Assembly (NCBI GenBank): GCA_012932295.1
Contig: JAAONU010000011.1
Span: 42,658,352 to 42,722,351 of the forward strand
DNA from: Cyclina sinensis
Taxonomy: Eukaryota > Mollusca > Bivalvia > Venerida > Veneridae
Length of the DNA stretch: 64,000 nt
Direction: 5' to 3'
Positions 1 to 64,000 of the stretch are shown in pieces. How positions within the stretch are numbered: position 1 is the stretch's first letter; the number at the start of each line of letters is the position of its first letter. The notes under the pieces are model-generated. The model was not told the DNA's origin and did not search any database. It worked only from the letters and a program-made list of their open reading frames with translations. The translations under genes and the position numbers were made by a program.

Positions 1-44
1 GGTAAGATCATCAAACGGCTGAAATAATGTCAACCTTTGCATTA

Positions 45-275
45 GACTACAACCTGATTTTCATCCAATAAAATCACTGGAAAGTAGTCAAAATTGGTGA
101 ACTTATTCATTAAGATTTGTTTACTTATTAGTTTTGGCGGGAATTCGAAGCTTCGCCCACTATATATTCAAAGTAAATTAGAACATATTAAGTGAAACTA
201 ATTAATTTTAAGGAGAGGCTCGCTCGATTCACAAGCTCTGCCCCCATTATCAATAAGATTACACTAATCACATAA
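45..275. repeat. diverged repeat related to the 22.4 and 26.2 kb sequences
   Basis: Positions about 45-185 resemble 22411-22530: both contain a CAACCT-like block, a TTTTCA-CCAAT-AAAT-CTGG block and a GTAG-CAAAA block in the same order. Positions 177-273 repeat the left arm of the 26173-26276 hairpin (TAGAACATATTAAGT, then GGAGAGGCTCGCTCG). The right arm here is degenerate, so this looks like an old relic of the same element family. No gene is visible in it. Confidence 0.5.
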
Positions 276-734
276 TTGGCAGGAAATATAATAATGATAT
301 ATGAATATCATAAAAGTTTTGAAATACTCATAACTTCGTTTGAGAATGTCGTGTGTAATATAACAATGATGCGATATTGAGTTGTCGCGTGACATTCCCT
401 GTCACCACTTCAGGGTAGTTATTTATTCTGGTCCTCCTTGGACCATGAGCCTGACTCTGTTTGCTAGATGCGTTACATCCCTTTAATTTGACATTTTGTC
501 TGTGGTTATTTACATCGACATGTTGTGGTTTGATCCCACTGCAGGGCTGCCTCCGGGTATACACAGCGTCAAAAATTTAATGGCCCGAAATGCTGCCGGA
601 GGTATTTATTTGAAAATGTCGATGTTACAAATTGATGTGTCCGGTCTGTCAAATGGTGTCAGACTGATCGACTGCGGTTTAGTTCCATAATATTGAAATA
701 CAACCACTTAATAAATTCTAAAATGACATCTCTC

Positions 735-966
735 CGTAAATACCATATATACGACTAGCGACAGTGGAAGTGTGATAAGACATCGCAACATGGCGATACA
801 GCGCATGACAATCCGATACGAAATTCGGAAAATGCTGCAATGTCGTATCGCATTGCCGTGCGTCGCCCAGCGCACGACATGTAATAACGCGATACGATAT
901 TGCTTAATTGCAATACAACATCGTCACTTTACGATACAACACGCAACATTGCGATTCGTCGCGTGA
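735..966. repeat. degenerate CGATACGACAT-like repeat tract
   Basis: Short motifs such as CGATACG, CATCGCAACA and GCGATAC recur irregularly. They resemble the arms of the 27163-28140 foldback element, so this is probably a diverged relic of that family. The open frame on the plus strand across it is a by-product of the repeat and should not be annotated as a gene. Confidence 0.5.
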
Positions 967-1496
967 CGTTTGCTTGACGAAAATTAAGATTACGTCAAGA
1001 TTACATTCTTACAAGTTCTCATTTTACAAAATTATATTGCATCTACCTATGATTGAACTAGGAAAATATCTATACTGACTTCCTATATAATGCAATACGA
1101 CTTATAGGTCCTTTATTGTTGCATCTTGTTTAAATTATGCTTTCCCGATCAAAGGAGCGATTCCATGCATCAAAAATGCACGATACTGAGGAGCTAGAGA
1201 TATTTTCAAATGCTGAGAAATCATGTAAATCCATAAGAGCTAACAGTAATAATTATAGTTTTCAGGATTTAACTTCATAACATAGTCATGTGTGCAAGAC
1301 GTAGGAATGTGTCACATAATTATGTGAAAAATTCGTTGATACCTAGTGGTGGTTAGAAAATAGGCCTCGAAATTTTCACAGCACATTTTTGGCCATTTTC
1401 GTACGAAATTTTCACACGTATGTGAAGAACTCATACGAATTTTTCACACGTGTGACGAATTCGTTTGTGTGAAAATTTCGGTTCAACAAGGCTCAC

Positions 1497-2000
1497 AGCC
1501 ATGTGGTTGCAGACAAGAAGATTTTCAAAGTTTTCCTAATATAAGCCTACGTAAAATCAATTGACCTCCCTGTGTGGCCGAATTTGACCCCAGATGTATA
1601 ATGTGAAGAAACTTATTTGAAGTCCAATAGACATTGCTACAAACCAATTCTTAAGACTCAGGGCATTGTGGTTTCAGACAAGAAAATTTTCAAAGTTTTC
1701 CCTATATAAACCTATGTAAAATCAATTGACCCCTGAGGAGTGGCCAAATTTGACCACAGGGGGTAAATTAAACGAACTTGGTAGAAGTCCACTAGACAAT
1801 GCTACATACCAAATCTTAAGGCTCAGGGCCTTGTGGTTTCAGACAAGAAAATTTTCAAAGTTTTCCCAACATAAACCTATGTAAAATCAATTGACCCTTG
1901 GGGCGGGGCTAGATTTGACCGCAGAGGCTAATTTAAACAAACTTGGTAGAAGTCCACTAGACAATGCTACATACCAAATCTTAAGGCTCAGCTTCGACCA
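1497..2000. repeat. tandem repeat, about 160-bp unit, three units
   Basis: Three consecutive units share CAGACAAGAAAATTTTCAAAG, then GTAAAATCAATTGACC and a TTTGACC block; units begin near 1497, 1665 and 1825. A further fragment of the unit (TTGTGGTT-CAGACAAGAAAATTTTCAAAG) lies at about 4005-4030. Noncoding and of the type common in bivalve genomes; the taxon link is from general knowledge. Confidence 0.75.
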
Positions 2001-2281
2001 ACAACTGAAAAAATCCTCAAATTATTTTCAGATATTAGTTGGTAATATTTAGATGGAAACCCTAGTAGTTTGCACCTAAACCTTTCTTTAAACTGAATCT
2101 TTTTTTTCCTCTGCCTGTTTTTTTGTAGACAATGTCGAAAAAAAGACTACAGTCTTGAATTATCTTACCGGTAGTTGTATCTTGAACAATAAACACCCAT
2201 TAATAGATATTTTGTTTTCAGCTACTTATTTTAGTACATAATGTAAATCAAGGGACATATTTGAAAATGAAAGTACATGTA

Positions 2282-3098
2282 CAGTACGCGCCAGGAGGAA
2301 CTCACATTTTCCGCTTTATTTCGCGGACGCGGAAAAAAAAATATCCGCCGCGACATCGAGGAAAAAAACGGAATTCCTCGATGTCTCGACATCGCGAAAT
2401 ATCTCGGCGATATTTGACGACCAGCGCGAAAATAATTAGGGTCATAACTCACCTGGATAAGCTGAACATTTAGTGAAATGACCGTAATGAAACTGTGCAT
2501 TTTACGTCTGCCAATTCTGTGACATTTGGTAAAATTTAAACCAAATTTCTAATACATTTGCTGTGCTTACGTCGTTGAAAACGCTCGTTATTGTATAGCA
2601 AAATCGATCAATAATTTTGTCAAGCGCATAGACGATACAGATGTCGCAGTATGGTTTACATGTTGTACGTTTTCTTTCAATATATGAATGCAGTTTTACC
2701 ACGTGTAATTCGGAAACCAGTCAATTTATTTTCTGAAAATAGGGTCAGCTGTTCCGAGAAGCAACAATTACTTTCGGTTTTGAATTGTCATTCCTTCCGT
2801 TAACAAATACGAGCATTCGTAAACAAATGCATCAGAATGAGAGTTTAATACATTTAAATGATATTTTAAAGCGTAAAATCCGCCGAAATGCGTGTAATGA
2901 GGAACTTTGTGAGCCTCGATACGTCAATTCTTACCTGTGAAAAAGTTCGCGGAACCATTTAGCGGATGTCCGCCGCGATATTTGGTGACCATGTCCGCGG
3001 CGGTGATCCTCGAAATGCGGCGGATTTGGTCGCGTTTTAAGGAATGGGGAGTCCGCGACGACCTCGAGGAAAACGAGAGTTCCTCCTGGCGCGTACTG
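2282..3098. mobile_element. non-autonomous Tc1/mariner-like element (817 bp, TA target duplication)
   Basis: The element begins CAGTACGCGCCAGGAGGAAC at 2282 and ends with the exact reverse complement at 3098. Both ends are flanked by TA (2280-2281 and 3099-3100). The subterminal 150 bp on each side is rich in CGCGG, CCGCG and ATCGAGGAA motifs in inverted orientation. There is no credible transposase frame; open frames on both strands arise from the inverted repeats. CAGT ends with TA target duplication are typical of Tc1/mariner-type non-autonomous elements. Confidence 0.75.
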
Positions 3099-3099
3099 T

Positions 3100-3990
3100 A
3101 CACGGCTGCACATCATAGCACATCTTACTATACATGTAGTATATATATTTTACTCTACTATAATCTTTAATATATAAGATTGTGTCTACATCTTTTCGTT
3201 GCTGAAATATAGTCAATGAAGTTGATAAATTAAGAAAAACAAATTCTCTAACAAAACTTAAGTAGGAATAGTTATGTTTAAAAGGATAATTCTTCTCAAC
3301 CAGGTCATTGCCGTTTTCTAAAATACACTAACCAATGATTTCTAATCCTTTGGAAAGCTGTTTGTTGTTAAAGTTAAATTTAACTTAAATTTTTTGTAGG
3401 TAGCAGTTCTGTCCCTATTCGGTATGGTGGCAGGGTAATAAAATCTCTTTTGACTGGCCCAGTCATAAATATTTCTTTGTTAAAGCTTGACTTAGGTTTT
3501 TTTGTATACTCTGAGAAAAAATGGTTGAATAGTATTATTTAATAGGAGTTATTCACTGTTTAAACATTTCTCTTGTTTTAACTTTTTTACCATTTTGAGC
3601 AGTGCTATAATTTTAAGACTGTATCTCAATCAGTTCCTTCTTATACTACCTTTTTAAAAAAAATACTGAACAGCATGTAATTACAATAGACATTAATTTG
3701 TTCAAAAATATTTTTTTTTAAGAATGTCTACAAGTTTATCACGACAGTAAGCTTAAAAATTATATTAACATATATTGTTCTATGTCAGAAAAAACAACAA
3801 AAACCCCCAGTTAAATTAACAGTGTTTTTGACCAGATCTCAAAATTAGCTCTTTTTCTTTTGTATTATGTCGATTTATTTGTATATAACTTTTGTAAGGA
3901 GGAGTAAGGATGGCCCTCCGACCCTACTCTCCATGATGATGGGGATAATAAACGGGGAACTTTGGTTGCTGAAATTACAAAAAAAATCTT
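3100..3990. other. AT-rich stretch without recognisable gene
   Basis: I see no coding exon or clear repeat in 3100-3860. From about 3860 to 3960 the minus strand has a short open frame ending in a sequence with a possible acceptor-like pyrimidine tract, but no homology I recognise. This stretch is downstream of the last placed exon of gene A and could hide short 3' exons. Confidence 0.4.
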
Positions 3991-4099
3991 AAGGCTCAGG
4001 GACTTGTGGTTCCAGACAAGAAAATTTTCAAAGAATTCCATTTTGTTGCCATAGTAACCAGAGTTCTTGATGGAATTCAATTCTTTGAACAACTTTGGT

Positions 4100-5271
4100 A
4101 AAGCTTCATGCAAGGAATACCCCAGTCATGTTTCGTCAATGTTGGCTTAGCAATATAGGAAGAGAAGTCGTTCAAGTCAAATTGTTGATGACGCACGACG
4201 ACAGATGGTGGAGATGAAGGAATTTGAATAGAGAGCAGAATAGTTGTATGTAGTCTCATGTATGATTGTAATCAGAGAGTTCAGGTAAATGGTTTGGTAC
4301 CATGGATAAAACCTGTGTGCACTTGAAAAAATTGTAGTGTTTGTTTGATCAGAAAGTGAGAAATTGACAAAGAGGAGAACATTTAAATTGGTATCGAGGT
4401 CTCTTAGTTTATACAGCAATGTACAACGTCATGTATCATACCAAGGACATTCGAAAAAGCAGTGGTTTACCACAGTCACAATGAGGGGTTTCAGATATAT
4501 TTCTAATGAATATGTGGTAGTTAAATGAGTTACATTTGGTGCGGAGTCTAGTGTTTGCCAGTTTATTTCAGTTTGTAGATTTTCTACTGAGACTAATTCA
4601 GTTGGTCCTGAAGCTATGCGGGCACATTCGTATTGGATTTTATCTAATTGTTCAAGCTCATAGTAATTTAAGTTACACCATACAACATCTGCGTATTCTA
4701 AGATCGGTCGTATAAATGATAAGTAAATAATTTCTAGCGCTTTCCTGTTTAAAGTGTACTTCAATTTTCGCATGATATTTACTCTTTTCCATGCTTTGGC
4801 TGTGGTGTTTTCAATATGTGAGTGCCATTTACATTCGTTTGAGAGATATATTCCTAGATGCTTGTGGTCTGTAACTTCTGTTATATATTGATTGTTCGTT
4901 TGTATTTGTGGGTGGTGCTGTTTACTGCGTTTTCTGGAGACAATTAGAGACTCAGATTTGGAGGGATTGAATTTAACTAGCCATGTATCAGCCCAAGAAG
5001 AGACTGTCTGGATGTCGAATTGTAGAATATGAGCTGCAGACTGAGGAGTGTCCACAACTAAAGAGAGACTGGTATCGTCGGCAAAAAGATTGACGGTGGG
5101 TTGTAGACCTTGAACAATATCATTGATAAAGATGAAAAATAGCAGGGGACCAAGAAATGAACATTTATGAACACCAGGATAAAGTATACCCCAAGAATAC
5201 TTAGAATTTGATAGAACTACGCGTTGACGTCGGTGTGAAAGATAGTCTTGAAACCAGTGATAAAGAGGGCT
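4100..5271 (-). mobile_element. 5'-truncated CR1/Jockey-type LINE, reverse transcriptase C-terminal half
   Basis: On the minus strand the frame opens at 5271 and runs to 4429. It starts inside the reverse transcriptase palm (a WFQDYLSHRRQRVVL-like stretch), passes a degenerate GVPQGSVLGPLL block (only LGPLLFF survives) and contains the catalytic box FADDTSL (Asp-Asp codons near 5075-5080). The thumb with KYLG-like HLGIYL and a C-terminal LEYADVVW-type region follow. A frame change near 4430 leads into a diverged C-terminal tail to about 4290. Truncation at about 5271 is the usual result of incomplete target-primed reverse transcription. The 3' end at 4040-4200 grades into a mollusc-type tandem repeat. 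A dead copy, lying 3' of the last placed exon of gene A. Confidence 0.85.
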
Positions 5272-5280
5272 TTAATAAGC

Positions 5281-5985
5281 GGAATTTAATAAAATAATCA
5301 CAGAAATAACAAGACTGAAAGTTTATCACCTTTTTAAAGGTCTGAGCACCTGGATTGTACCCAGGGCTTAATCTGAAGAATTTTGGTTCAAGGTTACTAC
5401 ACATAGCTAGGTACCTAAATTAAGAGCTCTGTACATTGAGCTCTCAGACATAAAGAATTTTCAACTCTTTGTTTTAGTTTTCAAAGCAACCAGAACTTTA
5501 CAGAATTTCTTGCATGAAACAGCCCGTGTGACATTTCTAATCTTCCCTCAAGAGATATACAAGGCAATGTTTTTGTGTTAGCAAATTTTCGGAAAAACTG
5601 ATACAAAATGTAACCACGTATCAGAAGTCTCACTCTATAAAAACAACTTCATACAAGATACCCATCTTACATATTTGACTGTTTCCCTTCAGTAGTATAA
5701 GAGTTTATTTATATGCAAAATGAAGCCACAAAATAAAAATAAAAGTCCTATAATTAACACTGTGAATTGTTATGAGTTCTAGATGATTAAAAAAATAACA
5801 TTAAACAATGTGATATTTTACCAGAAAGAGTTATTTTAATTTAACTTCATATAACGGTACTTTTAAGTCACTTGATCATTAGTTTATTTTGGATTATATA
5901 CAAGTAAGGTTTTCGGCCGTCATAGTAATGAAGTTCTTTAGTGATCTTGTAAAAACAAAATTGTTATTTTTAATACATTTAATGA
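5281..5985. other. intergenic or intronic sequence, nothing recognised
   Basis: A fragment of a dispersed repeat (TTGAACCAAAATTCTTCAG on the minus strand) occurs near 5365-5395. No exon with consensus splice sites and phase 1, as gene A would need next, was found. Confidence 0.35.
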
Positions 5986-5993
5986 GTACTTAC

Positions 5994-6029
5994 CTCTGTG
6001 TTTACAACAGAACCAGACTATGGCGATTA
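5994..6029 (-). CDS. Gene A exon 6: end of transmembrane helix and stop-transfer
   Basis: 36 bp, acceptor TTTCAG|TA and donor AGAG|GTAAGT, phase 1 at both ends. Encodes VIAIVWFCCKHRG: the last hydrophobic turns, then basic residues that should face the cytoplasm. The next exon should start in phase 1 at lower coordinates but was not found. Confidence 0.75.
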
Positions 6030-9000
6030 CTGAAATAAAAAGTTGTACACCTGTGTCACTGATGCATGAAGCAATTTGTATACATTATTTCTGTAAGAAA
6101 TCGCGATTACGGCTAAATACTGGTTCCTACTATTGTGCGAAAAAGTTTGATGCATAAACTCCCACTTTTTCTAAAAATGGTAGATTTCAATGTAAAATGT
6201 GTCATAAATGCTTGTCTTTGAGGGATGTTGAATAAATGGAAACGGCTTACATAATATCCATTACTATTCCAAAAGTTTATTTACGCTTATGTCATTCTTT
6301 CTTAATCAAATTCGATAAGTTTGATTTACATTATAAAACAAAATTTCAGAAAGAAGATTATCTAATTCTACCTCCAGCTAGTAGTATGATCCCGAATACT
6401 GCGCCTACTATCCCTCCAACAAATGTACTTGAGTCATTTTCTGTGAAAATAAAACTATAATATCTATAAAATTGTTAATCAGAAAATACCAGCTTATCAC
6501 CTTTCTTATAATATTTCTCAATATGGTAAAGTAACCATACTTTTTAACCAAATAAAACTTTCTGACATTTCCAAAACAAAGTAAGGACAATATGAAAATA
6601 ACCGAAGCCCGGTCAGCATTTTGAAGTAACGCACTCTTCCATGTTTAAAGAGTTTTTTCTATGATTTTAAAATTTTTACAGATAAGTCACCAAAGCAACT
6701 ACGGTTCTCGACAGAATGACGTTGCTTGGAAAAATTTGATAGAAGTTCATGCAAGGAACATTCCAAAGAAGTTACAATATTATATGAAAAGCAAAAAGAT
6801 TTTGGAATTTCCCCCTATACGAGTCTTTTGTATAAAATTAAAAGAAAATTGCTGGTGTTATTGATCTTTGTGTCTGCAGCACCCAATACTTATAATACAT
6901 ATTTGTTTTGAGTGACATTAAGTTTTCCCTATATAAGTGTATATGACATAGATTGTATTGAAAATCAAAGTGTACTGATTTGATTGGAACAAACTGTGTG
7001 CTAGCAATGTACCTTACATATTTGTATTGAGTCACATGATCCCTTATATAAGAGTAAAGTCTTAAATATTGAATAAGAAATTAATCCAAGGGCTATAATT
7101 CTAGTGTTACTGATCAATTTGGAACAAATTTTATGCCAGCGCCGTCCCTTACTGGTGATACATATTTATGTTGAGTTTCATTGAAATCTCTATTGGTTAC
7201 TTAGTTAGGATACTGGATGGACGGGATGAAAGTGAAGACAAACGGACAACTTAAAAACAAAATCTTTCCACCTACTGTGAGTAGTAATAATAAGCATCTG
7301 ATATAACAAACAAAGCAAGCAACACATATCAATTTAAGTAGTTAACACAATAGATTAAGTACAACAAAATATCAAAATAAAATAAATGTTTACAAAAACT
7401 CTACAATAAATCATACAAGGGAGAACAGTATATATTGTTTTACCACAGGTAACCGCGGTAGGTTGTAACAATAAACTAATTTAAATCTGCAAACACTATA
7501 CTTGGTCCATAATTGAAGTAGTAGTGTGTAGTTTGATACTTTTTAATACACTTTTTTTATTGAGATTCATAAACAAACAGGTACTGTAAACCTCGACAGG
7601 TCTTTGGAATCTTGTACCCCATGTTTTGCATGAGAAATGTGGTATCTTGCACTTTTTTGTGTACGAAATATCCACATTTTCTGATAGTATTTTAATAAAC
7701 ACGTCTTCTGATTTTTAGCTAAAGGTGGGTAATACAAAGATTAGGCGACATTTAACTGAGGCAGACAGGTGACACATTGATCGGGTGGTGGAACAAGGGC
7801 CAAGTCACCGAGAGGTTAGGGAGGTCTTGGATGTGCATCATACCTTTTAATTCGATAGGAAATGACCCCTAGTAGTCGATGAAATCTTTGTTTCTATTCT
7901 CGTCTTCAACATTAATTTATGTCCTTTTTTTTAACAACATTAAATTGATTTATCAACCACTTAATTCCTAAAACACAGAAATTAATTGAGGTATAGTCGA
8001 TCTACACTCAAACATTCTGCATAAAATAATTCATTCTCTATAGCTTCATTCTTAGAGCCTAGAAAACTTCGAGTAGTATATCATAAAGTCATTTATTCTC
8101 CACGAAGAAATAAAACCAGACAGAAAATAGCAAATAAATTATCATTAAAGTTTTTTTTTAATTCGTCTCCCTTACTGACTCAGCAACATTACGCAAATAC
8201 TACAAGTAGTAAAATGCATATAGTTCATGCTTCATTAGAAATACATTTTACATGATTCAATTTTACGGTAGTCACTTAAATATAAAAGCGTATAGGCTAT
8301 AATTAAATAAACATTGCTACAAATGCCCAAAGTCCTAGGGTGAAGTGCAAGCTAATACATGCACCAGGGAGAAAATAGATAAAGAAAACAAATTACAAAT
8401 ACACTTACAAATCCATTTGATTTTCCTACAAGTTTTGCCGTCCAAGTGTATGTGTGGTAAATTGAAAATACAAGTACAGAACATATAAAAAGTAATAAAA
8501 ACCCCAAACAATTACAAAGAGAACAAAACATGTGCAGTAAGTCACTGTTTTTCAACCTTAAAACTTCTGTTGTCAAATGCTTATGACCTTGTGACGGTTA
8601 CAAACAATGATCAGCGTAAAAATCTACTATTTGATAAGATTCTTTTTTTTTCATTTCTTTCAAAAATTGATAACTGATCCTATGAAAACACATTAAACAT
8701 TTACCATTTACCTTCTACTGATTTGTAGGATATCAGAACTTTTTACAATCTAATTTGGTTTCAATGTCTGATTTACCAGTTCACTAATAAACATTTTATC
8801 TTATTCAATTTTTCACAATCAAATTTCTATCTATACACATATAGTATACGTCATCGTATATAATTAAACAGGAAATGTGCAGACCATAATCACAGGGCTA
8901 GAAACTAGCATAGTAAATCTTTTCCATGTGACTGTAGTCATATATTAATCTTAAAACATATTTGATAACTGGAATGTCGTAAAATTTTCTTTTAGTTGGA

Positions 9001-12000
9001 ATGGTTCAAAACTTCAAATAATCCAATAAAACTCAAAGTCAAAATCTTCTTTGTCTCAAATCAAGTTGTGTAATTCAGTTGTTGACCTCAAATTTAATGA
9101 TGACTATTCCCATGTAGTCTGTTATTTGGGCTACAACTTATTTTTTTGCTCTTGGTGATGATGTAGGTACTGCACTCTGACATCGCATCCTTTCTTTTCG
9201 CCAGCTTGGAATTGGAAGCTATGAAAAATTCTTCGGTCAAGAGCTCATGTAGGAGATAAGAGCTTTAATTTTCTAAGAACAGCCTTTCTGTTTTTTTCTG
9301 AGTTTCTGTCCTTCTATTAACGTATTTTCAGAATATCAACCTGGGGAGATAATGTCAGTAACAGTGCGGCTCCAGAGAAAGATGTTGAACTTTTAAATAC
9401 CAGTATTCCATGGTCGTTTACTAAAGTTGTGTTCTGTGGCCCACGAATAGACATTTTGTGTTACTAGCGATACCGGTTTCTGCCTCCCAAGGCCAATACC
9501 GCCCAACAGTGTCACTGTTATTTGGTTGTTGTTTCTATACATTTGTGACATTTGACTATTTTGTGCATGTACTAATTTTCTAGAACATACTTTTGTAAGA
9601 TTTTGTAAGGTTTGTTGTGCTTATAGGGATGCCCAAACAGGGTTTTGTATGCCCGGTATCCGGTATCCCGACCTTTTGATTTATGGAGTTGTGCCTGCCC
9701 ATAAAATGCCAAACATTAAGAAAAAAATAAGAAAAAAATACAGATTTAAAAATCTGCCTTCAAATAATCAATAAGGATATATTTATTGATTATTATAATA
9801 GTAAGCTCAACATACGACATTTGATTGATTTTTTTTTCATTTGTACTTGAAAGTCGTGCGAACAAGAATTTCGACAATCCATTTTGATATCATTGAATTT
9901 TGGATGTAGTGCTAGCAGGACATAATGTGTAAGCATGAGACAAGACATTCAAATTTTAATGTTGAGCAAGCAAGACATTTGAAATCTAAATTGTATCATC
10001 TGTATTTGAATGACATATGCGAGCATGAAATTCGAATTCAGAATCAATTAAATTTTGAAGTTTGTGCATTCGAATTTGGAAATACTTGAATTTAGAAATG
10101 TTCTGCTTGTACGACATTCAAACTTTTAACATTTAGTTCAAAATGATGTGCTAGCACGACATTTGAATTTGGTATCTCTTGCAGTTTTGGTGTTGCAGTA
10201 GCATGCAATTCGACATTCTAATTTAAACCTAGTTGTGACTGAATTTTGTGCTTCCACGACTTGCACATTCTTAATCATTTGAATTCAGAGATTGTGAGAA
10301 AACCTTGTCTTCCCCCGCTTGTCACTTTTCATGAAGAATACAGAATACTAGTTATAAATGTATCAAATTTTGACAACTCTGCTAAAAATCATCCAACCAG
10401 TATAAGCCAAGAATATGTGTAACTACGCTTGGTAATGACCATTGCTGTGAAGTTTCCTCAAAATCTAACCAGCAGTTACGGAGATATGTCCAACTGTATT
10501 CAAATTTGGATAAATCAAGGACCTATCTAAAGATCAGCCGACTGGAACAAGACAAAACAATGCATCACTACTTTCGCTCATAATCATTCCTGTGAAGTTT
10601 CCTCATAATTCAATCAGTGGTTATGGAGATATGCCCAAATGTATTCAAACTGAGACATATCATGACCATAACTCCACTATAAATCAGCCGACCGAACACA
10701 TCAATAATACTTTTTATTAATCAAATAAATGAATATGGCGATATGCCCATATGTGTTCAAATTTGGACAAATTTATGCCCATAACTTCATTTAAAATAAG
10801 TGAGCCGGAACACATCAATAATACTTGTAACTACACTTGGTAACAATAATTTCTGTCAAGCTTCGTCAAAATCAGACAAGTGGTTATGGAGACATGCCAA
10901 TATGTGTTTAAATTATCATAAATCAAGACCCATATCTCCTATAAAAATTACTCGAAGGAACATATCAACAATAATTGTAACTACACATGTTAACAGTCTG
11001 TGAAGTATTTTTCAATCAGATAAGTAGTTATGGAGATATACCTTTAATTATGTGTTCAAATTTGGACAAATCAAGGTCCATAACTTCGCTAGAAATCACC
11101 GAACCGGAAAATACGGATGATTCACTCAACTAGGCTTGGTACTAATAAATCTTATCAAATTATTAACATTAAAGAAATTGGGAGAATTTTGAAAATGTTG
11201 TGCATCTTCATCAAGATTGACCATATTCTAGTGTTTCCACTTTGGATGGATGGGGGAGAAATAAGACAATGATATCAGATTTTATTATCAGGAACAATGA
11301 ATGCAAACTGTTACTTTCTTAAAGGTATGCTATATCTCCTTGAATAAAGCAGAGTGACAGGTGTGTTGCTTTGTAGACTGTTTCGAAATAATTAGAATTG
11401 TGTTCACGGCCTATCGGACCTTAAAAACTGCTCAGTTTTGGGTCCAATTCGAATTTTAAATGTCGTAAAAGCACAATAAACTATGCATGTGATAAAATAC
11501 TCAAATGTCGAATGTTGTACTAGCATAAATTCAAAATTCAGTTTTTGCTAGATTCAAATGTGCTTGCACAACATTCAATTTTCAAATTATTTGAAATTCG
11601 TTTGTCTTGCAAGCACTACATTTAAATATAAATGAACAAATAAAATTGAATGTTGAATGAAGTGCTAGCACAACATTCAAATTTCAAGTGATTCAAAGTT
11701 CGACTGTGGAATATTGTGTTATGGCAAAATTCAAATACAAACAAATGAAATTCGAAAGTCAAATGTCATCCATAAACAACATTAAAAATTCAAGATAAAT
11801 CAAATTCTAATGACGAAAGTCGTGCCATTATAGCATCAAAATAAAATAAATTCAAATTCTTACGTCAAATGTCGAATGTTATATGTTTAGCTTCACACAT
11901 TTGATTGCATCTAAAACCTGTTTTGATGTATTAGTAAACAGAGAGGTAGGTATTAGGCTCGATGTCTTATGTAACTAAATTCTAACAATTCTTTACTAAG

Positions 12001-15000
12001 AATCACTTAAAAGTGTATGTTTTTCTCCTAAGGAACAAAGGGATTAAACCTGATTACAATTTGCAGGATTAAATTTGTTAAATAATTTTGCTTACCTTGT
12101 TTGTCATTGGGATTCTTTGATTCACTAAGACTAGGTGTACTTTGACTATTAGTAACTAAAGTTGTTGGTCTTATAGATTGAGGTTGTATAGTTGTTGGCT
12201 TAACATCTCTATAGGAAGAGAAAAAATAACCATCTTGGAAAAGAAACATTTATTCAACAATCCTATTTGGCAAAAAATAATTGTAATTAAACAACATTCC
12301 TATTGACCAAAGGCAAAAGTAAACAACAATCCCAATTTAAACAAATATTATAAAAAGTATCAACAAAGATAACCTTATAGAGAGTTGTTTAAAAGTGTTG
12401 ATAACTCTTTACTTTTATTAATACACAACTTACACAACTAAGAAATGGGACAAATTTTAGAAGAGTTAAATTAATCTTTCCTGAAAACATTGATAACATT
12501 TTCTTAAATGCCAATAAGGTACACCTATGAAATGCTTACGGCTCACATATAAAGTTGGAGGCAGCAGTCCTCACCTGACCAGGAAGACACCTTGGAGAGC
12601 ACGAGCAATCTGGAACATTAAACAGTTTAGACAATTAGTGGGATTTATTGATAATTTATTTACCTTACGCTAATTACATTAGCATTTGTATAGGAAAACT
12701 AACAGGACAAATTTGACATAGCATTTTCCCCCAAAAATATCTTAGACTTAATGGTGAACTTATCCCGTTTCCCATATATCATGACAGATTTTGAAACTCT
12801 GCTAAGATAGACTTTTATGGTCCAAGTAAATGAAACTATCTTAAGCAATGGTATGACAACTAACTCACCTGGCAGGAGCTCTTCAGTGTCGCCGCATGGT
12901 TTGTCAGCGGTTATACAGACATCATCCTTTGAAGCTAAATAGAACAGGGGTTTACCACGCGGATTGCATTTGTCGGTTTCAGTATTGCAATAAGCAATAG
13001 CATGATGATTCGGTGTTGTATTTCTGACGACCACTATTGATTGGTCTTTTAAACACGTGTCGAAACAGTTAACAAACCTAAACTGGTGATAACCGTCTGG
13101 ACATGGTACAGAGAATATCTGTACAGTATTTGGATGGTCGCTATCATATTGCACCACATTTCTAAATCCTGAAAAGAATGAACCAATAACTTGAGCTTTC
13201 TCAAAAGCATAACAAACATACAATGTAAAATGTTGAATCAAATATAATTAGCCCTTCTTAAATCTTTTCTGCTGATTAAAAAGTAATTTATTGGCGCAGC
13301 GCATGAGCAGGGCGTTTGTTTGTGTGGTACCGTTTAAAATCCCTGGAAGTGACTGTTATGTGCTATTGTTACTGTCGACATTTTTAAAAAGGGGTCATCG
13401 GCGTGAACTGTGAAGTTCAATGATGCACATAGATGCAAAGAATATCAATAATACCGCTTTAACACATTACTGTAGTTTTCTTATGCTATAATAAATTGAT
13501 GAATCAATATAATTGAACATTTTTGTACATGGAAAGGTGACTGACCACAGTGTAAGCAATAAATATTTTCTGTACTGTCTATATTACATGTGAGTATTCA
13601 GATATTACTGCAAAGCTTGTCTTTACTATTTTAGCGAAGGCTATTTTGCTGTTTCTAAAGTTTTTCCGATTTTCACCAGGAAATTGAAAGTTCTGCAGTG
13701 ACCATGAAAGCAAGTCTTGATTTGAGTATATATATATATCTTTTTTTCAAATGCATTTTTTTCATCTAACGCTGTTTACAAATCTTCGGATATCTAAAGC
13801 CATTTGTGTAATGTTATCCTGCTGATTATGTTTATGTTAATATCATTGTTTTCTTGTTCTGTAATGTAACAGCAAAATGCAGATGTTCAAAACGCATGAC
13901 TGACTTTGAATTCAAAAATGTAAAAAGCATTAACAAACCATACTTAGAGTGCAAAATCAGTTTAGTTTTTTGGTAAATCTATATCTACTTCTCTATTAAC
14001 AATTAGGTTTAAATAATATTATCTTTCAGTTAGTCTAATTTTTTTGTTCTTCAAAACAGGTGGCTCCAATTTCAGATTAAAATGAAAGGTTTAGAATAGG
14101 GGGATATATTAAAGCACTGTTAGATCACATTCGCAACAAATCATGTTTGTAACAGACTTTATTTTACAAATGTAATCACATTCGAAATTGGTAAAAATAT
14201 GTCACAAATATGTTTGTCTGACAAAAGAACATATGTAACAAGTCGAGTCCTTGAGTGTTCAGTTAGTTAATAGTAATAGAAAAATTATATATCTGCCATT
14301 AGTACCACTTCAAGTTATCATCACCATTGTCGTTATTACTACCTACTACTATTCCGCTAGTTGAATCCGTACAGTCACTTAGATTTACTCAGTAGCTGGA
14401 GTCGCCGGTTCGAGTCTTTACAAGAGGTTTTTTTTCGCCATCCTAAGCAATTTCAAGTTAAGTAAATATTAAAAAGTTGGTATGCACTGGGGGTCTGTAA
14501 GGGCGGTCCCGTTGGCCGTGTGTCTGTGTTGAGTGGGGGGTCGACCTTGTAATGTGGCCAGTGCCATTTACTTATCTGCCATCATTAATGTTAAGTTTGT
14601 AAGGTAGTACTTTGCTGAATATTTGTGCAGAAACAAACAACGTGATGGACTGACGAACAGGGGGAAGGACGTATCGGCGACTATATGCTTTAAGACTTTA
14701 GGATCAAAATAGCTATGAATGTTAACAAAAAGGAAATTACAAGTGACATATGATCATCTTGCTTTCGTAAAGTTTTATTCCCATATAACAAATAAAGGTA
14801 TTGGCCCAACTTTTAATAACAATAATTACTAAAAACTTGTGACAAATGTGTTATTATTGTAAACCGGCACTTTTGTCTTCCTTTTTCTGCAAGGAAAGTA
14901 TCCTACGGCAAATGTGATTGTATGTCACATCAAAAATTGGCATCGAACACATTCATCATGTTACACATGTGCTTGATTTCTGTTACACATTTGTAACACC

Positions 15001-15515
15001 TGTTATGCATGTGATCACATTTGGAACAGGTATTACACATATGATTCATTACAAATGTGGTCTAATAGGAGCAGAGTCATTGTTTCTTTTTTATAATAAC
15101 ATACATAAATGTGAAAAAATAAGATATTTTGAATCATTAAATCTAAAGTGAAAGACATATAATAACCAATGTACCTACTGTTTTCACATTTTGGTATCTC
15201 CGCACATATATGTAAGGTATATCCATTCCCATTAATGCAGAAGTAGTTTTCCTTCGGACAGACATCAGCAAAACAGAAGGTGTAAAACAAGTCCTTTTTT
15301 TTGTCATTCAAATGACACTCAAGTAATGGGTGCGCAGAACAGTCATCTGGTAAGTTAAGTACTGCGGCCTCTCCTACTTTCTTTGTAAAGCTCGACTGAA
15401 TTAGATCACCTTTGTCTGAATTTTCAACTAGCTGTCTTTGAAGGTCTAGACAAACAGCGCGGCTTGGTAATTCAAGGATGACAATGAGTTGAATGTAAAA
15501 GGCAAATACCATCAT
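5994..15515 (-). CDS. Gene A: type I membrane protein with cysteine-rich ectodomain (six exons placed; 3' exons not found)
   Basis: Family not recognised. Exons, all minus strand with GT-AG borders: 15515-15175, 13161-12869, 12609-12540, 12208-12096, 6440-6372, 6029-5994; end phases 2, 1, 2, 1, 1, 1. Two in-frame ATGs start exon 1, followed by a hydrophobic signal-peptide core (FAFYIQLIVILEL). Exons 1-3 encode about 235 residues with many cysteines in two blocks and a conserved RNTT N-glycosylation site. Exon 4 is a short Ser/Thr/Pro/Gln stalk. Exons 5-6 encode the membrane helix (FVGGIVGAVFGIILLAG, then VIAIVWFCC) and a KHR stop-transfer. The splice pattern matches gene B at 30-40 kb: exons 2 and 3 have equal length and phases agree throughout. 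Presumably a surface receptor or adhesion molecule; that is inference. The cytoplasmic exons, expected below 5994, were not identified. A LINE and a MITE lie there, so the gene may be broken or merely have diverged short exons. Confidence 0.8.
6372..6440 (-). CDS. Gene A exon 5: transmembrane segment, first part
   Basis: 69 bp, acceptor TTCACAG|AA and donor GGAG|GTAGAA, phase 1 at both ends. Encodes ENDSSTFVGGIVGAVFGII then LLAGG. Gene B exon 5 has the matching NSSTVVIVLVVFACVIG. Both transmembrane segments are split over two exons at the same phase. Confidence 0.85.
6600..7265. repeat. mollusc-type tandem repeat in gene A intron 4
   Basis: Units of about 130 bp share a GAT-AATTTGGAACAAA block, a CCTTAC block, a TACATATTTGTATTGAGT-CA block and CTATATAAG. 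Units lie near 6850, 6950 and 7075, with a diverged tail ending in GGATGGACGGGATG. A preceding piece (AAGTTCATGCAAGGAACATTCC, 6743-6765) matches the repeat around 4100. Noncoding. Confidence 0.6.
7751..7844 (+). pseudogene. possible fossil helix-turn-helix of a Tc1/mariner-type transposase
   Basis: The frame reads LTEADR, a stop (TGA), then HIDRVVEQGPSHREVREVL and DVHHT. It resembles the N-terminal homeodomain-like DNA-binding helix-turn-helix of Tc1/Pax-type transposases. Only about 30 codons are visible and nothing recognisable follows, so it would be a fragment. Could be chance. Confidence 0.3.
7870..9640. other. gene A intron 4, no feature recognised
   Basis: AT-rich. A 74-codon hydrophobic minus-strand frame at 8352-8576 has no recognisable motif, no start context and no splice relation to gene A, so I do not call it. 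Confidence 0.4.
9840..11900. mobile_element. large diverged inverted-repeat unit enclosing a tandem array
   Basis: Flanks 9840-10320 and 11400-11900 both carry many copies of a motif family around GTGCTAGCAC, ACGACATT and AAATTCGAAT. GTGCTAGCAC is itself palindromic, and the flanks are broadly complementary in orientation. Between them (10370-11150) lie about five units of roughly 150 bp: GTAACTACRCTTGGTAA, CTGTGAAGTTTC, GGTTATGGAGATATG, GTGTTCAAATTTGGA, AATCAAGACC. No coding frame. A non-autonomous foldback element loaded with a satellite-like core, within gene A intron 4, is the simplest reading. Confidence 0.5.
10370..11150. repeat. tandem repeat, about 150-bp unit, roughly five units
   Basis: Units recognised by TATGGAGATATGCC-TATGTGTTCAAATTTGGACAAAT near 10480, 10620, 10735, 10885 and 11030, with the linking CCGGAACACATCAATAATAC block. 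Sequence divergence between units is high, so the array is old. Noncoding. Confidence 0.7.
12096..12208 (-). CDS. Gene A exon 4: Ser/Thr/Pro-rich stalk
   Basis: 113 bp, acceptor CTATAG|A and donor CAAG|GTAAGC, phases 2 and 1. The peptide is rich in Thr, Ser, Pro and Gln without cysteine (PTTIQPQSIRPTTL...), as in a short O-glycosylated stalk between ectodomain and membrane. The equivalent exon of gene B is 110 bp. Confidence 0.8.
12540..12609 (-). CDS. Gene A exon 3: DCSC motif exon
   Basis: 70 bp, acceptor TTCCAG|AT and donor GAGCC|GTAAGC, phases 1 and 2. Encodes DCSCSPRCLPGQVR then about nine residues to a final cysteine. Gene B has an exon of the same length with DCSCVEGCPEGQVR. Too short for an ORF listing and found by homology to gene B. 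Confidence 0.85.
12869..13161 (-). CDS. Gene A exon 2: second cysteine-rich block
   Basis: Spans the acceptor GGATTTAG|A to the donor CCAG|GTGAGT, 293 bp, phases 2 and 1. Conserved with gene B exon 2 over its whole length: YD...P.TVQ..SV.CPDGY, NCF..C.KDQ.IVV.RNTT..HHA.A.CN, KCNPRG..FYL, DD.C...DKPC.DTE..LPG. More than half the residues are identical by eye. The RNTT is a predicted N-glycosylation site in both proteins. Confidence 0.9.
14114..15072. mobile_element. foldback element in gene A intron 1
   Basis: Outer arms are inverted: left from 14114 (TTAGATCACATT then AACAAATCATG) and right ending at 15072, whose complement reads TTAGACCACATTTG then AATGAATCATAT. Both arms contain irregular copies of TGTAACA, ACAAATGTG and ATGTGATCACAT, themselves near-palindromic. 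No transposase frame. A non-autonomous inverted-repeat transposon of unknown superfamily; no clean target duplication seen. Confidence 0.55.
14355..14425 (+). repeat. very degenerate tRNA-derived SINE head
   Basis: A box-B-like GGTTCGAGTC sits about 35 bases after an ACTCAGTAG block. The tRNA fold is largely lost. It lies inside the 14.1-15.1 kb foldback element. Low support. Confidence 0.25.
15175..15515 (-). CDS. Gene A exon 1: signal peptide and first cysteine-rich block
   Basis: Starts at ATG 15515 (a second ATG follows directly). After the signal peptide the segment aligns with gene B exon 1: QRQL / QQQL, then SFT..VGE, then a conserved CHLN...FCF.DVC.KENY.CI.GNG.T.HIC core. The donor is AG|GTACAT after CENSR, phase 2. 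The reading runs on past the donor by chance. Confidence 0.85.
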
Positions 15516-15529
15516 CTTCCTACGAATAA

Positions 15530-16600
15530 CTGTAAATTAAAATAAAAAACACAAATGTTATTAATATAGTGTAAAGAAAATGTGATACATGCAAAGTGGC
15601 AGTTATTAACCGTGCAAAATAAATACCGATGAAAGATAACTTAAATTTGCTAGTATTATCTCGTTAACAATTGGATTTTAACTACATTAAAACTCGTTGT
15701 AATATTCAGCTTAATATTAAACTATGTACCTATTTTCCATTATAGCACTTCAAACTGATTACGTTACCTGTTACTACCTATGTTGATTTATTTCATGATT
15801 GCGAAATAAACGCATATCGAAAATTATTTAGATGCGGTCATAGGTAATAGTATCACTGATCATAAAACCTCAATAAAAGAAAAACTTAATTTATACTAAT
15901 ATATACCTTCAAAATGTATTTCATCAATTTTTCGTAGTACCACAATCTTTGTTAATTTAGTAAAAATATTGACAATGTTGTAAACGTGTCTGAGTAAAAA
16001 TCCTTCAAATTTATACATATTTGGTGTTACTATTATATTACTGTCTAAACAGTAGTTTGCGTTAATATTTGAAATGTAAATAATAGATCATCATTTTTAC
16101 CCACTTAAGTCCCTTTACTTATATTGTTTGTTTGTGCTTCGCGTTGAAATCTTTTTTTTCAGAATATCTTACTTTTATTTCACCATGTGTGTTAGTGATG
16201 TCAGGAAATTCCATTTTGTGTCAAGTTTTTTTTTCAATGGCTATTGGAACACACTTCCAGATAATTAACTAATGAAAACATTCATAACAAAAGTCATTCG
16301 GGATATTTCGAAAAGCAATCAAGTGCAGCACAACAAAGGTTATGGGTAGAAAACACTCTAATATATGTAAAAACGATCTATATATCAGTGCATTAAATTG
16401 TTTTTAAGTTGGTACATTGTTACAATGGTGATCTTTTACGTACTTACTATTTTCTAACAATAAAAAATGCAAAACTTTAGAAAAAAAACGTCACCTCAGT
16501 GATGTTCCTGGTTTTCCATATGAAATACACCTTGTAGATATTTTAGTAAAAAGGGGTTATATCAGCTCAGTGATACTGTCACCTGAGGGTGCGTATTTGG
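15530..16600. other. upstream flank of gene A, no feature recognised
   Basis: Would contain the promoter and any 5' UTR exon of gene A. I see no TATA box at a convincing distance and no SINE or coding exon. Confidence 0.35.
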
Positions 16601-16610
16601 GTAAAACATA

Positions 16611-18059
16611 CACAATGCCTTCTAAGTGTTACAATTTACTCATTGACACTGCTATTGTGCATACTGGTATAGTCATTAAGCATGCTGGCACATTCACCAC
16701 ACTTGTTGACAATGACACCATGCTTGCAGGAAGTTAAAACTTATGGGCTGTTTAGACCCTGATGTCTATATCATAGTTTCATTTGGCTGAACGACAGATT
16801 AATGTAGGTTAATGATATATTTCAACATGCCGGGACTGTATATCAGCACTGATATTTCAACATCGCTCTGTTACAATGCTCCCAGAACCAAATACATGAT
16901 GTGGCTACACAATGTGAAAGATGTAATCAGCCACTAAGCAAGTTGAAAGTAAGCATAATCAATAGTAGGATGCTACGTACGTCATCGCGCACCTGTTTTA
17001 TGCTCTCTCACGGATCAACAATCCGTCGCTTGAAAAATAAAACGGTCTTTTTTCAATAAGGAATCTGTAGAGTAACAAAAAATCATTCAGCATGCATTCA
17101 GAAAAAACTTGCACCCATTTTCAGGCCTAAACTAGAATTTTACATTATAAAAATTCTTTACGTAAATACTAAGCACACCAGCCAATCTTCGGTGCACAAC
17201 ATGATTTTTTGTAACAGATTTCTTATTGAAAAAGACCATTTTACCTTTCAAGCGATGGATTGTTAACAAAAAAAGGTCAGCGGGAGAGCACAAAACAGGT
17301 GCGCAATGACGTAGTATCCTACCATTGTAATGGTCGTATGCAAAACAATAATATAATGTCAACTGAAAAATTGCACGTCACATTATGATACCAGAGGGCG
17401 ATAGTTCGTAGTTTTCACGAAAGATAACGGAAATCTCCGGCCTATGGCGAAACTGTTGCCTAAACAAATCACGGAGGCACCGTGGTCCAGGGGTAGAGCG
17501 CAGGGCTCCGGATCTGGAGGTCGCGGGATTGAATCCCGTCAGAGGCGAGATTCTCTCACGATCTTCACATCCCTCCACGCTGCGCGAATACTGGTATGGA
17601 ACCCAGGAAGCAATCATCGAGCGTGATGAATCTAAGTTGTAAGAACTTGTATCGCAATCGATGTAAAATAAATGAGTCTAAACTAACAAATCATTTCCCA
17701 TCAGTCAGATCTCTATACATATACGGACATCCGCGATATCTTTCCGACAAACAATATTTCAAATTACGGAAAAACACGACTGCTTGAACATAGCATCCCC
17801 TGTTGTCAAAATGTGACTCACAGTTTTGAATTTGAGCCAAGATAGCCACGGCATGATGAAATGTACCATCTGTCATTCAGTCAAATGAAAATATGATATA
17901 GGCATCATGGCCTAAACAAACAAAAACAAGTTGCAACTTCCAGCAAGCATGGTATCATTGTCAACAAGCGTGATGAAAGTGCCAGCATGCATAATGACTG
18001 TACCCATAAACACTTTAGCAGTGTCATTGAATAAATTGTAACAGTAGGCAGGCATTGTG
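16611..18059. mobile_element. nested foldback element (1,449 bp) with TA flanks
   Basis: Starts CACAATGCCT at 16611 and ends with the inverted AGGCAGGCATTGTG at 18059, with TA outside both ends. Outer arms 16611-16850 and about 17810-18059 are inverted copies (shared GACACTGCTA, CATGCTGGCAC, GTTGACAATGA, CATGCTTGC). An inner inverted pair, 16976-17110 and 17185-17340, shares GCGCACCTGTTTT and ATTTCTTATTGAAAAAG. The right arm contains a SINE at 17455-17640. No transposase frame. The inner-arm sequence recurs at 55690-55835 and 60895-61020. Confidence 0.65.
17455..17640 (+). repeat. tRNA-derived SINE
   Basis: Head with A-box-like GTGGTCCAGGGGTAGAGC and B-box-like GGGATTGAATCCC, separated by a CTCC-GGATCT-GGAG stem-loop. 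The 6-base loop shows it is tRNA-derived and not a functional tRNA. A non-tRNA body (TGGTATGGAACCCAGGAAGC) follows. Inserted in the foldback element 16611-18059. Confidence 0.65.
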
Positions 18060-18289
18060 TAATTTTAACTTAAAGGGGCTGTGCTCCAGATGACAAAAAA
18101 AGAAAGTTTTCTTGTATTATAAATTTCTTGTAATATTTATGACTAATACTTAAAAAATGACTTACTGACAAAAAATAAGTCAAATAATTACATTATAAAT
18201 TGATTTTTTTCCCTTTCAAAGTGCTATACCGTAACGCGACGGTATAACTTTATTGTATAAGAATTAAAGTAAATATCTGTAATATCACA

Positions 18290-18395
18290 TGCGGCGATGG
18301 TGTTGAAAGTAAAAGCGTTGGAATTATTTTGTTAACATGAGGGTCCAGAGTTCAAATCAGGCTGGAGCGAAAATATTTTTTTTTATTCTATTTTG
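18290..18395 (+). repeat. degenerate tRNA-derived SINE head
   Basis: GGCGATGGTGTTGAAAGTAAAAGCG is followed, at tRNA spacing, by GGGTCCAGAGTTCAAATCAGG, resembling A and B boxes, then an A/T-rich tail. Weak fold; probably an old SINE. Confidence 0.4.
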
Positions 18396-18399
18396 ACTT

Positions 18400-19108
18400 T
18401 TATAATCAGTTTTGAAGTAAAATATTATGTTGTTATAATCTCACAGCATCTAAATATATAATTTATATAAAAAAAAATTATGTCAAAAATGGAGTACAGC
18501 CTCTTTAAATAACATCCCATAGGTGCATAACCAGGTACGAAAGACATCAAAACATACAGTAAAAATAAAACAGGAAACTTGTTTAAGACACTGCTGAAGA
18601 AACGGAAAAGACAAAAAGGCCATTGTACAATATAGTTCTACCTACGGGATGAAGTTTATAAAACGATACATAAAAGAAGAAGAAAAAACAATATACGATA
18701 GAAAACAGGTATTTGCATTTCCTTTACATTCGCATCTAACCTTATAGTAAAGTATTCAGTAACCAACTTATGATTTTTGCCATGTTTTATTCTTCTCTAA
18801 ATGTATGAATGTCAGCAGTGACTAAACCTGTATACCACAAATACAACAAATAAGTTCACTTTTGTTTCAAAAAGTATTATTGTCTTAATAAACATACTAC
18901 AGGCAAATTTAGTGCAAAATTTGGTTGAGCTGTACAAAGTTATTCTTTTACTGTTATTAAGTTGCTTCGACTTTGTCAGGATTTGTACATTTCTAAAAAA
19001 ATCCGAATAAATTTGAACTTACGTGTATGTAAAAACATGTAGTCAACAGCTTTCAAGCCGCCACATGATAAATCAGATATGAGAGTTCTGCAGCATGAGG
19101 GACAATCT

Positions 19109-19147
<39 letters not shown>

Positions 19148-20640
19148 CATCCAACTTGAACCAGTTTTGTTTTTAGATAGGAAATTCTACTTTTCACTAT
19201 ACAAAATTTAAATCATTTAAATAATGACAGAAAATAAATTAAGATACACTCACTTTTATATAAATCAGGTTCACGCTCAATTAAATACAAGCTTATGTTA
19301 TTCCCCTTTCAAACAGTACATAATTATGTAATAACTGATTGAAATTAACTGGCTGGATCCAATTAGATTGTCCCTCATCCCTCATGCTGGAGAATCATCA
19401 GACACAACATTTTATGTTACAAGGAAATTTATCATAAAACAAAATCTGAAGACAGTTTCAAAGTGTTTTCTAAGTGGTTTCGTTTAAGAAAATTCAACTG
19501 TTTCTACTGTCAAATTATTTAAGCATTCAACACTTTATGACTAATGTATGTCTAGGTAAATAATTGTTACCAAACATTGAAAAACTTAGGAACTTCAATA
19601 ACAAAAACACGCAAGGTGTCTGAAAATGGAAAACGCCATCCCTTTATAAGATTCGAACGCATACTTCGTGTTATAATTCAACGCTTTAGACCTCTGAGCC
19701 AAAAGAATACGCAGAAGTTTTAGGAACACAGGTAGGTGCGCACACGACTTACATTGTAACCGCATTAGACATTCAACATGTGTAAGGTTTATCTATTTTA
19801 ATCGACCTTGGTATAAATATAGAAACCCAAACAGGTTTTGACAAGTGAAAATGTCAATGAAAACGCAAAAAGAGCAGCTTGACAAGATACTGGTAAAATC
19901 TCGAAAATGCAGCCTTCAACATTAATAACAAATACTTTCTTCATAAATGTCACTCTAATTCGCAATGAGTTTGGGTATAAACGTGAGCGCTTATAGCTTT
20001 GGAAATTTGTACTTCCGTTGAACTTCCGAATGAAAAATACTTTAAATTAGAAAAGGCAGTCATGATTCGAAACTTTCTCTCCATAAATGCAATACGAGTA
20101 TAAAAGCTATTTACTGACATGAAGATTCATCATTCAATTTTTGAATTCAGTATTTCAATCACTGCCTGTCAGCATTATTTTAGAACAAAAATCAATTGAT
20201 AAGTTGCGCTGCCAGCACAAACTAAGTAAACCGACATCTTAATTACCATAGTTTCCTTGTTTCTAGATAAAAACTAAACAGCTTTGGCATAAGGAGGCTT
20301 CGGTACGGTTTTGGGGTGTAGATTAAAGAGTCTCTGAACTGAAGTTCGCATTTTTTAAAATCATTTTACTATAGCATTTAAAAACTTTGTCCTCACCTTT
20401 TCTTTTAAGCAATTATTCAGTAAGTCTGATATTGCCTTATATTCTTTAAACTTTACTTATGATGATAGATTTGTAATCCAATCGAAAAATAATACTCACT
20501 ACATTTTATTAAATCACATCTGCATTATCTTCCTATTGAAATACAAAAATGTTTATCAATAAATCTTGCCTCGTATTTACAAAATATCTTATTGAATTAG
20601 AGTAATTTCCAGTTTCAATTTGAAAGCTTGCTATGCGAAT
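18400..20640. other. intergenic, only simple repeats
   Basis: An (ATCT)n microsatellite at about 19106-19130 runs into TATA/TGTG. A minus-strand tRNA-like relic (box-B-like TTCGAATCTTAT on the minus strand) lies near 19630-19715. Otherwise nothing is recognised. Confidence 0.45.
19106..19146. repeat. (ATCT)n microsatellite
   Basis: About six perfect ATCT units, followed by short TA and TG runs. Confidence 0.9.
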
Positions 20641-20713
20641 GCACGGTTGACACTCCCTGTACATAGCACAGTGATCACTGTTGTACATTGTTCACTGGAA
20701 ATAGTCCATCAAA

Positions 20714-20758
20714 ATGCCGAAAACGAAAGTACAATCGCCAACGTCGGGTTCACCACAG
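20714..20758 (+). CDS. possible isolated first coding exon (15 codons)
   Basis: ATG in a good context (ATCAAAATGC), then MPKTKVQSPTSGSPQ, then a consensus donor CAG|GTAATG. No downstream exon was found in the next kilobases, and the peptide is basic and low in information. It could be the start of a lost transposon gene or chance. Confidence 0.25.
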
Positions 20759-20759
20759 G

Positions 20760-21475
20760 TAATGTTTCAACTTATTTCTCCATCATAACTTAATCGATTT
20801 CTCCAAACTAAACAATATTGTGAAGCTAAGTATGTCTGGTTTTAGAGCAGTATTTGCTTTTTTCTGCAAGTTGGGTATATTTTGTGTAATTGGCGATATA
20901 ATGTAGCCTCGTTGTTGACTTATGCGAACAGTGTTGATATTTTCCACTAAATCAAGCTAAAAACGCATTTACTGTATCCAAAAACAATGCCGACTGTTGG
21001 AAATTGGTACCATGTGAAGTTTCATGGTAAAAGAATGTCAACCTTTTGACTCGGATATCGACCAAGTCTGGGACCTTTTTGACTATACCTCGTATATGTA
21101 GTTACTTAGTACGGTTACACAACACATCGTGAACGTATACCCGTACATGTACGTGTAATTAAGCGTACGTGTAGCTGATCGTAAACGTTGAAGCTAAATG
21201 TTTAATAGTCTGTCAAATAAAAATCTCTCAATTCAACATTTCTGAAGTGTCTCTACTCTAAGTCGTCATATAGTTTATACCTGCAAGACGGCGAAAACGG
21301 TTTTATGGAAGACACCTGTTAATGCCGTTTTGTACAAAATGACACTCGTACACAATCTCTTAAGTGTCTGATCAATTATCGACCTGTCTTGTAAGTAGGT
21401 AAGTTTATCTATACTCACACTAGGACATTAAATACCATTCGACGAGTGGGTCAGAAGACTAATAATTTGTATTTG
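20760..21475. other. intergenic, nothing recognised
   Basis: No exon-like frame, repeat or SINE is visible. Confidence 0.4.
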
Positions 21476-21705
21476 TGACCCAAAGAGCAAGATACTGAAG
21501 CATCCACCTGACAGACATCGCCAGGTTCATTAACGTGCCCGGTGTAAATCAACAGTACATGTGAGATTATTCCTGGGTAGAACCAGTACTACATTAATGT
21601 TAGTTGTAGAAGCGGGTGGAGGTGGGGGTGTCGAACCTGCAACCCCTGGATTACGAGTCCAGCGCTTTTACCGGTAGACCACTGATCCGCTCTTTGACCT
21701 GTATT
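21476..21705 (-). repeat. tRNA-derived SINE (minus orientation)
   Basis: Reading the minus strand from about 21693: GAGCGGATCAGTGGTCTACC, then a CTGGACTCGTAATCCAG anticodon arm (CGT, Thr-like), then a GCAGGTTCGACACC T-arm. A body of about 150 bp extends to about 21476. The tRNA 3' acceptor does not close, so it is a SINE and not a tRNA gene. Confidence 0.7.
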
Positions 21706-21729
21706 ATAAATACCGACCGACACTATTCA

Positions 21730-22410
21730 TATTTGTTTGTGATGGTGCTAATATAAAATGATAAAACATAGTTCTCATACTATTGCAATTGTGTATTAGG
21801 CTAAAAAAACGAATTGAATAAATTATTTACCAAATAACTCCGAGTATTCTTCTTTTTCTTCCAATTTGTCCATGATTTAGTCTGGAATGAGAGCATTTCC
21901 AAATAAAACTAATATAATAAAGACTAAACTTTGAAAAAGATGTGGCTATTACACTCCGTACACATGCTACTTAACCCTGATATGATGGAGAAATAAGTTG
22001 AGTAATAAGTCTAAGAATAAGTCTTTAAGAGTTTAATGATTCAAAGAATTTTGCAATACTAAGACTGTCATTTACGTATATTATAGTTAACATAACAAAG
22101 TTGTCTTGAAAATGTCTACAACTGCAATGTGAATATTATTCTGATCTCTTTTAAACTGCCAACATATGCTTACCGGGTAATAGAACGTACTTTTTTGAAG
22201 CGGTGCTAGTTCTGAATTGTATGCTTATAATAATATGTTTTCCTTACTTGCTAATAGCTTTCCTAAATCCTGATAATGCTTTTTCTCTAGAACAAATCAA
22301 ATTTCTGACGTTTTTGTTTGGAAACAGGTATAATTAGACAGATTGGGTTTTTCCACTGCTAAATTTAGCACATTTAACCACCAACAACGAATACCCTGGT
22401 TTCCCGGCGT
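21730..22410. other. intergenic, nothing recognised
   Basis: AT-rich, no exon-like frames. Confidence 0.4.
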
Positions 22411-22556
22411 TTAGAATATAACCTACATTTTCAGCCAATGAAATAGCTGGACGGTAGCCAAAAAGTACTGCACTTAATCATGAAGAATTTTTACTTAATA
22501 CAGTTTTCGCGCGTTTTCTAAGCTCCGCCTTCCACTACCGTAACCATATTTGGAAA

Positions 22557-23926
22557 GGCAGTGGCTACGGTTACGGAACCGTAATCCTAGCCTCCAAGTC
22601 TAGGATTACGGAACGAAGTTCCGTAATCCTAGACAAACCCACTGGAAAAGGCTACGATTACGGACGTTTTTTAATGAAGAGTATTTTCAACAGTTAAATA
22701 TCAAATAGCAAGCCAAATTAAATTTTTATTCATTAAACAAACCATTTTACCAAATTTGCGTTATCAAACTGTTTGTACGCCATTTTGATTGTTGTTTCAG
22801 CAACGAACTAACGTTAAATATCATTGTCATCTTTACACTGTCACTTGAGCGCTCATTTGTAGTTGGACAAGTAATATAATTCTTTTTTGAAAATAAAATG
22901 TTGTAATGTACAATCGTGTTAATCACTTTTACTTGTCCATCTACATCAAGGCCACATCACAAGGAGGCGCTAAAACCATGGCCTGCCAAAATTTGTATTT
23001 TTACAAGTTTTTTCCAGCAGACATGTTACATATATGTTATTTCATTTTTTACTTTGTTATTTTCCTTTCTTTTTGTCATTGTTTTTTTAATTTAATATTG
23101 ATTTTGAATAAACATTTTTAAGAATGGAATTGTTGTTGATAAAAGACTATTGCATTATAATTTGCACATAGCAATAATGTGTTCGTTCTTCATGAAATGT
23201 GTTACGTTTTGTCGTCGTTTTTCTTTTAATTGCCATCCATTTTCATTTGGATCATTCTCTATCCCCCCACTTTTTAAAATAAAATCTGACTACAGGTTGT
23301 AAACAGTCTTTGTCATTACAAATTCACAAAATTAGTAGAGTTACATGATAAATTATTTCATTAATTCCTTTCTTTTAATAAAGGAATCTTAAACAAAAAT
23401 CAATAACCTGTGGTCAAATTTATTGCTGCACAAAATGAACGAGTACTTATTCCCAGGACACCATTGTTTTTTCCTCAACCTTCCCCAAACAATTATAAAT
23501 TGACAAGATCGACCTGCAGTATTTGCTTCCTAACTTTATAATTCAATGAAAACTTGGAATTTAATAGATAGTCGTTCATTTTTTGCGTCATAGTAATGCG
23601 AACAAGATAACACTTAAGACAATACACATTACAGGGCAATTATTCACATCGTCTTTGAAGTGTCTGTTGATGACGACAATGACATTTAACGTTAGTCAAT
23701 ACAACAACTAAGATGGCGTATCGTAACATTAGTGTTAACTCATCTTGGAGAAAATATAATATTTGAGACAATTAACGGTTTATCACTCGATTTTGGGTAT
23801 GTAACCCTTCTTTACATATACTTCCGTAACCGTAGCCTATTTCAGTGGGTTTGTCTAGGATTACGGAACTTCCGTAATCCTAGACTCGGAGGCTAGGATT
23901 ACGGTTCCGTAACCGTAGCCACTGCC
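22557..23926. mobile_element. MULE-like non-autonomous element (1,370 bp, 9-bp target duplication)
   Basis: Perfect 9-bp direct repeats ATTTGGAAA flank the element at 22548-22556 and 23927-23935. Terminal inverted repeats of about 110 bp begin GGCAGTGGCTACGGTTACGG. Each repeat contains an internal hairpin: GTCTAGGATTACGGAA pairs with TTCCGTAATCCTAGAC. Interior 22670-23815 has no transposase. A 9-bp duplication with long terminal repeats fits Mutator-like elements; Merlin-type is an alternative. Confidence 0.8.
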
Positions 23927-24228
23927 ATTTGGAAAACTACTACACATTCCAGGGCTATGTTTACACAGACACGTGGATCTACAAGATAAATTTATAGTTA
24001 AATTATAGATAAATTTTGCTTACCTTCAATATTAATCCAAAATACACAAAGTAACTCTATGAATTTTATTCCAATTCAAATAAATGTGAATCAAGAACTT
24101 AATGAATACTCTCAATTTTAGCAAACATAACAACAACACCATTGTCCATAATCCACTAGACGCAAATGAACTGACAAACTAATGTTTATTATTTTTAGGG
24201 TACATCACAAGTTCAGTATTCTCGGATC

Positions 24229-26052
24229 TTAAATCACGAGTTCAATCTTTTTGCCTCCTTTTATAACAATCACCTTATTAACATTGTCCGGTAAATATAA
24301 CTGTAATGCGTTCGAATCCTTGATAGGCTCTTGTGTAATAGAATCTGCACTCGCACTTTTGTCACAAACTGTCTCTGATTTTAATTCGGGAGACCGTTTT
24401 ATCTCGGGATCAGGCTTAATATCTGGTCGCGGTGCACCCAGAGTATTGCTAATGTCTTTAAGAATTTGGAACTGTTCCCGTTGGTAGGTATGTACAGCGT
24501 TGCTGCGATGATGATTTCGGCTTGTCAGCTTTATCCGTGAAACCTTTGTTATACAATGTTGTGCAACACGTTACACGTCCAGATTCCTTCCGGTTATAGT
24601 AATACCTGCTTCAGCATAAAAACGTTTAAACATAAGCGACATCTGATTAACGGGGATCGAACTTACACTGAAGCGAGTTCCAAAAGACGAAACAGTCTCT
24701 AACGGCTTCCTGTAAAAAACATAAAAAATCGCTGCAGTGCTATAACGACAGAAACAAGAAATATCATGTAAACAAGGGCTGTCACTTTACGATAACAAAT
24801 GCCTCCGATTGCGCTTTGGTAAAAATGACCTTGACCTTTCACCTAGAGAACTAAAATAGCTGTATAGGTAGAACATGATATAAAGTTTTGGATAAATCCA
24901 TTGAGTTATAGGAAAGTTATGTCACACGTCAATTTTTCTTTCTTTTTTTTGCGGGGGGACGGATGCACTGAAAAGACGATCACAAGATGCCGCTGAAAAA
25001 AATGTAAGGGGCTGAATAACTGATAATCCTACTTAATTATAATATGCTATATTATAAAACAATTAACTTGACCTGTAAAGAGGGCCTTTGCTGGGAACGA
25101 GATATGTTTCATACAGCTTCACCAGGCAACGAGGATTGGTTGGATCCTCATACTGTATTATCGGAGTAATTTCTATACGGCGATGTTTAAGTCCACCCTG
25201 AACTTTTTTCGTGATTCTAGGTGTGTATTTGACAAATTTGCGATTGTTTTCATGGTCAGTTCCAATTTGAAATTGTTCAGCAGAACATTGCCTATGCTCA
25301 TCCATTCCACGAAAGGCAAAAGTTTTACCATTGTAAAAAAACACTGCATTACTAAGGCCAGAAGCAGATGACAATGAAAATACGCCCGTGTCCCACATCT
25401 TGATCTCGTCTTCCAGGGTAACGGGATCCGCACGTTTCTTATCAACACCGATTCCCTGACTTGTCAGATATTTCATCCTAGAATCTAACGTTTTTCTAAA
25501 TTCCCGAAAAGTAATGTCATCTTCCTTAAAGAAATTAATTTGTCTACCAGTGCACGTCCTGCGCAAATGTCGCTGTAGTCCAGAAACTATTTGAGTTAAA
25601 GTGTTTGGGGGATATTCAGTTCCATCTTTTCGCCGAATCTCTACAATAAAGCGCTGGAGCCAAAAATCAAGGCTTGAATCGTCCAGTTCACAAATGTTCT
25701 CAGGTATAAAATTGCCACCTAACTCAAGTAACGTTTCGGGCGTAGAATTTCGGTGTCTGGCCTAATCCTTCCATAAATTAAGTGTCCAGTTATTTGCCTG
25801 TCTAGTTTTTTTAGGAATTCCTTCTTCCTGCTGCCGCTTGATGTCTACTTTCGACACTGGTTTTGAAAAACGTGCCTGTGGTTGTTGGATTTGATTTTCA
25901 AGCCCGGCATCATCATTGCGAACAAGCTGCTGCGTTGGAATTGCAAACAGCTGAGTCAGGGAGCTATTATCTACCTCTGTTACAGTTAAATTTTCCTTGA
26001 AATCATCTTGGAACAAAAAATCCAAATCACCGATATCAAACTGTGCATCCAT
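24229..26052 (-). pseudogene. broken Crypton/ZMYM-type tyrosine recombinase gene, two exons
   Basis: Exon 1 is 26052-25073 and exon 2 is 24709-24229 (donor TACAG|GTCAAG, acceptor TTTTTACAG|G; the frame continues as GPLYRKPLE). Residues from about 85 onward match the DUF3504-type region of ZMYM2/3/4, QRICH1 and KIAA1958: WKD.ARHRN, WLQRFIVEIRRKDGTEYPP, LTSQGIGVDKKRA, LSNAVFFYNGKTFAFRG. These proteins are held to derive from Crypton tyrosine recombinases. Exon 2 keeps the catalytic end: a TCCTTLYNKGFTDKA block, HHRSNAV with the second Arg, and HTYQR with the candidate nucleophile Tyr. It is dead: TAG replaces Trp in WKDWAR (near 25762), and a stop plus frame change occur in exon 2 near 24560-24600. 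The acidic N-terminus (MDAQFDIGDLDFLFQDD) resembles an activation-like tail. Confidence 0.85.
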
Positions 26053-26172
26053 GTTAATTGTTTACACAAACGATAACACAACATTGCAAAAAATCTATAC
26101 TAAGGCAGGATGAAAGTTGACAGGATTCAAATTTGCCACGGCCAATGAAAATGTAGGTTATATTCTAAGTCA

Positions 26173-26276
26173 GTTAGAACATATTAAGTAAAATCTTATT
26201 GATTAAGGAGAGGCTCGCTCGCTACCGCTCGCTCCGCCTCTCCTAATCAATAAGATTTTACTTAATATGTTCTAAC
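26173..26276. repeat. 104-nt near-perfect hairpin upstream of the recombinase gene
   Basis: Arms of about 45 nt, GTTAGAACATATTAAGT onward through AAAATCTTATTGATTA and GGAGAGGC, pair with one single-base difference. They close on a loop made of CGCTCG/CCGCTC repeats. It starts 121 bp upstream of the recombinase ATG. Related half-copy at 177-273. Confidence 0.85.
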
Positions 26277-26304
26277 TATTACTTCCTCTGTAGTACCTTA
26301 ATCC

Positions 26305-26480
26305 AGCCTAGCAACGGGTAGTCTCACTATTTCGCCTCCGAAGGTGAACCAATTTTACAATCTGATATTTTATTGTTGTTCACCTTCTACTTAAAGGTTG
26401 AACAACTAAAAACTATCAGAATTATAAAATGGGTTCAACACTTTAAGCTTAATTAATTAGGCTAAGCAACGGGTAGCACA
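26305..26480. repeat. inverted repeat unit (GCAACGGGTAG family)
   Basis: AGGTGAACCAATTTTACAATCTGAT with TTGTTGTTCACCTT is inversely repeated by AAGGTTGAACAACT...CTATCAGAATTATAAAATGGGTTCAACACTT. The outer CTAGCAACGGGTAG appears again at about 26465 in direct orientation. A partial copy of the left half lies at 35833-35912 in gene B intron 5. Confidence 0.6.
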
Positions 26481-27155
26481 GTATAATCGAAAACTACCGA
26501 CCCGTACTACGAGAACTTAACACTTGTATTTTTTTTATTTTTTTATTTGTTTTTTTTTTTGTTTTTAAATACATCGACCTGTCGTTTATTTGAAAATGCA
26601 ATAAATAAGGTGGGTATTGAATTTCGTTCGATGCGTTTAATTGTTAAAATAAACTAATAAATATCATCGTTGTAAGCTTATTATGCTCTTTATGTACAAT
26701 AATATTTTTACTTTTACAATAAACACTTTAAGAGAAAAGATCTTTAGCTTACAGGCTTGGATAAGAAAAGTACAATTGCAATCTACCCAAGTCTGTCTTC
26801 TCTTCCGCTTGAATATCTTGTTTCATTTAACAAACAAGATAACTTACAAAACTACCGCGGAACGGAAGTAAAGGGAAAAGGAAAGAGTATACATTTCAAG
26901 CATGCAATACCTATTTCAGACTTTTCTTTTAGCCTACCATATAACTATCAGTGTTTCAATGTAAGTTTAATTGTTTATTGTCTTGTTCTGTTCTATTCTG
27001 GACTTTGTTTTCAATATCGTCCAGCTATCTCTGCTCTGTTTTTATTTTACCATTTTACAATGTTAGTTAAAGCCGATGCGATATACAATCGGAAAACCTC
27101 GATCTTGACGGCTACACATCTGGAACCCTCGGACGTATAAAGCGGATTACATCTC
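26480..27155. other. intergenic, one unassigned open frame
   Basis: A plus-strand frame at 26757-27140 (127 codons) has no recognisable domain and degenerates into hydrophobic, low-complexity sequence. I do not call it a gene. Confidence 0.3.
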
Positions 27156-27162
27156 GTTCACC

Positions 27163-28140
27163 TACGGAATCCTGTTGGGGCCAATTAAAATTTCGCCGTC
27201 GCGCTTAGAGGAAGACGCTCGACAACGCGACGCGAAATAGCGAAAACGCGATGCAACATCGCGAAAATGCGATACGACGCTCAACAATGCGAAGCCACAT
27301 CGCGACAATGTCAAACGAAATATCGTGATGTCATATCGTATTGTCGCGCAATTAAAGCGCGAAATATCGCAGTGACGCTTTGCAGGGTCGTGGGTCGTAT
27401 CGCATTTTCGCGTTGTCGCGTCGCGTTGTCGCGATGTCACGTCGCGTTGTCGTCCGTCGCGTTCTGCACTTGTGAAGGCCTCAACGCACGACAACGCGAT
27501 ACGACCCTCGACAATGCAAAGCGACCTGTACCGGTGACAGGTTAAAATGTTACTAGGACTATGTGCGGTCTGAAGGTGCGATGACAAAATTTCACCAGTC
27601 TGTGTATTATCCGGCCTCCCCATAGCCATACCGCAAAATTTTAAGGGCATGGCCGTGATGGCCGCATTTTCCTTGTGGAATTTATTCTTTATTTATTCGA
27701 TGGCCGGAATATACAATTTGCCCTATGTCGTGTCGCATTGTCAAGTGTCGCTTCGCGTTTTCGAGCTTCGCGTCGCGTTGTCTAGTGTCCTTTGGCATTT
27801 CGCGTTGTCGCGCGTTGCTTTGCATTGTCGAGTGTCGTATCGCGTTGTCATGCGTCGAGGCCTACACAAGTGCAGAACGCGACGCGACATCACGACAACG
27901 TGAAGCGACACCGCGACAACGCGATAGGACGCACGAAAATCCGAAGCGACACTGCGATATTTCGCACTTTTATAGCGCGACAATACGATATGACATCGCG
28001 ATATTTTGTTTGACATTGTTGCGACGTCGCTTTGCGTTGTTGAGCGCCGTATCGCATTTTAGCGATGTTGCGTAGCGTTGTCGAGCGTCTACCTCTTTAC
28101 GCGACAGCGACTTTTTAAGTGGTCCTAACAGGATTCCGTA
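27163..28140. mobile_element. foldback element of GTCGCG-like repeats (978 bp, 6-bp target duplication)
   Basis: Arms 27163-27535 and about 27765-28140 are inverted copies over about 370 bp, roughly 80-85% identical by eye. The ends are TACGGAATCCTGTT and its complement, flanked by TTCACC on both sides (27157-27162 and 28141-28146). Inside, GTCGCG, GCGATACGAC, CAATGTCAAAC and GTTCTGCACTTGTG blocks appear in the same order on each arm. The central 230 bp is unrelated. CG-rich arms make long overlapping open frames on both strands; none has codon logic of its own. Confidence 0.8.
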
Positions 28141-28149
28141 TTCACCGGA

Positions 28150-28530
28150 TTAAGAACTCTTAAGGTGCTCAAGAAACGTTATCGGAACTGTCGTTGCATA
28201 TTCACTTGCATAACATAAAATACACTTTACTTTTTTCTATTTTAATGGAGTTATTTTGGTTGAAGTCACCTTGTTGTTTGTGTTCTGAAAGTAGTTACAA
28301 TGGCGGCTTATAACCGAGAGGTGATGGTAAGAATTACCCGGGGTTTTCCGATTGTATATCGTATATTGACCTGTTTTCGATATTGACGTGTTTTCGAGAC
28401 TTTCTCTTTCTTGTTTACCACAACAACGCCGGAATTGAAATGACGTCACACAGTATTTACAATTTTTCCTAGGTCGTAGTCTTAATCGAACGCGCGGAAA
28501 TTTTACAAAATACGCATGAAAAACATAAGG
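28150..28530. other. intergenic, nothing recognised
   Basis: A GGTAAGAATTACCC-like stretch and short palindromic pieces only; no exon or known repeat. Confidence 0.35.
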
Positions 28531-28536
28531 GGTCAG

Positions 28537-29060
28537 ATATTTTACATAAAGTTATATAGGAAAAACTTTTAAAAATCTTCTTGTCAGAAACCGCATGGCC
28601 TAGAGTTTAGATATTTGGAGTGTAGCATTGTCTAGTGGATCTCTACTTAGTTTGTTCAAATCGTAGCCACTGGGTCAAAATAGGCCCTGCCCCGGGGATC
28701 ACTTGTTTACATAGAGTTAATATATAGGAAAAAGAGTAAAAAATCTTTACATCAGAAACCAAAAGGCATAGAGCTAAGATATTTTGTATGTAGCATTGTG
28801 TAGAGGACCTCTATTAAGTTTGTCCAAATCATGGCCCCTGGGTCAAAAATAGCCCCGCCCCAGTGGTCACATGTTTTACATAGAGTTATATAGGAAAAAA
28901 TTTAAAAAAAACTTTTGTCAAAAGCCACAACTCCTAGAGTTTGGATATATGGTGTGCGGCATTGTCTAAGGGACCTTTACCAGGTTTGTTCAAAACATGA
29001 CTCACGGGTCAAAACTGGCCCCACCCTGGGAGGCGGGGGGGGGGGGGTCGGGGGTCAATT
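28537..29060. repeat. tandem repeat, about 165-bp unit, three units
   Basis: Units share TTTACATAGAGTTATATAGGAAAAA, TTGTCAGAAACC, TAGAGTTTAGATAT, GTAGCATTGTCTA-TGGA, GTTTGTTCAAATC-TGG, TGGGTCAAAATAGGCCC-GCCCC. Diverged relatives lie in gene B introns at 31900-32160 and 34100-34960. A poly-G run at about 29033-29047 closes the array. Confidence 0.75.
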
Positions 29061-29910
29061 GATTTTATTGATTTCATTGTTATTTCTCCCACTAAACCCA
29101 CCTTTCTGATGGAGACATATTGTTTTTGGCCTGTCCATGGGTGTTTGTTTGTCTGTCTATCTGTCATGCTTAGTTTCCTTTCAATAACTTGAGTACCAGT
29201 TGACCCAAAGCCTTCACGTTTCACAGGGTTATTGCCCTTATTGAGTAGAAAAAAAAACTTTTGTTTTTTAGGTCAGTAGGTCAAAGGTCAAGGTCAGAGG
29301 GACCTCTAGAGTGAAAACTGTTTCCACTCAATAACAGGAGTATCATTTCACCCAAAGCCTTGAAACTTCATATGTTGATTGCCTTTACTAAATAGAAGAA
29401 ACATGTTGTATTTGGGGCTAGTATGTCAAAGGTCAGGGTCACAGGGACCTGTAGAGTGAAAACTGTTTCTGCTCAGTAACTGTAGTACCATTTCAGCCAG
29501 AGCTTTCAAACTTCATTGGATGATTGTCTTTACTCAGTAAAAGAACTCTATTACTTTTGGGGTCAGTAGGTCAAAAGTGAAGGTCACAGGGACCTGAAGA
29601 GTGAAAATTATTTCTGCTCAGTAACTGGAGTACCATTAATCCCAGAATCTTCAAACTTCATAGGGTAATTACATTAGAAGAACCCTATTGTTTTTGGGGT
29701 ATGTAGGTCAAAGGTCAAGTTCACTGGGACATGTAGAGTAAAACTATTTCTGCTAAAAAAATTGAATACCATTACACCAAGAGTCTTCAAACTTATTCAA
29801 ACTTTTTCAGACTAGCAAACAACGAACACCCATAACAACCAATAACGATACTTGCAACATGAGCAATGAGACTCAGGTGAACGATTTAGGGCCATCATGG
29901 CCCTCTTGTT
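29060..29910. repeat. tandem repeat, about 120-bp unit, five units, with GGGCCATCATGGCCCTC tail
   Basis: Units repeat CTCARTAACTGGAGTACCATT, CCAAAGCCTTCAAACTTCAT, TTTTGGGGTCAGTAGGTCAAAGGTCA and GGTCACAGGGACCTG-AGAGTGAAAACT. The array ends in ACTCAGGTGAACGA then GGGCCATCATGGCCCTC, a terminus that recurs at the ends of bivalve repeats. 5' flank of gene B. Confidence 0.75.
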
Positions 29911-30135
29911 ATAAGAAAATTTGCGAATGATATCCTATAGTCTCGAAAACACGTCAATCAAGGATACATAATTGTCACAGCTACACGTAATTTTAAACAA
30001 CTTTGAAACCTATTACATTAATTAAAATATTAAGTGTTAGTTCACTTTAGGGGATAGTTGTTTTGGCTAGTATATATCCCTTTATTACATGACACTTTTA
30101 TCATTTTTAAACACTGCAGTTTCATATTTCTTCAG

Positions 30136-30460
30136 GAAGAATAGACAACACACACATCTTACTATTTATTGCCTTGCCATTGAAAGGCATCCATAGTTTG
30201 CAACAATTTCAACAGCAGCTTATAAAGAAGCACGCATACACTGATTTGTTACAGTCGCCGTTCACCTCACACGTAGGAGAGTTTCGAGTTCTAGACGTGC
30301 CAAAATGGTGCTCTTATGAACTACTAGATGGGTGTCATCTGAACACAAAAGACCAAGACCTCTATTACGAATACTGTTTTAGTGACGTCTGTAAAAAGGA
30401 AAATTACTACTGTATAGATGGGAATGGTTTAACCATACATATATGTGGAATAATACCAAG
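30136..30460 (+). CDS. Gene B exon (first seen): leader and first cysteine-rich block
   Basis: Acceptor TTTCTTCAG|GA (phase 1 entry), donor CCAAG|GTGAAA (phase 2). Aligns with gene A exon 1: LQQFQQQL, DLLQSPFTSHVGE, CHLNTKDQDLYYEYCF, DVCKKENYYCIDGNGLTIHIC. Gene A starts with ATG at the equivalent place; gene B has no ATG here. Confidence 0.85.
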
Positions 30461-33400
30461 GTGAAAAATAAATAGGTATAACGGCCTATATATATATGTG
30501 CGCTTTTCTCATACTATGAGCGACCATAAACTTGATTTCGTCATCTGATAATTATCAAGTTTATTTAAAACTGAAATTTAAATGTCCGTCTTCCACATTT
30601 ATCAAACTATATAGATTCATTTGGTTCTGATAGTTATATGCAGCATGAGTGTTGATGATTGTCTCTATTTAGCTCAGCTGAGGACATGTTTAGGTCGTGC
30701 TTTTGTGGCCGGTTCAAGGTTCAATACCCAGCGTCCGTCTTCAACATCTTACTCGTTATTACCAATTCATTTTGAACCATGTTTGTTAGTTTTGTCCTGA
30801 GTCTATCACAAATTTGAAGCTATCATGTAAGGTCAGAAAAGGTCGTCAGCTCAAGCGGTCTTACCCGAAATTTATGAAACTGTCAGAATGTCTTTTTTAA
30901 CAATTACTTTTATAATTTTGAAACTTGGTTATGTGCGACCAAAGAAAAAGCTTATGAACACTGTGTTAGTCACATTTTGGACACCGTCTTTACAAATTTA
31001 ATGACTTCAGTGATTTGATTTAAGGACACGTTTGAAACTTAGCAAAGTGGGATCAAAAACAAGATGCCCTGCTAACTCATCCAATTGAAGTGATACATAA
31101 TAATTGTATTATCATAAAATTGTGTACGTTTTTTTCATGAATTCAGTGCATGATCATCAAAGTTCAACTACTTTTTACGTCATTCTGCTCAGTGTTCAAT
31201 GCAAACAAGCTTCATGGAATACCAGATATTTTAAAAACTTGGATTCGTGGTATAACCGCGTTTACTGTAAAACATTTTGAATAGATATTTTTTACTTTCA
31301 AAAAGTAAAACAGTTTGTTTGTTTCCAATCCATTAGGATACAGATATGTTGCAGAGTATGACACTACCAATCCAGATACAGTTCAGGTGTACTCAGTCCT
31401 GTGTCCGGACGGCTATGTTCAGCCTAGTATTGGAAATTGTTTTAACCAATGTTGGAAAGACCAATTAATTGTAGTGATCAGAAACACAACCTCACAACAC
31501 CATGCTGTAGCCCACTGCAATATTAAAGACGGCAAATGTAATCCGCGCGGTGTAAATGTGTTTTATTTGGATTCGCAAGATGATATATGTGAAGAACCTG
31601 ATAAACCGTGTGATGACACCGAAGACTTTTTACCTGGTGAGTAGTTCGTCGTGATATTAGATTTTTTAAAAATGTAACGTAAGACTAAAATATGCCTTCT
31701 TGAACTTCCATAGTAGCTGGAACGAACTCGAATATTCCTCAAGTATATCGTTAACTCCACATCGTAAAACTCAACCCTAAATATTCTAGCTTTATTCAAC
31801 CATGCTTTACCAGAATGTTTCCTGAATTGCATCCTATCAGATTTGATAGTTTTATTGAGTTCCGTGCAGCACTGCTTTGTTCCATTAGTGATCCCCTATA
31901 TAAATTGTGAAATCAATTGTGGTCTTTGAAAAAAAAAGGCCGACAGGGGGCGGAGCTTTTTTTCCCTATAGGTCTAAATGAGAAACTAAAAATACTATCC
32001 CGAGTAACTGTTGATTTAATTTGAAAATACTTTGAATAACCGATTGTTCAAATATTGACCCTAGGGTAAAAATAAGGTGCGCCGCAGGGGTCATCTGTTT
32101 TTACATAGACTTCGTTTTAAAAAAAAAAAAGAAGAAAGAGAATATATTCAAATCTAACACCAGGAATAAATGAAGATGTATAATATGTGGTACTGTTTTT
32201 GTGGTATTTAACAATAATTGTTTAGATCATGGACCTGAAATATATTATCAAAATTAATGTTTTAGATTGCTCGTGTGTAGAAGGGTGTCCTGAAGGACAA
32301 GTGAGGTCTTTAAGCAGCGAATTTTCATGTGTGCAGTACGTATAATTTGTGAATATGTAAAAGACTTGTAAATTAACCGAAGCCTTAATCATAAGTTTAA
32401 CAATATTTGTAAACGTCTTCGGCTATTATTGTTTGCATCTGAACCTAAGCTGATCAGCTTGTCTCCCGATTCAGGTAATTCCTTGAATGTTTTTGTACAG
32501 CTTTTCCTTCATCCTTTAGGATTGCCGAGACAGCAGCCTCAAGCCAGCCAAGCACAAAAGCAACTAGTCAGCCTAATTCTAGTCCAATCCCTCCTGCCAC
32601 AGACTCATATAATTCATATGGGTATAAAGGTAAGCAATGTAGCTTATAAAGCTCTGTATATTTGTTTTACAGGATCATGCAAGCGAACCATAGTAAAAAC
32701 ATTTGATTCATTGTTTAGTAAAAGGCAAATGCATATTAATGTTATTACATGAAATAATTTTGTTTTAATGTTCAGATTTACATATGGTTAAATGGTTAAA
32801 GGAAAACTATGCCAGATACAGTTTTTTTTCTGAAATGCATTTATTTATTCTCATTTGCTTATGTAGTAGTATAATAACACAACACAGCTGTAAATATTTT
32901 AGCACTTTTATACTAATATCTTGATCTGAACAGGACTAACAAAAGAAAAGTCTTAGGGTTGTACAAAATGAATTTACATTATTTATATTTTTCTTCATTT
33001 CACATTGCAAAACAATGATTGTGATAAATATAGACTATGATAAAAACATGACATATTTATCATCTAATTTTATGAGTAATATCCTAAAGGATAAAGAAAC
33101 GAAAACCCTAAAGAGGATTCATGTAACGGGTATTCTCACCGTTACGCTAAGTGGGCAGGAAGTATTCATTATCTGTACTCAAATGAGAGGCATACACTAA
33201 AATTTACCTATGCATACTGCATGTGTTTTTCTATTTATTAAAAAAATGTTTGAACATGAAAATAATTAACCATTCAAAGAAGAACATATGTTCAAATCTT
33301 TTTCGGTAGGACATATAAAAGAATTCTTCATTTGTAACAAGTCGTTATTCACCTAAAATTGTAAATTGTCAGCAGCTCAAAATGTCAATGCATCCAATTT

Positions 33401-36400
33401 ACCTTTCGTATTTTGAGCTTTTGACTGACAACTTGACAATGGTATTGGTTCTATATCATTTACCTTATGATTTAGAATGATACTGAATGATCCAAATTTT
33501 GGAGTATTTCTCTTTAGATTTATGTATACAGTTGAAAATTCTTGCTACAGTTTTTGTGCGACCTAAGCATGGTATGCCAAAAAGAACTCATACACATGGT
33601 TTAAATGGTTTTGCTTTTGGTTACTACTTTGTGTGAAGCAACTTGAGTGTCTAACAGAACATATTTGAATAAATGTCAAAATGTGATTGAGTGTACACTC
33701 GATTATTACTTGATTAATTATACGTATTTTAGTAGTATATACTCAGTTAGAAATTCAATGTGTTTCATTTGTATCTTGTTAACTAGGATGACAATAAGTG
33801 TAAGTCTAATTATAATATATGGAATGTTGTCTTATCATTTTCTATTCTCCTTCATCATTGTGTTAACGCTATTAGTTTCAAACTATATCCTTTTTATTAG
33901 TCCTTTCCTTATTACTGCTTGGTGTTTGTCTATGCTTTTGGTTGTCTCACATTAGAAGGTGTGTACTGTGTGAGCTTCTAGGATCGATGACTGGCCGCCG
34001 ACTACATTTGCTTTAAATGACATCTCCTCTAAAACCCTCGAGTTAGGCCAGTTTGGATTAAAAAATCGTACCGGTCCATTGTTACACAGCTAAAATTAAT
34101 GATATTTAAAGAAAACATCAACAAGAATTACTTATATATTTTGTATGTAGCATTTCGTTGTGGATCTTTACCAATTTTTCTCAAATGGTAACTCAAAACT
34201 GGTAACCCAAAACTGGCAGCCCAATAGTTCAATAGTTTTTGATGTGATAATGACAATTGATTTTCGAAACTACAAGGCATTAGGCTATCGTTTTTTGACA
34301 TGTTGCATTTAGTTGACCTTTACGAAGATTGCTGAAATTATGCCCCTTGAGTCATCGTTAGTCCTCACCTATGGGTCACATGTTTGACAAATATATATAT
34401 TTAGTGACAACTTTGAAACTCTCCTGTCTTAAACTACATGCCCAAAGCTTTCATATTGTTCTTACATCATTTAATAGCTGACCTTTTACAATTGCCTAAA
34501 TTATGCCTGTATGGTCATTAATGACCTCGCCAAAATGTTTTTTATGGTTTGCATGTATCACTCTGTATTGTTGACCTTAACAAAAAGTCTAATGGGATTT
34601 CTTACTGGGTCACTGTTGGCCTCGCTGGCAGAGTCAAATGGTTAAAAGAAAATCTTGAAATAATATCTACTTAGAAATTGCAAGGCCCAGAGTTCTGATA
34701 GACTTTATAGCATTGTCTAGTGGTCCGAACAAGTTTAATCTTATTATACCCCCATGTTTATCATTAACCCTATCCAGCCAATCACATCCGAGACGTACTG
34801 GAAAACCTTCTTGTCATAAACTGATTAGCCTTGAGCTTTGATATTTTTCAAGTTGTTTGTCTGATTGGATTTAAACTTGAATTGCATTGCACTTTTTTTT
34901 GTTTTGAGAAGCTATTCTCAGATGAGCGACCGGATCATCGTGCCCCTCTTGGCTCTTTTTGCTCCTGTTGTAAAACTAAAATTGATCCCGTCATTTAACT
35001 GTAGAAGAGCATAGTCAGATGGTCAGAACCATTGTTTTTTCTTTGGTCCCCAACCTGTTGTTTGTTTTTAGTATCATTGTCTTACATACTAAGAAAAGAG
35101 GTATTTTAGACACTTAAAATAACCAATAATGTAATTCTAATACTAATATTCACCTCTGAAGGGACAATAGTACATATAGTTTATATAGCAGCATGCTAAG
35201 CATATTGCATCATTTATTGTTAAACAATCACAGAATCAAAAATGAATCAAAAAGCAAGCATTGTATTGTTCTTTGATCCACTCTTTTTACCTTTTATATA
35301 TTAAAAAACACCAGAAAATGGCTATTGCTCTGGGAACACACAGAACCTTGAAGACATTATTTTCGGCAAAGCTGTTCAACCATAATTTTGACCTATTTAG
35401 GGATGACGACTTAAGATGATAAATAGAAATATATGCTTCATGTTCACAAATATTAATAAAGTATTTGACTTAATTATGTTTTTGTCCGATAATTATTTTG
35501 TTTTGTCAAAACACGTTTTGTAGGTGCAAGATGAAACTTGTTTCGGGCCGAATGTTTTTAAGTAATACTTTTATTACCATCAACCCCGTGTATCTTTTTA
35601 TGCCACTGAAGGATGGCATATAGTTTTTGAATAAGTAGTATGTTTACTTTTGCAGGTTCCAATTCCTCAACAGTTGTGATAGTCTTAGTTGTGTTTGCAT
35701 GCGTTATAGGTAAAACTGGTTAATCTTAGTTCTTCAAGATTTTGTGATGTAATTTAAGCTGAACTTGTTTTTATAGTGTAATAGTATTTTTCACATGTAA
35801 TATAATCTTTATTTATCAACATTACGCTGTCCGTAGTCTCACTATTTCGCCTCCGAAGGTGAACCGATTTCATAGGTTGATATTTTATAGTTGTTCACCT
35901 TCTACATCTCACCTAGATCTGCGTCTGCTCACGCGGATTCGCCCAGTCGTATGCGGTTGGGCACATATTATGACTCGTTTGTCCCATATTTTGCAGAGTT
36001 TAAAACAAAAATGATGACGTTAAGATAAAATATGATAACTTAAACCCTACCAGTCCCTTTCATCAAAGAAAAAAACACACAGATAATAAAGTAAAAACTG
36101 AAACACTTGTTTTGTATCTGTTTATCGTTCATGTATGTATTGTCGTTAAAAAGACATTTTTGTTTTGTTGTTTGTGTTTATGGTCAGTGGCGTTTCAGGT
36201 TTTTATTTCCTCTGTGTTATTTGTTTAAATTCTGTAACTTAGCTTGAGAATTATAAAAATGGATCTCTGTAAACACTGCGTTAAGACTCGAGTCGTTAGA
36301 ACTTATGAAGGAATAACATTGTAACCTACACTGATATAAAAATTCCTTTTTTTGAGAAACACCTTTAAAGTAAATACTACAAACTTGTATTTGGCAACAG

Positions 36401-39400
36401 TAATTTAGGTCTTTTTATGACTATAAGTGCATGTTGTCCTACGTATCTTTAATTTTGTGAATAGTGACCAATAAATTTACAATTATACGCAATTATAGAA
36501 TATATAAAGTGAAAATCCAAATAATGATTTTTGTTCTTAACTCTTTGAGAATGACTGTTTATAAATATCTGTTAAATAAACACTTTTTTTACGTAAAGAA
36601 CAGACTGCTTTATTTCAGGTCTTCTTGTCATGGCCTTTGTTGTGTTCTTTTGTACAAGAGGTGTGTATATTGCAAATTAACTTTAACCACCTTTTTTCGG
36701 CGGTATAGAATGCAGCTGCAACGAATTTTATTATTCGAGGCTCCAGCAGCATTCACATGTAAATACTGCAGGAAAACATACGCTGTCCCTCATATTTTGT
36801 TGTTGATACAAGACAAACATGTGATGTAAATGGGGTTCATTATATAAATAAAAAGATTAACATGTTGAAATTTGGAATCTTTATATAGAAAAAAAACTCT
36901 CTAATGACATGTTAAAGTTTTATATCTTTGATTTTCTTTGAATAAATAAAAACAATGTTGAATCACTCGTCTACACAGTTTTAATGCGGAAATCTTGCTA
37001 CACATAAAAACCAGCAACAGTAAATGGTATAATCAATTATTGTGTAACGTACATATTCCTTTTCTTTCATTTTCATTCAGAATTTCAAACAGATAAGATA
37101 AGATTTGTCGGAGAGTAAAAAGAATTTTTTTATTTGACAGTTTATCATAGAGTACCAGTTGAGGAGGAGGAAAGAAACATTGGTAAGTTATGCAACATTT
37201 TGTTACCGATCATTTATGAAACCTGTTAAGGATTTCAACAAACTTTTCTTTTCTATTTGATTTGATTAATAACTGCACATTCTCCACCTCTCTATTTATT
37301 TAAATTTTCTGTTGATAACAATAGAATAAACCCATCTTAAACACTCTGCAGCATACCTTTATAAATTTGAGAAATGAATGTCGGATTCAAATTCCTGTCA
37401 TATAATCAAGGGAATAGATCTCACCTGCATTGCGTATGATCAGCAAGCGATTTGCTGGATTATTTCATTATTATTTCTCCTATAAAGTATGAACTACAAG
37501 CTATCATGCTGTAATAAGTTTTTGTTTTACAATTCAAATTTTGCCATGTTAAAACATCAGCTTTCAGTAACAGTTACATTGTTTTACAGGTAATCGACAA
37601 ACGCCCTCCGACGAGAACAGGAAAGGAGGTGAATAAGAAAACAGTGACACTTGATTCCTTATGAAAAAGTATTTGAAAACAATGATTTATGTGTGCAGAT
37701 AGGAAGTTCTGTCACAATTTGACTTGCTTCAAAGTCTTTGAACAACTGTTATATTATTCTTGCAAAGCAGAGCGTAGGACAGAAGTCTCTCTCCCCGCCC
37801 CCTCTCCCCCCCCCCCCCCACACACACATACACGAACAAAAGCCCTCCCATCAAAAATGACAAGGTGGAGAAAAGACCTCCCATCAAATTTACAGGCGAG
37901 GCAAAAGCACTCCCGTCAAATTAACAAGGTAGACAAAAGCCATCCCATTAAATTAACAGGTAGGACAAAAGCCCACCCACATTATAAAATATCAAGACAC
38001 ACTTTTATGTGACAAACTTCTTATTATTAATAAACATAACGCTATACATTTTACAAAATTGGTTGGAAGATTTTTTTTTCAACAATTAATTACTGATTAC
38101 TGACAATCAAATATCAAATACCGACATCAAATTAAAGTGTAAAGTGCTAATAACAATTAATCATTTTAACTTAAAACAGCATAAATTAGTTAATAGTAGT
38201 AATAATTGGCAATTTTCAGTTTGTTCCATACTTTTCTTCCTTTTTTGTTTGAAACAGAATTCCAATTTAATGTAATGATATTGAAAGTACATTCCTTGCA
38301 TCTGTATTAAAATACACACATTCTACCTTACAATCTATAAATTGAGTGGAAGTGTCCAGTTTTATTACATCTTACCTTTGTTTTGTTGAAAATTCGATGA
38401 GTTGATTGAGTTATTTGGCATAACATTATAATATGAATATTGCATTAATAATTGATCCTATTTTACTTGTAAGATTGGGATGGCTTTTTCAATGTAGGAG
38501 GGTTTTTGTCCTTGTTGTTAATTTAATGGTAGGGGTGTTGTGGTTTTTGTCCACCTCGTTAAATTGACGGAAGGGCTTTTGTCCTACCTATAAAATTGAT
38601 GTGTGTGTTTTTCTCCACCTAGTCATTGTTTGATAGGAGGACTTTTTTGTCCGTATCTCTGCAAAGCAAGGTTTCAACAAGTCTATCTTAGCATGATACT
38701 GCGTACTCATAATGAACGACTTAACTTGTTGTTTTTGTCGTCAATAATGTATGACGTGTATGACACTTTTGCATGACAAATTTCTTGCCATAACTGCTCC
38801 GAGTCTTTCTGAGTACTTGAGAAAATGTGCATGCACCGTCTGAAACTTTTGTTATTATGGACATAAAACGTGTGTAAATGGTATGAAACTGGAGCCTCAG
38901 ATGTCTCCAAGATTGAAGTACATCAGTCATCACCATAACTTGTCAGTTTTTTAACATTTAAATGTATAGTGTAGAGCTGGTTGTACAAGAATTAAGATGG
39001 GTAAAACTTTGTTTTATTTTACTTTCGGAAAGCAATTTAAGACCGGTGGGTCACAAAATATTATTGATAATTTTATTTTGATGTATCTCAAGCACATCTT
39101 GCCGTCCACGAAAATTAACCATGCAGATTGGTCGTTGATAATGTTTTTAAGCTTTCTAGAGTTCTTAATTGGTTTATTTTTGTAACAATTATGACCAGTA
39201 TCATAACTTTAACTGGCAGTGTGTCATTTTTGCAGAGGGTTCTTATTAAATCATCAATGTATTTACAATGTTTACAATGATTAGTGTAAATAAGAACATT
39301 GCGAACACAAAATTATTAATATGTCATAATTCTTTTCTTAAAATCGAATGTCTGGTATTGATTCAAAAACATGTCTTTTTCGGATTTCAGGCAATGTTAA

Positions 39401-39978
39401 TATCAGTAAAGAAAAACGTATAAATGAAACTTCAACAACAATCAGTTCGAAGAGAGATGTCAATATGACATACAATGTGTATTGTCAGCCAGAAGGGGTC
39501 AACAGTCATGATTGCTCTAAAAGAGACACTCGTGCTAACTCCGTTTACTTAACCGATGGCGTTGGGCCACAGGATTACATTCCAGAAGAAATTTGTCATG
39601 AACAAAAAATGAATGAATTAAAAGTGAGTTCACATTTTAACTAGAATCGGAACTTCAGTGTATGTAATTATGAAAATTCGAAGTTTAATATATCTGATTG
39701 GTGACGATAGAATGAAAGGATTTTTCACCTTTTTATCGAGGGGTGAATAAAAGAATCTAAGTGCTATAATATTAAGAAACTTACAGCACTTTTTTGCATT
39801 CATCCCTCTTTATGTTCTATGGTTGTAGATACTGTCAAAAATATAAAGGCTATCAGAAATATTTTTTATAACGAAACTTTATTAATTACTGTTATTTTCA
39901 TTTAAGGAACAAAGCTTCCAGAATATAGAGAGTGGAATGGGTTCGAGTGAAAACATGTTCCCGAAACAAGTCATTTAA
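30136..39978 (+). CDS. Gene B: type I membrane receptor-like protein, paralogue of gene A (ten exons, 5' start exon missing)
   Basis: Family not recognised. Exons: 30136-30460, 31344-31636, 32266-32335, 32520-32629, 35656-35709, 36619-36660, 37141-37182, 37590-37628, 39391-39623, 39907-39978 (TAA). All borders are GT-AG and phases chain without a break, giving about 425 codons. Order: hydrophobic leader (ILLFIALPLKGIHS), two cysteine-rich blocks with RNTT glycosylation site, DCSC exon, Ser/Thr/Pro stalk, transmembrane helix (VVIVLVVFACVIGLLVMAF) ending CTR. A cytoplasmic tail of about 145 residues follows, with an acidic VEEEERN patch and several tyrosines (TYNVY, SVYLTDG, QDYIPEE) that could be phosphorylated. 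No enzymatic or death domain is visible. The coding frame enters exon 1 in phase 1 with an in-frame stop upstream and no ATG between, so the start codon must be in an unseen 5' exon. Confidence 0.85.
30660..30735 (+). repeat. degenerate tRNA-derived SINE head in gene B intron 1
   Basis: TTAGCTCAGCTGAGGACATG followed by GGTTCAAGGTTCAATACCC resembles tRNA A and B boxes at slightly long spacing. Old and partial. Confidence 0.35.
31344..31636 (+). CDS. Gene B exon 2: second cysteine-rich block
   Basis: Exactly 293 bp like its gene A counterpart; acceptor GATACAG|A, donor CCTG|GTGAGT. Conserved CPDGY, NCFNQC, KDQLIVVIRNTT, HHAVAHCN, KCNPRG, DDICEEPDKPCDDTEDFLP. The reading frame extends a few codons past the donor by chance. 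Confidence 0.9.
31900..32160. repeat. diverged copy of the 28.5-kb tandem repeat family in gene B intron 2
   Basis: Contains GTTCAAATATTGACCCTAGG, GGGGTCATCTGTTTTTACATAGA and GAGAAACT blocks like the 28.5-29.0 kb array. Confidence 0.5.
32266..32335 (+). CDS. Gene B exon 3: DCSC motif exon
   Basis: 70 bp; acceptor TGTTTTAG|AT, donor GTGCA|GTACGT. Encodes DCSCVEGCPEGQVRSLSSEF and a final cysteine. Same length and phases as gene A exon 3. Confidence 0.85.
32520..32629 (+). CDS. Gene B exon 4: Ser/Thr/Pro-rich stalk
   Basis: 110 bp; acceptor CCTTTAG|G, donor AAAG|GTAAGC. Peptide ASSQPSTKATSQPNSSPIPP and following residues to YNSYGYKG: cysteine-free, rich in possible O-glycosylation sites. Confidence 0.8.
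34090..34970. repeat. diverged mollusc-type tandem repeat in gene B intron 4
   Basis: About five units near 34130, 34270, 34420, 34540 and 34680 share GTAGCATT...GTGGATCTTTAC, CTTGGGTCA and ACTGGCAG-like blocks. The array ends at GAGCGACCGGATCATCGTGCCCCTCTTGG, a worn version of the terminus seen at 29.88 kb. Confidence 0.6.
35656..35709 (+). CDS. Gene B exon 5: transmembrane segment, first part
   Basis: 54 bp; acceptor TTTTGCAG|GT, donor ATAG|GTAAAA; phase 1 both ends. Encodes GSNSSTVVIVLVVFACVIG. Missed by length-based ORF finding; supported by homology to gene A exon 5. Confidence 0.85.
35833..35912. repeat. partial copy of the 26.3-kb repeat in gene B intron 5
   Basis: GTAGTCTCACTATTTCGCCTCC and GAAGGTGAACC...TTGTTCACCTTCTAC match 26327-26395 almost exactly. 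Confidence 0.8.
36619..36660 (+). CDS. Gene B exon 6: end of transmembrane helix
   Basis: 42 bp; acceptor TTATTTCAG|GT, donor AGAG|GTGTGT; phase 1 both ends. Encodes GLLVMAFVVFFCTRG, completing the helix with a Cys-Thr-Arg boundary. Confidence 0.8.
37141..37182 (+). CDS. Gene B exon 7: juxtamembrane acidic segment
   Basis: 42 bp; acceptor TTTGACAG|TT, donor ATTG|GTAAGT; phase 1 both ends. Encodes VYHRVPVEEEERNIG. Confidence 0.75.
37590..37628 (+). CDS. Gene B exon 8: cytoplasmic tail
   Basis: 39 bp; acceptor TTTTACAG|GT, donor GGAG|GTGAAT; phase 1 both ends. Encodes GNRQTPSDENRKGG. Symmetric small exon that could be skipped without a frame change, as could exons 5, 6 and 7. Confidence 0.7.
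37759..38670. mobile_element. foldback element with minisatellite arms in gene B intron 8
   Basis: Ends CTTGCAAAGCAGAG (37759) and its near-complement CTCTGCAAAGCAAG (to 38670). The left arm has four to five units of about 36 bp (AAAAGCCCTCCCATCAAA, then TTAACAGGTRGA). The right arm (38475-38660) has the same units inverted (GGGCTTTTGTCCTACCT). No coding content; the proline-rich open frame across the left arm is repeat-derived. Confidence 0.7.
39391..39623 (+). CDS. Gene B exon 9: tyrosine-containing cytoplasmic tail
   Basis: 233 bp; acceptor GGATTTCAG|GC (phase 1), donor AAAA|GTGAGT (phase 0). Contains tyrosines in MTYNVYCQPEG, NSVYLTDGVG and PQDYIPEEI. The last two have a hydrophobic residue at +1 or +3 and might bind SH2 or PTB domains; none is a canonical ITIM, ITAM or YxN site. 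The tail function is unknown. Confidence 0.8.
39907..39978 (+). CDS. Gene B exon 10: C-terminus and stop
   Basis: Acceptor CATTTAAG|GA, phase 0. Encodes EQSFQNIESGMGSSENM and six more residues to TAA at 39976-39978. The nearest AATAAA downstream is at about 41123, which would give a 3' UTR of about 1.1 kb; that is only a candidate. Confidence 0.75.
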   Translation, partial: EQSFQNIESGMGSSENMFPKQVI

Positions 39979-39984
39979 ATAACT

Positions 39985-42650
39985 GGTGTTTGATCCAGAC
40001 GTAATTTTACCACTGAGCTGGTATGTATTCGAATGCTGGCAATTTGTGACTGACCTATGTGTATTTATTTAATATAGAGTTTTTGCAAGTGAATAATCTT
40101 CAGTCTGGTAAAAGTCATAGTGCTTTTTTTGCAGCTCTATTTTTGAATAAGATGTAGGCAGGAAAATAATGTCTGCAATAGTCTCTGTATAACTCCATCA
40201 TCCGCGGTGAGAGCCAATTTTGGAATCACTTTATTCATATATTCATTCGTATGTCCTTTTAGAATTAAATACTTCTATGTTATTATTTATCACTGAATAA
40301 TGCCCCTTCTTAAGATTTCCATAAAGCCTCTTTTCATATTATGTTACACGTACAAAGTTGATAGTTCAAATATTTCTGTTAGAATTTGTATACCAAGAAC
40401 AACAACTCTGTTCTTACTTAATTTCAAATAACTTCCCTTAACTCGACCTTGCTTTTTTCAATCATTTCTCTCTATCAAAGTTCCTTTTTTCCAGGACATA
40501 ACTAAAATCTGTATACTGCATATAATTTAAATCTGACACACTCCAGGACACAAAGTGGAAGTGCAGAGTACAAGAACTACAAGTTGTTTATTTTGAATTA
40601 CCACCTCCCACTTTTTTTAATTTTCTTGATTATAGTGTAACTCATAAAGTACCTTGACGACTTTCTTGAATCTTCACACAGGTATAGAGTACAATGTACA
40701 ATGTACATGACACATGATTTTCCATTTCTCATTTTTATTTTAATTATTTATTTCTAAAATAGTTGGATTGAAGCAGTGTTTTTGGTTGGGTATTTATCAA
40801 CTTCTGTGATAGCTCTAGTCCAACAAATACAAATTGTGATCACATAACGTCTGAAATACTATAAAATTTGTTATTGAAGTATTGGTTATGTTTGTGTATG
40901 AGGTTACATGCATTTGTACATTTTATTTTAATTTGATTCATTTTATTTTAACCAATTATAGTGCATTTAAATTTTCAGATCTGCTTTTGTTGGAAGTCTC
41001 TCAAATCATTACATAAATGGATGCTTTAAAATGCACATCCTTTAATAGCAAAATATTCTTGTACATCGCCTGTTTTGAAAAAAAGATATATATTAAAATG
41101 CAATGTAGTGAAAATCGATACCAATAAAATGTCAGCGCTATTTTTCAGATTGACTTATGGCCAGTTCATTGTTAAGTGACATGTTCTTGCTTATTTCAAT
41201 ATCGATAAGACCATTTCGAAAGTGATGTTTTCAGTTTAATCTACATTTGCACAGTGTTTTACTTAGTACTATTGTTAATACTAGAAAAAATACTAGAAAA
41301 TACTCTGCGCTTGATAAAAACGTATATCTTAGGTTGTATAAAAAATTTAATTGAACTTTTCCTCCTACTATTTTTAGAATAATTTGTTCATAGCTCAACA
41401 AAATTTATTTTTGTGCAATATTGCCCTTGCAATGTATGTTTGCAACTTTTGGTAACCTTCTCAGAAAAGGATATTAAAAGTTACTGATCTATAAGAAAGC
41501 AAGTAGCATGCTATAATTACTGTTAAGCACATTGTATCATTCAATTCGATTCATTACCTTTGTTTTATATGCCAGTTTTGTTTTACCAAACATGCTAGTC
41601 TAATGTCAGTTCAATTTACTAGACATGGAATGTGCTTGTTTTTATTTATTATATAATAATACGGAAGATGTTTGCAAATACCTTGGTTAAACTACCTGGT
41701 TATTAATGTCAGTATTTCTTCTTCGTGGTATTCAATGTTTTAATCTGGATCAGCAGAAACATAATGTATTGTTATATTGTTACGTCCGGATAGAAACTGG
41801 TGAGCATTGCGACAATTTATATCATTATTTATAGATATTTGCCACGAATTCATTATTTCAATATCACTAATTAAACAGAAATATCACAGTAATATGTTTT
41901 GTCATAAAGATCAAACCAGATGGCTTACGGAAGCATATACTGGAAGGATGGTTTGGTTTCTGTAAGGGAGAAACACTTTAAACCCAAACAAACATTAATG
42001 TTCTAGTCATTTCAATGGATAAAGTGTGTAGATACGGACAAAGAACTTCCATCATATGCAAATATGCTGGCACTGGTTTTGTTCATACCTGTCATGTCTC
42101 AAAAATTGAAAGGTTAGAAAACTGATATTTGTCTATATTTCAAAGAGATTACTAGTAATTTATACACTAATTTAATCTTACACACAAAACATAGATAGAT
42201 CTTTGTACAATTTATTATATAATGTAATGTACAGTATTGAGTGTGTGCAAAAGTTTATTTCGATTAAATTATTTCATCAGTAGTGTTTTTTTCTTCTTGT
42301 TTTGTCTGTTTAAATTATCAAAAACGTCAACATATACTTGAGTATTTGTATATACCTACGCTTTACTCTCCTGCATATCACGAAAAAGCTGAAAGTTATC
42401 AATGATTTTAACTTTTTTCTATAAAGTGCAATTATATCTCTTACACATATGAAAATACTGCAGTCCAGAATGCTATTGTTTTGCCTGGATACCTGGTCCT
42501 GAAATTATTTTATTTTCATAACGGAATGTTCACAAGTTTTTATTGCTTTTTTTGTTTTTTGTTTTGTTTTTGGTTTTAAAAAATTATATTCAAAGATGTC
42601 ACTGGTTTCTCAATTGAGCCCCCAAATTGACCTGTTTCCACACACATCTT
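39985..42650. other. 3' flank of gene B, nothing coding recognised
   Basis: AT-rich. AATAAA at about 41123-41128 is a possible polyadenylation signal for gene B. No repeat family recognised. Confidence 0.4.
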
Positions 42651-42875
42651 ATTTGCCATGCCAATAAACATCATAGCGAAGAATTGTGAAGAAATATGAC
42701 TTGTATAAAATGAAACGCGTATGCTGTCCATGTTCTGGCCCCAGTTAACTCGAATATTTCATGCCAAAATACTTCAGAACCATTGGACCATTTAAACAAT
42801 TCACGAATTTTAGTATATGCTCCACAAACAAGATTTTCTATAATGTGAAAAGCAAAAAGGTCAAAAATTCTGAGA

Positions 42876-42901
42876 ACACACACACACACACACACACACA
42901 C
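42876..42901. repeat. (CA)n microsatellite
   Basis: About 13 perfect CA units. The Cys-Val repeat frame on the minus strand is an artefact of it. Confidence 0.95.
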
Positions 42902-42944
42902 CTAACAGATAATCTTTCTTTATTACCATATACACTCCTAGTTT

Positions 42945-43330
42945 GTTTATCTGTCAAAATTAGAAGAAAATCTTTCAAAAACTGAATGAGAGGTCCGACA
43001 ATGTACAGTATTGAGTGTGTGTGTAAGACGGTAAAATAGGTCTTACAGTTAATCCTACCTTAACGACAATCTACACATTAAGGACACCAGCGTAAGTTTA
43101 AAACAAATCCTTCAAACGATGAATTAGAAGTTCGATACACAAGATTTTTTTCTATAACCCATATAGCGTAAAATACAAAAGCCAAAAACTGCAGCAAAAA
43201 GTACACGCAACCAAAAACCCTATTTGAACATCTGTATACGCTCATTTGTGAGCTTTTGAAGCAAAACCTCCAAACATGGATGAGGAGTTCGACACGCAAG
43301 ATTTCGGGGCTAGTGAATTACCCTAGTATG
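42945..43330. repeat. diverged tandem repeat, about 155-bp unit, three units
   Basis: AAAATCTTTCAAAAACTGAATGAG near 42970, AAATCCTTCAAACGATGAATTAG near 43106 and AAACCTCCAAACATGGATGAGG near 43263 are each followed by an AGTTCGA-AC and CAAGATTT-like block. No functional assignment. Confidence 0.45.
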
Positions 43331-43782
43331 CGCATCTGTTTTCTTTATGTGTTCACTGATGTTTGTTTTAGATTATCTTGGGATAACAGAATAATTATAC
43401 GAAAAACAAATCTAAATGTTCTTGAAAAACGTAGTGGTCTGCTAGCATTAGCAAGTCTTAATGGAATGGGTTATTTGTCTTTATACATTTGTTTGGAAAC
43501 AGTTTCTATTTGGAACCACAGGAGATGTGGCAGCGGTAAGTAATTTTGACGTAAAATGCGAAATCCTTAGAATTTCAATTTTAAAGATTCAGATGAGCGA
43601 TTCTCAAACTGAACATTATATTTTTTAAGAATCAGTTTAAATACTATTTCAAATACTATAAATGCTTTTACAGTAGTCTGCTATTTTGTTTTCAATATGA
43701 AATATTTCATCAGGGTCACTCTGTAGATTTATTGCTATAAATTTCAAGCAAATCCCATCTAAAATATTCTCAAGGATACGGG

Positions 43783-43938
43783 TTGACATCACAATTGTAC
43801 ACCCTGCTCAAGTCAACTTCATCTGCAATGAGTGATGACATCTTACCACCTGTTGACTCGAACGTGTCTCTGATGCGGAATATGCCTGACACAAGCGATG
43901 GAGATATTCTTGGCAGAGAGCGCGCGGTTTTCGTGGGG
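43783..43938 (+). CDS. unassigned short open frame, possible exon
   Basis: Non-repetitive frame reading TSQLYTLLKSTSSAMSDDIL then PPVDSNVSLMRNMPDTSDGD and GRERA. It has a codon-like base bias but no recognised domain. Splice borders are unclear. Could be a 3' exon of a gene not otherwise visible, or chance. Confidence 0.2.
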
Positions 43939-44469
43939 TGGGGAAGGTCGTTGGTTTATTTGTATGTACTGATCTGTTCCATAGTTATCATGTAATATTG
44001 TTAAATTATATATGAATTGATCATTAACATGCGTTATTCAATCCTTTGCAATGAATTAAGTATGACATTTACCCATTGTTCTTAAATAGAGTTATGTAAT
44101 TATTTTAAATGCTAATGCATGTACATGTTATTCGAGAAAGCATTGTTCATCCTTTTTATTTACCTCTATATCAATATTACTCATGTGAGTGCTTTATTTT
44201 GAGGTCGTTGTCTCATTTGTATGCCGGGCTGGGCAATACTCCCTTAACTGGGCAATACTGGGAAATACTGGGTAATATGATATTTTGGTGTGTGGTTTTT
44301 TTTCAAAGAATACTGAACATATTTACATTTATTAACAGGTTAAGTAAACATAAGGATAGCACAAGTGCATTTCATACAAAATTAGTTCTGAACATCAACA
44401 ACTATGTTGTGTATGCTAGTCATTATCAGGCTACAGTAAAGGATAAGTTCATTACTCTATCTCTTCCTT

Positions 44470-46437
44470 TCCTCTCAGCATTCTGTAGCAGAAAACTAAC
44501 TTAGAACATTTTTGTATTCCAAGTTTGTTTCTTAATTTATTTTGAATAAGTCCAAAGTTTGAAAAAATGCGCTCTATGGAAGCTGAACTGGCAGGCATTT
44601 TACAAGCTAACTAACAGAGCAATGGATGTACCACATCTGTACGTTCAGCACTCATCCACCAGACACATGATGGAATATTGTTAATCGTATCATTTGTCAA
44701 AGATTTTGGTAGGTCTATTTTGTTACACATGAATTTCAATAAATCTTGGACAAGCTCTTGGTGTTGCTCTTGAACCATGTCCTGTGCACTAGAAATTTGA
44801 TCAGGTAACAGGTGTTTCCCTCTGTAGATTGGGTGCAGAATATTGGCCAGAAAGTGGCTAGAGGTCATAGCCTGGTCAAAGCGTTTATTGTACTACTTTT
44901 TAGTAAGGGTCAAGTTCCTTTTTCTGCAGTAATTCTGTCCAAATTTCACAGGCATCTGCAATGGTAGCAGAATCTGATTGTCAGCTGTTTAAAGATTGTG
45001 AAATTGGGTCAAGTTGTTTCTTAAGGTATTTAGCTTCATTCACCAATCCAACATCGTGTATAAGATTTCTAATGAGCATTTCAATGGCATCTTCATTTTG
45101 AGCAGCTATCAGTAACATGAAAGGTCTGTTTTGAATGAAAGTGTCTGCAATTAAGTTGACTGTTCCATCTGGTATCACATTGCAACTGTGGTTTAACTGA
45201 TCCATTCATTTCTGCAAGCAGTGCTCCTGCAATGTGGTGATTTCTGAAATACTTGTTAACCTCGACAATTTGACTGATATTTGTGATGGTGTAACTTCTT
45301 GTCCTATCAGATTTAACCAGTGAGAAGAACAATCATAGACTGTCAAATCTGGATTACTCTCTTTCAGGTTTGTCTTCATTGCCTGCATCTTTTTCTCATA
45401 ATCAGTCACCACACCAGTTATGTAACACTCATAGTGTTCTTTTGCGTTCTTCATTTAATGAAATGCAATGCTGGTACAGTACTGTGCTGTTTTCTTGTTT
45501 GTCCCGGTTTCAACTGCAGACAGGAAATAGGATTTACCATCTACATGCAGGCTAGTAGCTTTCACTGGACAGTTGTGAATGTCACTCCACCAATCTTGGA
45601 CCAACACAGCATCCTTTCCTTTGAGATCAGATTTCATTTTGTTTACAGCCTTTTCATGCACTTTATCCAACAGGTAACCGCCAATGTCTTTGCGTTTTGG
45701 ACTGAAGTACCCTGGTCTTAACATTTCAATAGTTTCTCGCCATACAGGATTATCAGCAATATTGAAGGAGAGGTTGCAAGCATAAAACAGTTAAGCTATT
45801 TGTTCACCTAACTTTTCCCAGGTAGCTGAATCTGTTGTTACACCAAACCCACTCAAATTCCGTTGACGTAACTTGGCACGTTTAGGAGTGGATGGGGAGC
45901 CATGGCACTCATCATCTCCTACAAAAATAGAAATAAGCCTACTTTAGATGCTTGCATTCACATCAAGACGTCCTAATTAATGCCAGTTGCTTGTAAATAC
46001 ATAAATAAACTTGACTTAAGCTGACTTTTAAAGTTGTAACTTTTGATAAATGAAATATGTCATAATTGAACTAGCACATAGAACCAGTCCAGATAATATA
46101 TTCCAATATAAATGAGTTACTTACGATTACTCATCTTCCTTTTCACTTTAGTTTGAGGTTTGGAATCTCCTGTTTGTGATACAGTATCTGAACATTCTGG
46201 AATAGACTGTGGTTCACTATGTGTATATGTCCTAGTATCAAGATCGAAAGACCTGCCACAGCATTTTTGTCTGTGAGCTTTTAGCCTCTCACTTTTTGCA
46301 CTAACTATCATTTTATACCCCTTGGATTTTGCAGTCTTCTTTGAACCTTCCTCAGTTATATCGAATAAATTCCAAATGGGGTCCTTAGGTTCCATGTTTG
46401 ACAGAGAATGAAAATTTCCAGTTACCCAGAAAGTCAT
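44470..46437 (-). pseudogene. hAT transposase pseudogene, unit 1
   Basis: Exon 1 (46437-about 46126; donor AATC|GTAAGT) has a BED-finger-like region whose usual Cys pair is lost (KSKGY); AHRQKC remains. Exon 2 runs from about 45919 (acceptor TTTTTGTAG|GA) down to 44470. It has the DUF659-type core: NIADNPVWRETIEMLRPGY, VQDWWSDI with the first catalytic Asp, DCSSHWLNL, CDTRWNS with the second Asp. A C-terminal dimerisation block MPASSASIERIFSNFGLIQ follows, with NKLGI...LVFCYR. Broken by TAA at about 45792 and 45456, further stops near 44981 and 44900, and frame changes near 45275, 45190 and 44880. Confidence 0.9.
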
Positions 46438-46527
46438 GTTTTCTTGTTTGTGTGACTAAACATTTACTTGCTTTACTTGTAAAAACTTTGCACACACAGA
46501 TTAGCTCAAATTCACTTTAATATGTTA

Positions 46528-46814
46528 TCTATTTAAGCTTATTTATCGTCGTTACCGGTTGCCCATATGACCGACGCCCCCTGGAGAGATTAGTTATTTT
46601 ATGTGGTGGGGGTAGTGCAAGATACAGAAAGCATCCCATTCCAGGGACACTTCTGGTTCTTTTACATGTTCAGCGTATAGCACTGATACATGGGACCTCG
46701 GTTTAAAGTCTCATCCGAAAGACTATTAGTAATGTTAGTGGAGGAGCGGGGGATCGAACTCGGGACCCCTGGTATACCAGTCCAGCGCGTTACCACTGGA
46801 CCACATCCGCTCCC
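46528..46814 (-). repeat. tRNA-Thr-derived SINE with 13-bp target duplication
   Basis: CTTTAATATGTTA flanks it at 46515-46527 and 46815-46827. The minus-strand head GGAGCGGATGTGGTCCAGTGGTAACGC, anticodon loop CTGGTAT (GGT, Thr) and a 7-bp acceptor GGAGCGG/CCGCTCC look tRNA-like. The body contains GTCTTTCGGATGAGACTTTAAACCGAGGTCCC split over the central domain, a block shared by several invertebrate SINEs. Also in unit 2 (57020-57306), so it predates the duplication. Confidence 0.85.
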
Positions 46815-47239
46815 CTTTAATATGTTAGGTTTTTGCTGGTACTTTTATAAAGAATCATTATAGGTAATCCCCCAGTTTGAGCTTTAAGTAAGGTATATTG
46901 TTGCCTATACAAACAATTATCACTTCAAGTTACTTGTTAACACCTTTCTTTGTAAAGAAAATGCATCTCTAAATGCACTATATATTCAAAACATAACATA
47001 AATAGTATTATGTTATATTGAAATTTTTTTATACCTAGAAATGCCCAGTATTACCCAGAAAACCCCGGGTTTTCCCAGTGTTACCCGCTGGGCTGGGGAA
47101 TACTCATAAAACCCGAGTTTTTGCAAACTCTACCTCAGGCACACCTGTTAACTTTATCTCTTTTTTACAGATATTTTCAAATTTGAAATATGACAAGATT
47201 TACAACAGCTTACAGAAGTAAATAAAATCTTAAATATTT

Positions 47240-48205
47240 TGCAGACAAGTTACTTGAATTGATGTTAGAGAGTAAAGCCAAAAATACCAGAATTTTTTGT
47301 ATGTCTCATTTTAACAAGTGGGTTTCATGGTGTTAACGAATGAACATTACCCGGATGTACCTGGCTTTAGATTTTCATGTTGCGCTAGTTTTTGTCTCTT
47401 TGATTAAAAGTGAAAGGTCCTCAACGGTTATTGAACATGTTCATTATGCTCTGAAATGGGCTTATCTGTCAGGTAGTCAAAACCCTGTAATTATATAATA
47501 GTATCTTTTTGTTGGAAACGGCCAGGAAATTATGTTGAAGGCCAGTGCAAAAGAAACTACATATTACTTCTGATACCATTTCAAATTTGTTTGAACGGTA
47601 TCCATCACATTTAGCGAATTAATATCACTAAAGATCCTTGACATATGTTGTTTTAGCTTTTGCAGGATTTCTGAGAGTTTCGGAAGTGATCTACAATGTT
47701 CTGACATTTCTTTTTCTGGCGATTATTTCGAATTAAATATGAAGCCAAGTAAAGTGGACCAAGCGCATAAAGGTGAAAAGGTACTTATTTCAAAACAATG
47801 CATGTAATAGCAGCTGTATTTTAATAAAGGGAAGCTTGCAAATTCTGATTTAAAATATCTTTTTTGACAGTTAACTCATTTTAATCACGTGACAGGTATG
47901 TATTCAGAAATTCTGGTCGTCTTTCTTACACACGATGCAGGAAACTGTCGAGAGAATTGTTTGTTTGTTTGTTATTGTTTATTGGGGTGTAACAGAGCGA
48001 ATTGTTAACAAGTATACGTTTAAATGCAGACAATTATGGTACACGTAGCTTACGTAGAGGAGGCGCGACAACCAGCTCCATGAATAATGTGTCACACAGA
48101 TTGTTTAAACAAAACATGGAAGATGGCGAAGTGAATCCGCGAAAGACGGTTACGTTGAAGAAAACATTGCAGACAAATTGAGCAGTTCAGCAAATTTAGG
48201 TCTGT
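47240..48205 (+). pseudogene. XerD-like eukaryotic tyrosine recombinase pseudogene, unit 1
   Basis: The core-binding domain is readable from about 47240 (LLELMLESKAKNTRIFCMSH, FNKWVSWC, stop, then FHVALVFVSLIKSERSSTVI, EHVHYALKWA). The catalytic domain follows: YVVLAFAGFLRVSE with the first catalytic Arg, SDISFSGDYFE, MK.SKVDQAHKGEKV. Beyond about 47890 come YGT-SLRRGG (His-x-x-Arg region) and HGRWRSESAKDGY with the candidate nucleophile Tyr. Broken by an in-frame TAA shared with unit 2, a 4-bp deletion at about 47690 unique to this unit, and later frame changes. Families with this layout include DIRS/Ngaro retrotransposons and Cryptons; which one is open. Confidence 0.8.
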
Positions 48206-50091
48206 GATCTGTTACTGTGGACGAAAAGACGTTTATTTGTTTGTTAAAGAAAGATACTGTAAAGGGGAGATAACCTGTTCAGTGCGTTTATTTAGAAATA
48301 GAATTGTATGTACTTGTATCGTTTTTCTCTCGTCCGTTTACAAGCTATGTCTTCGTTATTATTTAGGTTTTACTTTGAAAAGAATCCACCAATCTTCATG
48401 TTTAAGTTGAAGCAGCCGCTGGTCTTGAGCATGGAGCTTCCTACGTCCCCCTCCCACGACGGAGCAGGGTTGAGTAGCCCGCTCTCAGCACGCTTGACTT
48501 TCTGCAGAGAAAAAAAAAATTCAATTTTATCAGAAGTGACATCGTTTGAAAGTTACTTTTTATCAAAGCTATGAAATCTGAATTTTTATTGAAAAAGCAT
48601 TGGAAGAGCATGTATTTTTGAACAGTTTGTAAATTGTATATGTTTTCTGTTTGGAGCAAATAAACGGTTTAATGGGACAGCTTTTGACGATCCCTCTTGC
48701 CTAATCTTTTTATTGTTACAGTTACGTTTTGTTTTTTATCAGGTGAATTGGCAGAGATGGTAAATAATTTATGCTCGTATGAGAGATTCGAATAAGAGCA
48801 TAAACATAAGAAGTCTTACAATACTCACAACACCAGAGATGTTTTAACTGCAAAATACTTATTTGAGTCAACAAGCTTATAAATAATACTTGTTTATTTT
48901 TTTTTAAAGTTAATCAATGTTATAATACCGGCCATTATCGTCATAGGGAATAAACAAATAAGACCTCTAGAATGCTGAAAAACATTATCAACCCTCTATC
49001 TTCATGGTTACCATCGTCGGAAACCCACGTTCGATCCATTCCGTTTCACTCTATTTATCTAATGTAGTTGTGCGGAATATGTACCGTGGGTCACTTCGTG
49101 GAGAAGATATGCTTAAGATACACCAGGAAAAAATTATCAAAATGATCAATCTTAAATACATGACGTAGCTATAGACAACAATAGTCGGTCATTCAAAATG
49201 TAAATTAATTAAACAAGATCACGGTGCATATCCATATCGGTCCCCTCTTTGCGAAATTTACTAAAACGGTACCCTCTCTGCTCATGCACGGGTCATTCTT
49301 TGCTGAAAATATATCGGCGATGGAGCAGAGTCAGGAAAATATACACTATACTGACGAAAGAAGGTATGTCATCTGCAAACGAAGTTTACCACGGAACACT
49401 AGAATGTTTTTGCTGTGTCTCTGTTTGTTATGTGTCTTGTTTTCAGTTACTGCCACTCCAAAATAAGCGACACAAATCGAGATGTCTTGTCTCGACCAGC
49501 GCCTCGACATGTTCTCTTGGCTTATATGAACCAGTGCTTTGATTATGTACACACCATACATATCACATGTATTCATTTATATATTATTTTCAGACAAATG
49601 GCAATAAATAGTCTGAAATATACGTAAAATTTATAAAAACGCCCTACTTTCGGTTTTGCAGCGACACGGGTTACCTCTTTGCTGTTGATATTTTATGTCA
49701 CAGGTAACCTCTCTCATTTTTTTCTTTCAGGCACGGGTACCTTGTTAGCACCGTTATTGCGAAATATCTGTAATAACACTTAATGCAATAATTCGAAATA
49801 AGAAAAATAGATAATAAAATAAAATAAAAAAATAATAAAAATATTACTGTCTAGTATTATTTCAATGCCGTGCCTAAAAGTCTATGTATAGCATAGTGCT
49901 TTACGTCTCCGATGTTAAGTCCTTTAACTCGAATTTGTATGCATTCATTGTTGCAATAAGCAAATAAAGATTTTCTGACTGTTCATCAAATACTGTTTAA
50001 TCCAAGAAATAATATGTATAAAACAAGGTTATGGCACCTTAAAACATTCCATTTCTTTTCAGATCTAGCAACGTAAACGGTTTTCAATATT

Positions 50092-50338
50092 ATGGCTGCA
50101 TCACCAAAAAAAAAACAAACAAAAAAACGCAAGATGCAGACGCCAGCATGTTCCCAAGCATGTTCAAGAGCAGCTGACCCGTCTTAGACTCCTCAAAACG
50201 TAATAGCAACAGTATGCCAGGATAGCGACGAACTTAGAGCCGCTCCTTCCAAAAATTGGACCAGGAAGAAAACACCACCAAAGTCAAAAAAAGTGTTGTT
50301 TGAGTCTAGGGTTGTGAGATCTATCGTTTTTCTCTCTT
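50092..50338 (+). pseudogene. short lysine-rich reading inside the Transib-like element
   Basis: Follows a good acceptor (CTTTTCAG at 50052-50062). It starts MAASPKKKQTKKRKMQTPA, meets TAG at 50185-50187, then stays open through NWTRKKTPPKSKKVLFESR to about 50338. It contains a nuclear-localisation-like PKKKQTKKRK. It could be the N-terminal exon of the lost transposase gene, or captured host sequence. Confidence 0.35.
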
Positions 50339-51104
50339 GAAAATATCAATCTTTCAATCTATTTACATAACCAAATCGGATTTTTTTCCATAGTGGTAGG
50401 TTTAATTACTTTTAATTTTCCGTTAAAATGAAAAACCGAGTACTGTACAATTCGTCAAATATAAAATTTACTTAAATTTCTCCTGACTCTTCTGCTCGCA
50501 ATATTCAACAGAATCAAGGTAGTGATAATTTCATTCCTTATACGGGCTACCGGGCGTTATTATAAGTTTCCTAGATTAATGACACTATGCCTCACTAAGT
50601 AAGTCAAACGTACAAAAACTTCCTTAAATGCTCTTAATGTAGCGGCTGTTTTTATTCAGTAATTCAGTCTTTTGTAAATAAAGCAGCACATGTATGAAAT
50701 AGTGGTTATAATGGCGAGTCTGTACTGGGTGCGTGCAAATTACATTAATGTTATTTAATAACATACTTATGCTGAATAAATACGCATAAATGTGTGATTC
50801 ATTTTAGACATACCATTTTCAAAACAAAACACCTCTTCTTAAGTGTCTATATGCCGCTCGTGTATGTATGATGAACTCGTGTATCAGAAACTAAAGAAGA
50901 CAGAATATAATATATTCCCGGTAAATAAGGTGCTCAGTGTGGGCGTTACGAGTTAAGGGGGAAGAAGCACTAGTACGACATAGTATTACAAGCAAACAGC
51001 TGGTATTGATTGACAACATGTACGATGCAATGAAACGATACTACGATACTGATGTCGTGATTATTTATATTATAAATCAATGTATTTCATGTTAAGACGT
51101 TATT

Positions 51105-51250
51105 GCACAGCTAGAATACGAACGTCCGTGGTTCTACCCAGGTGCTCCCCCGTCACGACGGGCATATGGGATCTTCCTGCACCATTAAAAATGAAGTCGC
51201 CATACGACCTTATGTGTCGGCGCAATGTTAAAGATACAAAGGAACAAGTT
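51105..51250 (+). repeat. SINE 3' fragment
   Basis: CCAGGTGCTCCCCCGTCACGACGGGCATATGGGATCTTCC, here read as short blocks, then CACCATTAAAAATGAAGTCGCC and GTGTCGGCGCAATGTTAAA. This is the tail shared by common mollusc SINEs (compare GGCGTTAAACCC at 53205-53216). Confidence 0.55.
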
Positions 51251-52496
51251 CTAACAATTTAAAACAATTAATTTTCAGATTTACTTTGGCAACAGTAAAT
51301 ATGAACGGTCGGAAAATCGCCACTGCTTATTACGACAATAATGCCTTCGTTCTGACTACATGCAAACTGATCAGTCAAATGACTTACAGTTAAGAAAGGA
51401 GACGTAAAGCATTATATATCAATATAACGCGTTTTCATGAATTATATTGAATTAATAACCTCGCCTCGAATTCGACTACTGCTTTCAGTGTTAATACAGA
51501 TATATCGCATTCACAGTGCTAAGAGGGTACCCGTGCCTGAAAGAAAAAAGAATGATAGAGGTTACCTCTGACATAAAATATCAACAGCAAAGAGGTAACC
51601 CGTGTCGCTGCAAAACCGAAAGTAGGGCGTTTTTATGAAATTAACGTATATTTCAGACTATTTATTGCCATTTATTTGTAAATAATATATAAATGAATAA
51701 ATGTAATATGTATGGTGTGTACATAATCAAAGCACTGGTTCGTATAAGCCAAGAGAACATGTCGAGGCGCTGGTCGAGACAAGACATCTCGATTTGTGTC
51801 GCTTACTTTGGAGTGGTAGTAATTGAAAACAAGACACATAACAAACTGAGACACAGCTAAAACATTCTAGTGTTCCGTGGTAAACTTCGTTTACAGATGA
51901 CACACCTTCTTTCGTCAGTATAGTGTATATTTTCCTGACTCTGCTCCATCGCCGATATATTTTCAGCAAAGAATGACCCGTGCATGAGAGGGTACCGTTT
52001 TAGTAAATTTCGCAAAGAGGGGACCGATATGGATATGCACCGTGAAGATAGATACACCAAAACGTACTCTGAAACGTGGTCGTCGAAATCTTTACATTCC
52101 TGAGAAAAATCTATAAAATTACACAGGAAGAAGCACGACTTTTGGAGAAAAAATATCGGCACTAAATATATCAGGTCCTGTAAATGAAATGTTATTTCAT
52201 TCATTAGTGTGAACATTTGCATAAATTTGCGATAATGTTATATGTTTGTCAATGGGTAGTGTTTTAAAATAGCCAACGATTATGTCGTTTTTGAACAATG
52301 TTCTACACAGACGTGCTATAATTGAAATTGTCACTGGTTTTTCCATGAGAAGGCTTTAACTTCGTCTTTCAAACAACGTTGTTGAGTGTGTCATTGTTTT
52401 TTTTTTCTGGAATATTTTCTTCTTTTAAAATAGACTCTGTACTATTTCTTTGATTTCTCTTTACATAAATGAAAAGATAATAGATATAAAAATGAA

Positions 52497-52535
52497 TGAA
52501 TGAATGAATGAATGAATGAATGAATAAATGAATGA
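52497..52535. repeat. (AATG)n microsatellite, unit 1
   Basis: About eight AATG units; the unit 2 counterpart is at 60238-60283. The Ser-Phe-Ile-His repeat frames on the minus strand are artefacts. Confidence 0.95.
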
Positions 52536-52573
52536 AGCAAGACAGCAAGCAAGGACAAAAGGAGTATATGAAC

Positions 52574-53997
52574 CAAGGCCGTCGTCGATGGTCCGGCCGG
52601 TCCGGCTTTGGCCGGACCAATATTTTGGCCAAAAATTAGTAAAAAAAAAAAAAAACAAAAAACAAAAAAACAAAACACAAAAAAAAAAAAACCAAAAAAA
52701 AAAAACACGCATCGCTGATTAGCAATTTCACACTTAACTGCCCCCTTATGCAATGCGCGGTAATATACAAACATGACGCGAAACAACTGGACACTGTTAA
52801 TTGACCAGGTATATGTAGGGGTACTACGAAGACAAGTGTGAAGTTATATTAATTGGCATTAATTGACATCGACGTGGCTCCGGACAGTTCACCGTATATA
52901 TATATGTTTATTCAAAATATTACATCACAATGTAAAAAAAGCCCGCCCGCTTAGCTCAATAGGTAGAGCACTGGATTAGTAATCCATCGGTCGTTGGTTC
53001 GACCCCTGGGGAGGGCAAAATTTCTCCGTGACAATTGTTCTCAGACATTGTGTCTTATGTTCATTTGTCTCTCACCGCTGATTCAGAGTAGATCATGTGG
53101 GAACAGTAGTCAGTCACTTGCGGAGAAATTGGTAATAACTTGTTAGTTATCCAGGAAAACCTGTTAGGTGGACTGACCGCCGAGATATAACAAATGTTGA
53201 AATCGGCGTTAAACCCTAAAACAAAACAAACATCACAATTCTTTAAATTTTACTTCTGTTCACATACAAGTATCTTAATATGAATAGTTTAAGATAGTAA
53301 AATATCATGATGTGTGACACAATTCCATCGGAACCAAATAAACCAAAATCATTTTCGTTTCAAAAACGAACATTTGGTGAGTACATTTTTTCATCAATGT
53401 TATATATATTATGATATAACAAAAAAAAAAAAACACAGTGCATGAGATTTGCAATATACATTATGAATATTTTAAACTAGTATCCTGAATCCTCCGAGAA
53501 CTTGATAACATTTTATTGATTGTATACGGCAACCGTTCAAAAGTCATATTTTTATCACATATCCGTGCCGTTTTTGCGACCCCGTAAAAATGGTATTGCA
53601 CGGCCGTGCATATATTTTGACGTGACGTCATTTGCGTTATACACACTAAATGTTAGCGTTATTCTATAGGCGCGTCAATGAAAAATGGTTCTATTTCACT
53701 TCAAACGGTCTTTATTTTTGATCATATGAGACTCATTTGTACACCTGTCCGTCCGTTATACGAACCTTAAATTTCACCCTTAAAACGACGCACAAATCTG
53801 TAAAAAATCGCTGACATATTACTATAACATGTACTAGCGGCAGGATGTAAACTGTGCCAAATATACGGGAAAACTCCCCTGAGAGCATCCTAGAATAAAA
53901 TTTTTTTCCGGGGGAGCATGCCCCCGTACCCCCCTAGATTCTGGTCAAAACCAACCAAATTGGCCGCACCAGTCACAAAATCGTGACGACGGGCCTG
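52574..53997. mobile_element. non-autonomous hAT-like element (1,424 bp, 5-bp target duplication)
   Basis: TGAAC is duplicated at 52569-52573 and 53998-54002; unit 2 shows the empty site GTATATGAACTTATA at 60311-60325. Ends CAAGGCCGTCGTC and, inverted, CAGGCCCGTCGTC. The 3' part has the palindromic GGGGGAGCATGCCCCC common near hAT ends. No transposase. It carries poly-A/poly-T rich sequence and a SINE (52932-53229). hAT elements with 5-bp duplications are known, but the superfamily remains inference. Confidence 0.75.
52932..53229 (+). repeat. tRNA-Thr-derived SINE with 10-bp target duplication
   Basis: ACATCACAAT flanks it at 52922-52931 and 53230-53239. The head 52945-53017 folds as a near-complete tRNA: TTAGCTCAATAGGTAGAGC D-arm, anticodon loop TTAGTAA (AGT, Thr), GGTTCGACCCC T-arm, mismatched acceptor. 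The body ends AAATCGGCGTTAAACCCTAA plus an ACAAAAC-type tail. The best preserved SINE in the window; functional tRNA is unlikely given the attached body. Confidence 0.9.
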
Positions 53998-54152
53998 TGA
54001 ACTTATATAAGTTGTGATCTAATATAGTATTGTGTTAACTTTTTCATTAAAAGAGTTCAACAAACTATCAAAATGCTAACCTCTGTTGTAATAACTTTCG
54101 GCCATTTACATTTTACAAGTTATGTAAGTCAGTAGACTAAGCTGTTTTTTTC

Positions 54153-55378
54153 TGTACGGAAAATTGCCAGTATTATATTCCTATATGTACAATTGGAGCG
54201 GAGTTAATGTTATCCAATATTATGTCATTCTATGTTTTGATTGGCTGTTAGAAGATCCGATTATTGCCGAAGCATTGCGTGTTTTTACGATGTACTACCT
54301 GTTGAATCAATTTGCGAAGTTGTGTTATTCCGGAATTCTTCGGACAGAATCACGGACAGAATCACGAGACTGTCTGGTAATATTGTGTAGGAACATTGAA
54401 TGTTATTGTTTTGAAATCTATTAATAGTAACAAGTAACTGATAAGAGATACAGGTAACTTTCTGAAGGCTGGCAAAAATATGGCGGTTGATAAAAATGCA
54501 AAACATAGTAATTTTGTAATTACAGTTACAAAGTCATTTTTCATCAAACAATTCAATATTTTATATCATTTAAAAGGTCTGTAAACTCATTTTTTACGTA
54601 TATAAAAAATAATTTTCAAAACTGGTAACTTCTTGTTTGTAAATGGTTAAACTTAGTGCATCTAAGCTGCTAAAACAATGCTGAAAAATAATGAAACGAC
54701 AGGTATAAATTAGTTTAGTTTTCTTTTTTAAAGGCAAAAATTCAAAATCTGCTTATATTTTCAAAATATGAATTTAAAGAGCTTTCAACTGATGTAAAAT
54801 GATACAATGTTTATTTTTAATGTTTTCAAATAAAAAAAAATTGGCTCACAAAGAAAAAAGACATCTAAAGTTAAAAATTCTGTCTAGTTCCCGGTGGTAC
54901 TTTGCCATGACAGTGACTGTTCCTCACCTGGTCTTTCATATGTTGAATTATATCATAGTTATCAAAGCATGGTCATAATTTATTATCATAATTGATTTAA
55001 TCTATAAAAAGTATATTTGTTATTCTATTCAAGCATGTTTGTTATTCTGTTCAAGCATGTTATTCCATGAAATTCATGTTATTTTGCTACTTAACAAAAC
55101 AAACACTGTTTCAGTATCATAAATATCACCATTAAAATCAAGAGTTATATATGGAAATAAAATGCTGAACAAAAATGTTGTTGTTGTTCTTCAAAAAATG
55201 GGCATTACCTTAGTTATAATTTGTCTGAACAGACAGGTCTTTAATTTAAAGATATATATTAAATTTCTTTTTATTAGCATCTGCAAACAAAATAGAGTGC
55301 TGTAGCTTAAGGTTCCTTAAAAATACAGTAAAAACCGTACACTCAAATGGACTCAAGTCCATTTGAATTTTCCTTGTT
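54153..55378. other. sequence present only in duplication unit 1
   Basis: Unit 2 jumps from AGTAGACTAAGC to CTTTTTCTAAAGTAAGAG (60457-60490), so this 1.2 kb is an insertion in unit 1 or a deletion in unit 2. No terminal repeats, target duplication or coding exon found. Confidence 0.5.
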
Positions 55379-55912
55379 CTTTTTCTAAAGTAAGAGTTTA
55401 AGTAGACGGTACAACTAGCAAAAATGGTTTAATGAAATGAATAAATATGTAGGTATTACATTTTACCCCTTATTTTGATGCGATTTAAGCTGTCGCGCTT
55501 CGAAGAATTTGCCAACTTTGCCGTGCTCGTGACAGCATTTTCGTTTTTCAGGCATTTATTTTACGTAAATTTGCATTCTAAGCAAAAACAAGTCTGAATA
55601 TAGCAGTGAATTATCTAAAAATTTCAGGCGCAACTTAAATTCCTGACTATTGAAATTCTTGAACTATTTTCAAAGCACAATATGATTTTTTATAACTCTA
55701 AAGATTTCTTATTGAAAAAGGCTATCTTACATTTCAAGCGAAAGATTGTTGAAAAAACAAAACAACAACATCCGTGTGAGAGCATACAGCAGGTGCGCAG
55801 TAGGTGCACGATGACAGAGTATCCCACTATTGGCATTGTAAAGTTCTATTCACGTTACCTTTAACATGGAAATATCAATTCTTATGACGGTTATTGTTGC
55901 ATAAGAGATTTT
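55379..55912. repeat. right end of unit 1; copy of 60473-61107
   Basis: Shares GTACAACTAGCAAAAATGG, ATAAATATGTAGGTATTACA and GAAGAATTTGCCAACTTTGCC with unit 2. Contains the inner-arm repeat of the 16.6-18.1 kb foldback (TTTCAAGCG-AAGATTGTTG, GCAGGTGCGC) at about 55690-55835. Confidence 0.8.
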
Positions 55913-56929
55913 TGTAACACTCATAGTGTTCTTTTGCGTTCTTCATTGAATGAAATGCAATGCTGGTACAGTACTGTGCTGTTTTCTTGTTTGTCCCGGT
56001 TTCAACTGCAGACAGGAAATAGGATTTACCATCTACATGCAGGCTAGTAGCTTTCACTGGACAGTTGTGAATGTCACTCCACCAATCTTGGACCAACACA
56101 GCATCCTTTCCTTTGAGATCAGATTTCATTTTGTTTACAGCCTTTTCATGCACTTTATCCAACAGGTAACCGCCAATGTCTTTGCGTTTTGGACTGAAGT
56201 ACCCTGGTCTTAACATTTCAATAGTTTCTCGCCATACAGGATTATCAGCAATATTGAAGGAGAGGTTGCAAGCATAAAACAGTTTAGCTATTTGTTCACC
56301 TAACTTTTCCCAGGTAGCTGAATCTGTTGTTACACCAAACCCACTCAAATTCCGTTGACGTAACTTGGCACGTTTAGGAGTGGATGGGGAGCCATGGCAC
56401 TCATCATCTCCTACAAAAATAGAAATAAGCCTACTTTAGATGCTTGCATTCACATCAAGACGTCCTAATTAATGCCAGTTGCTTGTAAATACATAAATAA
56501 ACTTGACTTAAGCTGACTTTTAAAGTTGTAACTTTTGATAAATGAAATATGTCATAATTGAACTAGCACATAGAACCAGTCCAGATAATATATTCCAATA
56601 TAAATGAGTTACTTACGATTACTCATCTTCCTTTTCACTTTAGTTTGAGGTTTGGAATCTCCTGTTTGTGATACAGTATCTGAACATTCTGGAATAGACT
56701 GTGGTTCACTATGTGTATATGTCCTAGTATCAAGATCGAAAGACCTGCCACAGCATTTTTGTCTGTGAGCTTTTAGCCTCTCACTTTTTGCACTAACTAT
56801 CATTTTATACCCCTTGGATTTTGCAGTCTTCTTTGAACCTTCCTCAGTTATATCGAATAAATTCCAAATGGGGTCCTTAGGTTCCATGTTTGATAGAGAA
56901 TGAAAATTTCCAGTTACCCAGAAAGTCAT
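55913..56929 (-). pseudogene. hAT transposase fragment, unit 2 (5' part only)
   Basis: Exon 1 (56929-about 56618) is identical in sense to the unit 1 copy. Exon 2 starts at about 56411 and is open through the NIADNPVWRET, VQDWWSDI and TGTNKKTAQYC blocks, without the two TAA codons of unit 1 (AAA and TCA here). It is cut at 55917 by the duplication breakpoint after HYECY, so the catalytic domain is incomplete. The stops in unit 1 therefore probably arose after the duplication. Confidence 0.9.
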
Positions 56930-57019
56930 GTTTTCTTGTTTGTGTGACTAAACCTTTACTTGCTTTACTTGTAAAAACTTTGCACACACAGATTAGCTCA
57001 AATTCACTTTAATATGTTA

Positions 57020-57306
57020 TCTATTTAAGCTTATTTATCGTCGTTACCGGTTGCCCATATGACCGACGCCCCCTGGAGAGATTAGTTATTTTATGTGGTG
57101 GGGGTAGTGCAAGATACAGAAAGCATCCCATTCCAGGGACACTTCTGGTTCTTTTACATGTTCAGCGTATAGCACTGATACATGGGACCTCGGTTTAAAG
57201 TCTCATCCGAAAGACTATTAGTAATGTTAGTGGAGGAGCGGGGGATCGAACTCGTGACCCCTGGTATACCAGTCCAGCGCGTTACCACTGGACCACATCC
57301 GCTCCC
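57020..57306 (-). repeat. tRNA-Thr-derived SINE, unit 2 copy
   Basis: Same element and 13-bp target duplication (57007-57019 and 57307-57319) as 46528-46814, with only a few substitutions. Confidence 0.85.
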
Positions 57307-57731
57307 CTTTAATATGTTAGGTTTTTGCTGGTACTTTTATAAAGAATCATTATAGGTAATCCACCAGTTTGAGCTTTAAGTAAGGTATATTGTTGCCTAT
57401 ACAAACAATTGTCACTTCAAGTTACTTGTTAACACCTTTCTTTGTAAAGAAAATGCATCTCTAAATGCACTATATATTCAAAACATAACATAAATAGTAT
57501 TATGTTATATTGAAATTTTTTTATACCTAGAAATGCCCAGTATTACCCAGAAAACCCCGGGTTTTCCCAGTGTTACCCGCTGGGCTGGGGAATACTCATA
57601 AAACCCGAGTTTTTGCAAACTCTACCTCAGGCACACCTGTTAACTTTATCTCTTTTTTACAGATATTTTCAAATTTGAAATATGACAAGATTTACAACAG
57701 CTTACAGAAGTAAATAAAATCTTAAATATTT

Positions 57732-58650
57732 TGCAAACAAGTTACTTGAATTGATGTTAGAGAGTAAAGCCAAAAATACCAGAATTTTTTATATGTCTCA
57801 TTTTAACAAGTGGGTTTCATGGTGTTAACGAATGAACATTACCCGGATGTACCTGGCTTTAGATTTTCATGTTGCGCTAGTTTTTGTCTCTTTGATTAAA
57901 AGTGAAAGGTCCTCAACGGTTATTGAACATGTTCATTATGCTCTGAAATGGGCTTATCTGTCAGGTAGTCAAAACCCTGTAATTATATAATAGTATCTTT
58001 TTGTTGGAAACGGGCAGGAAATTATGTTGAAGGCCAGTGCAAAAGAAACTACATATTACTTCTGATACCATTTCAAATTTGTTTGAACGGTATCCATCAC
58101 ATTTAGCGAATTAATATCACTAAAGATTCTTGACATATGTTGTTTTAGCTTTTGCAGGATTTCTGAGAGTTTCGGAAGTGACTGATCTACAATGTTCTGA
58201 CATTTCTTTTTCTGGCGATTATTTCGAAATAAATATGAAGTCAAGTAAAGTGGACCAAGCGCATAAAGGTGAAAAGGTACTAATTTCAAAAATAATGCAT
58301 GTTATTTGCAGCTGTATTTTAATAAAGGGAAGCTTGCAAATTCTGATGTAAAATATCTTTTTTGACAGTTAACTCATTGTAAATCACGTAACAGTTATCA
58401 CGATGCAGGAAACTGTTGAGAGAATTGTTTACAAGTATAGGTTTAAATGCAGACAATTATGGTACACATAGCTTACGTAGAGGAGGCGCGACAACTTGCG
58501 CCATGAATAATGTGTCAGACAGATTGTTTAAACAAAACATGGAAGATGGCGAAGTGAATCTGCGAAAGACGGTTACGATGTAGAAAACACTGCAGACAAA
58601 TTGAGCGTTTCAGCAAATTTAGGTCTGTGGTCTGTAATTGTGGACGCAGA
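57732..58650 (+). pseudogene. XerD-like tyrosine recombinase pseudogene, unit 2
   Basis: Less damaged than unit 1. The frame at 58130-58350 is open through LTYVVLAFAGFLRVSEVTDL and SDISFSGDYFEINMKSSKVD to KGEKVLIS. YGTHSLRRGGATTCAMNNVS follows at about 58450-58515 with the His-x-x-Arg motif, then after a one-base shift HGRWRSESAKDGY. It shares the TAA after KWVSWC with unit 1, so it was already dead when duplicated. Confidence 0.8.
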
Positions 58651-60237
58651 GACATTTATTTGTTTTTTAAAGAAAGGTACTGTAAAGGGGAAATAACCTG
58701 TTCAGTGAGTTTATTTTTTTTTTAATGTATGTACTTGTATCGTTTTTCTCTCGTCCGTTTAAAAGCTATGTCTTCGTTATTGAAACAGTTTAGTATTTAC
58801 TTTGAATAGAATCCACCTATCTTCATGTTTAAGTTGAAGCAGCCGCTTGTCTTGAGCTTGGAGCTTCCTACGCCCCCCTCCCACGACAGAGCAGGGTTGA
58901 GTAGCCCGCTCTCAGCACGCTTGACTTTCTGTAGAAAAAAAATCTCAGTCGATTTTATCAGAAGTGACATCGTTTGAAAGTTACTTTTCATCAAAGCTAT
59001 GAAATCTGTATTTTTTATTGAAACAGCATGGGAAGAGCATGTATTTTTGAACAGTTTGTACATTGTACATGTTTTCTGTTTGGAGCAAATAAACGGTTTA
59101 ATGGGACAGCTTTATGACGATCCCTCTTGCCTAATCTTTTTGTGTTACGTTTTGTATTTTATCAGGTGAATTCGTGGAGATGGTAAATAATTTATGCTCG
59201 TTTAAGAGATTTGAATAAGAGCATAAAACATATGAAGTCTTTCAATACTCACAACTCCAGAGATGTTTTAACTGAAAAATACTTATTTGAGTCAACAAGC
59301 TTATAAATACTTGTTTATTTTAACATCAAAGTTAATTAATGTTATAATACTGGCCATAACCCCCTATCTTCATGGTTACGTTTTCGTGGAGAAGATATAC
59401 TTGAGATACACCAAGAAAAATTATCAAAATGATCAGTCTTAAATACATGAGGTAGACAACAATAATCGGTCATTCAAAATGTAAATTAATTCATAAGGAT
59501 ACATGGGATAGATACACCAGAATGTACTCTGAAGCGTGGTCGTCGAAATCTTTATATTCCTGAGAAAAATCTATAAAATTACACAGGAAGAAGCACGACT
59601 TCTTAGAATGGTCTTTAAAACATCCATGTGTGGGGATAAGCCAGTTTATCTACACCTAACGGAATTTTTTACGCTACGATACCTTTATTCATTCTTTTTT
59701 TCTCTCTTTTTTGAAACACAGTAAAAATGTACATGAAAGTTCATACAAATAAAATTATATCAATCTTATTTTGTATATTTTTTCGAAACAACGTTTTTGA
59801 TTAATATTAAAAATACATTTTCTCAACGATAACGGCCAAAAATTGTAGGTCGTAAAACTTGCCGTTTTCGCAACGGGTTGTATGTATAATAGAAATGAAA
59901 ATATGTATAGGAAGTGAGCAGTAGTACTGCTACTGCCAGCTTCCTATTAAAAGATAATGTGGTACAGTTTTGAGATGTTAGGCAAGATACACGTGCTGAG
60001 TGTTCTCACATTGTAGAAGAGACCACTGACAACATATGCTTATCTGTTTTTAGGAATCTTCTCTTATGGTGAGATATCGAAGAGATATTAAAACCTCTGT
60101 CTGCATAGACAATCTTTCAAACAACGTTGTTGAGTGTTTCATTGTTTTTTTCCTGGAATAATTTCTTCTTTTAAAATAGACTCTGTACAATTTCTTTGAT
60201 TTCTCTTTACATAAATGAATAGATAATAGGTATAAAA

Positions 60238-60283
60238 AATGAATGAATGAATGAATGAATGAATGAATGAATGAATGAATGAA
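60238..60283. repeat. (AATG)n microsatellite, unit 2
   Basis: About eleven GAAT units; counterpart of 52497-52535. Confidence 0.95.
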
Positions 60284-60894
60284 GCAAGACAGCAAGCAAG
60301 GACAAAAGGAGTATATGAACTTATATAAGTTGTGATCTAATATAGTATTTTGTTAACTTTTTCATTAAAAGTGTTCAACAAACTATCAAAATGCTAACCT
60401 CTGTTGTAATAACTTTCGGCCATTTACATTTTACAAGTTATGTAAGTCAGTAGACTAAGCCGGTTTTTTTTTTCTTTTTCTAAAGTAAGAGTTTAAGTAG
60501 AGGGTACAACTAGCAAAAATGGTTTAATGAAATGAATAAATATGTAGGTATTACATATTAACCCTTATTTTGTTGCGAATTTAGCTATCGCGCTTTGAAG
60601 AATTTGCCAACTTTGCCGTGCTCGTGAGAGCATTTTCGTTTTTTAGGCATTTATTTTACGTAAATTTGCATTCGAAGCAAAATCAAGCCAGAATATAGCA
60701 GCGAATTATCTAAAAAATCAATCGGTTTTGCTTTTGTGAACAATGCTTCATACCGAAGTTTCTATCATATTAACTGTGTTTTTACAGAGTTCGCCTGTGA
60801 GCATAAAGAAATAAAACTTTCACCCGTTTTCAGGCGGAACTAAAATTCTTAACTATTTAAATTCTTGAAGTATTTTCAAAGCACAACGTGAATT

Positions 60895-61025
60895 TTTATA
60901 ACTCTAAAAATTTCTTATTGAAAAAGGCTAGCTTATATTTCAAGCGAAAGATTGTTGAAAAAAACAAAACAACAACATCCGTGTGAGAGCATACAGCAAC
61001 ACGAGTATGTAGTTGGCATTGTAAC
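60895..61025. repeat. third dispersed copy of the 17.2-kb inner-arm repeat
   Basis: TTTCTTATTGAAAAAGGCTAG, TTTCAAGCGAAAGATTGTTG and CCGTGTGAGAGCATACAG match 55690-55835 and, more distantly, 17185-17340. Confidence 0.7.
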
Positions 61026-61109
61026 TCAATATAGTTCTATTCACGGTACCTTTAACATGGAAATATCAATTCTTATGACGGTTATTGTTGCATAAAAGAG
61101 ATTTTTGAA

Positions 61110-61585
61110 GCGGAGTTGTGTTAAGTACATAACATCACCTTTGTATATAGAATAATTTTGTGAGTTTCAAAGGGATGCTTACAGGTAGCTCTTGTCTCTT
61201 CGTATGAAACCCCAAATCCCATGATAAACATACTTTAAATAGTCTAACAGTCTAGTACCGTCATACTTTAAGTTTGTAATATTACTGCTCAGAATTTTGA
61301 ACACGTGTCACAAACTCAAATACGGGTCAGTAGCCTTATTTATGCTTGAAGTGTTTAACTGAGTGTAGCAAGTATCTGCCTCTTGGGGTTGTGAACCATG
61401 GTCCGTCTCTACTGCATAAGATTTCTTGGAAACAACGCTCTCACCTGATGCTCTTGAGTTCATTGTCCTACAATATGTGAGATAATCAGGAATTGAGTTG
61501 GATCCAGTGTGAATGCCTCTCTGCTGTGAAAATATCTTTTCAGTTGCGTCACTGTTTAACCTGTCAGGTATAACTGTAGCAGGGT
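61110..61585. other. spacer between the duplication and the LINE, nothing recognised
   Basis: No exon or repeat family identified. Confidence 0.35.
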
Positions 61586-64000
61586 CTGCTGCACTGAAAC
61601 TTGGTTAAAACCCAGCATCCACACTGCAGAAATTTTCCCCAGCCACCTTGGCTACCAGGTCTATAGAGATGACAGAACAACTGGCAAGGGTGGAGGTGTC
61701 CTCCTTGCAGTCACAAATAACCTACTTAGTGAAGAACAGCCAGACTTAAAAAACAGATTGCAACATGATATGGTCAAAAATTTCAATAACTGGTATCAAA
61801 GACATATATGTCTCTGCATACTACAAGCCCCATGAAAATGATGAACACTCACTAAATGAACTTTGGTCATCTATAGTAAACATTCCTCAAAACAACAACA
61901 TCTGGGTATTGGGTGACTTCAATCTCCCAGACATGAACTGGTCAAATGAAACACCAACATATACATGCAAATTCAAAGACATGTATGATAATTTTGCAGA
62001 GAACATGATTAATCATAATCTTGAACAAATGGTCAAAGTTCCCACACGGGATAAAAATATCCTAGATCTCTTTCTCACTAACTCTCCGGGTCACGTTCAT
62101 GACACAAAAGTCTTACCAAGCTTAGGTACATCAGACCATGATATAGTCTTCCATGAACTTAAGGTCAAAAGAGGGCGAATCAGGCAAACCCCTCGACTGG
62201 TCAAATCATACAAGAAAGCAAACTGGTCTGACTTAAAAAATGACTTGGTCACTTTCAGTAGTACGTTCAACCAAAATCAAAATGAAGACCCAAACCAATT
62301 ATGGGACACGTTCAAAGCTGAGATCAAAAGGTTATAATCTAAACACATACCGTCAAGACAATGCAAAAATAAAGCTGATTTACCATGGGTTACTCACGAT
62401 ATTGTTAAACAGATTAGGAAAAGGAACAAACTCTTCACAAAAATAAAAAGGTCTCGGTCACAGAATTGTCAGAACATAAAGAAATTCAAACATCTTAAGG
62501 CATCAGTGCAAAAACAAATAAGAAATGCTTATTGGTCATATCTTGAGTCAATCATCTTCTCAGATAATACAGATCCAGGTCATAAGAAAAAGCTCTACAA
62601 CTTTATTAAACATAAAAAAACTGAAAACATAGGAACTGCACCACTCAGCTCTGATGGGCATACTTACAGTGACCCTGTGTCAAAGGCGAACATACTAAAC
62701 AAACAGTTTGAATCAGTTTTCTCAAAGCCTTCACCACTCAGTCTCAAACAAATAACTAAAAGCTCAATGTCATCACTTGGTCACCCGCCCATGGCTCCCA
62801 TATCCATCTCAGTTCAAGGAGTTGATAAGTTGTTGACAGGACTAAACCCCCACAAAGCCCAAGATCCAGATGAGATTTCACCTAGGTTACTCAAAGAGCT
62901 ACACACAGAGATAGCACCAATCCTTAAAATCATATTCCAAAGATCACTAGACACAGGTATTGTTCCTAAGGATTGGAAACATGCCATCATCACACCAGCA
63001 TACAAAAAAGAGTCAAAATCAAAACCTAGCAATTACAGACCAATATCACTCACATGTATAGCATCAAAACTAATGGAACACATCATTGTTTCAAACATGA
63101 TGGATTACTTTGACAAACACAACATACTTTGCCCAAAGCAACATGGATTCAGGTCAAAACATAGCTGTGAGACACAGCTCATTGGCTTCACACAAGAAAT
63201 AGCTGACAACCTTGATCAAGGTCAACAAACTGATGTCATAGTCATGGATTTCAGTAAAGCTTTTGACAAAGTAGACCACCACAAACTCATACACAAGCTG
63301 AAACACATGGGAGTTCATCCACACATCAGTTCATGGATACAAAACTTTCTCAAAAAACAGATCACAACAAGTATTAGTGGAAAACAAGGTCTCTGACAGG
63401 TCCCTGTGCTTTCAGGTGTCCCGCAGGGATCGGTCTTAGGTCCATGTCTCTTTCTCGCATACATCAATGACCTACCAGGAAGTGTCAGGAGCCGGGTGCG
63501 TCTATTTGCCGACGACACCATAGTTTATTTAACAATTAAATCACAAGCATCTGCACAAACTTTACAAAATGATTTGCACAACCTTGAAATATGGGAAAAA
63601 GAATGGTCAATGGAATTCAACCCTGACAAGTGTGAAGTATTCAGAATACACAGGAAAAAGAAACCGGTCATCTTTCCTTACACCCTACATAACACTAAAC
63701 TGAAAACCACAGAAAATGCAAAATACTTAGGAGTTACAATAAGTAGCAACCTAAACTGGTCATCCCACATAACAATATCACAAACAAAGCAAAAAACAGC
63801 TTAAGGTTCATCAGACGAAACGTCAAAACACAAAACAAACAACTCAGAGAAGCAGCATACAAAACATATGTAAGACCACAGGTTGAATACTGCTCAACCA
63901 TATGGCATCCATGGCAAAAATATCTCACACACAGAATAGAAATGGTCCAGAGGTCAGCTGCAAGGTACGTTCATAATGATTACCACTATACAAGCAGTGT
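61585..64000 (+). mobile_element. CR1/L2-type LINE ORF2: endonuclease and reverse transcriptase, broken, runs off window
   Basis: The APE-like endonuclease is readable from CTETWLKP (about 61590) through YRDDRTTGKGGGVLLAV, WSKISITGIKDIYVSAYYKP, WVLGDFNLPDMNW and TSDHDIVF. An extra A in a run near 61748 shifts the frame before 61765. From 61765 one frame runs through the reverse transcriptase: NYRPISL, MDFSKAFDKVDHHKL, SGVPQGSVLGP, catalytic FADDT (Asp-Asp at 63511-63516), KYLGVTI. It is interrupted by TAA (62335-62337, CAA expected) and TGA (63394-63396, CGA expected). A one-base loss near 63768 shifts the C-terminal part (NSLRFIRRNV, VRPQVEYCSTIWHPW), which is open to the window edge. 5' truncated: no ORF1 seen. 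Confidence 0.9.

Follow-up and report, generated by a model that had tools for sequence, protein, structure and literature searches.

The divergent gene pair

The window, a 64,000-nucleotide stretch of the Cyclina sinensis assembly (contig JAAONU010000011.1, positions 42,658,352 to 42,722,351), contains two divergently oriented genes, A on the minus strand and B on the plus strand. Exon 1 of A (15175 to 15529) comprises the end of the 5′ untranslated region, an ATGATG start, a likely signal peptide, and the first cysteine block. Exon 2 (12869 to 13161; 293 bp) encodes the second cysteine block, including an RNTT site that in A precedes a proline, and exon 3 (12540 to 12609; 70 bp) is the DCSC exon, from which read-through into the intron meets an immediate stop (CEP*). 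A Ser/Thr/Pro stalk lies in exon 4 (12096 to 12208), and the transmembrane (TM) helix is divided between exon 5 (6372 to 6440; phase 1) and exon 6 (5994 to 6029), which is followed by a consensus donor. Because no significant match to the tail exons of B or to Mercenaria tails was detected below this last exon in the window, nor in the next 10 kb leftward of it, gene A as modelled from sequence is incomplete, and the exons after exon 6 were not found.

Gene B has the same order of parts. Its exon 1 spans 30120 to 30460, followed by exon 2 (31344 to 31636; 293 bp), the DCSC exon 3 (32266 to 32335; 70 bp; read-through gives the early stop CVQYV*), the stalk exon 4 (32520 to 32629), and the two TM halves in exons 5 (35656 to 35709) and 6 (36619 to 36660). 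The tail is encoded by exons 7 (37141 to 37182) and 8 (37590 to 37628), the tyrosine-bearing exon 9 (39391 to 39623), and exon 10 (39907 to 39978), which carries the motif ESGMGS at position −16 relative to the C terminus and then the stop. A hydropathy scan gave strong TM peaks in both proteins and an N-terminal hydrophobic stretch in A that is absent from B.

A and B are paralogous, with 141 of 298 aligned residues identical (47%; E = 6e-92). Chance likeness is excluded by the tblastn matches to B within the window (A exon 1, E = 4e-27; exon 2, E = 1.5e-34) together with the homologues in the clam Mercenaria mercenaria described below. The first-pass annotation had proposed a divergent pair of type I receptor-like genes belonging to no named family, and this observation is partly confirmed. 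The shared lengths of exons 2 and 3 stand, as do the matching phases (2, 1, 2, 1, 1, and 1 at the six exon ends common to both), the RNTT site, the DCSC exon, the stalk, and the division of the TM helix between two phase-1 exons, all of which support the proposed architecture as a prediction. The exons of each gene can be joined across GT-AG borders with open frames, in B exon 1 by way of an internal GT. The exon 1/2 junction fits the Mercenaria proteins slightly better in phase 1 (8 of 9 score comparisons over A and the second copies A′ and B′ described below were better, and 1 was tied); exon 1 of A would then end at 15179, and exon 2 would be 300 bp long (13168 to 12869 in A, 31337 to 31636 in B). 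Over 208 ectodomain codons, dN was 0.36 to 0.39 and dS 1.25 to 1.47 (dN/dS about 0.25 to 0.31). None of the five intron pairs aligned, and the upstream regions of A and B showed no similarity of weight. The interval between the genes is about 14.6 kb long and contains DUF3504/QRICH1-like pieces.

Homologues in a second clam

Gene A alone as a query had no match at E values up to 10. A search with an A-plus-B profile, in line with the first-pass suggestion to search the joined translations, recovered three Mercenaria proteins annotated as uncharacterized, P0001 (E = 4.7e-40), P0002, and P0003; in the reverse direction, tblastn with P0001 matched A exon 2 (E = 8e-19). The corresponding loci (LOC128551499, LOC128551500, and LOC128551680; isoforms X2) all belong to this one clam, which agrees with a molluscan origin. 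No papers were found naming LOC128551499 or LOC128551680, and we call the family undescribed because literature searches by locus name and by topic gave no description.

Like A and B, the Mercenaria proteins have two cysteine blocks, an N-x-S/T site, and a [DN]CxC...C block. Sixteen ectodomain cysteines are invariant in all five sequences, and each of the five has N-x-S/T at the RNTT column. P0001 and P0003 also resemble B in their stalk, TM segment, and DSG-type motif at position −16 of the tail. All three differ in being only 28 to 34% identical to A and B and in lacking two cysteines common to A, A′, and B′. The hydropathy scan found an N-terminal hydrophobic stretch in all three and strong TM peaks in P0001 and P0003; P0002 is a predicted form without a TM segment. 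At the level of sequence, these comparisons establish the common ancestry of A, B, and the Mercenaria proteins, and a predicted layout in which two cysteine blocks are followed in turn by the DCSC exon, a stalk, a hydrophobic TM segment, and a tail.

The receptor-like proteins had no Pfam match above the cutoff, and NCBIfam and PDB gave none that was usable, so the ectodomain has no clear counterpart there in a well-known family, and a scan of viral_contigs returned no relative. Several candidates were rejected. The PDB entry SAKe6AR (E = 2.4e-09) owes its score to six near-identical repeats added together, none with an i-Evalue below 100, and Tablysin 15 (E = 0.11) was set aside as chance. 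RIFIN (P0001, E = 0.00024) and DUF4330 (P0003, E = 0.0031) lie below the Pfam cutoff and span the stalk, TM, and tail. Folding A exon 2 from its sequence alone gave a model of no use (pLDDT 37.6), and a nine-row fold was of low confidence (pLDDT 56.8); searches of PDB and BFVD gave nothing at an E value of 0.001 or better. We claim neither a known nor a new fold for the ectodomain.

A second copy of the block

Protein searches of the C. sinensis assembly with P0002, A, and P0003 found only three loci, all on the contig of the window (C3): the A-B pair, a second copy (A′-B′), and one diverged third member. This does not bear out the earlier suggestion of an expanding family. The third member (44.7247 to 44.7256 Mb; 2.5 kb read) has homologous exons 1 and 2 and, by eye, most of the cysteines; it is 34% identical to A over exon 2 and has no RNTT site. 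The A-B pair sits in a block of which C3 carries two colinear copies in the same orientation, separated by 5.9 Mb, with probes running from 42.518 (48.474) to 42.962 (48.806) Mb. The block copies are mostly 92 to 98% identical, but between the first exons they are only 67 to 79% identical. This divergence peak (15168 to 29963) covers exon 1 of A together with the interval reaching to B. The excess in exon 1 extends to synonymous sites in A (16.5/73 versus 4/61, p = 0.015), and the corresponding comparison for B was not significant (13/69 versus 4/59, p = 0.066). In the B-B′ tail, dN was 0.044 and dS 0.014 on 14 differences, which are too few for a claim of positive selection.

The frames of A′ and B′ remain open, and A′ retains 14 of the 16 invariant cysteines as read by eye; the two it lacks are cysteines 1 and 3, as would be expected if these pair with each other. 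Comparison with B′ qualifies the first-pass view that both genes look real, which fails for B. Exon 1 of B has a stop immediately upstream and no in-frame ATG, where B′ has one. At its homologous 3′ end an in-frame TGA stands in place of the TGT of B′, and the GTAAGT donor of B′ has been lost, such that the frame stays open only through the internal GT, at a cost of five residues. A scan for an upstream ATG exon gave no candidates with a donor of at least 8/9 (22.0 to 30.1 kb) and 11 weak ones with a donor of at least 7/9 (20.0 to 30.1 kb). Because of the missing ATG, the in-frame TGA, and the lost donor, and since B′ has neither the TGA nor the donor loss, the B copy of the window is probably disabled, with B′ as its open counterpart. 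A probably disabled gene can pass as intact within a single window.

The second block is either the product of a segmental duplication or a second allele that the assembly has misplaced. We lean toward the latter, in which the other allele was assembled apart and misplaced by 5.9 Mb, leaving one pair with two very different central haplotypes. The colinearity and shared orientation of the copies favor it, as do the many blocks that are 98 to 99% identical and, as given in the genome report (PMC7251785), a k-mer heterozygosity of 1.53% and an assembly of 903.2 Mb that exceeds the k-mer size estimate of 864 Mb. Against it, several blocks differ by 5 to 8%, the sequence read around the copies (164 kb and 160 kb) contains no runs of N, and the heterozygous SNP rate in the same report is only 0.81%.

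Possible roles

In the explanation that we propose, A and B encode receptor-like glycoproteins of the type I, single-pass kind and are members of a small clam family that is as yet undescribed; we regard this explanation as a whole, role included, as evenly poised. A signal peptide would direct the disulfide-rich ectodomain to the cell surface, where it would bind some ligand at a distance from the membrane set by an O-glycosylated stalk; a form terminating after exon 3 would act as a soluble decoy. The tail, which contains tyrosines in B and the motif [DE]SGxx[ST], would signal and may be turned over through a beta-TrCP-like phosphodegron. All 3 tails compared (B, P0001, and P0003) have this motif at −16, and in shuffled B tails it occurred with a probability of 1.6e-4 at that position and 0.017 anywhere. 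Compared with the DSG(X)2+nS of SCF-betaTrCP substrates, DSGIYS of P0001 fits, whereas DSGIHT of P0003 and ESGMGS of B deviate. IL-10R1, whose DSG motifs reduce its surface level via beta-TrCP, and IFNAR1, cited as a known beta-TrCP substrate (both as stated in PMC3210801), are alike in working layout only (type I, single pass, DSG-motif tail); no sequence or fold relation to A or B was found. Members of this clam family perhaps have a soluble form and, in the tail, a degron-like motif.

The proteins could instead be nonsignalling surface or secreted products in mucin-like adhesion, shell matrix, or mucus, the stalk and tail being mere anchors. We consider this rather unlikely, although searches of the B, P0001, and P0003 tails revealed no signalling domain, the tails diverge strongly in the family alignment, Podoplanin and sialomucin gave weak Pfam matches to the stalk and TM below the cutoff, and P0002 lacks a TM segment; the shared −16 motif, the tyrosines in the B tail, and the constraint on the 16-cysteine ectodomain speak for more than an anchor. 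A recognition receptor that binds chitin or glycans and whose first domain resembles CBM14/peritrophin is very unlikely; none of the five ectodomains matched any Pfam family, CBM_14 included. Also very unlikely is a divergent TNF receptor-like protein serving the expanded set of TNF ligands in venerid clams. The TNF receptor superfamily shares the cysteine-rich, stalked type I layout; for Mercenaria, 77 genes annotated as TNF are listed against one TNF receptor by domains (in the counts given by PMC8905726); and the noise-level matches of the low-confidence fold model include RANK (E = 2.8) and a viral TNFR-Cys protein. Yet TNFR_c6 is not among the matches listed for A, B, P0001 to P0003, or the five ectodomains at E values up to 10 (HMMER filters drop most matches above 0.1), B, P0001, and P0003 have no death domain, and no confident fold was obtained.

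Returning to the proposed receptor-like family, an immune or recognition role is one that we can only infer, and its best hint is the divergence peak at the center of the pair. By analogy with allorecognition and MHC-like loci, the pair might be a single recognition locus long held polymorphic, the block copies being alleles with a diverged center. The N-terminal cysteine block of A would then be the variable part, the haplotypes would differ in their working partner (B disabled in one, A′ two cysteines short in the other), and the receptor together with a soluble form of it would act in self/nonself or pathogen recognition. Taken jointly, these points make a reading that we consider decidedly unlikely.

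What is new here is the twofold colinear block on C3 with its divergence peak between the first exons. The pair represents an animal receptor-like family without a Pfam domain in at least two clams, and the roughly 15 kb between the two first exons is the precise site at which the divergence of the block copies far exceeds that in the remainder of the compared sequence. The C. sinensis assembly may contain a large false duplication. To our knowledge, few recognition loci of such a kind are known in bivalves; if the copies are alleles, this locus would rank as a candidate for a recognition gene in these animals.

Structure and relatives of the receptor-like pair

The two divergent receptor-like genes of the window, A and B, can both be built from open frames with GT-AG borders. 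Gene A occupies the minus strand, beginning with exon 1 (15529-15175) and followed as far as the second transmembrane (TM) exon (6029-5994); gene B occupies the plus strand, with its first exon starting at 30120 and its stop at 39978. The first-pass annotation had described their structure correctly: the GT-AG joins stand, as does the paralogy (141 of 298 aligned residues identical, E = 6e-92), exons 2 and 3 are equal in length, and phases agree at six shared exon ends. None of the five intron pairs aligned. Across 208 ectodomain codons dN/dS was ~0.25 to 0.31, a constraint that exon 3 (DCSC) and the Ser/Thr/Pro stalk (exon 4) did not show when taken alone. Judged by sequence comparison, A and B are an old pair that has been under coding constraint during much of its history.

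A protein database search with A alone found nothing. A profile of A and B detected Mercenaria mercenaria LOC128551499 (protein P0001; E = 4.7e-40), and a three-sequence profile, scored over the 7996 candidates with most words in common, additionally detected LOC128551500 and LOC128551680 (P0002 and P0003). All three are named "uncharacterized," and Pfam, NCBIfam, and PDB sequence searches with the proteins of the family, A and B included, gave nothing usable, in agreement with the earlier statement that no named family fits. Sixteen cysteines are invariant in all five aligned sequences, and the column of the RNTT glycosylation motif reads N-x-S/T. A TM segment is present in P0001 and P0003 but not in P0002, which ends six residues past the last conserved cysteine; a predicted fold of the P0002 ectodomain (pLDDT 56.8) had no confident structural neighbor. 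Because readthrough past exon 3 meets a stop immediately in A and a few codons on in B, a TM-less form of these two is possible as well.

The tails of B, P0001, and P0003 share the motif [DE]SGxx[ST], in each case 16 residues before the C-terminal end. Among 200,000 shuffled B tails it fell at that place with a frequency of 1.6e-4 and anywhere in 1.7%. Since it was noticed in the alignment before the shuffle test and the whole tails gave no significant alignment (p = 0.11 and 0.31), we treat a degron-like signal here as a lead. DSGIYS (P0001) matches the DSG(X)2+nS consensus, from which DSGIHT (P0003) and ESGMGS (B) deviate; through this consensus, according to an excerpt of PMC3210801, beta-TrCP reduces surface IL-10R1.

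Family size and state of gene B

Whole-genome protein searches of the 902.86-Mb assembly, in which the window occupies C3:42658352-42722351, with P0002, A, and P0003 returned 8, 11, and 9 matches, respectively. Every match was an exon of the window pair, of a second pair (A' and B', 48.62-48.64 Mb) on the same contig, C3, or of a diverged third member, C, at 44.725 Mb (C3:44724660-44725620; exons 1 and 2 read). Further copies, which the first-pass annotation had proposed seeking, thus exist on this contig, yet the "expanding" family it envisaged was not borne out: with all matches accounted for by two pairs and C, the family appears to be small in this genome, as far as exon-by-exon searching, which can overlook remote members, detects it.

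Exon 1 of B lacks an in-frame ATG, with a stop immediately upstream; in B', an ATG stands at the corresponding place. A scan of 22.0-30.1 kb detected no upstream exon that combines an ATG with a good donor. In 20.0-30.1 kb, eleven weaker candidates match the donor consensus at seven or more of nine positions, so B may start further upstream. A phase-1 donor at the end of exon 1 is usable in A, A', and B', and the phase-1 exon 1/2 junction fits Mercenaria better in eight of nine comparisons and equally well in the other. This route is shut in B by an in-frame TGA and loss of the donor; the B exon-1 match contained one TGA in two whole-genome searches as well. Only an internal GT keeps B open, at the cost of five residues, including one cysteine that is present in A, A', and B' and absent from Mercenaria. 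The extra cysteine of ectodomain block 2 is also absent from Mercenaria, and the two may pair in A, A', and B'. Invariant cysteines 1 and 3 are both gone from A', a joint loss suggesting that these may likewise form a pair. The frames of A, A', and B' are open over the stretches read. Lacking an ATG and the donor and carrying the TGA, B is probably disabled, and the earlier impression that both genes look real did not hold for it.

A duplicated block with a divergent center

The second pair is colinear with the window pair in equal orientation, and the match reaches far past the genes. Probes at 42.518, 42.593, 42.788, and 42.962 Mb matched 48.474 (99%), 48.542 (96%), 48.722 (87%), and 48.806 Mb (100%), respectively; a probe at 42.398 Mb was single-copy. 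The block occurs at C3:42.518-42.964 (containing the window) and 48.474-48.808 Mb, mostly 92 to 99% identical where read, with continuous reading over 42.598-42.762 Mb and other ground between probes interpolated. In 5-kb bins over 164 kb, the copies were mostly 92 to 98% identical where aligned, some bins being unaligned; identity fell toward the far right, to 86 to 90% at 90-100 kb and, in the bin at 100 kb, to 73% across the 2% that aligned.

Between the first exons, the 15-30 kb bins showed 67 to 79% identity across 10 to 31% of their length. Among 62 sliding 10-kb windows (median identity, 94.7%), the three lowest that aligned begin at 15, 17.5, and 20 kb; one, at 80 kb, had no alignment. 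The peak extends into gene A, where amino acid identity to A' is 71.8% in exon 1 and 95.9% in exon 2. The effect is weaker between B and B' (exon 1, 84.1%; its mature part, 93.1%; exon 2, 93.9%). Exon 1 exceeded exon 2 in synonymous divergence for A (p = 0.015) and, not significantly, for B (p = 0.066). Relaxed constraint alone is insufficient to explain the peak, because the largely non-coding flanks are still mostly 92 to 98% identical. Faster turnover of a repeat-rich center is possible. DUF3504/QRICH1-like gene pieces, presumably Crypton-type, lie between A and B (24229-26061, minus); 25063-25761 exceeded both Pfam cut-offs, and the flanking pieces were called by eye.

Other mobile-element pieces were observed in the window. 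A segment with transposase-like pieces, which we take to be hAT-like, occurs at 45418-48935 and 55910-59357 (94.4%), its DUF659 matches falling under the Pfam cut-off. The 45418-48935 copy is interrupted, and a fold-back element with long inverted arms (49219-52045; terminal 60 nt, 100%; next 443 nt, 96%) is placed within the first repeated segment. LINE-type reverse transcriptase fragments lie at 4429-5271 (minus), downstream of the last known A exon, and 61560-63804 (plus); 62338-63396 exceeded the Pfam RVT_1 cut-off, and the remaining LINE-type calls were made by eye.

Discussion

We lean toward the second copy being the other allele, separately assembled and misplaced, a reading favored by the k-mer heterozygosity of 1.53% reported for Cyclina sinensis and an assembly exceeding the k-mer estimate, both given in part of PMC7251785. 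The SNP rate of 0.81% in the same excerpt fits an allele less well, and the copy may instead be a true segmental duplication. The stretches read around both copies contain no N runs, a finding that lends no support to a misplaced piece but is compatible with one. Whether allele or duplication, the center of the divergent pair is, by these identities, the oldest or least homogenized part compared.

The sequences support a membrane-anchored protein with a disulfide-rich ectodomain, a stalk, and a short tail. The chief alternative to a receptor function is a protein with a passive role at the surface or in the matrix, and the TNF-receptor and chitin-binding readings are weak. That the family encodes a receptor is a proposal we find evenly balanced: the disulfide-rich ectodomain, anchored at the membrane on its stalk, would bind a ligand, a soluble form would exist beside the anchored receptor, and receptor turnover would be regulated.
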